Of a DNA stretch of 64,000 nt, positions 1 to 64,000 are shown in pieces; position 1 is the first letter of the stretch, and each line of letters begins with the position of its first letter. The notes under the pieces were generated by a model. That model was not told the DNA's origin, searched no databases, and saw nothing but the letters and a program-made list of their open reading frames with translations. Origin of the DNA: Puccinia triticina (taxonomy: Eukaryota; Basidiomycota; Pucciniomycetes; Pucciniales; Pucciniaceae); contig NC_070572.1 of assembly GCF_026914185.1 (NCBI RefSeq), positions 4,154,001 through 4,218,000 on the forward strand. Reading direction: 5' to 3'. A program made the translations under genes and the position numbers.

Positions 1-105
1 TTTTTGAATTGTAAGAGCACTATAAATTAAGTGGGCTATGTGGCAAGGTGTTTGTTCCATAGTGCCAGATCCAATTTCCTCAAATATATACTTCCTTGAC
101 CAAAT

Positions 106-1681
106 ATGCTTTTCTGTCAACTATTCAATTCAGCTCTAGCATGGCATATTCTATATTTCATCAACTCTTTGGTTCTTCTCAGTGTGACCAATGTCACATC
201 AATAGAATTTCCTGTTACATCAAGAAAGGCTGTAAATTTTCCTGAAAAGTCTATTCCACCAAACACAGTTGGAAGATTCTCAAAATCCACTACAGCAGAA
301 AGCAATGACTCTGTTGAACCTAAGTTGAAAGAAATCAACAACCCCAACAAGATACAAATTCACACCAATCCTGTGGACAAAGGAGAAAAACCCTCTGGAA
401 ATATACAAATACAAAGCCTCTCTGGAAAATCTCGTGAGGATAAAATGATTGGACTGGAAGATATCTTTGGTAAAAAGTTACCAAAGAAACTTCGCAACCC
501 TGGCAACTATAAAATGATGGAAAAGAAATACATGTTAAAGCCATTTGAAATTGAACAACTTTCCAGTTGGAACACTTCAGGTCTGAATATTTGGTGGATT
601 GCTGCTGTTTCTAACAGTATATGTATAGAAGACAAAAGGCCACATAAAGATATTTTATATGAGCCTGATGAATATACTTACAATTCTTTGGAAGAGATTT
701 GGAGAAATTCTGTGTCAACAATGATTCAAGAAGAAAATGTAATCCGGGGAATGATAGGGGAGTTTGAAGGTACCAGGAGGATAAATACATTCCGCAATCA
801 GCTTTATTTATCATACAATTGCTAAAAGATTCACAGAGCTCAAGCCAAAATTCTGCAATGAAGGTCCACTGGAAGAATACAAAAAAAAGCTTGATTTCAA
901 ATTATTTAAAAAACAATTTTCCCTTTCAGATGATCCCAGAAAGATTGGTGGCCAAGTTATGTCAAAGAGAAGAATGGACACCCAAGGATGGACTGATAAG
1001 GATCAGAGCCCATACAATAAGTTTGCATTGGAAAAGATTTACACTAACTCCGAGAGGAAGAAACACTTGGAATTATATACTTACTTGGCACATGCCAAAT
1101 ATTTTGCACATTGGTGGCCCTCAAATTTTGATGAAGATGCCAGAGTCTTTGGGCTAGATCGGTTAACAATTGTAAAAGTTGGAGATGCACTGCAAGTGGG
1201 TGCATATGATCTGGTACCAAATGCTCCATGGGGTTTGTCAGTTGATCAATCATTTTCTCAACTCCTCACTGTCATGACAACAGAAAGGCTTTTACCTTGG
1301 CATGAATCAGCAGAGCGTGCTTGGTTTTGTCAGCAGTACAAGGATGGTGCTTACCTTAGAAGGTTGAGGAAGCTTTCAAAATCAGCACTGCTTTCAGATG
1401 AAGATAAACTCCCTATCTCAATAAATTTGGTGAAAGAAATCAGGAGGAAAAAGAAATTGTCCTGCACCTACCAACCCTACCGACTGGGCTATGAATTGCT
1501 TTGGTGTGACATGGGGTGGGATCTGAAGGTATACATGCAACTCATGGATCTCAGGAACTCATCAAAAGCCACAAAATATGAAGACCTGGCCAAGGCTATG
1601 TCCAGGTTTACCAAAGACCAATTACGTGTGCTGAAGCTCTGGCACAAAGAATCAATCTTTATGTTGCCCAAAAAAACATGA
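106..1681 (+). CDS. Hypothetical protein, possibly secreted
   Basis: I do not recognise this protein. The model has exon 1 at 106-769, a 67-nt GT-AG intron at 770-836 (with a CTAA-like branch site) and exon 2 at 837-1681, giving 502 residues. Without the intron the two open stretches look frameshifted; splicing joins them in phase as ...GEFE-E-LKPKF.... The ATG at 106 is the first in frame and begins a hydrophobic stretch (residues about 4-28, including HILYFINSLVLLSV) that could be a signal peptide or membrane anchor. The middle is polar (Ser/Thr/Asn/Lys), and the second half is rich in Trp, Tyr, Lys and Glu, with a mixed helical look. No catalytic motif is visible. It is AT-rich and stands alone between transposon remnants, so it could be a lineage-specific secreted protein or a decayed member of an expanded family. 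Confidence 0.6.
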
Positions 1682-2133
1682 TTCCTTCCAAAAGGTTGGG
1701 ATACTGGGAACATGTTAAAATAAACTATATAGATTGTTTTCCAAAAAAGCCTCCTCAATAGTGTGACTTCAAAGGGCACCTCTCACATGGGATAAGAGCC
1801 AAACAAGATAAACATACCCAAAATAGTCAAATAGAACAAGTTTCATCTTCTAATCTAATCAGATTTGTTTTATCAGCTGATTTATGCCTTGATATTTGAA
1901 CCATCCATCTCATGCTTATACAATTTCCCTTATATTCAATACTGAATCTTTATTTATTTATTTTCCAAACCTTCTATCTTTTCTACATAGTTGTTCAATA
2001 GAAAATTTTGGCAGAAATTAGACGCCCAAATTGATTCCACAAGGAATGAAGTGTCTTCAATTTTATCATGATGTTTGCTCATTTCAAATGATTATTAGAT
2101 CACTCTTTTCTCTTTTAATTCATAATCAAAATA
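1682..2133. other. AT-rich spacer, nothing recognised
   Basis: This is the 3' flank of the preceding gene. No coding stretch or repeat structure is seen apart from the target duplication of the next element at its right edge (2124-2133). Confidence 0.5.
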
Positions 2134-2401
2134 GGTCAGTCTTCACACACTTCTAAAAATTACCACATGCACTCCAAAAAAAGTAGTGCACTTAATTTCT
2201 GGAGTGCACAGTGCTCCACTCCAAAGAAATTGGAGTGGCTTGTTGGCCACTGCAAACTCTTTTTTTCTTGGATTGGCCAATCAGACACTCCAATTTATGT
2301 TTAGTGGAGCCCTGTGCACTGAAATGTTTTTGGAGTGCACAGAAATACACCACTTTTTGAAGTGCATGTGGTAACTTTTGGTAGTGCGTAAAGACTGCCC
2401 C
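2134..2401. mobile_element. MULE-like MITE with 10-bp target duplication
   Basis: A 268-bp non-coding element. Its ends are long imperfect terminal inverted repeats of about 50 bp: it begins GGTCAGTCTTC, and the reverse complement of its right end begins GGGGCAGTCTTTAC. Both arms share ACCACATGCACT further in. It is flanked on both sides by the identical 10-mer AATCAAAATA (2124-2133 and 2402-2411). A 9-11 bp target duplication with long inverted repeats is the usual signature of Mutator-like elements. The interior repeats GTGCACTCC-type words in both orientations and could fold into a hairpin. Confidence 0.8.
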
Positions 2402-2707
2402 AATCAAAATATGCTTCTCCTAAATGGATGTTTTGCCCTCTTTGGGCTGTTGACACAGGCCTGCTTGTACATGGAAAGGGTAGGTAAGCCACTGGGAACA
2501 TCAACTGACTTAACACAATTCCCTCCAGTGTGTCCCAGGGAGGGGCTGGTGTCTATTGCTGCATTTTGCTTGATATCTGAATGAGCACCTCAGTTCTTTC
2601 TTTTCTAAAACTTGATTTTGTTCTTTGCTTGTACCATACTGATGTGTATGATTCCTCTCCAGAAAGCAGCATGTCTTGCTCTGGGTTGAAAATTGTTATC
2701 TCACTTA

Positions 2708-3028
2708 TGGTATTCAAAGTTGACTTGCATCAAATCATAAACTTCCAAGCTGAAAAAATATGTACCACCCAAATACTCAAGTCAGAGCAAGATTTCTGGA
2801 ATGCTACATGAGAAATTGGAAGACTGGAAGACTTCCTGTAGCCCAGAAAGAATAAAACTTCACAGATTTGTTGCCAACAGATCTACCAGGCCCTGCTAAA
2901 TTGGCAACAGATCTGTGGAATTTTAGTCTGTCTGGGGGGCGTAGATCCTGGGGGAAGTCATCCACTTCCTGCCCTCACAGACTAAAGGTTTACAGATCTG
3001 TCTTTCATGATTTCAACTTTGAAGACCA
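2708..3028. mobile_element. MITE of the TTCAAAGTTGA-ended family
   Basis: A 321-bp non-coding element with ends TGGTATTCAAAGTTGA and, on the other strand, TGGTCTTCAAAGTTGA, flanked by TA on each side. Its left 110 bp closely resemble the left end of the element at 25548, so the two belong to one family. The interior contains repeats of GGCAACAGATCT-type words and an inverted GTCTGTGAGG-like pair. Confidence 0.65.
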
Positions 3029-3555
3029 TAACCAAGAGACACTGAATCCTTATGATGAAATTTTTATATTAGCTTGCCACTGGTCCTCATTCTTGTCATT
3101 AATTTTCAATCTTGGTGGCTTTTGGGAACTATGATTCCTATCTACTCTTTCATGTGGTTCATCTTGAATAGAAGGGATTAATTTATAACCCCATTGGTTT
3201 TGATCCATCTCCCCTATCTGAACAAGAGCAAACACCTGAGGGCCTCTCTAGAGTTGGGCATAAACATAGCCAGACAATCTGGGGGTTTCCGAAGCCATTT
3301 TTGGTGCGCACCCTCGTGTGCGTAACCCTTGCGCTGCGCTCGCGGCTCGCCTACCACAGGGCGGCCAATTCATACAGCTCTATGCTCACAATTCTTCTTG
3401 AAACTTCTTTTTTCAGAAACTTACAGAAGCATGGCCAGCGCACGTTGACGGGACGGCTTGTTCCCCCGAATTCCACCGCCGGCCCGGACTTTGCCTCTCG
3501 AGCGAAAGTTATACGTCGACTTGGTCCAATCAACACTACACATTTCGGATCCAAG
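3029..3555. other. Spacer and probable ADE2 promoter region
   Basis: Base composition changes near 3290 from AT-rich transposon-type DNA to GC-richer DNA typical of the host genes here. The last 250 bp lie directly upstream of the ADE2 start codon and probably hold its promoter and 5' UTR. I see no clear TATA box. Confidence 0.4.
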
Positions 3556-5604
3556 ATGTCAGACCAAGTGATCGGTGTTTTAGGTCAGATTTCAACCTTC
3601 GATTTCAAAAACACTCGAGCCAGGAGGGTATCCAGACGACTGATCTCATTTTTAAATGAATACGTGGTCGGATTCCAGGCGGTGGACAGTTGGGTAGGAT
3701 GATGGTCCAGGCAGCCGTCCGACTCGGGGTTCCGATCATAACCCTGGACAATGAGCATTCGCCGGCCTCACAAGTCTCGAACCCAAGGTCCATCGACAGC
3801 CAACATTCAGCCGATCTGAACCACCAGGTCGGAAGCTTCAATTCGATGGAGGATATCGAGAGACTGAGCAAGCTGGTCGACATCCTGACGATCGAGATCG
3901 AGCATGTCAACGTATCCATCCTCAAACGTCTCTTGAAGAATCAACAGCTGGGTCGCTCCAAGACGAATCCGATCAAGATTTATCCTCATCCAGAAGTGAT
4001 CGAGATCATTCAAGATAAATTCAAACAAAAGCAGTTCTTGGGTCAAGCTGGGATCCCGGTCTCCGACTATGAAGAGATACCACAATGTTCCTCGGCCTCC
4101 GAAATCGAGGAGCAAGTCCAGCAAGTCGCCGCAAGATTGTCCTTTCCCTTCATGTTGAAGAGTCGATTGTTAGCCTACGATGGACGGGGCAATTTTCTCG
4201 TCGAGAGTCCCGACGATATACCCCGGGCGATCCGAGCATTAACTCCAGCCTCCTTCGACTCGAAGGCCGATCTATCTGAGTTAAAGCTCTATGCCGAATG
4301 CTACGTCCCCTTCACCTGCGAGATTGCCGTCATGGTCGTCAAAGGAATCCCTTCACCTGGTTCCTCGGACTCCAACATTCGCGTCTACCCGCCCGTCCAA
4401 ACAATTCATCAGGACAACATCTGTCACATCGTGCACAGTCCCTTGCGTATTGGCGGTCCCTCGACCTCAAAAACTGCTCTAGCCGTCGCCCAACGATCTA
4501 TCACCGCCTTAGGTTCTGGTGCAGTTGGTGTCTTTGCAGTTGAAATGTTTCTTTTGCGCGATAGTAAGAGCACCTTAGTTCTCTCTTTATGGACCAAATA
4601 GAATGTCTGACGCCCTATCACATTACTTTTAATCACCAGACACCGTCCTGGTTAATGAGATAGCACCTCGACCTCATAATTCTTACCACCATACGCTCTC
4701 TTCAACGGCTGTCTCACAATTTACTGCGCATATCTTAGCCATCACGTCCAGGCCCTTGCCACCGATGGAATCATTCGAACTGGCGGTACCTTCGGCGGCG
4801 ATGGTCAATGTGTTGGGTGATCAGAGCGGCGAGAAGGGCCAGAAACAAGTCAAGAGATGTCTCGAGCTGGTGAGCGGTCTTAAAGGGGTCAGCGTTGAAT
4901 GTTACGGGAAATTCGGCTGCCAGCGGGGGAGAAAGATGGGGCACATCAATGTGATTGGCGAAGGTGATGCAGATGTCCGAGAGATCGTGTCTAAGGTGGT
5001 CCGATGTCTACCCAACAACCAAACAGATGAGCTAGATCTGGAAAGCCTAATCAGGAGTCCGCCGACGACGGGACGACCGGTTGGATTCTCGGACCCGAAC
5101 CCGCTAGTCTCGATCATCATGGGATCTGATTCCGACCTTCCAACGATGATCGAAGCATCCCGAATTCTCTCGCATCCGCTCTTCCAAATACCTCACGAGC
5201 TGACCATAGTTTCGGCGCACCGGACGCCGGAGAGGATGGTAGACTTTTCCCGGTCCGCAGTCAGTCGCGGGGTCAAGGTGATCATTGCGGGGGCTGGCGG
5301 GGCGGCGCATCTGCCCGGGATGGTGAGCGCCTTGACGCCCTTGCCGGTGATCGGTGTGCCCGTCAAGGGGAAGACTCTCGACGGGGTCGACTCCTTGCAT
5401 TCGATCGTCCAGATGCCCCGAGGCATCCCCGTCGCCACCGTCGCCATCGGCAACTCCACCAACGCTGCCCTCCTCGCCATCCGGATCCTATCCACCGGAA
5501 CACCCAGACTGGTCGATGCGATGAGCGCCTACATGGCTCAGATGGAATCGGAAGTCTTGGCCAAAGTCGACAAACTCGACCAAGTAGGCTGGGAGTTGTA
5601 CTGA
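3556..5604 (+). CDS. ADE2: Phosphoribosylaminoimidazole carboxylase (fused PurK-PurE)
   Basis: This enzyme catalyses the carboxylation of AIR to CAIR in cytosolic purine biosynthesis. Exons are 3556-3583, 3679-4563 and 4640-5604 (625 residues). The first intron splits the dinucleotide-binding-like N-terminus, which reads [18 protein letters not shown] after splicing. Residues 1 to about 440 form the PurK ATP-grasp part ([16 protein letters not shown], then [11 protein letters not shown] after intron 2). From about residue 460 comes the PurE part, with [13 protein letters not shown] and SAHRTPERM forming the nucleotide site and [12 protein letters not shown]. It is slightly longer than yeast Ade2 (571 residues). 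The start is fixed by the conserved VLGGGQLG motif just after the ATG. All key motifs are present, so it should be functional. Confidence 0.96.
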
Positions 5605-7202
5605 CCCGCCCAACGGACTCCCTGATCCCCATTTTTGTCTACATTCGATTCTCCAGTCGGCCTCAACATCATTATACCTCCTTTTTTTTTCTCTTGTTCG
5701 ATGCGATCTTTTTCGTTTATTCATCTGAATTACTTACTGGAAATTGCAATTTTTGGGGGAACTTCTTGCAGGCAATGGCTCCTAACAATACCAAGCTCAT
5801 TCCTCCATTTCGCTTTGTCTTCCTGGAATATTCTTGTGTTCGGCCTTGACAACTACATACACAGTCCACTTTTTCCCTCTTATGGCCCAGTGTTTTTTTT
5901 TTTTTTTTTGGAAACAAAAAAAACTTATTTGTGTGGACTGCCGGAAGATCAGCAACCCAGGGGATGCCCTGCTGCCACAAAAAATGAAATGCCCAGGGCT
6001 TTTGATCCTTTTGCTCTTGCATCACAAGCTTCTCATGAACTCTTTGTTAATACCAGTAATGCGCAGAAAATCTCTAATTTGAATCAAACATAATATGCAT
6101 TGACCCGTGGTGAGTACGGCCCTTTTTCTGGAAATAGGAAGCGAGAAAACAAGCTTTATCAAGACTCTTACGACACATGTAGACTCTAGAGGAAGGAGAG
6201 GTGTTTTCCCCATGTCGAAAACAAAGTCGATGACTGTCTCGAGCCTTACATAGCTGTTTCAGCAAAGACTCACCTCTGACACCACGCTCTCATGTTTAAC
6301 AGGTCTTTCGCGCTATGAGCAACTGTGGACGACTGGCACGACTGCGTGTGGCAACATAACACTCATTTCATGCCACAGGGGCGTGGCAGAACAATCCGAC
6401 CCGCACGGTGGAGCTGATGTTGTCGCATCATTCGTGTCTCGATCGGTGTCCGCGGCTCTTGACTCCACCGCTGGCACGCTTCCGCCGCTTGTCCTCTCCG
6501 GGCTCCCATGTGGGCTCGAAGCCTGTGGTGATGAAGAGTGGGAGCCCCGCTCAACACTCCCAAGGACACACCCTGACCTTGGGTGCGCAACATCGTCCAA
6601 CAACGAGGGCCCCCTGTACCGACTCAGACATGTGGTTCTGGCCTCAAACTGGAAGGAACTTCTTACGGATATGGACCACACACAAATAGAAGGCATATCA
6701 TTTTGACCATACTTGCAGAGAGCAGAAAAAAAATGCGCATTCACAGTCCGTTAAAACTTTTTAAGAGTTGAGAGCAAAATATTGAGAGAGAGAGAAAGAA
6801 CATATTGACGGTGTTATAGAGCGGGGATGTCAAAAGCGTTGCCTAGACTACTTTGTGGGGATCTTTTAATTTTTCTGGTGCGGGAAACTATGGACGTGAT
6901 TAGAGCCAATGGTGTTTTTTTGTTTGTGTGAGACGACGGAAGAAGAAGGCCGCTCAGGAGTATAAGTTGGGAGTCGTTAATGCAGGTGACTATGTATTAT
7001 GATTATGTGGAAGATTTTTCGGGCGCTAGCGTTCGGAGAATAGTGTAGTACACGCCCAGCGATGCTTCTGCACGAGCTTCCAGTGTTTGTTTTTTTTTTG
7101 TGTTCGTTATATCTGGACAAGTGATCGATCGGCCTCCGTCGAGGTAGGATCGGGAGACGGGGAGAAGAAACAGCAGGGGGGGCCGACCTAGGACGAGGGG
7201 TG
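5605..7202. other. Intergenic region between ADE2 and the HMG-box gene
   Basis: It contains the 3' flanks of two convergent genes. There is a long poly-T tract near 5890-5908 and a purine-rich GAGA stretch near 6785-6800. A 107-codon open stretch at 6383-6706 lacks an ATG start and has no recognisable domain; I do not call it a gene. Nothing else is seen. Confidence 0.45.
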
Positions 7203-8947
7203 TCAAGCGAGGATGCCGTTTGGTTGGACGGCCATCTTGTTGACTGGGTGGTTGGGTTCGGGGGACCTGGCCTCGCTTCCCTCGTCGTCCTCGCCCTCGT
7301 CCATATCGGAGTCGGAGTGAGGCTCCATCTGTGGAGAGACTTGGGGGGCGGCGTTCATCTGTGCCTGTGCCATGGAAGAAGGCTGGCCAGCTGCTTGTGG
7401 GGCACGGTAGGGGTGGGAAGGCTCCTCCTCCTCCTCTTCCTCCTCGACTTCTTCCTCCTCCTCCTCCTCGCCTTCCTCGGAGTATTCTTCCTCGTGATGC
7501 TGCAGAGACAAGGCCAGGGTTGTTGGGTGAGTGCTTGGCGCCGATCGGTCAAGTTAGAGGAGGGCGTGCTTACCTGGGGTTGAGGGACGTGTGGGGCAAG
7601 GGCCATCTGGGGCTTGGGAGCGGGGGGCATGTGGTGTGCGTTGATGGTTTGGAGGGACATGGCACCGGCAGGCGGCTTCGACTGTTGGGGGACATGATGA
7701 GGAGGATGCATGGGATGGTCGACGGGGCCATCCTTCTCAGCCTTGCTCGGCCTGCCTCGCTTCTTGGGCAAGGGGTTCCCTTGCGCGTCGACTTCGGCCG
7801 CCCGAGACCTCCTCTTGCGTGGCGCGGGGGCTGAGTGCACAGCAGTTTGGTTGTGCGGGGAGGTGATCTCGGGGTGGGAGGTCTTGTACTCCTTATTCTG
7901 GATGTTCCAGGAAGTCATCGCCAGTTTTCCTGCTTCCGACCAGGGCTAAGGGGTGGGGAGACAAGCGATGAGTGGGCTAGGTACTTTCGAGCTTGAGGGT
8001 GATCAGGAGACTGACCCGCTTGGCCTCTTCGCTCAGGTTTTTCCATCGGTCGCCGATTTGCCTGGCCAGTTCCTTGTAGTCCGCAGTAGGGTTTGCGGCA
8101 CGCATCTCCTGTCTGACGGCGTTCTGAAACAGAATACTACGAGGGCGCCCAGGTGACGGTCAGCAGGGTGGGTGGTCATCAGCGGGTGTGGGGCGGGACT
8201 CAACTAGGCAGACGCTGGTCGCTTGGGGGCATTTGGGTCACGCTCGCGCTTGACTCTCTTCTTCTTCCCGCCAGGGATTGAGCCCGGCGGAGTGGGGATG
8301 GTGGTTGGCTGGCGGGGAGGGTTGTTGTTGTAGAAGGGAGCCGCGCCATTGTGGTGTTCCTCCTCACTGACGGGCTCCTCGGGCTCCTCCTCCTCCTCCT
8401 CCTCGTCGTCCGTCTCGAGTGGCTGGGCGGCGTAGGACTGGTTGGCTGGCGGAAGGTGGGGCTTGCGCTGGCGGGTCTTGGAGGCCTGCACGGCCTGCTG
8501 GCGGGGGGCGCCGGGGGTGACGGTCATGAAGCACGGGCCGGGCGGGGCGGAGGTGCGGGGGTTGGAGGCGGATTGTGGCTGGGGAGGGGCGGCATAGTGC
8601 GGGTGGGAGTGGGCACTGTAGCCCTGGGATTCGGCGTATTGTGCAGGGCGCGAGCCGTAGGCGGCAGAGCCCCGAGGATAGAGCTCCTGCGGGGGGGACT
8701 GGGCATGATGCTGGTCGTACTCGGAGCCGAGGGCATCAGCCACCGCGCGTGGCTCGGAGCTGTGGATGAGATTGATCAATCTCCCGAGCGAACTGTGGAC
8801 GGTGCTGTAGGCTGCCAACAGCTGTCGGGGGAGAGAAGGAAGCGTCGGGAGGGGTGAGCAGGATGGCCGGAGAGGACGGCAGAGAGGGAGAGGAAGACTG
8901 ACGTCTTGTTTGGCAGCAATGAGGGCTTCCTTAGGGGAATGAGCCAT
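7203..8947 (-). CDS. HMG-box DNA-binding protein with AT-hook-like motif
   Basis: Five exons on the minus strand: 8947-8903, 8821-8205, 8136-8016, 7945-7574 and 7499-7203 (483 residues). The first exon is only 15 codons (MAHSPKEALIAAKQD). A single HMG box at about residues 208-282 is assembled from three exons: DPNAPKRPASAY, then ILFQNAVRQEM, then GDRWKNLSEEAKR, then WNIQNKEYK. It is preceded by a basic stretch (KKKRVKRER) and followed by PKKRGRPSK, which resembles an AT-hook. Acidic runs lie just before the box and near the C-terminus (a long Glu tract encoded by GAG/GAA repeats at 7410-7490). HMG-box proteins of this kind bend DNA and act in the nucleus as chromatin or transcription factors. 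The target is not evident. The paralogue cannot be named from sequence alone. Confidence 0.88.
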
Positions 8948-9480
8948 TGGTGATGGTCGGGGGAGGGTTTTGGAGGGCAGTATGTACTGGGCAGCAACAG
9001 TCAAGCAGACAAATGGGGCGAGGGAGGTGTGTGGGGAGGGACGAGACGAGGGCAGGGTGGTTTTTAAGAGCCCGATAAGGGGGGATGTATGCTTGGCTGG
9101 GGTGTTGCTAGACGAGGCGAGCAAGGCAGGCGACGCGGAGGGAGGGGGAGAAGGACTCGGAGGAGGGAGACAATGGATGACAATAGAGCCAGTCGCGAGA
9201 CGGAAATAGACAACAAGAGACGGGGGCAGAGTACCGAGAAGGAAGACCAGCCGAAGGGCGGGGGCTGGAGAGGCTGAGACGAGGCAGACGAGGATGGGGG
9301 GGCGGAGAGGAGAGCAAGGCACGCCAAAAGAAAATAAATATCTGTTTGTCGTGTTGAGCTGTTTGACGGGGCGGGCGAGGGGGGAGGGATGGGGTAGAGT
9401 CTATGTAGCGCTTTCCGCCAGAAGGGGCACCATGCAAATAAATAAGTAAAGGCTGTTACACCTTACGCTCGAGTCAGCTC
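8948..9480 (-). promoter_or_regulatory. Pyrimidine-rich upstream region of the HMG-box gene
   Basis: Read on the minus strand, the 500 bp before the start codon are strongly C/T-rich, a common feature of promoters and 5' UTRs in basidiomycetes. Open frames here on either strand are products of this composition bias. No defined motif is claimed. Confidence 0.4.
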
Positions 9481-12400
9481 GAAGTGGGGGTGGGTTTCTC
9501 GTGTAAGGATTTGAATTTGAAGCGTTGTTACGCTGAAAAAAGGAAAAAAAAAAAAAGAAAAAAGAAAAAAAAGGGAGCGATAGACTGGTACAACATACAC
9601 ATATATTTAATATTTATTTATTTACATATTACAACAAATAAAGTGTTACTAATACACGGCTGTATATATACCGCTACTGCAAAAAACATGTATTCATTTG
9701 AGGGTTTTTATTGATGGGTGTGTATTAAAGTATTTAAAATACTTTAACAGGATGGTCATAATGAGGTACATGAACTGTAAAGGGACAGTTCTCGGTGGTC
9801 GATTGGGATGGGAAAAAACCCGACAGTGAAAAAAATAAATAAATATGTAGAATGAAAATCGACAGAGTGTAACCTTACACACCATTAATTATACATACTG
9901 TTATAGCGCTGCAGGACGAGATCGAAATCTAAAGTCCGGAGATGATAGAAGAACTAGAGAATCATTGATTAACGAACATTCGAATGTTCATCTCTTTTCA
10001 TCATCCTTTCGCCCTTCCTCGACACACAAACAATCCGAAGCGCACACATCAACATATCCCTGCCTCTCCCCTGTTGAGATGCTTAAGGAAAAAAGAAAGA
10101 GAGAGAGAAACTGCAGCAGCTGGTTACCAAGGAGGTTTATGTGGTACAGTACATAAAAAAGTATTATCCTTCTGTAAAAAGCACTCTCGGGCATCGCCCA
10201 GTTTATAAGTCCATAGAGATTTGTTTGTATAAAGGAACACAGTTTATCTGACGCCCACACGCTCACCGTCCTCTTTTCAGAGTGACCCTACCACCAAAAT
10301 GCTTTGTACATAGCGACTGCAACAGCCCAAAACATGTCAAATGTATTTACAACATGCCGAGTAGCAACTTACAGCAACCGAACCATCCTGCAAATCGTCG
10401 CGAATTCCGGACAAAAGGGGGAGGGAGGGAATGCCCCTATCTTGTCTTGATCAGGAATCGACGAATTCAGAAGTCTCTTTTCAAAGGGTCTTGTCTTCCT
10501 CTTGTACGCCTTTTCACAACCCACAACTTGCTGACACCCTAAAATATAAAGTCTGCAATCATCAACAATCGTCACACCCCAACTCGGATCGCGTAAGAGC
10601 CTTTCCCCTTTCTGAATTCGTACATATTTATGTATACAGACAAGCATAGATACCCATAAGGGTAGATTGTGACGAGGGAACGCTTGAGTTCGGTCCAAAG
10701 GAGAAATGATAATGCAAGCCTATACCCTACACATATTACACCGTTGAATGTGTACAATCTACACTGTCCCATCCACACACGCACACACACAACACATGAT
10801 GATGTCTGGTACAGCAATCGTCATCGTTATAAAGAAAGGGTTCTCAATGTTCAAAGACTCAATTTTATTGCAAACGATCAGACTGCGCAGAAGACGTTTT
10901 GGATGGCTGACAGTGGACTTCCCATGGGAGAAGGACACACAGGAGGGCACTCGTGCTGATTCTATGTATACATTTTGTAACATAACATAATGATACATAT
11001 ATCCATCGTCGCCTACTGAACCACTATAGAACAAGCAAGGCTCGAGCCAGCGGGTCTGGGAGTCGGCATTTGCCACAAGAGGCTTTCAACCACAGCACAG
11101 CATCATCTGCCCCGCGGGTCGGCGCGGCCGGAGTGAGCGCCCAAGACAGCCATGAGTCACTTCAATCAAACTAAATAAATAATGGATGACTACACAGTTT
11201 CTCACCAGGACAATATTTTTCATGGCGATGACGACGAGGACCGTCGCTAAGAATGCTGGGCAATTGTTGGCTGGAATATGCCTTACCTTTTCTAAACATA
11301 AATATGTATTGTATCGCGCCAAGCTCTCCAGTTGGGACATCACAGCTGCCCATGATCTGTTTTTCGCTCTTGGCGACGGCCGGGGCACGCGCCGAAAGCC
11401 ATGAATGCCAGGAGAACAAGCAACTACACAAGTTCGAATTCACTTGACCTTCAATCTCTGTGCTTCCTAGAATGGCCAGTTGGGATAATTGGGGGCCGTC
11501 TATTTATGGACACCAAGCCACACCAGATAGTTGGATGGTTCATGGGGAGGAGTAAGATGGCTCTATTAGCCCAGAAAAAGTGAAAGCAATGATCTGACTG
11601 TCAGAATAGCTTGGGAAACCCGCACATCCAGTTGGAAAACCAGGATTGGATCTCAGCATGGCATTATCTGGGATCTGATTAGGAGCCAGGCTCAATCAGA
11701 ACTGGCGATATCAATTATCTGGTCCAATGAATGGTTTCCTTGAAACATTTATGCTTCACCAAGAGTGAACTATGTGAGGAAGATAGTGCATGAACAATGA
11801 GAAATGTATAAAGGGAGGAGCAAAACACATGGGGACACATTCAGGCAGTACTTGCCAGAATATTCTGTTCAAGCTGAGGGAAAAGATAAGTATAGCACAC
11901 AGACATAGCCTAGGAAGGGCCTTCAAGGGTGAGTTACATGTGATTTGGAATCAGATGGCAACTGCACTAGTTTCAAATTAAAATAGATGTATAGTCTTCA
12001 TGTTTTATTGCTGATTAATTCATCTTTGTGATGGCAAGTGGGCAAACTCCACATTCAGAGCATGGAGAGCTCAAGAGGCAGGCAGGGAGGAGCATGACAA
12101 TACCACTCATTTTCAACTCTCAGCTACAACCCGAATGCACCACTGGAATTTCAAGCAAAAATTCTGGATTGTATATCTTGATCCTGCAGAAAATCTCATC
12201 ACTGTAAGAGCATCTCAGCATGGAACCAGTTGATATGAAAGAAACTAGGCACAATCTGCTTTTGTCTAGGTTTCAACTTCAATGCCCATTCAATGTTCAA
12301 TTGATATCCCCCTCCTCACCCCAAGTCCAGGGTGGTATTAACCTTTTTCAGTTGAAGTTTCAGTTTAGACTTATGCATGTACAATGGTGCCAGTTTGCAA

Positions 12401-13304
12401 ACTTTTTCTATCTATGGCAAAATGGTTTTCTTGAATCACTTGATAGGGTTTGAAAAACCTATACAATTCAAAAAACAGGGTCAACTGCTCACTGTTGGCA
12501 TGAAGGATGCTCCACCCAATCTGCCATTGAAACTCCAACCGTCCCAATAATGTTTTTTGGAGCTTGTTTGGGCGAACCTTTGAGAAAGTTTGGAGTAACA
12601 CCATGAAAGCTTCTTTGTAGATTTTCTGCATATCAGCTGATTACAGAACTTATCAAATGTTAAGGTAATTGTTCATAAACACCTTTCCTGAAGTTTTTCA
12701 AACTTTGAATTGTGAACACCACTCATGCACCTTGATAATCAAGATGGGATTAACCATATAACCTCATGCTGCAGCTGGCTTCATCAATGAAGTAGATGCC
12801 AGAATGGAGAAAAATTAGATTACACATTTCCAATGAAACATTTTCAGTGATACATGGCAAGCATAATAATGGAAATTTTGAAATATTAATTGCCTTTTAG
12901 GCACATTCACCATGCAATGTGCGCAGTAACTGGGCATTGAAGCTTGATTGAACAACACCTTTGAGAAAGCTTAATGGAGTGACACCAAAAACCCCCCTCA
13001 AGTACCTGTATTTCAACTGCTCACAGTTGACTCAATTACATTTTGCAGTGATAGATTCTTGTGACACTTGATGAAGCTTTGGTGGAATTGATCAGGTGTC
13101 ACACAGCATTTCATGCAAAAAATTAAATTAATACACTTACAACAATGTTGTAAGGTTGTAACAACGTATCACTCACAAACAGGACCTACCAATGGTGACT
13201 GGAAAACTATTTTGTTTGTTTTATGTTTTGGATAATACATTTATCTTCACATTTCCAGTCGCCAAACTTTTCAGGACTGAAAGAAATCATAAAATGGAGT
13301 ATAA
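9481..13304. other. Gene-poor region, no gene recognised
   Basis: 9481-9970 is AT-rich with A-tracts. 9970-11450 has mixed composition with only short frames lacking domains. From 11450 the DNA becomes AT-rich, resembling decayed transposon sequence. Near 12480-12510 and 13005-13050 there are CAACTGCTCAC..GTTGAC-type words, and the stretch ending TTTTGCAGTG near 13047 resembles the end of the 14176 MITE family, but no complete element could be delimited. Confidence 0.4.
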
Positions 13305-13306
13305 TA

Positions 13307-13528
13307 GGGGGATTCAAAGTTGACCGTGCATGACTTGCATGTACTTTTTCAAGTTGGTGTTCAAGGCTTTTCTTGAACACCAAAATTCAAAAAAACATTC
13401 AAGCAGGGTTGGGGGGTGTAGTAAAATGTGACTTGCATGCACTTTTGCAACTCAGTGTTCAAGAATTAACTTGAACACCAGCTTGCAAAAGTGCATGCAA
13501 TTCACATCTGGCCAACTTTGAAACCCCC
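13307..13528. mobile_element. MITE with GGGGGATTCAAAGTTG ends and TA duplication
   Basis: A 222-bp element flanked by TA. The left end reads GGGGGATTCAAAGTTGACC; the reverse complement of the right end reads GGGGGTTTCAAAGTTGGCC. Inner arms share CAAG..GGTGTTCAAG, so each half also contains a smaller inverted repeat. It belongs to the same family as the MITEs at 2708 and 25548. Confidence 0.7.
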
Positions 13529-13530
13529 TA

Positions 13531-13961
13531 TTAACTTAGAGCATGCACAATAGGGAATGAAAATTTAAATTTTCCAAATTTAATCCACTTCCAAATATCA
13601 TAGGATTAAGCCCCAAGCCCATTCATGAGCCCAAATGTGAGGAATTTTTAAAGCTGAACCCTCCTCTACTAGAGAAGGGTTCATTTTAGAAATCCAAAAG
13701 AACTGAAAACTAGAGGCTTGAGTTTTCACTTCTTTTGTAGAGGAAAGAAATAGTTGCCAATTATTTTCATAATTGAAACCAATGGTACATCCCCTTGATT
13801 TGTTATCCCAAAATTATTGCTTCAAACCCAAACAAGCTTCATGATTGCAATTGAATTGAATTATATATGTGTTGAGATTCATTTGATTACAGGCTTACAT
13901 TGCACATGCAATGTTCAGACCCAATGATGTCAAATTTTATTTTGGCCAATGGACTGGTTTC
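13531..13961. repeat. Decayed relative of the 13965 MITE
   Basis: From GAGCATGCACAATAGGGAAT onward the sequence repeats, in diverged form, the interior of the next element (GAAAATTTAAATTTTCCAAATTTAAT and later GAGCCCAAATGTGAGGAA-type words). Ends are not recognisable. Confidence 0.4.
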
Positions 13962-13964
13962 TAA

Positions 13965-14174
13965 GGGCCTGTACCATAGAGCATGAAAATTGAAATTTTC
14001 CAAATTTATTTGTCTCAAAATTTCTTGGGACAAAAACTGAGCCTGGCCAAAATGTAGACTTGAGCCCAAATGTGAAAAATTTCAACATTTTAACCCTCCA
14101 CTAGTTTTCAATTTTTTGTGTACAGGGCAAAAAAAGTTGAAATTTTTCAAAATTGAGGCCCGTGGTACAGGCCC
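13965..14174. mobile_element. Harbinger-type MITE (GGGCCTGTACCA ends)
   Basis: A 210-bp element with ends GGGCCTGTACCATAG and, reversed, GGGCCTGTACCACGG. The left flank is TAA (13962-13964). The right flank reads TCA, but this is because a second MITE inserted there; removing it restores TAA (T plus the AA at 14424-14425). The same end sequence bounds the 5.3 kb element at 52615-57925, so this is its small non-autonomous relative. Confidence 0.78.
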
Positions 14175-14175
14175 T

Positions 14176-14421
14176 CACTGCAAAAAAACTGTGTCAACTG
14201 TGAGCAGTTGACATGCGGTAACTCTGAGGAAGCTTGTGGTGTTACACCAGCCTTACTCAAGGTTTGACTCAACCCAAGCTTCAATGCACAGTCACTGTGC
14301 ACCTTGCACAGTGACTGTGCCAACAAAGACACTTGTGCATTCAGGTGGAGTTACAATGGCAGCTTGGCTTGAGTATCCTGCATGTCAACTGCAAGCAGTT
14401 GACCAAGTTTTTTTTGCAGTG
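14176..14421. mobile_element. CACTG-ended MITE nested in the duplication of the previous one
   Basis: A 246-bp element. The left end is CACTGCAAAAAAACTGTGTC; reversed, the right end is CACTGCAAAAAAAACTTGGT. Both arms go on to GTCAACTG..AGCAGTTGACATGC. A CT dinucleotide lies on both sides (14174-14175 and 14422-14423). CACTG ends with a 2-3 bp duplication suggest the CACTA/CMC class. The centre repeats CACAGTGACTGTG, a palindrome. Confidence 0.65.
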
Positions 14422-14425
14422 CTAA

Positions 14426-17400
14426 TTGTGGATTTCTTATATTTGATACCCCCTATTGATATGTGTAATTGTGGGGGGAGCATCTAAAAGCTCTCCTGAA
14501 CTCTGAAAAATATTTTTCTTCCTCTCACATTTTGGTTTTGTTCACCATCAAGGTTCTGGTTGTTTGTCAATTCAACCACTCAATACTCAAGAAGGACATT
14601 GTAAAGCAGAAAAATTGTTTCAGATAATTAAATAGTTTCAAATAGTTCAAGAAGTAGAGTACCACATTGTTTCAGGAGGAGTTGAATTATCAGTTTACAA
14701 TAGGATTCTCATTTTTATTGTTGTTCTAGTTTGTTTGATTGTTCTCAAAATTTTGTCAATATTGTGTTCAGTTAACCAGTATAGATAGTGTCTTTATCCC
14801 CTTGGTTGAATTTTTCTGATTGTTGATATGGCTTATCATTTGTTGATCTTAATTTTATCTATTCTATCAACTACTACGACTGGCTCAAATAAATACAGAT
14901 TTACATCAAGGAGTGTTTGATTCATCACCACTCTGTATTGAATTTTCTTTAGAAGACACTAAACCCTGTTCTTCAGTGATAATAATACATGGTCAGTGTA
15001 ATAATGCCAATTCTTGTGACATGGCCTGATCAAGTTTTGGTGGAATTGATTTGGTGTATGATTTCATGTAAAATTTAAGTTAAAACAGCCGGGATATATT
15101 GCTGAAAGATGGTGCATCACTCATCCAAATTAACACGGATTGTTTAAGGAACACTTATTTTCCAGTATTTTAAATCTTGAACAAGATTTGATGAGGGGTA
15201 GCTGAATTTAAGTTTGGTAGATTCTCCAGATCTGTTGAGCTCAAGTAGGCATAATCAACAAAGGCTCTGAAAAGATGATGTAGGCCCTGTTTGTTGGTGG
15301 CATAAGCAAGCGTGATACATATCCCAATGGCAGGTGAAATACTAATGAAACCCTCTTTTTTGCAGTACAGATTTCCACATTTCACAAAGACAAATTGACA
15401 AAACAATCAGGACTGTCTTCATACACAAAAACCATGTTTGTGGAGTGGAATACTACAAAAAATTTAGATATGTGGTTGAGCAAAACAAAAGTATAACCAT
15501 ATGCTACTATGAACATACATAGCACATCAAAGCGCCATTGAGAAGGCCCATAAATAGAATGAGAAGAAAATTACAGATTAAAAATGGTTTGAAAAGGCAT
15601 CATTCAGCTGTAGTGGAAAATGGAAACATGCGGCATCTCAGATTGTGATAGAGGGAGAAAAGATTATCATAGATTAGAAATGATAGATAAACTGAAAATG
15701 TAAATTGGTTCAGTAAGAGTAAAGGATGATAAGATGAACTAGGCCTGAGAGCAACAGGCACGAGGTGAAGTGAGTGAGCGTGGAGTGTGGAAGGATGATT
15801 CATTACACACAAGCAGAAGAGAAAAGAGAAACAAAGGAAAAAATGATAAGTGAGAGAAAGAAACTACTGTACCTGAGAGCAACGGGCACGGAGCGTGGAG
15901 TATTGAAGGATGAGGAAAGGAGCCTTCCACGCCTGCAGTCTCAGGTACACTACATACATCAGGTGAAATGTGTGTGAAATGAAAGAAACATGTGTGTAGC
16001 ACAGAAAAGAAAAAAAGAGAGACTAAGCCTAGACTATCTTAACAAAGGATGAGAGCAATATGAAAAATGTGAGTGGAAATAATAGGGGTGTTCACCATTG
16101 ACTTGAAAAATTGGAGGTAAATCCAAGGCCTTGATGAACACAATTTGTAAATGCTGGTAAGATGAATAGGAGCATTCTGACAAACCAGTGTAACTTATTG
16201 ATTTTTTTAGAATCATCATAAACACCTTAAAATGTATCCTGAGATTTCACAAATTTATGTTGTGAAAACCTCTAATGGAATATATAATGAAATCATTGAA
16301 CATATGTATCAGGTTGTATTTGGGCAATCAGGATATTTTCAAAATAGGGGAAATACACATCCAATATACGAATATATTGGATTGCTTAAACTAGTGTTGG
16401 TGCGGCTACATTAATAGATGTTTTGAGATAAAAAATGAACACCTGAGTGTCATACTGACTCTCTCTCACCCAATTTTGACAAGATTTTCTGAACTGTGAC
16501 CAAGCCAAAAAAGGTCAAGATACTTATAGCACTTGGATCAAATTTCTTCAAAATGTGATTTCTTGACTGAAACCAATCTTCCTAATCATTGTAAAATAAG
16601 AATTTCCCAACAAGCTGGTTTGATAAAAACTCAACTTCATGACAATCTGTACTAACATCGGAATTCATCTATTGGGGAGTTTCCAGACTGAAAAAAATCA
16701 TGGGGGTTCTTCCAAAGCTTTTCCAATCTAAAATCCAGATCATGTGTCTTGTAATGCAGCATTTTTTGGCATGTGATGAGTCTGATTGCATCTGAATGTC
16801 TCATTTGTATGGCTTTGGGGCAGTGTCCCATCCGTCTCGTTTGGCGTTGCCCCCTTTCTTTGGTTGCTGCGCGCTCGCGGCAGCTGGGCGCGCTGCGCGC
16901 AAGGAAGCCCGAGTGTCCGTGCGCAGGACGATTGCCTTGCAGCCAGGGCCGCTTGCGTCGACCCACCTGCACTTCGCCCTCGACTTGGGACTCGACCTTT
17001 TCCCTTGCTCGCTGAAGTCCAAGTCCGTCTTGATATACACACTTCCATACACATCCCAAACCAAGAGCGACGACATTGTTGGGACTCTTTGGACATCCTT
17101 TTGCATATTACTTGTTCGTCAAACAGCTCCGCTTAGGTCGCTCGCTCAGACGAACCGACGAGATCACATTCATCTCTCCTCGGCTCTTCTACCTAGCAAA
17201 TCTAATCCCGCACTGGAAGGATCAGCTTGTTGACACTCCCACTCGCGGATTGCTCTCATCCTCCGCATCTCGACTTGGATCTCATCGAAGAAGTAGGCCT
17301 CTCATCTCATTGTCTTTTAAAAGAACTGTTTATCGGGTCCCCACCTCCGTACATCGGGGAACACACCACCGCACACGTCTATTGTATCTGGTATGGGGGA

Positions 17401-17917
17401 AGGTCATTGGTGATCACCAGCTGTTGAGGTTATCATTGACGAGGACGTACAATCGTCAAGCTTTTAAACCGTCGAGCGTCGTAAAATTTCTCCCCCAGAC
17501 ACATCTACTGTTGACAACAGGGGACGGCTCACCTCGAACCCTTTTACATTCTGTAAGTCTCCTTCTGGAGTACATATCACCAATTCCGACCTACCATGAG
17601 ATGCTTTTGCCCACAATTCCCCATGGGATAACTCGTGGTCTTTATTTTGCTATTCAATGTGATTTTAACCGGTCGGTACGAGTTGGCTGACCGCAATCTA
17701 TTTTATCTGCGTCATTTCGGCTCAATATCTATCTGGCTGGCAACTTTCAGGAAATTCCGAATCGGTTCACTCCAGAGCTCCTCTCACACTGCGAATCGCT
17801 GAGTTAGACTCACACTCGAACCTTCAAGATCCACCCAATAACATTTTCTGAAGCCTCCAACAGCTCCTCAGAGGCTCAGATCAATCACTTAACTAATAAC
17901 CGCTCGGCCGTTACGAC
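14426..17917. other. Intergenic, AT-rich then GC-richer, no gene recognised
   Basis: 14426-16650 is AT-rich with short frames only. A diverged direct duplication is present at about 15745-15795 and 15871-15925 (CCTGAGAGCAAC.GGCACG...GGAGT.TGGAAGGATGA). From about 16780 the DNA becomes GC-richer and is probably the upstream and 5' UTR region of the PNUTS-like gene. The 204-codon frame at 17076-17690 has no domain and unnatural composition. Confidence 0.4.
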
Positions 17918-20900
17918 ATGCTAGTGTCATCGAATCCACCAGTTCAAACGGTTCAACTACCACCGCCTGCTGAGTTAGATCCAGCTGATCCGTCAGTATT
18001 GCCATATCCTCCTTATGATCTTGTTCTTTTCCCCATTTCTATTTTCCCCTGATGCGTCGCACAAGATCCAACCACCCGGCCAGACCCGGGGTAGGTGAGC
18101 GGTGACCCACCGGTTGCCTGTCTCGCCGGATTAGGGATAATATGACACTCGCGACCCAAATGCATACAATAGTTGTGCTAAGTCCATAGCCTATTCACTT
18201 CATATACTTAAACTATGTACATATGCACATGCTCGCATGTGGTCATGGCGACCGGTTGCACGTTCCCGTCACGAATTCGTCCGCCCTGCTGCGCAGCGCA
18301 CAGCAAACTCGGAAACTGACTTGTGTTACTGCTGTGACACCCCCTACACCCTAAACAGCATTTGGCGACATGTCAAAACCGAATGGGTGAGCACGCCATC
18401 CCTCTCTGCATCTCCATCAGTGACCGTACGATGCGGTCAGCTTTGAAAGGCGACGCATGCTGAGCGTCCTTCCTTTCGTTCATCTCCCCCGAACAGGACC
18501 AACAATTTATCAAACGAGGCAATTTCCTTCCATGGCTGCGTGCTCAACTCCAGATTGATCCGATAGATGAAACTGGCCCAGCCCCCGAACCGCTTCTCTG
18601 CTACGTTAAACGGCGCCTGGCTCTCGCGCAACATGAACAAAGACTTCGGGAAGCGGCGAATCATGGGCAGCCCGCCCCGGCTCAAGGCAACCAAGCTGCC
18701 CATCCTAATAGCGCATCCAACATGAACGGTACTTTCCTCGAGCCTACTCAAGCATCATCACTCGCTGCGCAAGACGTTTACCCCGGTAATTCGTCGAGGT
18801 CTGGTCCCTTTGTGAGCCCGCAATCTGATGGAGCCGCTGCGGCAAGTCCGGCCGGTCAACAGTTTGACCATAGCGCGTCTGATGCTTCCCGTACTTCAAG
18901 CAATCAATTTTTAAATCACGCTCATGGCGAGTACCTTTTTCTGGTCAATTGTGGATTCTCTACCTGCCAGCCTCATACTCATTTGCTTGATTTGACCCTA
19001 CTACAGTCCCGCCACCTGCCATGTCCTTCTCCAGTCAACCACCCTCATCGACTGGCAATGCTTTCAGTAGCCAGCTTGGCGCCATAGCCGATGCCCACAT
19101 GGGCAATTCCTCTCACATCACACCAACTTCATTATCTTCTAACTCCAACTCTCACACCAATGATTTAAATTACAATCCAAACGACTTAGGCACACCCCTC
19201 CCCTACCTTCAAGCTGGTACCCAAGCTCCCAAATTCCCACAGTCTCAAGTTCTACTCATGAGTCAAGAGAACGTCGAAACTGCCCCGCAGCAGTCATCTC
19301 AGCTCGGTTCATTTCCGACCACCATTGCTTCGTCCACATACGTCAATCACCCCGCTCAGTCTAATCCAGCTCTTACATTTGTCGCCACGCATTCCCATCC
19401 GTTACAACCTCAAAATGTGAATCAATACTCGCATCCACTACAGCCGACGAAGGCTACGCAGTATCAGCAATCTCTAGATACGCAGAAAAAAAATTTCGAG
19501 CCCCAGGCGGATTCATTTGTTCATCACAATCAGTCCTTAGATTTCAGTGGTCCTGCTCCCAACTCCGATTCTGGTAATTGGAATGCAAGACCACTTGTAC
19601 AGATAGACCCCTCTCTTATGGCAGGCTATGAGATGAGCTGTAACTTGACCTCACAAGTCTACGCTCAGTCGATTCCTCCTATCTCACCCGCAATCGACGT
19701 GGCGCCCCAGCCAACTACATCACAGCCCGTTGATACTCCGAGCCCCCGCAGAACTAGAAGCGCCGCTGCCTTGACGAAAAAAAATGGCACTGCTGCTACT
19801 CTATCTCGCACACCTGTCATTGAGAAAGCGCCACATACGAAAGGGGCGCCTCGCACTGCGAGCTCATCGACCGAAGATACCTCGGTCGGAACCATCCCTA
19901 GCCTCTCGGCAAATATCTCCCCTGCAAATAAGGAAGCCAATCCCAAAGCAACTTCAACCGCGTCACCCAATCCCACCTCCAGCACCCCAGCCGACCAATA
20001 CGACCGAAAGGTTTGGAAGAGTCGCCTTTCGACTATCCGAACCGAATTGGATCACATCCCCAAAGCGCCCGCTCGATCGGCAATCAAATTAGTCAAAATC
20101 TTGAGTATGTACAGCATCTCTCCCACTCCCAGCACTGGTGATTGGTCTACTGTGCCCCCCGAGGGCCGGATAGAAGTCCTATCAGCTATGAAAGCATCCG
20201 TGCCTCAAGATTTCTTCAATTCTTGGGCCTCCGAAAGCAAAGGCTTGTCCATGCTTGAGGCGTGGCTTAAGGGCTCTGTCCATGCACAGGAGAGAGCCAA
20301 ACCCAGGAAAACGTCTGGCGGGAATGGCGCAGATGAAGAAACTTTACAACGCGAGACGCTTTTGACCCATCTCCTGCAGGTTTGTAAAAAGTTTCTTCAC
20401 GTATTCAGTTGTTTCCCCTCGTCATCATCCTCTTGCATGGGTGGATTGAATGATCCATCAATCCCTCCCGTTGCATGGATCAACGAGGTTTGGATATTGG
20501 TCGTGCGGACTTGAAGTCCGCGGTGGCCAGTGACGAAGTGATTAAATGCTTATGACTGGTCAGGGCGTTCAACTCTGTGAACAAGATGATGGAGTTGACA
20601 TTGAAGCCCCGCAAAATGGCCATAAAACATGCATTCCTGTCAACATAAACTACGTACCGCTTGGCCACAGCGTTCATCCTTTTTCCCAGGCGATCATGGA
20701 GTCAAGACAATTGTTGATGACGATCTGATTCTGTTTTATAGACATTAGGCAAACTTCCATTAACGGTGGAAAATCTCAAGAGTCACACATTTCCGAAGCA
20801 GGTCATGAGAATCAATAAAGAACAGAACGCGAACAAATTTTCAGATGGTTGAGTTTCTCCTTCACAGCACCGGCATCAGGCAATTACTTTGGAAGCTGAT

Positions 20901-22785
20901 TTGCAACTCTTTCATCGTTTTACTGGGCGTGCTCATAGCTATCAAACGTTTGTCAGTCGGATTAGAACAAAAATGGCGCGCGATTTGCCGGGGTGCACCA
21001 GCTCCGTTGCAAAGAAACGGGAGCATTGATAGCGTTTCTAACTCTGCCGCTTCAGCCTCTGATACCAAAAAGCGGCCCGAAGCGGCTTCTGATTCAAGTT
21101 GGTCCATGATCATTTAATCACTACTGATAAACACATCCGATATTGATTACCGATTTGTATGTCTTTTCAACTAGATCAAAGCAAGAAGCGCAAAGTTGAA
21201 ACAACCAGGATCCCGATCACTGCAACGTCTTCCACCAGTAAAAGTACCAACGACCTTTTTGGAAGACCAGACAAAGCCAAGCTCCCAGCATTTACGAAGA
21301 AAGCCCTTGAGCCGAGTGCTCCCCCGCCAGTTGTGGTGCCCGATAGCTTCGCCGAAGCCATGGGGCTGCTGAAAGGTAGAAATGCTACCGGCACGTCTGC
21401 GGAACTAGCGCCCTCCACTTCTACCACATCAAGCAACGCAGGCGGCAAGCTGGCTAAGCGAGTCCGATTTGTGGCCGACAGCGAATTATGTCAAATCAAA
21501 ATCGTCGAACGCTTGGTTTATGAGGGTGAGGAATATGAGGTAAGCGGGATTCGATAAATAACAATTCAAACAAGATGGCTGATCAAAGACGCGTCGACTT
21601 TTTTCAGACGCATCCCGTTGGCGATGCCAGGAAAATGGATGCTGTGGAGGGTAGATATTTGCATCAGTCGGATAGCTTCCTGGAAGAAGAAGTTGAATGG
21701 GAGGCTCCATCTGAGGTTGTATTGACTAGTGAGACAGTCACCAACTTGGAAACCTCACCTTTGGTGTCTGCTGAGCTCGCAGCCCAAGAAGAGAGAGAGA
21801 AAGCTGTGCCTGCAGTAACATATGAGGATGAATCTCAGATCCCGCATACACCGCATGAACCAGGCGAATCAGAGTTATCGACTGTTGGTGACGCCGGATC
21901 TGCAGGTCTTCCTAAGGTTATGAAGCTAGGCGGCAATCTTCTGCTGGACCCAGAAGTGTCGCACTTGATTGCTAAAGCCCAGGCCGATAACTCAGTGGAC
22001 GCGCCGGTTGCCCCGGATCACACCGTGTCAAATCTGCTAGCCCGTCTTGGTGGAGGTGCTGGCGCGCTAGCCGAACTGTCTAATCAATCCTCTCAGGCGC
22101 CTATGCCTTTTCCTTCGGGGTTCGACACGGGTTTGCCTCCAGGACTCGACTTGAATCTGTTAAATTCGATCTCCCAAAGTGGCTCGCTGCAGGCAATCTT
22201 GGCTGGTACAAGCGGCATCAACATGGTGAGGAGCAGATTCTTTAAGGGGTAGCATACAGACAATCTGACATAAACTCAATTTGCTTTAACGAACCCCTGT
22301 AGCCCACGCAGCTCGTCTCAACCACCCACGTCGCTGATACATTTCTTCCCGCGGTCAGGGACAATGGATGGGGTGCTGCAGCCGGCTCGGCCTCCCGTGG
22401 ACGTGACAAGATGGACGCACCTGCACCACCTGCACCATATATTCCGACCGGACCGAGCGCAGGCGTTTCTCGCAACAAACGCCGGAAGAAGGGCAAAGAT
22501 GGTGGCCAGCCCCGCAGTGAGTCCAGCATAAGATAAGAATTTCGACCGTGTTTTCTTGTTCGTTACTGATCTAGGGTTAACATTTTGTACAGTGTCAGCT
22601 CATGATGCTTTGGGCCGACATATCAAATGTAAATGGTGGCCCGATTGTCCTCATGGCAATAAATGTTTCTACGTACGTCTTAATTTTCGTGGCTTCAAAA
22701 AAACAATCGACTTCGTGCGCCCGGTCTGTGCTTCGTATGCTCTGACACGTTTTTCCTACTTGTTTTTCTCCAGAAACACGGTTAA
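17918..22785 (+). CDS. PNUTS/Ppn1-like PP1-targeting nuclear protein
   Basis: Twelve exons: 17918-17991, 18066-18090, 18297-18386, 18497-18926, 19007-20379, 20742-20847, 20939-21097, 21175-21539, 21608-22225, 22303-22516, 22593-22672 and 22774-22785 (1181 residues). A TFIIS-N-type helical domain spans about residues 540-720 (SMLEAWLKGSV, then LLTHLLQ, TLGKLPLTVENLKSH, LEQKWRAIC). At about residue 845 GKLAKRVRFVADSE carries an RVxF docking motif for protein phosphatase 1. The C-terminus is a CCCH finger, C-x5-C-x5-C-x3-H, completed by a four-codon last exon (Lys-His-Gly-stop). This order matches PPP1R10/PNUTS and fission-yeast Ppn1, which tether PP1 to the cleavage-polyadenylation/transcription-termination machinery. 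An N-terminal Cys/His cluster (CYCCDTPY..HVKTEW) is also present. The first three exons and the exon 4 boundary (an apparent GC-AG intron) are less certain. Confidence 0.85.
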
Positions 22786-25544
22786 AACGACCCCTGTGAA
22801 AAACCATCAAATCATTTTTTTGGGGTTTTTAATATTTGATTGCGGACTCGTTTCCTAATAGTGTGATCTCCACACTGCTATAAATTCAAGAGATCTTGGA
22901 TATCCCGAACGTTGACTACCTCCGAACCTCAATTCCAAGAACACTCCAATCCGTCGCTAACGAACGGGCATTCTCAGCAGGGACGTTTTACATCATTGTC
23001 TGCTTCCCCCATACTTTCGAATTTATTATATTTATCATATTATGACACTCGCCCACATATCTGACCCATGTTTAGATATACATAGCTTTCCTCCTTTTTC
23101 TCTTCTCCTTGATTCCTCATTTCCTCATCCCCATTTCCTATTGCTTCCCCACTCATCCTTTTGCCTTTTCTCTTTTTCACCTTTCGGTTTTTAATTATCA
23201 CTCTGTATTTCGCCTGACTGATCCGTGAGGTTGTTAGAAAAGCACTGTGATTATTATCGGCGAATTATACAAGTGATGTCCAGAAAAAACTAAATGAACT
23301 TTTCCGCTTGCCGACACTACTCAGTGAGATGTCCATATGTTGATACATATGTCTTTCCTGCTGAGTGCGCTTGGTCTCAACTCGCGTTTGTCTCCAGAAG
23401 ATCACAGCCCCAGTGGCAGAAAGATAAGCTTGGGGAGCAGCGGCTTGTGTATGATTTGGCAGAATGGACAGAAAATATGACATTAAACTAGTATTAAACT
23501 AGTCTATAGAAGATGCTAGGCTGTCCCTAAGATTAAGAGTCCTTCGAGACATGGCACATCTTGCAAGCCAAAGAAATCGGATAGGGCTCTGGAGTGTTGT
23601 TTTGACAGCTCCGAGAGAAGAGTTGAGGTTCATGTTTGGGTTAGTTTATAAATGAATTTAGACGTCCGATTTCAGAGAACAAAAATGACGAAAGTAAAGA
23701 GGGATCAGTATCAGTCTGTATTGGTGTATGTATACAATGGTAGCAGTACTCAAACACATGTCAGTGTCAGGATTGGTTATAAATCCTGTAATAGTACAAG
23801 TACCTCACCAGGCAGGAGAGCAGCCTGGTTCCTATATATACTGCTTCTGTTTTCACCGGCTCCAACCCCCCCATCATTCTCGGCAACTTCTTTATCACTC
23901 AACAGGGGGTTGGTTAGGTGCCCTGAAGAGTTGGTCAAGCTGTTTACATGCTGCCTTTTGTGCTCTCTCTATCATGCTCCTCTCTGACTTGATTGGGGGT
24001 CAGTTAGGTGCCCAGGAGAGTCAGAACAGCATTTCAGAGCATATAAGCTGAGGAATTGAGACCACGTCTTCCTTTTATTCCAGCAAAAAAATCATTATTG
24101 ACTGGATCAGAAGAAAAATGGTTGTCAAGTGATTTGCCAACTTACACCAGACTCTCTTTGGAGGGCCTGGTGCAGCCTGGCTGACGCGAAGTACCCCTTG
24201 CGAAGGGAGCCTCTGCAAATCACTCTAAATTAACTGAGTTGACAGGCCTTGTCCCGCTGTGGTGCTCCATTCCAAACCATAAGTAGTATTTTATTGCTTC
24301 CTTTTACATATATTCATCATTACATTGCCCATCTCCCCTTCACCCTTCACAAATACCTCATTATTATTACATATTCAGGTTCTACATCAAATTTCACATA
24401 TAGTCACTCATACATAGTACCCCCTTATCTTCAATGGTTCAGTAGTTATAGAGGATATAAGACATACAGAAAACCTACAGTCTTCATTAGTTACAATACT
24501 CATTTCATTAGTAACTTACTTGAATCATTACATTACATTCCTTTTACATATATATTCTCACATACTAAACCCTTTACATACATTACTCATTATGTACTAT
24601 ACCTATTGTAGATATTACATCATTGGATCTGTGCTTACCCCTTTCAGTAGTGCTCATCATTACAAGTTGTTACTATGTTCACATCACTTTCCCCATTTGT
24701 ACAATCTTTTATTCCCATAGCCAGCACCTTTCCCCATTTGTACAACCCTCATTCCCATAGCCAGAATTCCTCATTGTCTGTGCTCATCCTTCCTTCTTAT
24801 AAGAACTGTCCTTCCCCCCCTCACTTGTACCCCAGCAAATGGAAGATTTATGCAGAGATTATATACAGCAATTGTAGTAGAAATCACTCATCAACTATTG
24901 CTCATTGATACCATTGCAGTTGCTCCTGAACCCATTGCTATTGAACCATTGCCATTGCTTTCCTCTCTTCCATCACTGCTCCAACCCTCTCACCCTCAGT
25001 AGTCAGTAGTCAGCTCATAGTACTAGCTCCTAAGATCAAGTAGAAATCAGCCACACCTTTTCTTTCTTTTTCTTAGTGTTACTCTCATCCCCTCAGCATT
25101 AGTCAGGAAGGCAGCCTCATCAGCACCCTTGCATAGCTTACATTAGTACTAGTGTTGCTATCCATTTCCCTTCCAAGCTCTATTCTCCCCTTTGAGTAGT
25201 TCCACACCGCAGGGACCCAAGTCCACTCAACAAGCCGTTAACCTCTGCAAGGACATCCAGCAAGCTTTACAACTCGTAGGACATCCTCAGATGGCCTTAA
25301 AGGCATTGCTTTTGTACCCATGCGGTGCAGAAAGTAGGTAGAGTTGCCACAATAGCCCTTATGTACATATTTATATACATATTGGTCTGTATATGTGGTT
25401 GTGGCACAGTGGAAACCAATAATCCAATAGCTTCTGGCCATCTTGGAGAATGAATTTGTATACAAAAAAATGCCAATGCAAAAAAATTCAAGACACTGCA
25501 AAAACAAAAAGCTGTCCAACATGTTGGTCCAGCGCCTCCATAAA
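22786..25544. other. 3' flank of the PNUTS-like gene and gene-poor DNA
   Basis: No gene or intact element recognised. 24290-24620 is rich in CCTTTTACATA/CATTACTCAT words. 24683-24768 holds a near-perfect tandem pair (TTTCCCCATTTGTACAA ... CCCATAGCCAG). A TATA-like CCTATATATACTGC at about 23830 and TTGG(T/G)T.AGGTGCCC repeats near 23910 and 24000 could be remnants of a retrotransposon LTR, but I could not find two ends. Confidence 0.35.
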
Positions 25545-25676
25545 TTAGGGTGTTCAAAGTTGACTTGCATAAAATCATAAAATTCCAAGCTGAAAAAAAT
25601 ATGTTGCACCCAAGCACTCAAATTAGAGCAACATTTCTAGAATGATACATATGAAATCATCACTTGAAAGTTTTAC

Positions 25677-27350
25677 GGACCTACTTCGCGCAGCAGCAAA
25701 AAACTCTTCGCGCACAGAATGGACCGTCCCCCGACGTCAAGCCCGCTGTGCGCGCAAGCCAAAAAATACTTTGCGCACAGCGACTTCCCCCAAAAGAAGG
25801 AGGGAGTTTTTCTGGATTTCTTTTTGATGGATCAAAAGAGGGGGTCTTGCTTGCCCCCCCCCCCCAAAAAATCTTGGATTTTTTGGAGGTGTCCTCCATC
25901 ATGTAATTTTTTTATAATATTAATCCAAAAAATAAGCTCTCCCTGCCCCGATAACCTACCCTGGGGAATTTTGACCTGCCAAAACTCAAGCGGTTGGGTA
26001 TGCAGCCCCTCAAAAAGAAAGTTTGAGGGGCAGCAGCTCCGGCTAACTCCCAGCCGCCGTGCCGTGCCGATGGCCGGCACAGGCCATTGAGCGGAGTTAC
26101 ACGCTCCCCGATGACCGGCCAGCACAGACTACCGGTCATTGAGGGGATCATGTACTCCTCTCAATGGCCACTCTGTTTTGGTCATTGACAGGAGTACAAA
26201 CTTCCCTCGATGACGTTCCAGTCACAAGGGGAGTGTTCACTCCTCTCAACAACCGGAGCAACTGGGCCGTCAAGGGGAGTACGTACACACATACTCCTCT
26301 CTTGATGACCGGAACATTCCGGTCATCGAGAGGAATAAATCCTTCCCTCAATGACCAAGTCCGTTCCGGTCATTGAGAGGCACACTTCCCTCAATGACCG
26401 GGTACGTTCCTGTCATCAAGGGAAGTGTTCACTTCTCTTGATGACCAGAGAAATTGGGTCATTGAGGGGAGTATGTAATCCTCTCAATGACCGGGCCCGT
26501 TCCGGTCATCAAGGGGAATGTTCACTCCTCTCGACGACTGGAGCAATCGGGTCATCAAGGGTGTACTCCTCTCAATGACCGGAACGTCCGGGGCATTCTA
26601 GGAGGAGTATGTACTCCTCTTGGTGACCTGGTTGCTCCGGTTGTTGAGAGGAGTGAACACTCCCCTCAATGACCGGAACGGGCCCGGTCATTGAGGGGGT
26701 GTTCACTCCTCTCAATCAAGGTGAACCAGAACGGACCCGGTCACCAAGGGAAGTATGTACTCCTCTCAATGACCGGGTCCGTTCCGGTCATCGAGGGGGT
26801 GTTCACTCCTCTCAATGACTGGGTCCGTGCCGGTCATCAAGAGGAGCACATACTTCCCTCAATGACCGGGTCCAAGTGAACACCCCCTCAATGACCGGCA
26901 ATTTGTGCCACATGCACACAGGTGCTGGCCGGTCATCGGGGGAGTGTGTAACTCCGCTTGATGGCCTGTGCCGGCCATTGGCACGGCACGGCGGCTGGGA
27001 GTTAGCCGGAGCTGCTGCCCCTTGAACTTTCTTTTTGAGGGGCTGTGTACCCAACCGCTGAAGTCCCCGGGGTGGGCTATCGGGGTAGCAGGTGCCTTTT
27101 TTGGATTAATATTATGTTTTTTTTTTTACATGACAAGGACACCTCCAAAAAATCTAATATTTTTTGGAGAGGGCAGTTAAGACCCCCTCTTTTGATCCAT
27201 CAAATTTTTTTTGGGAAAAATACCCTCCTTCTTTCGGGGGAAGTCGCTGTGCGCAAAGTATTTCTCCGCTTGCGCGCACAGCGGGATTGACGTCGGGGGA
27301 CGGTCGATTCTGTGCGCAAAGAGCTTTTTGCTGCTGCGCGAAGTAGGTCC
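25677..27350. mobile_element. MULE-like non-autonomous element with palindromic array
   Basis: Ends read GGACCTACTTCGCGCAGCAG on each strand. The flanking 10-mers are AAAGTTTTAC (25667-25676) and AAAGTTTTAT (27351-27360), nine of ten identical. The terminal inverted repeats are very long: both arms can be followed for about 450-490 bp, to GTGCTGGCCGGTCATCGGGG on the right arm and its complement on the left. Between them lies only the palindromic array described separately. No coding sequence is seen. The size of the duplication and the long repeats point to the Mutator superfamily. The whole unit could fold into one giant hairpin. Confidence 0.78.
26100..26960. repeat. Palindromic minisatellite array A1 (ATGACCGG...CCGGTCAT)
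   Basis: An array of units of roughly 55-75 bp. Each contains an inverted repeat of the form CTCTCAATGACCGG, a short spacer, then CCGGTCATYGAGAGG, and units are separated by GAGTRTGTACTCCTC or GTGTTCACTCCTC, which is itself palindromic. Within this array the spacer is mostly GTCCGTT or AACGGAC, giving GGTCCGTTCC-type centres. The array occupies the centre of the MULE-like element and shows local homogenisation. Confidence 0.85.
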
Positions 27351-27629
27351 AAAGTTTTATGATTTTATGCATTGAAAATTTTATGATTTCAACTTTGAAC
27401 ACCTTAGGCCCTGTTTGGCAGCAGTGATGTTATGTAATAACCACTGCTTTTCTATAACTGGGCCTCACCGAGACCCATATCGTATCACTCGCATGTTTGG
27501 CAGATTTGAGGAGTTATGAGGGTCATCACGAGTTTCCTCATCATCCCCGCCATTTCCGATATAGTACCCCTGGGGGTGTATTTGGGGTGATATTGGCACC
27601 CTTACACGACACACCCCCAACTCCACCTC

Positions 27630-27960
27630 TGTTACTCACCTCAATGGCCGGTACAGACTTTGTACCAGTCACCGAGCGGAGTACACACTCCAATTGATGG
27701 AAACGGTCATCAAGATTGATGACCGATCCAACACAATCAGCCACCAATGACCATTGGTCATCGAAGGGACTATGTATTCTCCTCAATGACCATTGGTCAT
27801 TGAAGGGACTGTGTACATATTCTCCTCAATGACCATTGGTCATCCAAGGGACCATGTATTCCCATCAATGACCAATGGTCATCAATGGGACTATGTGTTC
27901 CCCAAAAGGGACTCTGTATTCCCTTTGATGACCGTGTACCGGCCATTGTCAAGAGGAGTT
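27630..27960. repeat. Palindromic array A2 (ATGACCATTGGTCAT variant)
   Basis: Several copies of CTCAATGACCATTGGTCAT followed by CGAAGGGACTATGTATTC, plus ATGACCGG/CCGGTCAT-like units at each edge. The centre differs from array A1 (ACCATTGGT rather than ACCGG..CCGGT) but symmetry is kept, so both arms changed together. It lies between the left end of element 1 and its transposase gene. Confidence 0.75.
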
Positions 27961-28369
27961 AAACAATCGATTGGCCTTGCCGGTATGTATGCTTGATGGC
28001 CGGTATTTACCGGCCATGGAGCTTGTTATGTAGGCAAGCTGTATGACGCGAGTGGCAGCCAAACACTCGTGTTATGTTGAAAGATATTGGGTTTTGATGA
28101 AAACTTGGACAAATGAGGCACTCAATGGCATAGAGTTATGTGCTTACGCTGCACAGCAGTCTATTTTTGCCTTTGGTTTTCGCCATGCACAGCGGCAATT
28201 GATACAATCACATGCCCCGCTGGCAAGCGTCCCACCCCATCCGATCACCACCACAACGACCGACACTGCAGCCTACGGTCGGCCTCTCTCAACCACGGTA
28301 GCCTGCAATCCGAATATTGCAATGGTTTTCTTGTCATACGCCCCGGACACCAAAGTTCACGCTGTTTGA

Positions 28370-29430
28370 ATGGCCCTCGAGGGCCTGTCGTTTCCAGACA
28401 TCCGACGCCTTCTCGGATGTTCGATTTTGCGGCAGTCATTTGCTCGGTGGCTCGGCCTTTACCAAGAAACTCGTTGTGTGATCCGGGACCCGGATACTTA
28501 CAAAAACTGTGGTCAACCGGCAGAGCTCTCAAGAGACGATTGCACCTTTATGATTGAGCTCGTGCAACTCAAACCCGGCTTGTTTCTGCACAAGATTTGT
28601 GAGAAGCTGTACGACTCGACCAAAGTCCTGCTCAGCACCGCAGGCGTTCACTGGAACCTCGTCGAACGGTTGTCGATCACGCTCAAAAAACCCAAAACCA
28701 AGAACATTCGGAAATGTCTGGTCGCCAAATACTCCTTCATGGAGCGGATGGAGTTCTATCCAGCCAAGTTCTTGGTCTTCACAGGTGTGTATCTCTGATT
28801 TTTTTTTTTTTTTGGTCCCAAAGCTAACCCTTTTTGATTTTTTCTAGATGAAAGTTCATTCTGCGACAAGGATCTACTCCGATCACTTGCCAGGTCGCCA
28901 CAAGGCACCCCCTCGGAGCAATTCCTCGTCAATCAGAACGCAGCCCGGCTCAGCCTTCTGCCAGCGATCTCGATTGAAGGACTAGTGACCCTCACCACAA
29001 CATTTGAGACATTCACCGGTCGCCGATTCGAGCACTTTTTGGAATTTGACTTGGTGAGTCATGCTGCTGTCAGTGTCAACAGGGTGTCCACTGATATTCT
29101 ACACATTTCAAGCTCCCTCGAATGAATTGCTACCCAGACGTGAACTCGGTCCTCATATGCGATAATGCTTCTTACCATTGAGGTGACCGAGTTCAAGCCT
29201 TGTGCGATACCGCCGGAGTTTGACTGATGTATCTGCCAACGTATTGCCCGGAACTGAACCCCATCAAGCTTGGATTCGGAGCAATCAAGCAAGAGTTGCA
29301 AGCCTCGCAAGTATTGACTCGCTCGGACGACCCTGAGTGGGACATCGTTCAAGTTGTTACTCAAGAACTGACTGCACCACATTGCTATAAGTGGTACAAA
29401 CATTGTGGATATTGTGTCCCATCCCTCTAA
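28370..29430 (+). pseudogene. Decayed IS630/Tc1-type transposase of element 1
   Basis: Homologous throughout to the intact transposase at 34611-35693 and with introns at the same positions (exons about 28370-28784, 28848-29052, 29113-29430). The N-terminal helix-turn-helix part reads MALEGLSFPDIRRLLG; the catalytic core has ESSFCDKD (a glutamate and aspartates near the first acidic position) and ICDNASYH. It is broken by TGA at 29179-29181 and 29221-29223, and the last catalytic Glu of NPIE is Lys (NPIK, codon 29266-29268). In-frame homology (PDTKVHAV) continues upstream of the ATG through another TGA at 28367-28369, where the intact copy has CGA. All these changes fit C-to-T at TCG. Confidence 0.85.
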
Positions 29431-29773
29431 TGTCATCAATTACTTGTATCAAGGTTGTTGACCCACAAAAAAATTTCATGTTATTTTTCTAACATCACTC
29501 AATCCAAAGTTAGTCTGCAGCCTCTAACCCTACCAGACCTGTACCTCATCCTTAAATGTATTGAAATGAAAAGCTCTTTGGACCCTTTGCTCCTATCAAG
29601 TCTCACACCAGGCCAAAATAATCAACAACTTGATCTGAGAAATTGAATTCAAGCTTGTCTTGGCGTAGATTCGACGCGCCCGAGGTTTCCGCTTGAGGGC
29701 GAGACAGTGCACCAACACAGTTGACAGAAAGTGGTCCGACAATACAAAGAACCAGACAAGCTTGAAGGTGAGA

Positions 29774-30307
29774 ATGCCGCCAAAGAAAACAAAGGAGCTC
29801 CAACGAGCCAAGACGGCACGAGTTTTGCAGAAGAAGGAGTATTTGGTCACACAAGCTGGCCGCAAGAAACCAACACAGCCAAGCAAAGCACCGAGGGAGG
29901 ACGTGCAAGCATTGACAACCGCACCAGTGCCGCCGGTTATTGATCCATGGGACCAGGCGCGAAAGATACTCCACGTGAGCTTGACACCCTTGTGGCTCCC
30001 ATGCAGGGAGGAGGAGTTTGCGGAACTGGAGGGGGCCTTGGCAGAGTCAATCTCGGAATCAAGCGGATGCTGCTTATACATCTCTGCCATACCCGGAACC
30101 GGGAAAACGGCAACGGTCCACAGTGTTGTCAGCTCTTTGCAAGAGAAAGTACGCAATGGCCAGCTCAATCCGTTCAAGTTCTTTGAAATCAACGGGATGA
30201 AAGTCACCAAACCAAGCCAGACTTTCATCTTATTCTGGGAATTCATCTCGCAACATCTCCTCGCAGATGATTCCAATTCGCCTAGTGTTGTGTTAAGATG
30301 TGCATAA
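29774..30307 (+). pseudogene. ORC1 AAA+ fragment captured by element 1
   Basis: An open frame of 177 codons from ATG 29774 (MPPKKTKELQ) to a stop at 30305-30307. Residues from about 65 match the start of the Orc1 AAA+ module: ILHVSLTPLWLPCREEEF, CCLYISAIPGTGKTATVHSV (Walker A GxxGTGKT-type) and FFEINGMKVTKPSQ. ORC1 is the ATP-binding subunit of the origin recognition complex. The frame stops before Walker B, the sensors and the winged helix, so it cannot be a working ORC1. It sits between the two transposon genes, inside the element ends, and is probably a captured or duplicated piece of the host gene. The frame itself has no stop, unlike its neighbours, so capture may be recent or the frame may be retained. 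Confidence 0.8.
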
Positions 30308-30539
30308 GAAATGGGCACTACAACTGCTGCAAACCAGCATTGAATAATTCAGCCAAGTGGCGGAGTCTAAAAGGAAAGATTTTACAAGCACTGGGTATGG
30401 TAATGATAAACTATTATAAGTGATAAATTTGGATAATAACATGAGAGGAGGATGATAAGATTATACAACAGTCACAAGTTGGGCTAAAGCTTTGGATATT
30501 ATGCACAAAGGAATAATTGAGTGAAAAAAGGGGCTAGAT

Positions 30540-30625
30540 TGACTATCGAGGACTTAAGTGGTGTCTAGATTTACTATTGAGAATTTAAGTGGTGTCTAGA
30601 TTTACTATCAAGAATTTAAGTGGTG
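30540..30625. repeat. Short tandem repeat, 3 units of about 32 bp
   Basis: Three tandem copies of a unit like GAATTTAAGTGGTGTCTAGA with TTTACTAT(T/C)... in between. The last copy overlaps the 3' end of the accessory gene on the minus strand, so the gene's C-terminal codons seem to have been the source of the repeat. Confidence 0.6.
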
Positions 30626-31928
30626 TTGAAATTTTGATACATTGTCGCGAAGCTGAGCAACAATGCCATCACTCAAGCCCCACTGAGTCATCTTGTCCGC
30701 GCTGATGCTCTTTGAAAGGAACATTTTCGGATGAGTGATATCTTTCTCATCAAGCACGGAAAGGACCTGATCTTGCTTATTTGGATGAATCTTGACAAAA
30801 TCGACGTATTCACAAATCAGTTGTTTGTTGGGTTCAATGACCAAAGCAGTAGAATCTGCTGATGGGCTGCGGTGGCGACGACCATTATTGACATCGGATT
30901 TGTTTAGCTTTCTTTTTTTACTGGAAGATAGTTTCTCGAATTTGATGTCGCCCGGGGGTGCACAAACATTCACCCCCTCGGTTTTTGCGATCTAAAAACA
31001 ATGGAACCAATATTAGTTTGAGAATTTGAGAATGGGATCATTCAAAGCCACTCACTATGGCTTGAGCCCACTTTGTGACCACCCCGCCGGTCAATGGAAT
31101 GTAACAAGTAGGATCCTTTGGATCGATGTAGACCGGCATTCAATCCTTGTACTTTTTATTGGGCGGGTGGTTGGCATAGATTTGGTTCATGACCACATTT
31201 AGGGCTTGAAAATCGCCAGGGAAGAGATCTTGGACCGGAGGGACGTCATTCGATCCTTGTGAGCTGGATCCACTTGCCTCAATCACAGCTCGCTGAGTCA
31301 ACATGTGATTTTGGAACACAGCAGCGACCTTACGTTGCTTGGCTTTCGTGGCTGGGTTCTGCATTGCGATCTCCAAAGCTGCGGAGGTGTGGTCCATGCC
31401 AAGGTCCACGACGTACCTCATCCATCTGATGAATTTTTTGTTGTTGTTCAGATTCTGTTTTGCAGATTTTTTGTATTTGGGGGTGGTCTTCAGACCCATC
31501 AATATGTTCCAGTCAATGTCCAATTCAGAAAATCCCGAGGCGCCAGGGTTAAGAATCAGCTCTCCAGCCCCATTGTAGATCTTGTTGCATTCAGCTGCAA
31601 CAATCGTCCGGAACTCTTGACGGTTCATCGAGCCCGCTGAAATCGAGACATCAAAACACTTCTCGGGTTGGATCATGTTGTATGCCTCTTTATTACCTGG
31701 CTTACAAAAGAAAAGCTTGAACATCGTCTTGCAGTGGATGACCTGCGCCTACATGCAGCAAAAAAAGAGAAAAAAAATCAGCACCCGTTGGAAAGGATAA
31801 AATGCTCAACTCACATTGAGTCGAGCTGGTTCTGGGCCAATCTGACGAATGCGCCAGAGCTCGCTAGCGGAGAAGTATCCCGGCGGAGGGGTTTCCCTAC
31901 CCAAAAGATCAATCCCAAATCTCAACAT
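30608..31928 (-). pseudogene. Accessory gene of element 1 (SAM-like C-terminus), one stop
   Basis: Exons 31928-31815, 31748-31056 and 30991-30608 would give about 396 residues. Alignment with the intact homologue at 32534-33858 holds over the whole length, with both introns in equal positions: MLRFGIDLL.. against MSQLRIDLF.., HCKTMFKLFFCK against HCSTSFKLYCPK, and VLSVLDEKDITHPKMFLSKS against VLSILEEKDITHPKMFRSAN. One in-frame TGA at 31140-31142 breaks exon 2. The C-terminal 60 residues (ICEYVDFVKIHP...WGLSDGIVAQLRDNVSKF) look like a SAM-type helical bundle, which would suggest protein-protein or nucleic-acid contacts. It converges with the transposase. Confidence 0.8.
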
Positions 31929-32218
31929 TTGACGGTGGTGGGGGGAGAAATGCTGCTGTGGTGGGGCCCGGGTGCACTGGACTACTTGCTGCTGTGGCCA
32001 ACATGATCATTGATGACGACATCATGGCCTTTGAGGAGTAAAAATATGAGTCAAAAGATACCTGAACAGCCTTGAACCTTGGGCGAAAATCCAGGAAAAT
32101 CCTGCAGATCCGTCCAAGGATTGTTCAAAACACAATATGAAATTCAAGAGTGATGTGCATCACATTAGGTAAGTGCACAACATCACATGTAACATGATTG
32201 CTGCCAAACGGGGCCTTA

Positions 32219-32272
32219 AATTTTGGCTGGGAGATGTCACTTTAAGTATTATGCAAGCTGACATCTCCCAGC
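32219..32272. repeat. Perfect-stem hairpin next to element 1
   Basis: AATTTTGGCTGGGAGATGTC and its complement are separated by a loop of about 15 bases. It lies immediately after the right TTA of element 1 and could be a terminal remnant or a very small MITE. Confidence 0.5.
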
Positions 32273-32533
32273 CAAAATTGGTTTTATGATTTTATGTATT
32301 GTGTTTTGAAATAAGCTTGGTCTCAAAAACACAAGAAAGTGAATTTCTAAATGAAATTTCATCTTAGATTATGGCTTTGAAAAAACCATGATGTAATCAC
32401 CAATCATATGATAATGATGACATCACATCATCAGTGATCATAACTCGCTCCAAACTCCGCCAGACCAAGCTCCGCTCCAAACCCCGCCAGCCCAAGCTTC
32501 ATCAAGGATCACCTTTATTATAAACCCTACAGC

Positions 32534-33858
32534 ATGTCACAATTGCGGATTGACCTCTTCGCATGGGACCATCCTCCACGGTCTATGGGATACCTTTCAA
32601 ATTCTGAGTACGCTTGCATCCATGGCAATGGCTTAGACGGGGAACCAGCAGCTCACGTCAACGTGAGTATTTTCCTTTCAAGGTTGGTTTGGTTCAAAGT
32701 TAAGTTGAACTTAAACCTTTTTGCTTCTGACAGCCGCAGACAGTGCATTGCAGCACATCCTTTAAGCTCTACTGCCCGAAGCAGGGCAGCAAAACAGGGT
32801 CAAACCTTGTTAAATCCAAGAAGGTTTTTGCTATTGCCTTCAAGATAGGATCATTAAGCCTTGGAGCCTTTCAAAACCTTATTGCTGTCGAGGCCAGGAA
32901 GGTTGTGGACGGTGCCGATGGACTCATGAATAACGCAATAGCCTCAGGATCTCCGCCTCTTTCCTGGCAGGTCTCCTTGGCTTTCAAGTCAACCCCCGAA
33001 TTCCACAAAAAGCTGAACTACACCGTTAACAATGAAGCAACCTATGCTCATTGGATCCAAACCATGAAGGATCTCAATGCGGATCACATTCAGGCCAGCC
33101 TCCATGTTGATATGGTGGATCCGGTGGCCATAGCAAAACAAGCTAGGATCACCGTTGATATCAAAACCCATGTTTTGACTCAGATGGCGGCTCAGAACGC
33201 GGCTGTTGGCTCATCTTCATCAGCGGCTTCCAATCCGGTTTCAGCCAGTGATTTCAAAGGAATCAACGTGATCATGAACCAGATTTACGCCAAGCGTCCC
33301 CCCAACGTCAAGTATCTGGCAAAATGGCCAGTGTTCATTGATCTGACTGACCCCACCCGATACATCCCTTTGACCACGCAGAATGCCCAACTTTGGGCGC
33401 ATGACATAGTGAGTTTTTTTTTTGTCATCTTGCCTGAGTCTGATGACTGACTTGCCTGACTGTAGTTAAAAGAGGTCAAAGGGGTCAACTACCATTCTCC
33501 CCCGTCAGCGCTTCATTTTGAAAAGCTCTCGGCCTACAAGAAGAGGAAGCTCTCTCACGTCATCAAGGAAGCCCGCCCGCAACCAAATCTACCTTCTTCC
33601 CCAGCTGAAGCCTTGGACGCCTCCTTGGCAGTTGCGCCTGATGAGGCCCTTATGTCCCAGTACATTGACTTTATCAAAATCAAGCCTAGTAAGAAAGCCG
33701 ACGTCCTCAGCATTCTCGAGGAGAAAGACATTACCCATCCAAAGATGTTCCGATCCGCAAACATTACCCGAGAGGATATGGTTGGTTGGGGCTTGTCTCC
33801 TGGAATTATTGCCCAATTGCAAGACAACACCAAGAAATTTGACAGGCGCGCTCAATAG
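32534..33858 (+). CDS. Transposon accessory protein with SAM-like C-terminus (element 2)
   Basis: Exons 32534-32662, 32734-33408 and 33466-33858 (398 residues, no stop). I do not recognise the N-terminal two thirds; conserved points with the element 1 copy include the IDLF start, VHC.T.FKLYCPK, a region rich in Ala/Asn/His (residues about 80-180) and NVIMNQIYAKRPPN..Y before intron 2. The last 65 residues (YIDFIKIKPSKKADVLSILE ... WGLSPGIIAQLQDNTKKF) resemble a sterile alpha motif. The gene faces the transposase at 34611-35693. Because the two genes keep company in two diverged elements, the protein probably helps transposition, for example in end binding or assembly. That role is inferred. 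Confidence 0.75.
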
Positions 33859-33967
33859 CTGTATTCATCTCGTTATCATCCTTCTTTTTTCACGGTCTCT
33901 TTTCGCTGTTGGATCTCGTTCTTTTTGGTCTCTTTTCCCTGTTGGATATTGTTCTTTTTTCTCAGTC

Positions 33968-34139
33968 TTTATCTTCTCCCACCCGTAGATCTGGACATGT
34001 ATCCTTGTATTGTGAATTAAATGAACATGTATTTCTTTTTTCTTGCTTCTCTTTATCTTTTCCCTCTTAGAACACCTTATCTTCTCCCACCCGTAGATCT
34101 GGACATGAATCCTTGTATTGTGAATCAAATGAACATGTG
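33968..34139. repeat. Direct duplication of about 60 bp
   Basis: TTATCTTCTCCCACCCGTAG ... GTATTGTGAATYAAATGAACATG occurs twice, at about 33969-34029 and 34078-34138, in the 3' flank of the accessory gene. Confidence 0.7.
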
Positions 34140-34610
34140 CGCTTGTATTGCCAATTTACAAAGTGACAGGAGAAGACACATAGAGACTCAGACAGGTTAA
34201 GTAGACTCGGAGAAGACATGTAGAGACTTGGACAGGTTTTTTATTGCCAACTTACAGGATAAGACGGGTAGAGACTTGGACAGTAGACAGTAGAATCGGA
34301 CAGGTTAAAGACACATAGAGACTCGGACAGGTTAAGTAGACATGGATAAGACATGTAGAGACTCGGACAGTGGACTCGGACAGGTGGTCAAGTGACAGGA
34401 TAAGACGTGTAGAGACTTGGACAGGTTAAGCAGACTCGGACAGAGAGGACAATGAAGTTCATTTGAGAATCGGACAGGTTAAGACGTATAGAGAAGACTC
34501 GGATCGGCTATTGGCTAAGAGAGGACGTTGAAGTTCATTCGAGACTCGGACAGGTTAAGACATATAGAGAAGACTCAGATCGGCTATTGGCTAAGAGAGG
34601 ACGTTGAAGT
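34140..34610. repeat. Degenerate minisatellite between convergent transposon genes
   Basis: Irregular units built from GAGACTCGGACAGGTTAAG, AAGACATGTAGAGACTYGGA and, near the right end, a longer unit with GATCGGCTATTGGCTAAGAG and GGACGTTGAAGTTCATT repeated twice or more. It fills the gap between the two convergent genes. No coding frame. Confidence 0.7.
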
Positions 34611-35693
34611 TCATTGGTTTGGAACGAAGTAGCCACAATGGTGGTAGACTTTAAGGCACAGCTCCTCCGTCATGATTTTGGCGGCTGCTTGTTGGATTTC
34701 CCATTCTGGGTCATTTTTTCTGTTCAGAATTTGGCTAGCCCTTAAGTCTTGCTTGATTGAAGCAAAACAGAGTTCGATGGGGTTCAACTCTGGGCAGTAG
34801 GGTGGCAGGAAAAGTACTTGGATCCCAGCCGCGTTGCAAAGTTCTCTGACATGTTTGCCTCGGTGGATCACAGCATTGTCACACACCAGGACCGAGTTCA
34901 CATCGGGGTACCTGTTCATTTGGGGGAGCTAGAAAAGAAGAGGTTGTCAGCTTGATTGAAAAGGAGACGGATGAGTGATTTGGACTCACCAAGTTGAATT
35001 CTAAGAAGTGCTTGAACTTTTGACCAGTAAAAGTGTCAAACGTGGTGGTGAGGGCCAACAATCCATCAATCGAGATGGCTGGGAGTAAACTGAGTCGATC
35101 TGGGTTCTGGTTGACAAGATACTTTGCCAAGGGGGTTCCTTTTTCCAACCTTGCATAAGTTCGGAGGAGGTCCTTGTCAGCAAAGGAGCATTCATCTGAA
35201 CACAAACAAATACAACAACAACATTAAAGTAATCAGCTGATAGTGTTGACCAAGGGAATATAGGGATAGAGGACTGACCGGTGAATACTAAGAAATCAGC
35301 AGGGAAGAACTCCATGCGCTCAACGTACGCATACTTCGAAACAAGGGACTTGCGGATGTTCTTTGTGTCCGGCTTCTTTAAGGTAATCGACAGCTTTTTG
35401 ACAAGAGCCCTGTGAACGCCTGAGGTGCTGAGGAGGACACCAGAATTTTCGTACAACTTCTCTCGTATTTTGTCCAGGAAGAGGCCAGGTTCAGAACGGA
35501 CGAGCTTGATCATGAAGGCGCACTCGTCTCGGGTGAGTCTCGCAGGGCGACCACGTCTCTTGTAGTCAATTGGATCCTTGATGACGCATCGAGTTTCTTC
35601 AAAGAGGCACTTCCATCGGCGGAATGACTGGGGTGAGAACTGAATACTGAGTAATTGCTGGATTGACTGGATAGAGAGGCCTTGCTGGGACAT
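34611..35693 (-). CDS. IS630/Tc1-type DDE transposase (element 2), apparently intact
   Basis: Exons 35693-35279, 35195-34990 and 34928-34611 (312 residues). The N-terminus is helix-turn-helix-like (GLSIQSIQQLL, then FRRWKCLFEETRCV) followed by RRGRPARLTRDE. Catalytic residues are visible: DECSFADKD, then VLVCDNAVIHRG, then PELNPIE with 34 residues between the last Asp and Glu (DD34E), as in IS630/Tc1/mariner enzymes. It would cut and rejoin element ends in the nucleus. The coding frame upstream of this ATG (PPETKIAIIR) is also conserved in the element 1 copy, so the real start may be in an upstream exon. No inactivating change is seen. The element's own ends were not found with confidence; the right one must lie before the MTQ2 start. 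Confidence 0.88.
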
Positions 35694-36121
35694 TCGGATT
35701 ATGGCGATTTTTGTTTCGGGGGGGGTGGGTGCGGTAGGCCATCGAGGGTAGTGTTGGTAGAACCGAGAGGGTTGGCGAGGTTAGTGTTGATGGGAAAGGG
35801 GCCTGTTGGTGAGGGTTGGCTGGAGGATATTCCAACTGCCCGGATCGGATGTGATGATATCACTGCTGTGTTGGGCAGAAACACTGGGATTAAACCTGTG
35901 ATATGCTTACTAAGCGCATACCTCAGAAATCCGAAAATATGAAAAAGACCAAGCATAGTGACATATGCAATTTTGAATACCACAATTGGTCTGTTTCGGC
36001 ATGTGCTCTGTGACATCTCTCCGGCCGGCCTGCTCCACCTCCGGGCCGTTGTCAATCACCCCGGCCTACCCCGGCACTAATAATTCCAGACGCGCGCCTT
36101 GCCCTCGAGCACCTCCAATAG
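35694..36121. other. Right flank of element 2 and upstream region of MTQ2
   Basis: The part near 35850-35875 (GATGTGATGATATCACTGCTG) resembles, reversed, the left end of element 1 after its first bases, so the element 2 boundary may lie near 35870. 36000-36121 is GC-richer and probably contains the MTQ2 promoter. Confidence 0.35.
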
Positions 36122-37094
36122 ATGCATCCAACCCCTGATCTTTCTCACCTGACGCAAGAGGACTTCAAACATGTGTATGACCCAGCAGGTTTGTCCGATT
36201 CCACTTACTGTCAGTCCAATAGTAGACCTCAACTGATTACCATTATTGATGTTTGATAGAAGACACGTTCATCCTGCTCGACGCGTTAGAAGCTGATGCT
36301 CCGCGTCTGGTCAATTTCCGACCGTTCATCTGCCTTGAGATTGGGAGAGTACGTCTGAGGTCATTCCGTCCCATGGCCCGTCCTTACCAGATTACTGCTT
36401 CGTGTGATGGCATCAAACAGATCCGGTAGCGGCTGCGTTTCGGTGTTCATTCAACAACTCCTTCGCTCGATCACAACCCGTCAGTGTTCTCCCTTCTTCC
36501 AAGACTGGAGGATCTGTGCGCTTCGCTGATTATTGCACATACCATGGGTTAGCTCTGGTATAACAGTTCATTTTTGCACGGACATTAATCCACTCGCGTT
36601 GAAGGCGACAGCTTCGACGTTTACTCAGAACACACTACCGCAGCCAAATTTGATTCAAACTTCACTTGTAGAATGCCTGCGACTGGATCGAACGATCGAG
36701 CTTTTAATATTCAATCCACCTTATGTTGAGACTGAAGATGAGGAATACGATGACGCTCGAGTGAATCATGCGATCTCAGCGAGTTGGGCAGGGGGAAGTG
36801 ATGGCATGAAGCTGACGAACAGACTCTTAGACAACCTCGACCGCATCTTACATCCCCAACGCGGAGTCTTTTATCTTGTAGCCGTCAAGGAGAACAAACC
36901 GGACGAGATCATCAAACGAATGGAAAACTCCGGTTTTGCAGCAGTGGTTCGTCAAATATCATTTGCTTGTCAGATAGCGTAATGACTCTGATCCACGCTT
37001 TTAGATTGTACTGAAGCGTCGGGCTGGTCGCGAACACTTACATGTCTTGAGAATCTCCCGACCGATTGCTCATGAAACCCTTATGGGGAACTGA
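36122..37094 (+). CDS. MTQ2: eRF1 N5-glutamine methyltransferase (MTQ2/HEMK2 family)
   Basis: Methylates the GGQ glutamine of release factor eRF1, using SAM, in complex with Trm112. Exons 36122-36188, 36260-36344, 36421-36483, 36553-36946 and 37005-37094 give 232 residues, close to human N6AMT1 (214). Motifs after splicing: VYDPAEDTFILLDALE, EIGSGSGCVSVF (SAM motif I), FCTDINPLALKAT, the catalytic NPPYVET, then AGGSDGM and GVFYLVAVKENKPDEI. It ends with IVLKRRAGREHLHVLRI. One oddity: the intron inside motif I must begin GAGAGT rather than GT for the frame to hold, while a good GTACGT two codons on gives a stop. This may be an unusual splice site, an allele defect or a sequence error. Confidence 0.85.
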
Positions 37095-37940
37095 GCAGTA
37101 TGAAGTTGTCATGTCATTCAAAGTTTACACAATCTCACATCTTGGTCAGCCCGTAATATTCAGCACAAACACAAATTTTTCAACAATAAAAAATATGGAG
37201 CCATTTTCCGATGGAATACCTAACATGTTCAAGTATTCATGGTAGACCTAGGACTATTTCTGGCGCTCAAAATTGATACATCAAATTGTAATACAAAATT
37301 GTACTTGTGTTGACACGGGATCATAACCTGATTAAGATTGGCAAAATCTCACATTGACTTCCTATGCTTCTCAGCAAATTCGCCTTCAGCTTGGCTGTAG
37401 TTTAACTGTATTTTTTGCTTCAGTAATCAGCAACACCTTTCCCTTACGGTGATGTAGATGGCTTTATTCTCGAATAAAAATTGTCCTGGCACAGGTACCC
37501 AAGTCATTCCCGTGGAAAATCTTAGAATTACTCAATCACTTTGCAAACACACCAAGCAACTGGAGCCATCTCTAAACAGGTTGGCTTTGTTTAAGACATA
37601 GATGCCAAACAAAAATGCAAAGGGTCAAACTTATTCTGAGACTGGTCCACCGTCAAGCATGGTGTTCGATAATTTTTCTATCAATTTATTGATTTTGCTC
37701 GGGTTTGTCTGGAGCGGTCCCAGAGAGCTTGAGCTGCTGGACAAATTGATAAGCAATTTTCGCCGAGTGATGAATGCAGTTGGTGGCGCCGATCGGAAGC
37801 CGGCACATGTTAGGGTTTTCTGCGGTGCGGACCTCCGGTAAGCCGCGGCTACCCCGTTGTTCAAAATCAACACCTTGTCCGCTTTCCATCGTTGGTCGAC
37901 TCTCATAGCTTCGAGTCTTCATCAGCGACTAGGAATCAGG
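37095..37940. other. Intergenic, nothing recognised
   Basis: AT-rich 3' flank of MTQ2, then GC-richer upstream DNA of the UPF0047 gene from about 37700. The open frames here lack domains. Confidence 0.4.
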
Positions 37941-39169
37941 ATGCCTTTCCAGGTAAGTCACGTCTCAACTTGCTGCCTAGGACGACCTCCCGTTGATCTC
38001 ATCTCGCACTTTTCTCAACCTCCATCTAGACTACATTCACCTTGGCCAAACGGGCGAAAGGGTAAGCAGACACGGTCTTGATTTCCTTCCTTCCTTGGCA
38101 ATACGGGTACAATCGCTTATCCGAGTCATACTCTGTTCTGTTCGTTGGGCGTTTCATCGATTCTTTCGGCGTCAAAGCTGTCATCTCGGTCAGTGGAAAA
38201 ATCTTCAAAAATGTCCTCTTTTGACTGGGTAATTTTCAATCGATTTGTTCTTATGTACATGATTTACAATCTTCTAGTCACCGATGAGGTTACCAAAAAT
38301 ATTAAAGAGGGACTTAAGAACTGCGATGTGAGTCACCAACTATGCTTGCGTTCATGAGTTTGTGTTGAGTTTAACGATAGTCTTTTTGGGTGTTTACTTA
38401 GATAGGCGTCGCACATTTTTTTATACAACATACCAGTGCAGCTTTGAGCATAAACGAAAATGTAAAGAAGAATCACATTCCAATACCGATCAGCATCTAC
38501 CAATTGATTAGCCCTTTCTCCCCTAACATTCTTTTTCGAACAGTATGATTCTGAGTAAGTAAACCCCCTCCCCCTCTGAGTTTATGGTGCAGAACCAGAG
38601 TTACTAACACCGATCGATATTGTCGTTTTCTCTTGATTCGTATCTACAGTGTCCGAAAAGATATGGATATGGCTCTTGATCACATCGTCCCGGAAAGCTT
38701 GAAATGGAGGCACACAGACGAGGTTGACATTGATATTATAACATTTTCTTCCCCGAAGAACGATATTTCTTTTTTGAAGGGGGATTATTGAAGAGCTGAT
38801 TACTTTCTCGCTCTTCACACCGACAGGGGCCAGACGATTCTGTATCTCACACCAAAGCCTCGCTAATTGGATCCAGTATTTCTGTCCCAGTTACCAAAGG
38901 TGTTTTATCCTATTGCCTTTTTGAAGCTTTACAATTGCAGTGTTGATGGTAATTTTTCTCTTCCTTCCCTTATCGATAATTCCTATTACCAGGCCAGTTG
39001 AATTTGGGCACTTGGCAAGGAATATAGTTGAGCTTCGGTTTCTTCCTGGTTTCTGATCTCTTTTTAAACTTGCTTGCTGCGCTTAATTGACGATAATTTC
39101 TTAACCTTCAGCTTAACGGAATTCAGGCATCTTCCACACAGCCGAAGGGTTGTTTGTACCATTATGTAA
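37941..39169 (+). CDS. UPF0047/YjbQ family protein, with a frame break near the end
   Basis: Ten small exons: 37941-37952, 38030-38061, 38178-38188, 38278-38327, 38402-38461, 38544-38554, 38650-38722, 38827-38899, 38993-39037 and 39127-39169. The product reads MPFQTTFTLAKRAKGCHL..., VTDEVTKNI, then GVAHFFIQHTSAALSINEN, YDSDVRKDMDMALDHIVPES, HTDEGPDDSVSHTKASLIG and LNLGTWQGI. This is the YjbQ/UPF0047 fold; bacterial members have weak thiamine-phosphate synthase activity, and the eukaryotic role is unclear. Exon 9 is one base short: in the family frame TAG (39025-39027) follows GTWQGI, while VELRHLPHSRRVVCTIM* continues in another frame. Two 11-nt and one 12-nt exons are unusual. Confidence 0.8.
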
Positions 39170-40840
39170 GTTCATGAGTTCGAGAGCTCTAATGAAGGCA
39201 TAAATACATAGAGCTCATCATTTGATCATTGAACCCCTTTTTTGAAGACCTTGAATCAAGTTGACCATCAAGAAGATACAATCAATGTAACATTTTGATT
39301 CAATTGTTTAAAGATAGTCTTACAACTTCTAGGAGGATAGAAGTTTTGTGACTGAAGCGTTCCTCTTAGTTCAGCTGCCGAGGGCCCAATTATAAACTGT
39401 TTTGATATTGTTTGAAAATTCTTGCAGCGAACTTTTGCTTCAAAAAAGAGGCTTCAAACGACTCACGAGAATTTGGCAACAACTCTCAAAAGTTAGTCGA
39501 CGTCAAGCGGACCCCCTGTCGACAGTCGCAGAACCACTGTGGGACCAAGATTGGGAGTCGTTCTCCCAATTCCAATTTGAGAAATGGGAGTCGTACCTGG
39601 CCAATGTTCACGAGTCAGCAGGGCCTGTATAACCTCGATGAGCAGAGGAGGTTTCTCCAAGTCATCGAGGTCAAACTCAATGATGAGAAGGAATCTCTCG
39701 TTTGATGAGGTTGTATAACCTGTAAGACCGTGAGAGATTCTTCCCGGTAAATGTGATTTTATAAGGTCGTTGACCCGGGCTGGGAGGAGGAATCAATCCC
39801 GACCCGCATTGATTCCTCCCGGCCATTAAAGTTTTGTAACCTTGTTGACCGGGAGGAATCACCTCCGAACGAGAGAAATTAAGCAAAAGAGCGCCCCGGT
39901 GCCATTACGAGGGCCAGGAAGGAACCTTACCGGTTGACCAAGTGGTGGTGTATAACATTTTTTCAGGCAGAGATCTATTACAAGGCGAAATTCGAGAGAG
40001 TGGTGTTTCTTCCGGCCGGTGAAGTAACCTCGTCGCCCGGGAGGAATTCCTCCTGGTCAACGAGACTATGGCTCTTGAAGAACAATCAGCCGATAAAACA
40101 ATCAGCTAACGAAAAAGTTAGCTGACAAAAAATTAGATGGCGGAAAATTAAAATCAGCTCAGACGCGCACAGTGACACAACTGATTCGTGTGCGCCACGA
40201 GATTTGGTTTTCGTGATCTGTGTGCGTCTCGTGCGCGCTGAGCCTGTACCCCTCATGGAATCACAATAGCCAAAAAAATTACCAGAACTCAAGATTTGGA
40301 AAAAAGGGACCTCACCTCAGAGTTGGGGCGTTCGCCGTCAGGCGGGACTTAATTAAGCTCGGAGTTGGGGGGTCCCAACTCTTCCAAACCGTCCTCAAAC
40401 CGCGGCGGTGTTCCACAGATGCAAGGTGTCCTGGTTTGTCCTGCGCCCTTGATTCGACTCGGCAGCTTTACATCTCATGCAGAATCCCAGAGGCCACTAG
40501 AGCTCCTGCGATTGAGACTCTATCTTTCTAAACGTCCTATCCAGGTCGGCCACACTGGGACCAAGCGTAAGACTGATGGCCCTGCTGCAATGTGCAGAGA
40601 AACTGTAGGAAAGGCGCCAATCAACGTCTCAATGGTCCAAGGCGCGGATGATAGGAGACCCAATGTCCATAAATTGGCTGCTCTGTCGAGCACCTTACTG
40701 ATTCATCCCCATCCAATCCCTAACCATCACAAACCTTCCCTTTCAACCAAAGCCTTCCGCTCCCTTCCTTCGCGACTTTGATACCCTTATTATTCACCAA
40801 CCAACCCATCCTGCTTTTCGGAAAACGACCATCCCTGAAA
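39170..40840. other. Intergenic region with a palindrome-rich repeat
   Basis: 39170-39590 has no recognised gene; a 76-codon frame at 39402-39632 is of unknown nature. 39590-40080 is repeat DNA, listed separately. 40090-40840 includes the upstream region of the secreted-protein gene, with a CT-rich stretch (CCTTCCCTTTCAACC) before its start. Confidence 0.4.
39620..40080. repeat. Palindrome-rich repeat (GGAGGAAT...ATTCCTCC)
   Basis: Repeated words GGGAGGAAT(C/T) and (G/A)ATTCCTCC in both orientations, with TATAACCT and GTTGACC(C/G)GG between them. The clearest palindrome is GGAGGAATCAATCCCGACCC with its partner near 39788-39822. It begins with GGGCCTGTATAACCTCG, similar to the ends of element 3, but I could not find a matching right end. 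Confidence 0.55.
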
Positions 40841-41850
40841 ATGTCTCCATCTCAATCAATCGTTGCTCTCCTTGTCTTGTCCGCCTGGGCTTTCGCATCC
40901 CCGATGCCCGCTGTCGTCGTCAAGACTAATGCGGCTGCCCAAGCTGGTGTAACTGCCGCAATCTGCGATCGTCTCAACGTCAAAGTCCTCGGAGCCAAGA
41001 TTGTCCAAGACGCTTGCGTGGCCGCCGGACTAGCAGTCGGCGCAAAGGTGTCTGCTATCGCCGTCTCTCCCACTTTCCCTAGTGACGTTTATGCGGTAAG
41101 TAGATGGGCAATGGGACGTATTCAGCATTTAGTAGTGGTATTCATCCTTGCTTCTTATTGATTCGTAGACCGCTTTCGTTGGTACCCTCAATACTGCCAC
41201 CTCTGTTTCTGGATTGCTCTACTCGATTCTCTCCAACGTTGATGCCGCAGCCACTACGACATTCAACAACCTCTCGGCAGATGTCATAATTCCTACCCTA
41301 ACTCACGTCTCAGCCGACCTCAACAGCATAGTCGCTAGGGTCGGAGTACGTAACTCAAACTGTTGATATGCTACACCCACAAAAATGCTGATAGCTATTT
41401 GAATCGACTTCGCTTGCTTTTCAGGAAGTTAAACGTTGTACCGAGGTCCAAGTCGAGGCCAGTTTGTACCAAGGCTTTGTGACCGTCAGTCGTTCATTGC
41501 TTGTTTGAGTCAAATCTCTATCGTGTCACTAACATTATTCTCCTTTTCTCGCATACCAGCTCGCGACGGCACTGCAGAGTGTGTTCTTGAGGATCTCGAG
41601 CCTCCCAGCGCTCTACGCCCGAGTGGAGGTCAGAGCGTCTGTGCATGACTCACTCTTACAAGCCCAGGCTGCGCTACACGTTAGTATTAAGTTTTTGCGG
41701 ATGCTCTAACTTGTCTGCTGACGGTTCCTTCCCTCTTTATAGGTTTTCGTCGACCAACTGTTCCAATTCATCTCTGCCGACCTCGACAAGATTAATCTCA
41801 GAGCAGCTTTGTTCTTGAGTCTCGACGCAGCTATCAAAGCCACTGCTTGA
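40841..41850 (+). CDS. Small secreted protein, effector-like
   Basis: Exons 40841-41095, 41169-41345, 41425-41484, 41560-41679 and 41743-41850 (239 residues). The N-terminus (MSPSQSIVALLVLSAWAFAS followed by PMP) is a clear signal peptide with a likely cleavage after AFAS. The mature protein is rich in Ala, Val, Ser and Thr, with few Cys (three seen: ICDR, DACV, RCTE), no further membrane segment and a predicted helical repeat character (ISADLDKINLRAALFLSLDA). All four introns are phase 0. The ATG chosen directly precedes the signal peptide. I do not recognise a family. A secreted, low-complexity alpha-helical protein in a rust could be an effector or a cell-surface protein. Confidence 0.85.
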
Positions 41851-42267
41851 TATTTTTCATTACTTTAATCAGTCACTCGTTTTCTTGGACGATTCCCCTC
41901 ATTATTTTCGCTTTGCCTGTCATTTCCATGGTTTGTTATTTCATGTCTGGGGTTGTAATCAGTATGTTAGTCAGTCGATATATCAGTAAGAACATTTGTA
42001 GTAACAAGTATTGTAGTTTATCCGGAATGGAAGATGTACCGTTTTTGTCTTTCAAAGTGCTTCCCAGCCTTGAGCAGCAATCCACCTATCTCATCTGCGA
42101 GAGTATCACGGTAACTTCTTCCATGCAACAAGGTTATAATATAACTTGTTGTCTGGAAGGGGATCCTTTCAGGTGACAAGGCTGAAGTATCACCGGTACA
42201 CCGCCGGCACGCCCCCGCGGGCACGGGTACAGGTGTCTATTTATGGTCAAAACGGATGCGGCACCCG
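41851..42267. other. 3' flank of the secreted-protein gene
   Basis: AT-rich 3' flank up to about 42130, then GC-rich repeat DNA leading into the next element. No gene is seen. Confidence 0.4.
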
Positions 42268-42589
42268 GGTACACCACGGGCCGTCGCGGACGTTGATCGG
42301 ACATGTATATGGACATGTTTGCGGATGTCCAGCTCTGGCGCTGCAGGAAACATCCGCTGGATGCCACTTGCATTGCGCGATGGCGGACGTCCCGCCAGAA
42401 TGCATCCGCTGGATGAATTGAAAACGTCCACCGGATATCAGCCACTATCACCAGGTTGGAAAAAAATGTAGCAAATCCATCTGTGGCCTGGTGTATTCGC
42501 TCACTCGCGCTCATCGCGGGGGGCCACAGAGTTTGGTGGATAGGTGGGAACAGGGGCGGGGGGGTGAAGGGGGGGCGGGGGGAAGGGCA

Positions 42590-42681
42590 TGGCCTGAGTG
42601 GGGATCGAACACCAACCTGCTTCCTCAAGGTTCGCGCTCGCAGGTCGCAGTGAACGGTGTCAACAACCAGCTGCGACATCA
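42590..42681 (-). tRNA. tRNA-like SINE head, split by an insertion
   Basis: On the minus strand an A-box-like CAGCTGGTTGTTGACACC (near 42672-42655) is followed about 50 bp on by a B-box-like GGTGTTCGATCCCC (42613-42600), then CAGGCCATGCC, which could pair as an acceptor stem with GGCATGA found at the far side of the next element (about 43510-43504). Joined across that element this looks like a tRNA-derived sequence with a long variable arm. It is more likely a SINE head or tRNA pseudogene than a working tRNA; the anticodon is not certain. Confidence 0.4.
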
Positions 42682-43504
42682 CACTGCGGGCATCTCGATG
42701 TCGCTGCGGTCCGCAGCGACATCTGACGATTCAGTGGGGATTCGAACCCCGCGCGGCAAGTATTGCAGCGACACTTGGCCGGCTGTCCATGACAGCCACC
42801 GGGGTATGTACACACAACGCACCTCTCGATGGCCGGCACAACGACCGGTCACCGAGAGGAGTACGCACTCCTCTCGATGGCTGGCCCGAGGACCGGCCAT
42901 CAGGAGGAGTCCTTGTGCCGGCCGTTGAGAGTTGTCCAGACTCCTCTCGATGAACAGCATAACGACTGGTCATTGGGAGGAGGAGTCCACACTCCTCTCG
43001 ATGACCAGCACAAGAACCGGTCATCGAGAGGAGGAATCCATACTCCTCTCAATGCCAACACAGGCCGGCTTCGAGAGGAGTACATGCACCTCGATGCCCG
43101 GTCTGTGCCGTCCATCGAGGGAAGTGTGTATGTACTCCTCCCGATGACCGGGCCTTGGGCCAGCCATCGAGAGGAGTGCGTACTCCTCTCGGTGACCGGT
43201 CGTTGTGCCGGCCATCGAGAGGTGTCTGTACTCCTCTTGACGCCGGTGTTTGCTGGCATCAAGAGGAGTGTGAACTCCTCCCGATGACCGGTCCATGAGC
43301 TGGTCACCAAGAGGAGTGAGAGGAGTGTGTAATCCTCTCGATGGCCGGCACAAGGACCGGTCATCGAGAGGTTATGTATGTATTGGTGGCCGGCTGTCCA
43401 AAGGCAAATCGGCCGGCCAGATGTCGCTGCAGCTGACGCTGCATTCTGATATGCAGCGTCATGATGTCGCTGCGGGCCGCAGCGACAGCGAGATGCCCGC
43501 AGTG
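42682..43504. mobile_element. CACTG-ended element with TCA duplication and palindromic array
   Basis: Ends CACTGCGGGCATCTCGATGT and, reversed, CACTGCGGGCATCTCGCTGT, flanked by TCA on both sides (42679-42681 and 43505-43507). CACTG termini with a 3-bp duplication are typical of the CACTA/CMC superfamily. Just inside each end lies a palindrome GTCGCTGCGGYCCGCAGCGAC. No coding sequence; the interior is array A3. Confidence 0.8.
42790..43370. repeat. Palindromic minisatellite array A3
   Basis: Units of about 60 bp with CTCTCGATG(A/G)CCGGCACAA and the inverse GACCGGTCATCGAGAGGAG, separated by GAGTACGCACTCCTC-like palindromes. Spacers here are CACAACGA or CACAAGGA, unlike the GTCCGTT of array A1, so units within an array resemble each other more than units of other arrays. 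Confidence 0.85.
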
Positions 43505-43689
43505 TCATGCCTTTAGTGCAAGGTCTCTAAACGCAACCTATATAGGGTCAAGTTTGCAACGGCAGACCCTCTTGCCACCCAACAGGCAGCTGAACATCTT
43601 GGACTGTTGAAATCTAGACAGTACAAGATGCAGCCATTGGAGACTTGTTCCAATGGTTGAATTGATAAATTCCTTTGGTCACTCCAGCT

Positions 43690-43930
43690 CGGGTGTCCGA
43701 TGGATAGTGAGTTATGGTGTCCATCAGACACTCTTGATCAAGAGTGTCTGATGGACAGTGGTTTTTGGTGTCCATCGGACACTCTGGCTGGAGTGTCCGA
43801 TGGATGCTGAGCTTTGTGGAACATCAAGATGTCCATCGGACACTCTCACTTGGGAGTGTCCGCTGGACGGTGTTTTTTGATGTCCAGTGGACATTTCCGA
43901 GTGCTGAGCGTCACTTGGACGCTTCCAGAA
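43690..43930. repeat. Palindromic array of a different sequence (GTCCATCGGACACTC)
   Basis: Alternating TGTCCATCGGACACTC and GAGTGTCCGATGGA in units of about 60 bp, degrading to the right into TGTCCGCTGGAC and a hairpin TTGGACGCTTCC/GAAGCGTCCAA. The organisation is like arrays A1-A5 but the sequence is unrelated. Confidence 0.75.
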
Positions 43931-44056
43931 GCGTCCAAGTGATGCTCAGTGCCCCTCGCGTCCGCTGGATGCCCTCCGGACATCCTCTGGACATATCTCA
44001 GTGAGAAACGTCCGCGGGATGCAGGGCATTTCCAGGAATGCGCCCCGTGGTGTACC

Positions 44057-44476
44057 TCTTGCACACGAGTCCCCAGCCACATTCTCTATTTGAGCAAGAA
44101 TAGGACTTTCTAAATGCAAAAGAACCAGCTTGAGTACTGAGCCAATGCTTGTGCAATAATTTTCACTGGAAGGAAGCAAGCACCAAGAATTTCAATCACT
44201 GTTAAAATCTCAAAGTAACTATTTTGGGTCCATTGATGAATACTGGAACCAGTAAGATTTGAGGCATAGCTCAAGGGACAGGGCTCTGGGATGCCTCCCC
44301 AGGTTTACCAGTGCCCGCGCTGTTATAATTAATTCTGCCCTTATGCAGCCTGTCACCCAAAGACAACTGAGCTTGACCCGTCCCTGGTAACATGACAAGC
44401 AATGTAAACACATGTAAGACTTGATCCCAGGATATATGTCAAATGCGCAAACTTTGGTAACCACCCCAGTCATGCT
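44057..44476. other. Spacer, nothing recognised
   Basis: No gene or repeat structure recognised between the composite element and the recombinase relic. It may include lost N-terminal sequence of the latter. Confidence 0.35.
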
Positions 44477-45120
44477 ATGGGATCTATCCCTCTACTCAAC
44501 TTACGTTTTCGCGGCACGGACAAGGAGCGGGCAATAGCGGATTTGTGTGTAGTGGCATTCTGGGGCCTTGCGCGCATTGGAGAGCTCAGGTACGAGTCGG
44601 ATACAGGTCCCCTTCAATGGGACCAGTCCCTGCTTTCATCTGATGTGCAGTTTTTGCAGCATCCCGAACTCGGGAAGGTCGCCATCCTCACCCTTTGTGC
44701 GGCAAAAACAGCACGCCCAGGAGAGCCTCAACAACTCCTACTGACCAAACAGCACCATGCCCTCTGCCTGGTAGCGGCCGTAACTCTTCGACTACAAGAG
44801 GCGGGAAGTTCGACCACCTCTCTGTTTGGATACAGCAACACCGATTCACAGCGGCATGTGACCAGGCGAGCAGTAATCAACAAGCTGGCGGAGATTTTTG
44901 TCACGGACAACAACCGTGGCATCCTCGGCCACAGTTTCCGGGTGGGAGGCGCATCTTTCGGCACGCACTAGGGATGAGCAAGGCGGATGTCTGCCGTTTG
45001 GGATGATGGGTTTCTCACTGTTACAAGTTTTACATAAGGGTTTACTCAGACGCGGACATAAACCGCACGAAGTCATTACTGACTGCTTTGCGGGAGGACC
45101 AGGTGATTTGGGATTTGTAG
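44477..45120 (+). pseudogene. Tyrosine recombinase relic (Crypton/DIRS-like)
   Basis: The open part 44477-44971 (164 codons) has two motifs of tyrosine recombinases: FWGLARIGELRY (first catalytic Arg) and ILGHSFRVGGASFGTH (H-x-x-R box). After a stop at 44969-44971 the homology goes on in another frame from 44974: MSKADVCRLG, a TGA, then WVSHCYKFYIRVYSDAD, where YIR.Y would carry the nucleophilic tyrosine. The N-terminal DNA-binding part is missing. Such enzymes move Crypton elements or DIRS-type retrotransposons by site-specific recombination. At least one frameshift and one stop make it inactive. No reverse transcriptase is seen nearby, which leans towards Crypton. Confidence 0.78.
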
Positions 45121-45699
45121 GCTTTGCTGTTTCTGGTTTTTTGAAAGGAGTATTTGGGTGTTCACGCAAGGCTCAGGCTCCGTTCAAAACCTGAGTTCTG
45201 GGTTTTCACCTGAAACCCTACTCCATCTGGGAGAGCAACCATTTTCCTACACTTCCTTCTGGTTGGGGCGCCATGGGAAAGAACAGAGACTCTTCCCCAT
45301 GCACCTCCCTTTACAGTGAATTGAGCTCCAGAAGCAACAGTGCACTTAGCTTAGCACAACGCGTACCCAGCCTACAAAAACTAACTTTTGTGGTGTGCAC
45401 AAATAATATGCGCTTACAGAAAAAATTGTGCGCGTCAGATTTCATGGGCCAACTTTGTGTGTGCTAATTTTTTGTCATCCGGTTTTTGTGTGCTAATTTT
45501 TGGCCATCTGGTTTTTTGTGTGCTAACTTTTTGTCATCTTTTTTGTGAGCTGAATTTTTGGGTCAGGCTTTAGGCACGCCACAAAAATGCCGGATGCACA
45601 CCAAAAAAGGCGTGAACTCCGGACCACTCCAAGATTTTTGGAGGGGAGGATTGTTCACTCCAAAACCAGCCCCCATTTGGAGTGCCACACCAAAACCAG

Positions 45700-46430
45700 C
45701 CCCCCCTCAATGGCCGGTCTGCGCTGGCCATTGAGGGCAGTATGTACACTTGATGACCGGCACAGGCCGGCCATTGAGGGCAGTACACTTGATGACCGGC
45801 ACAGGCCGGTCATCGAGCGGACACACCCCTCTCAATGACCGGCATAGAGAGACACACTCCTCTCAATGACCGGCATAGACTGGTCATCGAGAGGATCCAT
45901 CCCTCTCAATGACCGGCACAGACTGGTCATCGAGAGGATCCATCCCTCTTGATGACCAGCATAGGACGGTCATTGAGAGGATCCATCCCTCTCGATGACC
46001 GGTTTGTACCAGTCATCAAGAGGACACACCCTCTTGATGACCGGCATAGACCGGTCATCAAGAGGTCACACCCCTCTTGATGACCGGCATAGACCGTTCA
46101 TTGAGAGGACACACACCTCTTGATGGGCATAGACCGGTCATCAAGAGGACAGATCCCTCTTGATTACCGGGATAGACCGGTCATCAAGAGGACATGCCCC
46201 TCTCAATGACTGGTCTATCCCGCTCATCGAAAGGACAGATCCCTCTCAATGACCGGTACAGACCAGTCATTGAGAGGGATATATCCTCTTGATTACCGGT
46301 CTATGCCGGTCATCAAGAGGGGTGTGTCCTTGTGATGACCGGTACAAACCGGTCATTGAGAGGGATGGATCCTCTCGATGACCGGTCTATGCCGGTCATC
46401 AAGTGTACAACCGGCCATCAAGGGGGGGCC
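45700..46430. repeat. Palindromic minisatellite array A4
   Basis: The most regular of the arrays: units of about 50 bp with CTCTCAATGACCGGCATAGA and CCGGTCATCGAGAGGA, separated by CACACCCCTCTTGATG or TCCATCCCTCTC. Spacers are mainly CACAG, CATAGA or TACAGA. It sits centrally in the level 1 element. Confidence 0.88.
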
Positions 46431-48032
46431 GGTTTTGGCGTGGCACGATGTTTACTCCATACCAGCCTGGAGTGCCGGGTTGGGCACTCCAAATGGGGGC
46501 TGGTTTTGGAGTGAACAATCCTCCACTCCAAAAATCTTGGAGTGGTCCGGAGTTCACACCTTTTTTGGCGTGCATCCAGCATTTTTTTGGTGTGCCTAAA
46601 GCCAACACTGGGTAGTTACAATAATGGTAACGGCATCGTAACGGTACCGTATTGGTTTTTGGTGCGTTACCGTTGCCGTTACTGGTAACGACTCTGCGCT
46701 ACCGCTAATTTAATATTTTTATGTTATTTTTTTGGGTGCGATACGATATTTTTTTGCGTCAGAGGTTAGAATTTTATTCAATACGATATTGGGAGATGTG
46801 TTTATGAATTGTTACTGGTAACGAAATCTAGGTACAAAAGAAGGATTTGGCATTCAAGCGCCCACATTCTTCTTGGGTGCAGGAACCAGAGCTGCCAATG
46901 CTCTTCCCGCCTCCTCAAATTCACCGGTGAGAGGGACTTGCTCCCTCAACCACATCAAGCTGCTGACGCAGCGAGACATGGTTGAAGGGAGTAGGCCACC
47001 TCGCCTACTGCTGCAAACATCGGAAGCAGCCGAGAACAATCTTTCGACTGCGCATGAACTGCCTGAGCAACCGAGGTAAGCGCGGGCCATCTGAGAGAGC
47101 AATGGATAGGTGGTGCAGTTGGCCTTCCACCACCTCAAAGGAGTAGATTTGTCGTGTATTTGCTTGCTGGTGAATGACAGATCCGCTGTGAGGAATGTGT
47201 CAACTTCGTTTTTGTGCGGAGTTGAGGGCTTCTGAGCCATATAAGAGGATGCCAGGCAAGCCATGAGCCAGGACGGCTCTGCCTTGGAGTCCGGTGATTC
47301 TTCAATTACAGTGATGTCTGTTTTGGGGGCGTCCAACGTTGAGACAGAGACGCCTGATTTTTCCTTGTATTCCTTGAATCTGCAATTGAGGAGTTCAACG
47401 CACTCCTTGACCTCAGAACTGGTTGAACCAAACGCCAGTTTGAAGATATGGATCCGGTAGCACGGATGCAGAATGGTCGCCAGTTTGAGTGTCTTGCACG
47501 CCATGGCTTCGGCCAAGTACTTCTCAACGCGCGCCAGCATCAAGCAGTACATTGGATACAACATGTTGGACTCCTTTGACCGGTCTAATTTTCCGGAGAG
47601 CTGCTCCTTAAGCTCAAGATATTTGGGTATCACATGCAAGCCCGTCCCCTGATTTCCTTCCATTTGCGAGGTTAGTTTGACAAAGACCTGTTGACTTTTG
47701 TTGTGTCAGTACACCAGCAGAATTACTATGTTTAGTATTAAACCCACATACCTCAAGCTCGCGGTTCAAGTCGTCAAATTTTTTCCAATCTCAAGGAGAA
47801 AAAAGTACATCGTTGAAGATTCCAGCTTTGTTCTGCTGTTGATCTTCCTTAAGAAGTTGATCAATAACTTCTCTTGCATCAATTGCTTTGCGGCGGCTCT
47901 TGTATTTTATGTTCCATCGGATGCCATAACCGGCAATCAATGGCGCTACCTTTATGCCTAATCTCTTGGCCGTGCGATTAAACCTTCCTCGCTGAGCGGC
48001 AGATTGGGTGATTTGTTTGATCACTGTATTGA

Positions 48033-48513
48033 CAACGGTGGGCCGCTACGCTACACTACGCTACAGGGCCACTTAGCGTTAGCGTAGCGGCAAAAAGCGC
48101 CCGCCCATTTTGAGTAGCGTTAGCGCGCTGTTAGCGCCGCTACGCTGCGCTACGTTTCAGCGGCGCTAACAGCGCGCCAATTGTTTGTTAGTGTTAGCGC
48201 GCCGCTACAGTCACTACGCTACGCTACGCTACGCTGCGCTACAGCGCTTTTAGCGGAAAAAAGGCCTTTTTTTCAGCTAAAAGCACTGTGGCGCACCGTA
48301 GCGCGCGCTCTTTTGCGCCCTGCGTGTGTAGTGTTAGCGCAATTGCGCCCATCTGCGCTAACGCTACGCTAACAGATAAATTAGCTGTGCACCCCTTGCG
48401 CGTAGCGTTAGCGCAGAAAGGCGCAATTCCGCTAACGCTACGCTAAAATGTAGCGGAATTCCGCTACGCTACGCCACGCTAACGCTACGGTTAGCGTAGC
48501 TGGCCCACCGTTG
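48033..48513. mobile_element. Level 3: CGCTA-repeat MITE inside the hAT gene
   Basis: A 481-bp element with ends CAACGGTGGGCCGCTACGCT and, reversed, CAACGGTGGGCCAGCTACGC, flanked by the 7-mer GTATTGA (48026-48032 and 48514-48520). Removing it and one GTATTGA restores an uninterrupted transposase frame (MTKLNTVIKQITQ). Almost the entire body consists of GCTACGCTAACGC and TTAGCGTAGCG words in both orientations. The ends resemble those of the surrounding hAT element (CAACACTGGGT), and both have a duplication of about 7 bp, so the hAT enzyme could have mobilised it. Confidence 0.88.
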
Positions 48514-48789
48514 GTATTGAGCTTAGTCATAAGGACTTGAATCTTGCTAGTTTTCTTGTGTTTTTCTGAACCTTCTGCTGCGGTAGGTTGATTACCATCA
48601 AGGGCATCTTGAGACTTGCCAGTATCAGTATCAGACAGCTCATCATCCGCATTTCCGTAGTCGCTTTCAGAAGCACAGTCATCTACAAGGGAAGTTGTGA
48701 TGGCCGTTGGTTCTGGAGGAACTGCTAATCCAACTGCACCATTGAAATCTTCTTCATTGTCAGCCTTAGAGTCATCACAGCTGACCTAA

Positions 48790-50800
48790 AAGCTGCCTGT
48801 TCTACCTTTGTTACATATAAATTACTTTATATCCTTTTCATCTTAAGAGATAACCTTGTTTTGACTTCATATTCTGTTTCCTCACGTAATTTTAACCCTA
48901 GTTACAACTTACCAACTCTTTGTAACTATACTCCTTCCCTGAGTTATTGAGTTGTGGCGCGCATGCACAGTTGTGACGTGTCAGCGCTACCAGGCGCGCC
49001 AAACCACATGTACATATGTAAATTACATAAGCAAACTGTGAAAATTTTTGTAGTCAGGATCCCCCTTGCCTGAGGCAGATCCACAGACTTCAGCACACCA
49101 GAACCACCACCCAGATAACCCCAGGATCACCTCCAAAGAGTTTACAACACTCCCAGTATACCTACCGTCACAGGCGCCTAGGATATTGACAGTAAGTAAC
49201 CTCTTTCACTGAACCTTGTTTATCCCAGAGGTACAACTCTGTGTCTTGCTTGATCTTCTCTTTTCTGCTGGTTTTGTCTTCTTCTTGATCACAGGGCTGT
49301 CCCTTCAAACACCAGGGGAGATATTTTCCCACTCCCCAGGGAGTGCCAGAGCTGAATTTTATGTGAGTTTTGGACAGATGTGAGCCTGATGTGGATTAGT
49401 AACTCATCCCCAAAATAGTAAATTGGATGGAGAAGTTAGTGGAAAGTCAGTCACAATTGATTTGGAGGTCAACACAATGTTGTGTAGAATTCTTTTGTTT
49501 TCTATGTACAACTGTAGGAAGAAATATGATGAAATGATATTTCACCAAAGTCCGACTCATCAATTGCTCCTGTTTACTGATTTTTAAGGATAGCAAAGCA
49601 AAATTCCCATTCTCAAAAGTAATTCCTCCAAAAAAATGGGTTTCTTGTAATTCACATTATATGCCCTGATGTACAAAATCAAACTAAAAGTTGACTTGGT
49701 ATTATTGGGTTTAGATTTTTGGAATGTGGTAATGTTGCAGTCATTGAAATTGAAACCCATTTTCTTGGAAATGCGGGAATTAATTTGAATTTGGCTGATA
49801 AAAATGACAAAAAACTGTTTTAATAGGGTGAAAGTCTGAGTTAAGTCAAGGTTGGATTGTGGTGCCAATTCACTTTGGCCATATATCCTGTCCTCCTCAC
49901 AAAAATGATCTAGTGAATTTTCTATTTTTTTGCTTTTCAAAATTCACATGTGCACATGCAATTTAACCTTTTTGCACTTTTCTAATAGTCACCCTGATGT
50001 ACGCGCGTACATTGAGGTGGAAATATCACAGGATGGGCCTTTCACAGCCACATGAAAAGTAATTTTTTTGTTTGAGACACCAATTGTCCCCCTGATGTAC
50101 GCGAGTACATGAGGGGGAAAAAATCACAGGCTGGGCCTTTCACATCTCCATGGAAAGGACACACTGGTCATGGAGCCAAGAAAGGACTATATTCTGGATG
50201 ACTTCTGGATGAATTATAGATGAGTTCTGGATGATTTTTTGGCAAGTTATGGTTTATTTCAGGATGATTTCCAACTGATTTCCACGCTGACTTCCAGTCT
50301 TGTTCATACCTATTCAATATTGCTTTACCAAAGGCCTCCAGCACAGTTATGGAAAAAAGTTACGGTAAGGCACTCCCTGGGGAGTGGGAACATATCTCCC
50401 CTGGTGAAATCTACTGGCCTTTGCCTCTATCTTGATCACAGGGCTGTCCCTTCTTATCATTTGGCCTTTGCCTCAAAATCTAGGTTCAGGGCTGTCCCTC
50501 AGGTTTCCCTTTAAGAACCTTGACTATCCAGAAGGAAGCTAAAAAATTGTGGCTGGATTAAACTTATCTAATCCAGATACCCTCCTGAGAGGAAGCTGTA
50601 GCACTTCTTAGCACATATTAGCAGCACTCTTCTGAAGAGTAGCATTGCCAGTGGATGTGCATTCCCACTAGAATAACCTAGTACTTCTCTTCATCTTGAT
50701 CCTGCTCTGTTTTCTCTTTTCTATTTCTCTCTCTCTCTTATAGTTGTATTTTCTTTATCCCAAGAAATCCAACTATTGCCCCCCATTTCTTGTGTCCTGC
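48790..50800. other. 2-kb unexplained stretch within the hAT gene
   Basis: It separates two parts of the hAT coding sequence and is not similar to transposase. It contains an inverted pair (CACCAGGGGAGATATTTTCC at about 49311 and its near complement at about 50370-50408), three copies of ATCACAGGGCTGTCCCTT, and a tandem pair with CCTGATGTACGCG.GTACAT (about 49991 and 50091). It may be another inserted element or an enlarged intron; no target duplication was found. Confidence 0.45.
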
Positions 50801-53189
50801 TGTCACTATAGAGACTCAGGCTCACATTCATCCTCTTCGGAGATTCTCCCCAGAATGGGGAAGAATCCTAAGACAGACTTTTTGGTTTTTTCCGGAGGAA
50901 GAGTTTTGAGTGATAAGGAATTTAGACCGGGATTGACTATTAATGCCAGCTTGTGACAGGAGCACCGGATATGCATAGTTTCTGGATCCCACGAGTCTGC
51001 GTTTGGTGGCTCATTGGAGTAGAATAAGTTATACATCTCGTTGGCCATGGTGTTGTTGTTTGAGCCGGAGTCGGTAGTCTGTGCCAGCATCTTTTGAACC
51101 AAGTTGTTCTTGTTGAGGAGGCTTGCGATAGGGCGTGCAAGCAAATGATCAAAATGTTTCCATGGAATCATTTTTAGAGTCAAATGCCGGGCTGTGTACT
51201 CCCAATCGGAGTTGATGAAAGCCACTGAGGCACCGATGAAGGCAAATTGGTTCCCCTTCGTCGTCCATACATCATGGATTAGAGTAAACTTTGTGTCAAG
51301 GTTCTTTGATAAGAAATTTGAGTACATATCAGTAAAACAGTCACAAAAAACAAAATATATTAAGCGTACCTTGAGCTCATCAAACACAGTTTTTTTCAGC
51401 ATCAAGTAAAGCTTTTTGGATTCATCGGCCGACCACTTTTGACCAAATAGAAAAGCCTTTGGGTTTGCGTATTGAAAAGCCGCACAAAGTATTTGGTCTT
51501 CAATCCAAGACCATGGTAGCGCTTGTCGAATCTGCCATATCATAATCAGTTGGTTTAGAACCCAATTGACAAAGGTTTGCTTATTCTGAAGAAAACCACT
51601 AATGATGGTTTGCTTGGGATCACCCCCGCCATTGGCTTGGGCAAGATTGCGCTCAGCAACTGACGGGGGTAACTTTGCACCCAACTTCTTTGCCTTCTCT
51701 CAATTCACACAGCCATGACTTTTCTTCTCCGACTGAGTTGAACCGTCACGGTGTACCTTCAAGTTTCCTCTAGATGTCGCGTGCGCACAATAAATCTCTC
51801 CATACCATTTGCATTTATAATTAATCTGAGCGTTTCCTTTGTCTTCTTTCTTCCAAAAAGGTGGTTTGAAAAAATCTAGAATATCATCGTACTCCTTTTC
51901 AAGCTTTTTTTTGGCTTCCCTTGGACCGATCTCGATGGATTCATTGGTATCCTGACTGAATTCATGGGCTTCGCCGGTTGAGTTCACCTAAATACCACAC
52001 AGGTTTGTAACCTCAATAAAATATCTTATGTGATAACATGCTTCTTCTAGTCTACACGCACCTCCTGACTTGCCGAGACATTTTTGGTTACCTTCTTCGG
52101 GTTTTTCTTCTTTTTGACAATAGCAACAGTGCGGGTGTCTGTCGCGGACGAATCCTCTTCAATCACCCTTTTTTTCTTGGGCTGCCGCTTGCCTTTGGGG
52201 CCCGTCGCACGGCCAGATTCCAAAGAAGGGGCCGTCACCTCTCCAGCTGGTTTGGTTAATCTGGCCCGGGAGTCCGAGCCAGTTGGCACCATGCCTGGTT
52301 CAACAACTGCAGACGAAGCTTGATTTGAACGGCGGAGTTGAGACTGGTCGGTTGCATGTCCGCTGGCGTTTGCATCTTTTGTTGGCAGTAGTTTGAGTAT
52401 TTCGTGCCATTTTTGATTGTTTGGAATTTTAAAAGGTGGAGGAGCCGAGGGGCAACAATAAAATCCTACTATGTAGCTGAGAAATTGGACACAGGGGTGA
52501 AACATGTTATAGCGCGCTACCGCACGTCAACAGCCTCAAGGGTGAAACACGTTACAGGGCGTTACCGCCTGTTACGCGGCGTTACCGCCTGGTACGGGGC
52601 GTTTTGGTACCTAAGGGCCTGTACCATAGCCCGCGGATTCCAAGGATCTTGCCCGGGATTCACAACTTTCTGTGAAATCCGAGCGGCCCAGAATCCGGAG
52701 TACCATAGCGCTTATTTGTCAACCTCATATTCCAGGGAAAACAGACCATTTTCCTCAGTTTGGAAAAACGGCTCCCCCCTATTTTTTTGCCTCGGATTCT
52801 GCACTCCCCTCCCTCACTCCCCCTTCCCTGGTACTTGGACCATCAAATACAGAAGATTCAGAAAAGGATGGCAGTCCGAAAAATTTTTTGGGCCTCCTCC
52901 CAAAATATCTTTGAGCCTGCAGGCCGTGCATCTGAACTGGGAGCTGCAGATGTCTGGCGAATCCGCCAAACTGGGTCCAAAGCTCAAAACAGGATTTGAA
53001 ATCCAGAACAACTCATCTCCCATACGCCAATGACTCAGACTGGTCCGGCAGGGCCAACCTTTTTGTATCTCCCCAGCTTTCCCCCCATCTGCCACCGACA
53101 ATCAACCCTTCAATCCAACAATTGCCACCCTTACAACTTGAATTTCCGACGTTGCAATACCAGTAACCAATTTTAAAATTTCCATTCAG

Positions 53190-53856
53190 CATTACACTCA
53201 GTCCTTTGACCAACCAGCGCCAATCACCTTGGCCTCCAGAGCTGGCCCATTTCCTGCCGCTACTGGCACCGGTTTGGGTTCCCCAAGCGGATTAGGTCCC
53301 AGAACCAATCACCGCACCCCTGATGCGGGCCCGAATGGGTTTGGTCCCCCCAGCACTGGTATGCATTCCCCTTATGGTTTTGGCTTCACCACCCCGCTCC
53401 CCTAAGCATTTCTGTATCCATTACTTTGTAGGCTACGGCCCGCGGGGTTTTGACACCGAGCAAAACTCCGAATTTTCTAGCCAAACAGGAGGTGCGGGCT
53501 ATGATACCGGCAGCGTGGTCGGCTCTGAGAACCCTGAAGATGTAGAAGACAAACCTCTGCAGGAGCTCCCAATCCTTGGAGTCGAGCACTTGGGAAGCAT
53601 GGTGGAGTACCTAGCCCACTGTCATATAGCAATCAACGACTACCACACGCAATTACAATTAGAACACAACAAGATAACCCACTGGACATATTTTCGCCGC
53701 GCCCATCCGGATAAACTCCTACTTCTGAGATTCGCCGACGGGCCAGCACACCAGTTGTGTGACGGGCTCCCCCGTTTCATAGAAAATCTTAGAAGAAACC
53801 GGCGAGAAATTGAAAATGTCATTGATTATGCTCCATACAATCCTAATATTTTATGA
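53190..53856 (+). CDS. Second gene of element 3 (function unknown)
   Basis: Only the 3' part is modelled: exon 53190-53358 and exon 53432-53856, joined by a GT-AG intron of 73 nt. The product starts ...HYTQSFDQPAPITL, is rich in Gly/Pro/Thr, continues as GYGPRGFDTEQNSEF, an acidic stretch (GSENPEDVEDKPLQEL), and ends in a helical, charged segment (HLGSMVEYLAHCHIAINDYH ... FIENLRRNRREIENVIDYAP). The upstream part (LFVSPQLSPHLPPTINPS in the same direction) lies in the inverted duplication, but the connecting splice is not clear. I do not recognise the family. It occupies the same position as the accessory genes of elements 1 and 2, convergent to the transposase, without visible similarity to them. 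Confidence 0.6.
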
Positions 53857-53925
53857 TACCTTTTTGTAACTTTATGATTACTTTTTCTTGCTCTCATTAT
53901 ATCTCAGAAAACCATTGTCTTCTGT

Positions 53926-54002
53926 CATGGCGCCGCCATCATCATCCGTCATGGTGCCGCCATTGTCATCCGTCATGGTGCCGCCTTCGTCAGCCGTCAT
54001 AA
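53926..54002. repeat. Short tandem repeat GTCATGGTGCCGCC
   Basis: Three copies of a unit of about 30 bp (GTCATGGYGCCGCC followed by ATYRTCATCC) in the 3' flank of the accessory gene. Confidence 0.75.
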
Positions 54003-54397
54003 CTGGCGAAGGTGTGTGTGCTTGAATTGTCATATTTATGTATGGCAAGCCTTGTTAGGTGGACTTTAGCGGAATGAGCGCAGGTCCTTAACAAGTTATG
54101 AAACCAAAACTGGGACCTATCCTGACTTTGCCAGTCTCTGTAGGACGATCGTAGCTTAGTTTGTGGCTGGGTTCAAGCCCAGACAGCAGCGGCGGGGCGT
54201 CGAAAAAGAAGTCCCAAATTTATGTAAAGTGTGGAAAATCTTGCATTGCTCAAACGTTAAAAAAAGAATTCAACTGAAGAGAATGTTGTTTTGGGCAAGA
54301 CAACACGAAGAAAAAACAAGCCATTACGTCCTCTCTTGAGGGTCTTATGAAGAAACGAAAGCAAACAAGGAAGAGAAGTGAGAAGGAGGCGGATTAA

Positions 54398-54922
54398 TCA
54401 TGACGGGATGGACGGAGTGTGCGGTCCGTTTGGACAGTGGTTTGGGGCTTGCTGGTGGGTGGTTGATCGGGCGCAAGCCCGGACAGCAGCGGGGCTTTGT
54501 CGACAAAGAAGTCCCAAATAAGCTCCACCTTGTGCTCCTTCAAGGGAACCCCAGCATGCCCCTTGCCCGCGACCTGCTCCAACCCCTCGTCCTCTTCGCC
54601 CTCCTCCAGGCCCTCCTCTGCATCCCCCACCAGGCCAAGCAGCGGAAAGAGTCCAACAACGTCGGCTCGGTCCAGCGTCTGTCCCAGCGCCGCTCGCCGC
54701 ACATGGATCGATGTAAATAATCCAAGCGTGGTTGGTTGAAAATTGAGATTGCAACGTCGGAAATTCGAGTTGTAAGGGTGGCGATTGTTGGATTGAAGGG
54801 TTGATTGTTGGTGGCAGATGGGGGGAAAGCTGGGGAGATACAAAAAGGTTGGCCCTGCCGGACCAGTCTGAGTCATTGGCGTATGGGAGATGAGTTGTTC
54901 TGGATTTCAAATCCTGTTTCAA
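54398..54922 (-). pseudogene. Inverted, diverged copy of the element 3 accessory gene 5' part
   Basis: Open on the minus strand in the same frame as the upstream part of the + copy (ANDSDWSGRANLFVSPQLS), then continuing into a Gly/Arg/Ala-rich tail unlike the + copy. In another frame the tail reads LPLLGLVGDAEEGLEEGEED and VELIWDFFVDKAPLLSGL, which could be the original coding frame after a missing intron. I regard it as a broken or alternative gene copy. Confidence 0.45.
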
Positions 54923-55464
54923 GCTTTGGACCCAGTTTGGCGGATTCGCCAGACATCTGCAGCTCCCAGTTCAGATGCACGGCCTGCAGGCTCAAAAATA
55001 TTTTGGGAGGAGGCCCAAAAAATTTTTCGGACTGCCATCCTTTTCTGAATCTGCTGTACATTGTATGTATAGTGCATCAAGCCCGTCTGGGCACATGCAC
55101 AAGTTCGGGGGTGAAAAGCCCAAGCCCGCTTGGCCAAGCCCAAAGCGCGCGTGGCACACCCGAAACCCCCGCTTGGCACATGGCCAAGTTGGCGGGGTTC
55201 GGCACAAAGCCCCGCTTGGCCGAGGCCAAACGAGGGTGCCACGCACACTAAAGCTCACCATTCCATGGTGAAGGGGTCATCGCACCCCTTCCTCACTGTC
55301 ATCACTTTCCAGATTTGCATGTTAGGGTTATTCATTGCTAGCTATATCACATAGATGTATATTACTACTATTTAGATACATTTTTTATCTTTATTTTTAT
55401 TTTTATTTATTTATCGATGTGTAATACATAATAATAATAGTAATAAGCATTAGAATACCTAATT

Positions 55465-56720
55465 TTAGGAAGGGGCAGCCAAGATGGGCCCAGTGATTTC
55501 CTGGTATTCAGAACATGGGCGGTAAAGACGCCGACAATGAGAAAAAAAATGGGTTGACTTTTCCGGGGTAATTGCTTCGTTGATTGCGTTCTTGATCTCG
55601 GTAACTAAAGCTGTTCGATTGGGCGGCTCTTTTGATCGGACATAGGTTTTAATCGAGTGAAAGCTGTACTCGATTGGATTGAGGAACGGGGAGTATTTCG
55701 GAAGGAATTCGATCTGAATCGATTTCGAGGTGCTGAGCGATTGTCGGACCTCGTCAAAGCGCTCGCCTCGGTGGATCGGAGCATTATCGATGATGATTAT
55801 AGAATCGGGAGGAAGCCTAGCACCAAGGCTCCCAAGGAAGAGGCAGAACTGATCCGCGCCTACCCCCTTAGCCTTGGTGTTGTCCGCGTTGAGGAGTTCG
55901 TGATAGACGAAACCCTCCTCCGACAGGGCACCTATCAAGGTCACCTGCTTCGCCTTGGGTACAAGACTCAAGACAGCAGGTTGGCCTTGATTCAACGCAA
56001 AAGTCAGCAAGAAACCAAAAAAGAAAGGAAGAGAAAACACCTACCGGAGGGAGCATATCCGTGAGATCGACCCGAGTGAAGATCGAATCCAGCCTCATCG
56101 ACGTACACGACCTTCCGCCCAAGATCAAGCCCACGGCGATTCACAAAATTAGCCCGTTGCTGAGTAAGGTAGGGCTGATTCCACGACGCCGGTATGTTGG
56201 TAGCCTGTTTCCATGATATGTCCATATCATGGATCAGGTTGCTGATTGCCTGAGTCGATATTTTGACGTCGAACTCGTCCTTGAGGAACTTAGCAAGCTC
56301 TGGAAGTGTAGTCGAGGATCGCTGATCAAGCTGCATGAGGATCTCAGTCTTCATCTTGTTGGTGAACTTGCTGGGGCGTTTTTTTTGCGTCTTGACAAGG
56401 TTTGGATCTTCAGCTTTGATACGCTGAATTTGACGTCGCGATACTTTGAAGGTTTTCTCAGCATCAACCACCTTCATACTGCTTCCAATAACATTCTCGC
56501 GTATGAGTTCGCGGACCTCGGGTTTAATCATTGCATTCGGTTTTCGTTCTTTATGGGCAAGTCGATCGTTTTCGTAGGTTCGTTTATCATCGATCTTGGC
56601 TTTGGCCTTTTTGATTACTTCCTGTTGAGAAATCTTCTTGTTCACATCCCGCAGATCCTCGACGAGCGCCTTGGCCTTTTCTTGATTTGCCTTGAGCTCC
56701 AGTTCCTCGGAGGTGGACAT
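55465..56720 (-). CDS. IS630/Tc1-type DDE transposase (element 3), intact
   Basis: Exons 56720-56045 and 55985-55465 joined by a 59-nt intron (398 residues). N-terminal half: a Lys/Glu-rich segment, then a helix-turn-helix (AEKTFKVSRRQIQRIKAEDP, then LPELAKFLKDEFDVKIS). The DDE core has VVYVDEAGF with LHSGRSHGYAPSGQPA across the intron, IIIIDNAPIHRGE and FLNPIEYSFHSIK; 38 residues separate the second Asp and the Glu. Spliced in this way the motif YAPSGQPAVLS matches the family well. No stop or missing catalytic residue. It should act on the 16-bp ends of this element and perhaps on the MITE at 13965-14174, which has the same ends. Confidence 0.9.
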
Positions 56721-57089
56721 CTACAAAAAAGTGGTCAACAAGAAAAAAACCCTCAATCAGAAAAATGGACTCAGCAGTCACTAAGTAGTAGAAATTTACT
56801 CACCTGGAAAGATTTTTTGTTCTTGTGTTGTTGTTGAGTGGGTGTGGTGGGTGGTTGAGGTGTAGTTGCCGGCACGGCTGCCGGTGATCTCATCGGCCCA
56901 GAGCTTGGGGCCGGCCAGGCAAGACTTGGGCATGTGCCAAGATCCGCGGCCCGCCCAACCTCCCCGATCAAGCCCCCTGGGCACCCCCCAAACCCCCGGT
57001 GGCGCTCGGCCGCGCGGGACTGGGGCATGTGCCCAGACGCGCTTGATGTACTATACATACATATGTATATACACATAAGACCATCCACC

Positions 57090-57770
57090 AGATTCTTGAT
57101 GGCCGGTTTGTTCCGGTCATCCAGAAGAGTCATCACCTGTCATCACTCCTCTTGATGGCTGGCTCGTTCCGGTCATCGAGAGATGTCCATCATCCCCTCG
57201 ATGACCGGAACGGAGCGGTCATTGGGAGAACTAATCACTCCCCTCAATGGCCGGTTTGTTCCGGACATCAAGGGGAAGATGTATTGCTTTTGATTCCCAG
57301 AACGAGCCGACCATTGAGAAGAGTAATCACTCCCCTCAATGGCCGGTTCGTTCCGGTCATCGAGAAGAGTAATCACTCCCCTCAATGGCCGGCTCGTTCC
57401 GGTCATCGAGAAGAGGAATCACTCCCCTTGATGGCCGGCTTGTTCCGGTCATCAAAGGCATTTCGATGACCGGAACGGAGCGGACATTGAGAGTTCCGGT
57501 CATCGAGACAAGTAATCAGTCCCCTTGATGGCCGGAATGAACCGGCCATCGAGCCGAGCGAGTCATCGAGGGGAGCGAGTCATCGAGGGGAGCGAGTCAT
57601 CGAGGGGAGCGAGTCATCGAGGGGAGCGAGTCATTGAGAGGAGTACATTATCCCCTCGATGACCAGTTCGTTCCGGACATCGAGAGGAGTACATCATCCC
57701 CTCGATGACCGGAACGGAACGGAATTGGAGAGGAGTAATCACTCTCTTTGATGACCGGGGAGTGACTTCC
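57090..57770. repeat. Palindromic minisatellite array A5
   Basis: Units with CCCCTCAATGGCCGGTTCGT and TCCGGTCATCGAGAAGAGTA in alternation, plus a run of five GAGCGAGTCATCGAGGG-type direct repeats at about 57555-57640. Spacers here are TTCGTT or AACGGAG. It lies between the transposase start and the right end of element 3, the same relative place as array A2 in element 1. Confidence 0.83.
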
Positions 57771-58169
57771 ACGTTGACAAATCCGTGGTTCCGTGGTACG
57801 CCTTTTGGCACACCTTGGATTGTGGACTCCGGGAATCCGAGGGGCAAATGGAATCCCAGCAGAACGTAATATTTGGGGGCGCGGAATCCGAGGTTCGAAT
57901 CCCCGGAAAGCTATGGTACAGGCCCTAAATCTCATGCCAAAAAAACTCTCTCTCGCTACGGTGCCCACTGGCCACGGAAAAGGCTGTACTGCTATCGGTA
58001 ACGGCATAGCTGGGTAACGCGGATCAATTCGATACGAAATTGCGCCCAATATCGTATTGAATCGTATTGACCCACTGTTGCTAAAGCCCGACCCGAATTT
58101 TTTGACAGCTTAATTGTTGTTAGCTGAATTTTTTGTCTGCTGAATTCATTAGGGGGTTTCACGATAAGC

Positions 58170-59240
58170 ATTTTCACTAGACATGATACATGATGCACGG
58201 ACATGATGCATGATGCACGCACATGATACATGATGCAGGGACATGATACATGATACATGATGTGTGCATCATGTATAGGGTGTGCGCGGACATGATATGT
58301 GATGCGCAGACATGTTGCAAGGTGCGCAGACATGATACAAGATGCGCAGGCATGATACATGATGCACAGACATGACACATGATGCGCGGACATGATACAT
58401 GATGCAGGGATATGATATGTGATGCATAGATGTGTTACAAGGTGCGCGCACACACTTTAAAGAGTGCGCAGACATGTCAAAAGGTGGGCAGAGAGGTAAA
58501 AGAGTACACGCAAACATTGTAAAGAGTCCATGTACATTTAAAGGGGTCCAAAGGGCGCGCGCACACATTTCAAAGAGCACACGGACATGAAGCATGATTC
58601 AGCACATATGTCAAAGGGTACACAGACATGTAAAAGGGTACACAGACATGTAAAAGGGTGCGCGCACATGTTACAGGGTGCACCCACACATTTTAAAGAG
58701 TGTGTGACCATGTAAAGTGGTGCGTGGACATGTAAAAGGGTGCACACATGTTGGTGCATCATGTATCATGTCTGTGCCCCCTTTAACATTTATTCATAGG
58801 CACCCTGTGACATGTCCACACATCAAATATCATGTCCAAAAATCTTGTATCATGTTTGCGCACCCTGCAGTCTGTGTGTCACATGTCATGTTGGCAGATC
58901 ACATATTGTGTCCGCGCACCCTTTTACATGTCCATGCACTCTTTAAAATGTGCGCACACAACCTGTAACATGACCACAGATCATCCCATATAATTTTTGC
59001 ACATCATGTATCATGTCCGCGCATCATGTATCATGTCTGCACATCATGTATCATGTCCGTACATCATGTATCATGTCTGCACATCATGTATCATGTCCGT
59101 ACATCATTTATCATGTCCGCGCACCCTGCAGCATGTCCGTGCACACCCTATACCGCACATCATGTATCATGTCCGCACATCATGTATCATGCCTGCGCAT
59201 CATGTATCATGTCTGTCCATCATGTATCATGTCCGTGCAT
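58170..59240. repeat. Two-armed inverted array of ATGATACATGATGC units
   Basis: The left arm (58176-58440) has about 20-bp units like GGACATGATACATGATGCRC; the right arm (58750-58790 and 58990-59240) has their complement, GCATCATGTATCATGTCCGC. Between the arms are more diverged units (ACATGTAAAAGGGTGC, CACACTTTAAAGAGTGCGCA) that also occur inverted (CCCTTTTACATGTCC). The whole could form a stem of several hundred bases. It is the body of the level 0 element. Confidence 0.82.
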
Positions 59241-59562
59241 CATCTAAAGTAGTAGGAAATCTGCCAAATTTGACCCACAGTAGCGCACTCCTTTTTTGGG
59301 TGTGCTAATGCCATGCAGCTCACCATCTGCTCTTGAGAGGGGTTTCTTCCAGCTGTAAAGTTTTTGTGGGCTTTGAGTATCCCCAGTGAGGAGGTATGAT
59401 TTTTTTTATTTTTTGTAATTTTTGGACAAATTACATGTCTGACTCCCATTTCATGTGGCGGAATTACATTCCAACTCCCAAAAGATTTGATTTAGGAGTC
59501 AGAATGTAATTCTTGGGAGTCCATTAGTCAAGCCCCAAAAAATAATCAGCAGACAAAAAAAT

Positions 59563-59937
59563 TATGGACTTACTTTGCATCCAAAATATCCTCATTTTTA
59601 GACCCTTATCCTTGCACAAATTAGCTAAAAATTTTCAAAAGAGCTGTTCTTATATCTTTGATTACTCAATAAAATATTTGGAATTTTTGGGCAATGGGAA
59701 CCTTGTTTTTAAGCCCCCCACATCCTACATTTGTTCTAGTTTTTCATGATTTTTTTAACACGGAAGAATGCTTCAAAAAACTCCCAAAAACTTCAGAGAG
59801 GCCAGTTAGAAGGCGTCCTATTGATTGGTCAAAAAAAATCTTGAAAAAGTTGTGTATTTCACCGGCAGTGCGCGAAGTGTTTGGGACTGCGCGCACTGTG
59901 CAGTGGGCAAAGAGTTTTTTGCAGTGCACAAAGTAAG
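59563..59937. mobile_element. Small element with GGACTTACTTTG ends
   Basis: GGACTTACTTTGCATCC at the left and, reversed, GGACTTACTTTGTGCACTGC at the right. The right arm continues as AAAAAACTCTTTGCCC, which resembles the ends of the MULE-like element at 25677 (GGACCTACTTCGCGC..AAAAAACTC), so it is probably a distant relative. No clear target duplication. Confidence 0.5.
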
Positions 59938-60184
59938 TCCGAAAACTAAGCTAACAAAAATTCAGGTCACGAAAAAAGATGACAAAAATTTAGCACACAA
60001 AAAACCAGATGGCAAAAAATTAGCACACAAAAAACATGATGTCAAAAAATTAGCACACAAAAACCGGATGACAAAAAATTGGCACACAAAAAGTTGGCTC
60101 ACAAAATCTGACACGCACAAATTTTTCTGTAAGCACATATTAATTATGCGCGCCACAAAAGTTAGTTTTTGTAGTCTGGGTGTG

Positions 60185-60262
60185 TGTTGTATAGTTGGTT
60201 AAAAGCATCACTCATGAAGTTTGAGGTTGCGGGTTTGAGTCCGTAGTGCACAGCTTACATTT
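60185..60262 (+). tRNA. tRNA-like SINE head (A and B boxes)
   Basis: A-box-like TAGTTGGTTAAAAG (60192-60205) and B-box-like GGGTTTGAGTCC (60231-60242) at tRNA spacing, with CTCATGA where an anticodon loop (CAT) would be. The 5' side has been cut by the end of the level 0 element and no acceptor stem can be formed. It is probably the RNA polymerase III promoter of a SINE, not a working tRNA. Confidence 0.45.
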
Positions 60263-60900
60263 TGGTTTCTGATACCCGCCGGGTACATTCCATAATTCAG
60301 GAGGGCCAGAAAGGGTTTGGAATTTGATAGGCTAGTGACTGAAGAAATAATGGCCAAAGGCCTGAGACTGAGAATGGTGAGCTGGGAAATGATCAAGCAC
60401 AGAATCTGTGCAGGGACTCAGAACAACAGATGAGAAGTCTCAAAAGAGCATGTCTCACTGATATGGGCTCAGAACTAAGTGGGGGTTGTATTTCATGAGG
60501 GGACGAATGAAATACATGGAGAAAAAGGGGCCTAAGAGGGGCCTAGGGGGCTAAAGGACCCTGATGGAAAGAAAAGGAGCAAAAAGGAAATAAACCCCCT
60601 TCTGGGCATGGGGCATAATTCTAACAGTGACACTACAAAAAAACCTTTCTCAACTGCTAGTAGTTCGCCTGTGGGTTACTGCAGCGGAACTGCTGTTCTA
60701 GCTCCACCCAAACGCACATAAAATTTTTCTGCATGGTCACTACGCATTGAATCTTGGTCAACAGTAACCCTTGAAAAAGGATTGTGTAATTAAATACCAC
60801 AAGCTTCCTTGGATAACTTGAATCAGTTGCATGAATGTTTCTTGCAGTGCTAGAGGATTCAATTGTGGAGGGGTGGCACAAAGCTAGCATGGTATCAGGC
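60263..60900. other. Possible SINE body and a CACTG-type remnant
   Basis: The DNA after the tRNA-like head is AG-rich without a gene. 60631-60849 begins CACTACAAAAAAACC and ends, reversed, CACTGCAAGAAACATTC, so it may be a decayed member of the CACTG MITE family seen at 14176; no duplication supports it. Confidence 0.35.
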
Positions 60901-62089
60901 ACCTGACAGGTGGAGTGGGTGTGTGATGTGAGTCTAGCATGTGGAATTTATTGGAATTCCACATCCCTCAGGCAACACTGCAACCAATCCAATCCAAGAC
61001 AGGTATTGGTGATACCGTGGATAGTATTGTTTTTTCAATACTGCAGGTACCTGTTTTTTCACAAATTCCTCACACCTGCACCCGCCATGGGAGGTACCCG
61101 GGTGCAGAGGGGGAGGTACCTGGTGTGGTGATTTATATAGGCGAGCGCGGTAGAATGTCCCTGCGGGGATAGCGCGGGCGGGGAATGCACAAAGCCGCTC
61201 AGGCAGAGTGCATTCCGGTGACATAAGCACTGAGGATGAGGTCAGGAAAGCACACTAGGAAAGCTTACGGAAAGTCACGCGCGGATTGGAATGCACGGAT
61301 TGCGGATTGCGGATCACGGATTTCGGATTGGGTATTTGGATCGGAGCGGAAAAGACAGGGCTGGACTGCGGCGGGACTACACACATGGACTGGTAGCAGC
61401 GGCGCGTCAGCGGGTGAGCCATGACAGCCAGAGCGGGTTCCACCAGCGGGTGGAACCGGGGTGAAGGCGGTGGCGAGAGAACGACTGACGGGGGCTAGAC
61501 AGAGGACGGTGGGAGGACAAGCGTCGGAGAGGAGCGGAGCCTGGGAGAGTGACGAGCGGGATAGCGGGCGGAGCTGGAGGACTAGTGCGGGAAAGTGTCA
61601 GGTGTGCGGGATCGGGTGGGAACGGTGACATGCGTGGAGGGAAGGACGGGGGTGGCTCATGGTTTTCTCCTCTCTTTTGATCATCCTATAATCTTTATCC
61701 TATCAATTATTACGGATTTCACTCATCATTGTACTTACAACTACGGACATACAAGAGTTATTGGGAGATTATCTGTGTTCTTGTTCTTATTGGAGAGAGT
61801 TACTGCGGATTCTTGCGCTTACGAAGTGCAGAGCTTTATTCACTTGCGGATTATTACGCTATAGATCAGGCTTGGTAGAGGAGCGCTGAAGGCTAGCGGA
61901 AAGTAGCAGTGCGGAGCCGAGTTACTGACAATCACACAGCCCGGACATCAATAATCTTGAAGAAGGCGGTCAGCGGACATTCTACACCAGCGAACCAGCT
62001 TTCTTTCTCACAAGTGGGGGTCTGGCCGGGAAACCCAACTTTGTGTCGTTATTGGATACTCAGGAACTAGACTTGCGCGGAAACGTTGA
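60901..62089 (+). mobile_element. Probable 5' LTR and leader of an LTR retrotransposon
   Basis: This GC-rich stretch directly precedes gag and shares its odd richness in GCGGA/CGGATT words (for example 61282-61350). A plausible start near 60920 (TGTGATGTGAG) and a leader with GTGGGGGTCTGGCCGGGAAA at about 62023 (where a primer-binding site would be expected) are noted, but the second LTR is outside the window, so LTR borders cannot be set. Confidence 0.45.
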
Positions 62090-64000
62090 ATGAACCCTTT
62101 GGAAGGCAAATTCTTTACTCCAGGTGACGAAGAATCTCAGATTGGATCAGGCGGCTCGGACAGCGGAGACACAGTAATTGCGGAAAACGGAGAAGGTTCT
62201 TCTTCAAGACCAGCCAAAATACAATCGTGGTTGGGATTAGCGGGAGGACCGAGACTAGGACAGATATCTTTTTCGTCGGCGCGGAGTCAGTTTTCACCTA
62301 ATCAGTCAATCGCAGCGAGAAGGCGACAGTTGTACCAGCGGAGCACCCGGAACGATCAACCAGCGGTGTCAGCGGGAGGAACAACGAGCGGAACTTACGG
62401 AGTTCGACCAGAGGAGACAGAAGACGAGACCATGGAAGAAGCACTAGGTGGACAACAACCTGCGGCTCCTGCGCCGAGCGGAGCAAAGATACGGCCCAGG
62501 GATTATCCGCACCTTAAGTTTTCAGAGGCGGAGGTGGAGCGTTTTATTGACCGGTTCAAAAGAGCGGCTCTGCAAGAAGGTCTGACGGATGCGGATAAAG
62601 CGTACCAGGTGGTCAACTTCTTTACGGAATGCGAGGACTTGCGGGAAGTGGAGGACATGAAGGGGTTCGAGAGTAAGGATTGGACCAAGCTCAAGGAGGA
62701 GATACTTGAGAGGTGGGAAGATCGTGGACCCAGGTATTGGGAGAGTGACTTGGAGAAAGTGGCTTTGGAGCGTGCGGAAAAGGGCGGTGTGCAGACAAGA
62801 GCGGAGTATGTGTCCTACATTACCAGTTTTGACCAGTTTCTGTGGTATCTGGAGCGGAACGAGATCGTGACGGCCGATATGGGTACAACGAAGCGGATTT
62901 TCTTGAAGGGATTTGACCGGACCTTCACTGAGAAGGTGCTTCGGGGACTTAACAAGCGAGGACTGATGGTCAAACCACGACTAGGTGGGCCAAAACTGCT
63001 GCCCAGCATGAAGGAGCTGCGCTCCGCTGTCAAGGCGGAACTCGAAGTGTTGGAGCTCATGAACAACAGCCAAGGAGATGCAGTTGTGAGGGCGGAACCG
63101 GCTCCGCAGGCGCCGGTGACGGTCAAAGACGTGAGTGACCTGGCGGATACGCTGAAAGAATTGAAGCTGTTCATGCAGAAAGCGGCGCACAAGCAACCGA
63201 AGGAACAACAGGCGGTCGTGGCACCAGCAGCTGCTCCCGCGGTTCCTCCGACGGACGGTGCTCCACAGGCTGGCGGGATGCCGCCGTGGAGGCGAGGACC
63301 TCTGGTGTGTGACTACTGTAAGGAAACTGGCCATATGCGGAATCAGTGCGAGTACTTCAAAACGGATCGGGCTGCGGGAAAAGTTTCCTCGTGGGGGCGC
63401 GCTTTCTTTTGGCCGGATCGTACACCAGTGGATGGACCGGTTCCGAGGGACGTGGTGCGGGCCGGGCAACCTTTGGCGAAAGGAAAAGAGGTGGAAGGGA
63501 AAGTGAATATTGGGATGGTCAAGGGCATGGTGTGGAAGCCGCCGGCAGTGGCCAGCAGTGTGAAGTGCGTGCAAACGGGGGAAGTCTTCTTAGGGGAGCG
63601 TTTGGAGAAGATGGATTTGGATCCCGTTCCTGCTCCTAGAGCCAGACCGGAGCCGGTCAAGCAGCTTCCGGTAGCTCCGGTGGCGGGGGGCAACAAGAAA
63701 AAGGCGGCAGAAGTTGCACGGCAAGCAATGGGCGCGGAAACCACGGTAGCCCTTACCTTGAGGGAGCTGGCAGCAATTTCCCCGGTGATGGCGGATGAGA
63801 TGATCAGCGTGTTGAAAGAGGCGTCAGTTGAAAGGAAGCCAGCGGCAACGGCTGTCACCACTAACACGGAAACTGCGGAGGTTAAGTGTGCGGAGTTTGG
63901 ACACTCGCTGGACTCAATTCCCGTTCTACCATCTACGGCCGTGTCCTGCCCACTGGGATACGTGAGTATGAGGGTAGGAAACGTCACGAAATGGGCTATG
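62090..64000 (+). CDS. LTR retrotransposon Gag (Ty3/gypsy-like), runs off the window
   Basis: Open from ATG 62090 to the window end (637 codons, no stop). Residues about 30-140 are disordered (Ser/Gly/Gln/Arg); a capsid-like helical region follows (FSEAEVERFIDRFKRAALQE, VVNFFTECEDL, WTKLKEEILERWEDRGPRYW, YITSFDQFLWYLERN). At residues about 407-420 there is one CCHC zinc knuckle, C-x2-C-x4-H-x4-C (CDYCKETGHMRNQC). The last part (ELAAISPVMADEMISVLKEA, then GHSLDSIPVLP) may lead into protease. The gene uses GCG and CGG/GGA codons to excess. Gag forms the particle that packages the element's RNA. The frame is undamaged, so the copy may be young; protease, RT and integrase would lie to the right. 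Confidence 0.85.
   Translation, partial: MNPLEGKFFTPGDEESQIGSGGSDSGDTVIAENGEGSSSRPAKIQSWLGLAGGPRLGQISFSSARSQFSPNQSIAARRRQLYQRSTRNDQPAVSAGGTTSGTYGVRPEETEDETMEEALGGQQPAAPAPSGAKIRPRDYPHLKFSEAEVERFIDRFKRAALQEGLTDADKAYQVVNFFTECEDLREVEDMKGFESKDWTKLKEEILERWEDRGPRYWESDLEKVALERAEKGGVQTRAEYVSYITSFDQFLWYLERNEIVTADMGTTKRIFLKGFDRTFTEKVLRGLNKRGLMVKPRLGGPKLLPSMKELRSAVKAELEVLELMNNSQGDAVVRAEPAPQAPVTVKDVSDLADTLKELKLFMQKAAHKQPKEQQAVVAPAAAPAVPPTDGAPQAGGMPPWRRGPLVCDYCKETGHMRNQCEYFKTDRAAGKVSSWGRAFFWPDRTPVDGPVPRDVVRAGQPLAKGKEVEGKVNIGMVKGMVWKPPAVASSVKCVQTGEVFLGERLEKMDLDPVPAPRARPEPVKQLPVAPVAGGNKKKAAEVARQAMGAETTVALTLRELAAISPVMADEMISVLKEASVERKPAATAVTTNTETAEVKCAEFGHSLDSIPVLPSTAVSCPLGYVSMRVGNVTKWAM

What the first reader, a model, noticed from the sequence alone, without database searches (positions are those of the whole stretch)
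25677..57770. One palindromic minisatellite shared by transposons of at least four different types
Arrays A1-A5 (26.1, 27.6, 42.8, 45.7, 57.1 kb) consist of the same inverted unit, CTCTCAATGACCGG..CCGGTCATYGAGAG, yet they sit inside elements with different ends and target duplications: 10 bp (GGACCTAC ends), TCA (CACTG ends), 8 bp (GGGTCAGG ends), TTA (GGCCCTG ends) and TAA (GGGCCTG ends). Normally subterminal repeats are specific to one transposase. The same module in unrelated elements suggests that it spreads between elements, or that it does something useful to all of them, such as hairpin RNA production, boundary or replication effects, or binding of a host protein. I know of no description of this, but could not search.
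Basis: partly seen in the sequence, partly recalled or inferred. Interest (0 to 1): 0.88.

Follow-up and report, generated by a model that had tools for sequence, protein, structure and literature searches.

The report
Shared motif arrays in unrelated transposons
Several unrelated kinds of jumping DNA in a rust-fungus genome carry clusters of the same 14-letter inverted motif in their middles; its letters stay fixed while the sequence around it differs, as if one protein served many different parasites.

Summary
The core observation holds and extends through the genome. CTCTYRATGACCGG (up to 2 mismatches) occurs 98 times in the window against 1.36 expected; CTCTCAATGACCGG (up to 1) occurs 14,917 times in the genome against 20 for the reversed control, very roughly 2,300-2,600 arrays. 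Arrays fill the middle of small TIR elements with unrelated ends: CACTG ends with varied 3-bp duplications (11 of 11 copies), CGGACCTAC with 8 bp (6 of 9), GGGTCAGCC with 8 bp (2 of 3), TAGAGATCGCC with 8 bp (one copy), GGSCCTGT with TTA or TAA (two elements). New: 15 of 15 array groups share one arm consensus (apart from two CpGs and position 2), while centres and linkers are group-specific; no recent exchange was seen among 13 groups (matches of at least 77 bp are 76.6% or less). One arm CpG is kept even where flanks have almost none. Best reading: a binding platform for one protein used by many unrelated transposons, analogous to, but not shown to be a member of, VANDAL/VANC. The protein is unknown; no function was shown. 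The DDE_3 gene in A5 lies in a nested Tc1-like unit; that beside A2 probably does.

The parts
25676..27351 (.). T1 element (A1): TIR CGGACCTACTTCGCGC, 8-bp duplication AAGTTTTA, 1,676 bp
   Evidence: 7 other copies opened (L030-L036), 7 of 7 with arrays
26080..26968 (.). A1 array, 32 arms
27407..32215 (.). T8 element (A2): GGCCCTGTTTGGCAGC ends, TTA duplication; contains a DDE_3 unit and other reading frames, probably nested
27640..28021 (.). A2 array, diverged (7 core matches; units mostly lack CCGG)
28370..29125 (+). DDE_3 transposase pieces of a Tc1-like family with many copies, beside A2
42682..43504 (.). T2 element (A3): CACTGCGGGCATC ends, TCA duplication, 823 bp
   Evidence: varied 3-bp duplications in 11 of 11 copies
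42823..43370 (.). A3 array, 20 arms
45560..46609 (.). T3b element (A4): left end GGGTCAGGCTTTAGGCAC; right end degenerate, no duplication found
45704..46424 (.). A4 array, 33 arms
52615..57925 (.). T9 element (A5): GGGCCTGTACCATAGC ends, TAA duplication; array plus nested elements
55057..57067 (-). Tc1-like unit nested in A5 (inverted ends with TGTATGTATAGTRCATCAAG, DDE_3 gene 56720-55465); bounds approximate; the 98% and 95% copies read elsewhere have no array in about 0.9 kb upstream
57093..57758 (.). A5 array, 29 arms
39634..40064 (.). four scattered weak core matches, not counted as an array

Best explanation
The arrays are multi-site DNA-binding platforms. Each 14-bp half-site (CTCTCGATGACCGG; 8 to 62 per complete element tabulated, in inverted pairs with loose spacing) is recognised by one sequence-specific protein, made by the host or by an unidentified transposon. 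Unrelated TIR elements keep the platform in the middle, inside their family-specific ends, because loading many copies of that protein helps them. The most likely benefit is an open, anti-silenced state that lets their different transposases act, as VANC proteins do on motif arrays of Arabidopsis VANDAL elements. Shown: the shared motif, the unrelated ends and duplications, arms held while spacers vary. Inferred: the protein, and that it counters silencing or aids transposition.
For: Arm consensus C(T/C)CTCGATGACCGG, apart from transitions at the two CpGs, in 15 of 15 array groups; the commonest centres (1-8 nt) and linkers (2-12 nt) differ by group (the diverged A2 array and some others were not grouped). 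Seed test on 13 of the 15 groups: with one part of the arm as seed, the unselected rest agrees in 11.9 and 12.6 groups on average, spacer positions in 7.6 and 7.6 (p 1.3e-4 and 7.0e-5). CpG loss at arm CpG1 (CG 508, CA 333, TG 297, TA 7 against 90 expected) shows methylation-type decay, while CpG2 is better kept (812 CG, 274 TG/CA). In two T3a copies CG is 1-2% of CG+TG+CA in flanks and 81-87% at arm CpG2; CpG2 exceeds flanks at p<0.01 in 11 of 12 elements. Repeated family-specific motifs counted in T1, T2, T3 and T5 lie in the flanks and not in the arrays, so the array is a second, shared layer. Variable spacing fits independently bound half-sites. Precedent: VANC binds short motifs in tandem repeats, and VANC6 motifs occur in AT9TSD1, which is not related to VANDAL (PMC5735166, passages seen).
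Against: No binding protein, methylation, small-RNA or expression data were available. Arrays were found through the arm motif, so families with changed arms are invisible; the seed test reduces but does not remove this bias, and variable spacer length by itself blurs spacer consensus. Recent T2 copies (nine aligned, two longer ones left out) show no lower divergence in arms (2.65%) than in spacers (1.85%) or flanks (2.72%); only outside CG/TG/CA do arms vary least (0.8, 1.4, 2.8%). CpG decay inside arms means that many copies, or their source copies, were methylated, so protection is not complete. The nearly constant inverted pairing is not explained by half-sites alone. Arm CpG2 does not exceed flanks significantly in T4 L023.
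Confidence: 0.5

Rival explanations
1. Hairpin or small-RNA module: arrays are transcribed into dsRNA that feeds or saturates RNA silencing, and shared arms let small RNAs act across families.
For: The A4 array folds at -496.9 kcal/mol against -247 for 20 shuffles, z -22. Inverted pairing is kept (745 of 847 neighbours).
Against: A hairpin needs complementarity, not the same arm sequence in 15 of 15 groups; an advantage from shared small RNAs would have to be added. Better retention of one arm CpG than the other points to a DNA-reading factor. No small-RNA data.
Confidence: 0.17
2. Passive shared satellite: one module was copied between elements long ago (ectopic repair, capture); arms look conserved only because hairpin tips mutate faster than stems and because the search selects matching arms.
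For: Centres of several groups look related (CACAGA, TACAGA, GACAGA). Palindromes recombine easily (general knowledge). One array start is shared by a TAGAGATC element (L011) and a Ty3-like element (L009). Young T2 copies show no overall arm conservation.
Against: No recent exchange: between-group matches of at least 77 bp are 76.6% or less. Within-hairpin correction keeps arms complementary, not identical across families. Arm CpG2 is kept where flanks and spacers are CpG-poor.
Confidence: 0.22
3. All these elements are moved by one transposase that reads the arrays, and the end assignments are wrong.
For: Arrays occur in 16 of 16 opened top-scoring T1 and T2 copies, two being the window's own.
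Against: Different TIRs with different duplications: 3 bp in 11 of 11 (T2), 8 bp in 6 of 9 (T1), 8 bp in one T5 and in 2 of 3 T3a.
Confidence: 0.03
4. Ordinary genomic satellite lying equally outside elements.
For: 4 of 30 arrays in L009-L028 could not be assigned (two in L016, one each in L014 and L017), and two in L009 lie in a retroelement context.
Against: 16 of 30 lie between recognised inverted ends and 8 more have flanks, one end or unit types of those families (my tally; L019 and L020 are the weakest).
Confidence: 0.05

Closest known systems
VANDAL elements with VANC anti-silencing proteins (Arabidopsis)
   Same: Short motif clustered as fast-evolving repeats in non-coding parts of a transposon; motifs can occur in an unrelated element (VANC6 motif in AT9TSD1; PMC5735166, passages).
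   Different: VANC21 motifs are 9 bp, arrayed in one orientation and rare in other elements; here 14 bp, inverted, in several unrelated TIR families. No VANC-like gene was identified.
Subterminal repeats of CACTA/Spm and similar elements (recalled)
   Same: Many short sites in both orientations inside the TIRs.
   Different: Those are specific to one transposase family and lie near the ends (recalled); here family-specific motifs lie in the flanks and the shared array in the centre.
MITE or foldback elements with internal tandem repeats, e.g. Tetris (PMC4079207, search listing and start of abstract only)
   Same: Small TIR element with an internal repeat array.
   Different: Internal repeats of those are particular to the element (recalled); here the same motif recurs in different types.
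Bacterial REP/BIME palindromes (recalled)
   Same: Dispersed inverted short units.
   Different: Not inside TIR elements; no RAYT-type enzyme was looked for here.

Membership tests
VANDAL/VANC-type system | short motif clustered in repeats in non-coding parts of the elements | tested here: met
VANDAL/VANC-type system | element encodes a VANC-like protein that binds the motif | tested here: inconclusive
   A2 and A5 share only DDE_3 similarity; no autonomous copy of an array family was identified
VANDAL/VANC-type system | binding causes loss of methylation | not testable with these tools
   no methylome; only CpG decay
EnSpm/CACTA (T2) | CACTA/CACTG ends with 2-3 bp duplication | tested here: met
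   11 of 11 with 3 bp (outermost base changed in L026)
EnSpm/CACTA (T2) | CACTA transposase | not tested
   no autonomous copy read
hAT-like or other 8-bp superfamily (T1, T3, T5) | 8-bp target duplication | tested here: met
   T1 6 of 9, T3a 2 of 3, T5 1 of 1
hAT-like or other 8-bp superfamily (T1, T3, T5) | matching transposase | not tested
   no autonomous copy read
PIF/Harbinger-like (T8, T9) | 3-bp TWA duplication | tested here: met
   TTA and TAA, two elements
PIF/Harbinger-like (T8, T9) | Harbinger transposase | tested here: inconclusive
   of the frames given to Pfam the only transposase catalytic domain was DDE_3, in units that are nested (A5) or probably nested (A2)
Tc1/mariner (for A5) | the DDE_3 gene belongs to the array-bearing element itself | tested here: not met
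   98% and 95% identical copies (L063, L064) lack arrays in about 0.9 kb upstream; inner inverted ends at 55057 and 57067
Tc1/mariner (for A2) | the DDE_3 gene belongs to the array-bearing element itself | tested here: inconclusive
   of three A2-type copies read upstream, one (L068) has an array and two (L069, L070) do not; inner ends not defined

The most novel reading that the evidence does not exclude
A shared 'public good' among selfish elements: one trans-acting anti-silencing or transposition-assisting protein, perhaps encoded by a single transposon family, is used in cis by at least five unrelated TIR transposon types across the genome through a common 14-bp motif array that they acquired independently or long ago and maintain by selection.
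Probability: 0.25. Interest if true: 0.92.

Novelty: new variant of a known kind. Interest (0 to 1): 0.74.

Why it matters
Motif arrays in transposons are usually private to a family (general knowledge; for VANC21 motifs). A genome with roughly a couple of thousand arrays of one constrained 14-mer in unrelated transposon types would show that cis signals can be shared across superfamilies. It gives a concrete sequence with which to find the responsible protein and a test of whether transposons cooperate against, or are jointly policed by, the host. Judged from the listings of searches (open-licence PMC papers only), I found no description of it.

Tried and rejected
1. Array as a promoter element of an autonomous transposase: in A2 and A5 the array lies about 350-370 bp upstream of a DDE_3 start codon. 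Not upheld as the general case: upstream stretches of 8 related genes had arrays in 2 of 8 (L066, L068), and the A5 gene lies in a nested Tc1-like unit. 2. A second gene shared by A2 and A5: they share only DDE_3 similarity. 3. Arrays as parts of LTR retrotransposons: one Ty3-like copy (L009) has them; of 10 genomic matches including L009's own, five others were read (L058-L062) and none has an array there (one lone arm match in L059). 4. Recent exchange of arrays: none seen among 13 groups. 5. Relatives in other rusts through translated array frames: no hit at E 0.001 or at E 10, which does not show absence. 6. tRNA-like origin: ARAGORN finds no tRNA in the window. 7. The 10-bp duplication of A1: replaced by 8 bp. 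8. A duplication for the GAGCATC family (T4) stays unsettled: TAA on both sides in L018 and L023, TTA/TAA in L022 and a C18 copy, neither in L015. 9. The genome array number rests on 18 arrays from four groups, 16 of them T1/T2 copies, and is rough. 10. Left out of counts: arrays with fewer than 8 arms; from the 15-group table the second array of L009, both arrays of L014, L022 3523, L026 4701, the window duplicates L029 and L037, and T2 copies L040, L042, L043; from the seed test also groups F5c (L020) and U17 (L017) and the first L009 array.
Full report
Source. The window is C15:4154001-4218000 of an unnamed 122.8-Mb genome in 18 contigs. The named matches of a transposase in the window are rust proteins, mostly Puccinia, among them partial Puccinia triticina proteins at 89 and 92% identity. 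Size and contig number fit a P. triticina haplotype (recalled, not proved).

Is it real? CTCTYRATGACCGG occurs 98 times with up to 2 mismatches in the window; 100 shuffles give 1.36 on average and at most 5. In the genome CTCTCAATGACCGG with up to 1 mismatch has 7,374 + 7,543 matches, the reversed pattern 12 + 8. Eighteen arrays that were not chosen by the motif (four in the window, seven further T1 and seven further T2 copies) have 5.7 such matches each, giving about 2,600 arrays, or about 2,300 from the four window arrays alone; their mean length is 770 bp. This is an order-of-magnitude estimate.

Where do arrays sit? I opened 20 loci on contig C1 that hold an exact 14-mer. Of 30 arrays with at least 8 arms there, 16 lie between recognised inverted ends, 8 more have the flanks, one end or the unit type of those families, 2 are in a retroelement context (L009), and 4 are unassigned (tally); the unassigned one of L014 lies inside a 4.7-kb stretch with T1-like ends. 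L019 and L020 are the weakest assignments. The loci were chosen by the motif, so this says nothing about elements without arrays; such elements seem to exist (L067 holds sequence like T6 ends and no arm match).

Element types. T1, CGGACCTACTTCGCGC: 8-bp duplications, perfect in 6 of 9 pairs with both ends (window plus 5 of 8), 7 of 8 bases in one, none in two; two further pairs lacked a found end. T2, CACTGCGGGCATC: 3-bp duplications of varied sequence in 11 of 11 copies. T3, GGGTCAGCC/GGGGCAGGC/GGGTCTGCC: 8 bp in L022 and in a C18 copy, 9 bp in L015, 8 with one mismatch in L011, 8 only with one base of slack in L023, none in L013 and A4; one more copy lacked a found end. T4, GAGCATC: unsettled. 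T5, TAGAGATCGCCAAG: GTAGACAA on both sides. T6, CAAACTTAACCC: GGAGAGGGG, 9 bp. T7, GGGTTTACTTTGCGC, resembles T1; duplication unclear. T8/T9, GGCCCTGT and GGGCCTGT: TTA and TAA. In 16 of 16 opened top-scoring T1 and T2 copies there is an array, two of them being the window's own. T3a is young: 29 of 40 scored end matches, the query's own included, are 100% identical over 87 bases, out of 312 candidates.

Anatomy. In 15 elements tabulated the array lies between flanks of 134-404 bp, except 855 bp on one side of L013. Motifs that I picked by eye as repeated near the ends (T1, T2, T3, T5: 4 to 14 per element) lie in the flanks and not in the arrays; for T4, T6 and T7 only two flank copies, little more than the ends, were counted, with one array hit in T4. 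So the array looks like a second, shared layer inside private ends.

Arms versus spacers. In 15 array groups the arm consensus is C(T/C)CTCGATGACCGG, apart from transitions at the two CpGs, while the commonest centres range from A, CA and CTGA to CACAGA, AACGGAC and CACAAGGA, and linkers from AG to 12-nt words. Because arrays were found by their arms I ran a seed test on 13 groups: with GACCGG as seed the unselected part of the arm agrees in 11.9 groups on average and spacers in 7.6; with CTCYYRA as seed 12.6 against 7.6 (Mann-Whitney 1.3e-4 and 7.0e-5, all positions; leaving out one border position each, 7.8e-5 and 5.5e-5). Variable spacer length blurs spacer consensus, so the contrast is partly mechanical. 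Between-group array matches of at least 77 bp never exceed 76.6%; four shorter ones (35-54 bp) reach 80-86%. A result that does not help: within the young T2 family arms are no less divergent than spacers or flanks overall (2.65, 1.85, 2.72%), and only outside CG/TG/CA positions are they lowest (0.8, 1.4, 2.8%) (nine of eleven copies).

CpG evidence. At arm CpG1 the states are CG 508, CA 333, TG 297, TA 7; independence would give 90 TA. This is the pattern of methyl-CpG decay. At CpG2, seven bases away, CG is 812 against 274 TG/CA. In twelve elements CG/(CG+TG+CA) at CpG2 is 0.39-0.87 and exceeds the flanks at p<0.01 in 11; in two T3a copies the flanks have 1-2% and CpG2 81-87%. The ratio is not a pure retention rate, since TG and CA need not all derive from CG. 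The simplest reading is that the CCGG half of the arm is under selection in elements that are otherwise losing CpG.

What transposases? A2 and A5 contain DDE_3 genes, and the array lies about 350-370 bp upstream of the start codon in both. This looked like a promoter array, but of 8 related genes elsewhere only 2 have arrays in about 0.9 kb upstream (L066, L068), and the two close relatives of A5 read (98% and 95%) have none. Inner inverted ends in A5 (55057 and 57067) show a nested Tc1-like unit. The same is likely, not proved, for A2. No autonomous copy of an array family was identified, so superfamily labels rest on ends and duplications.

Retroelement. One Ty3-like copy (L009) runs into an array that begins like the one in the T5 element of L011. 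Ten genomic matches exist; besides L009's own, five were read and none has the array there. It looks like a local rearrangement or insertion, not a family trait.

Mechanism. Conserved arm sequence, free spacing and free spacer sequence point to independent half-sites for one protein. A hairpin role predicts complementarity only; the RNA of A4 would fold very strongly (z -22), so it remains a rival. The nearest analogue is VANC: motif clusters in non-coding repeats of VANDAL elements, bound by an element-encoded anti-silencing protein, with VANC6 motifs also in AT9TSD1, which is not related to VANDAL (PMC5735166, passages; PMC10398659, passages). CpG methylation in a rust is described for P. 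striiformis (PMC12129025, passages). I rate a shared binding platform at 0.5 and the anti-silencing version as its most likely form, unproved.

Novelty. Searches of the open PMC library for rust minisatellites and TIRs, P. triticina MITEs, the motif letters with Puccinia (one powdery-mildew population paper), subterminal or minisatellite repeats, palindromes with methylation, MITE/CACTA/hAT with Puccinia and unrelated transposons sharing motifs listed no paper that appears to describe it; I judged from titles and abstract beginnings. Most subscription papers and preprints were not searchable.

Noticed in passing
window 28370-31748 and 32737-35693: Two related multi-frame units (DDE_3 transposase plus a second, uncharacterised protein; 34-68% identical over the longer matches) lie side by side in inverted orientation.
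   Followed up: partly
window 29669-30307 (+): Reading frame with an AAA ATPase match (AAA_16, E 1.9e-7, just under the curated cut-off; resembles ORC1/CDC6 by recall) inside the A2 element.
   Followed up: no
window 58180-59243: Another tandem array, 20-bp unit GACATGATACATGATGCACG, in both orientations; may be a different element-borne repeat.
   Followed up: no
window 45454-45561 and 59954-60106: Repeated TTTTTGTGTGCTAATTTTTTGTCATC-like units at two places; 59983-60190 matches the flank of A4 at 87%.
   Followed up: no
L015 3784-5686, L022 4284-6471: T3a flanks are almost free of CpG (o/e 0.08 and 0.02) although 29 genomic ends are identical, so the recent source copy itself was probably CpG-starved.
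   Followed up: partly
window 42682-43504; 57860-57925: Sequences like a tRNA B box (GGATTCGAACCCC, GGTTCGAATCCCC) near the ends of the T2 and T9 elements; B box recalled, no tRNA called.
   Followed up: no
L066, L068: Tc1-like genes have an array within 1 kb upstream in 2 of 8 copies, more than a rough 2-3% expectation (my estimate from the array number); perhaps a preference for inserting beside arrays.
   Followed up: partly
L009 5583-6728: Large imperfect inverted repeat of LTR-like sequence with an array at its centre.
   Followed up: no
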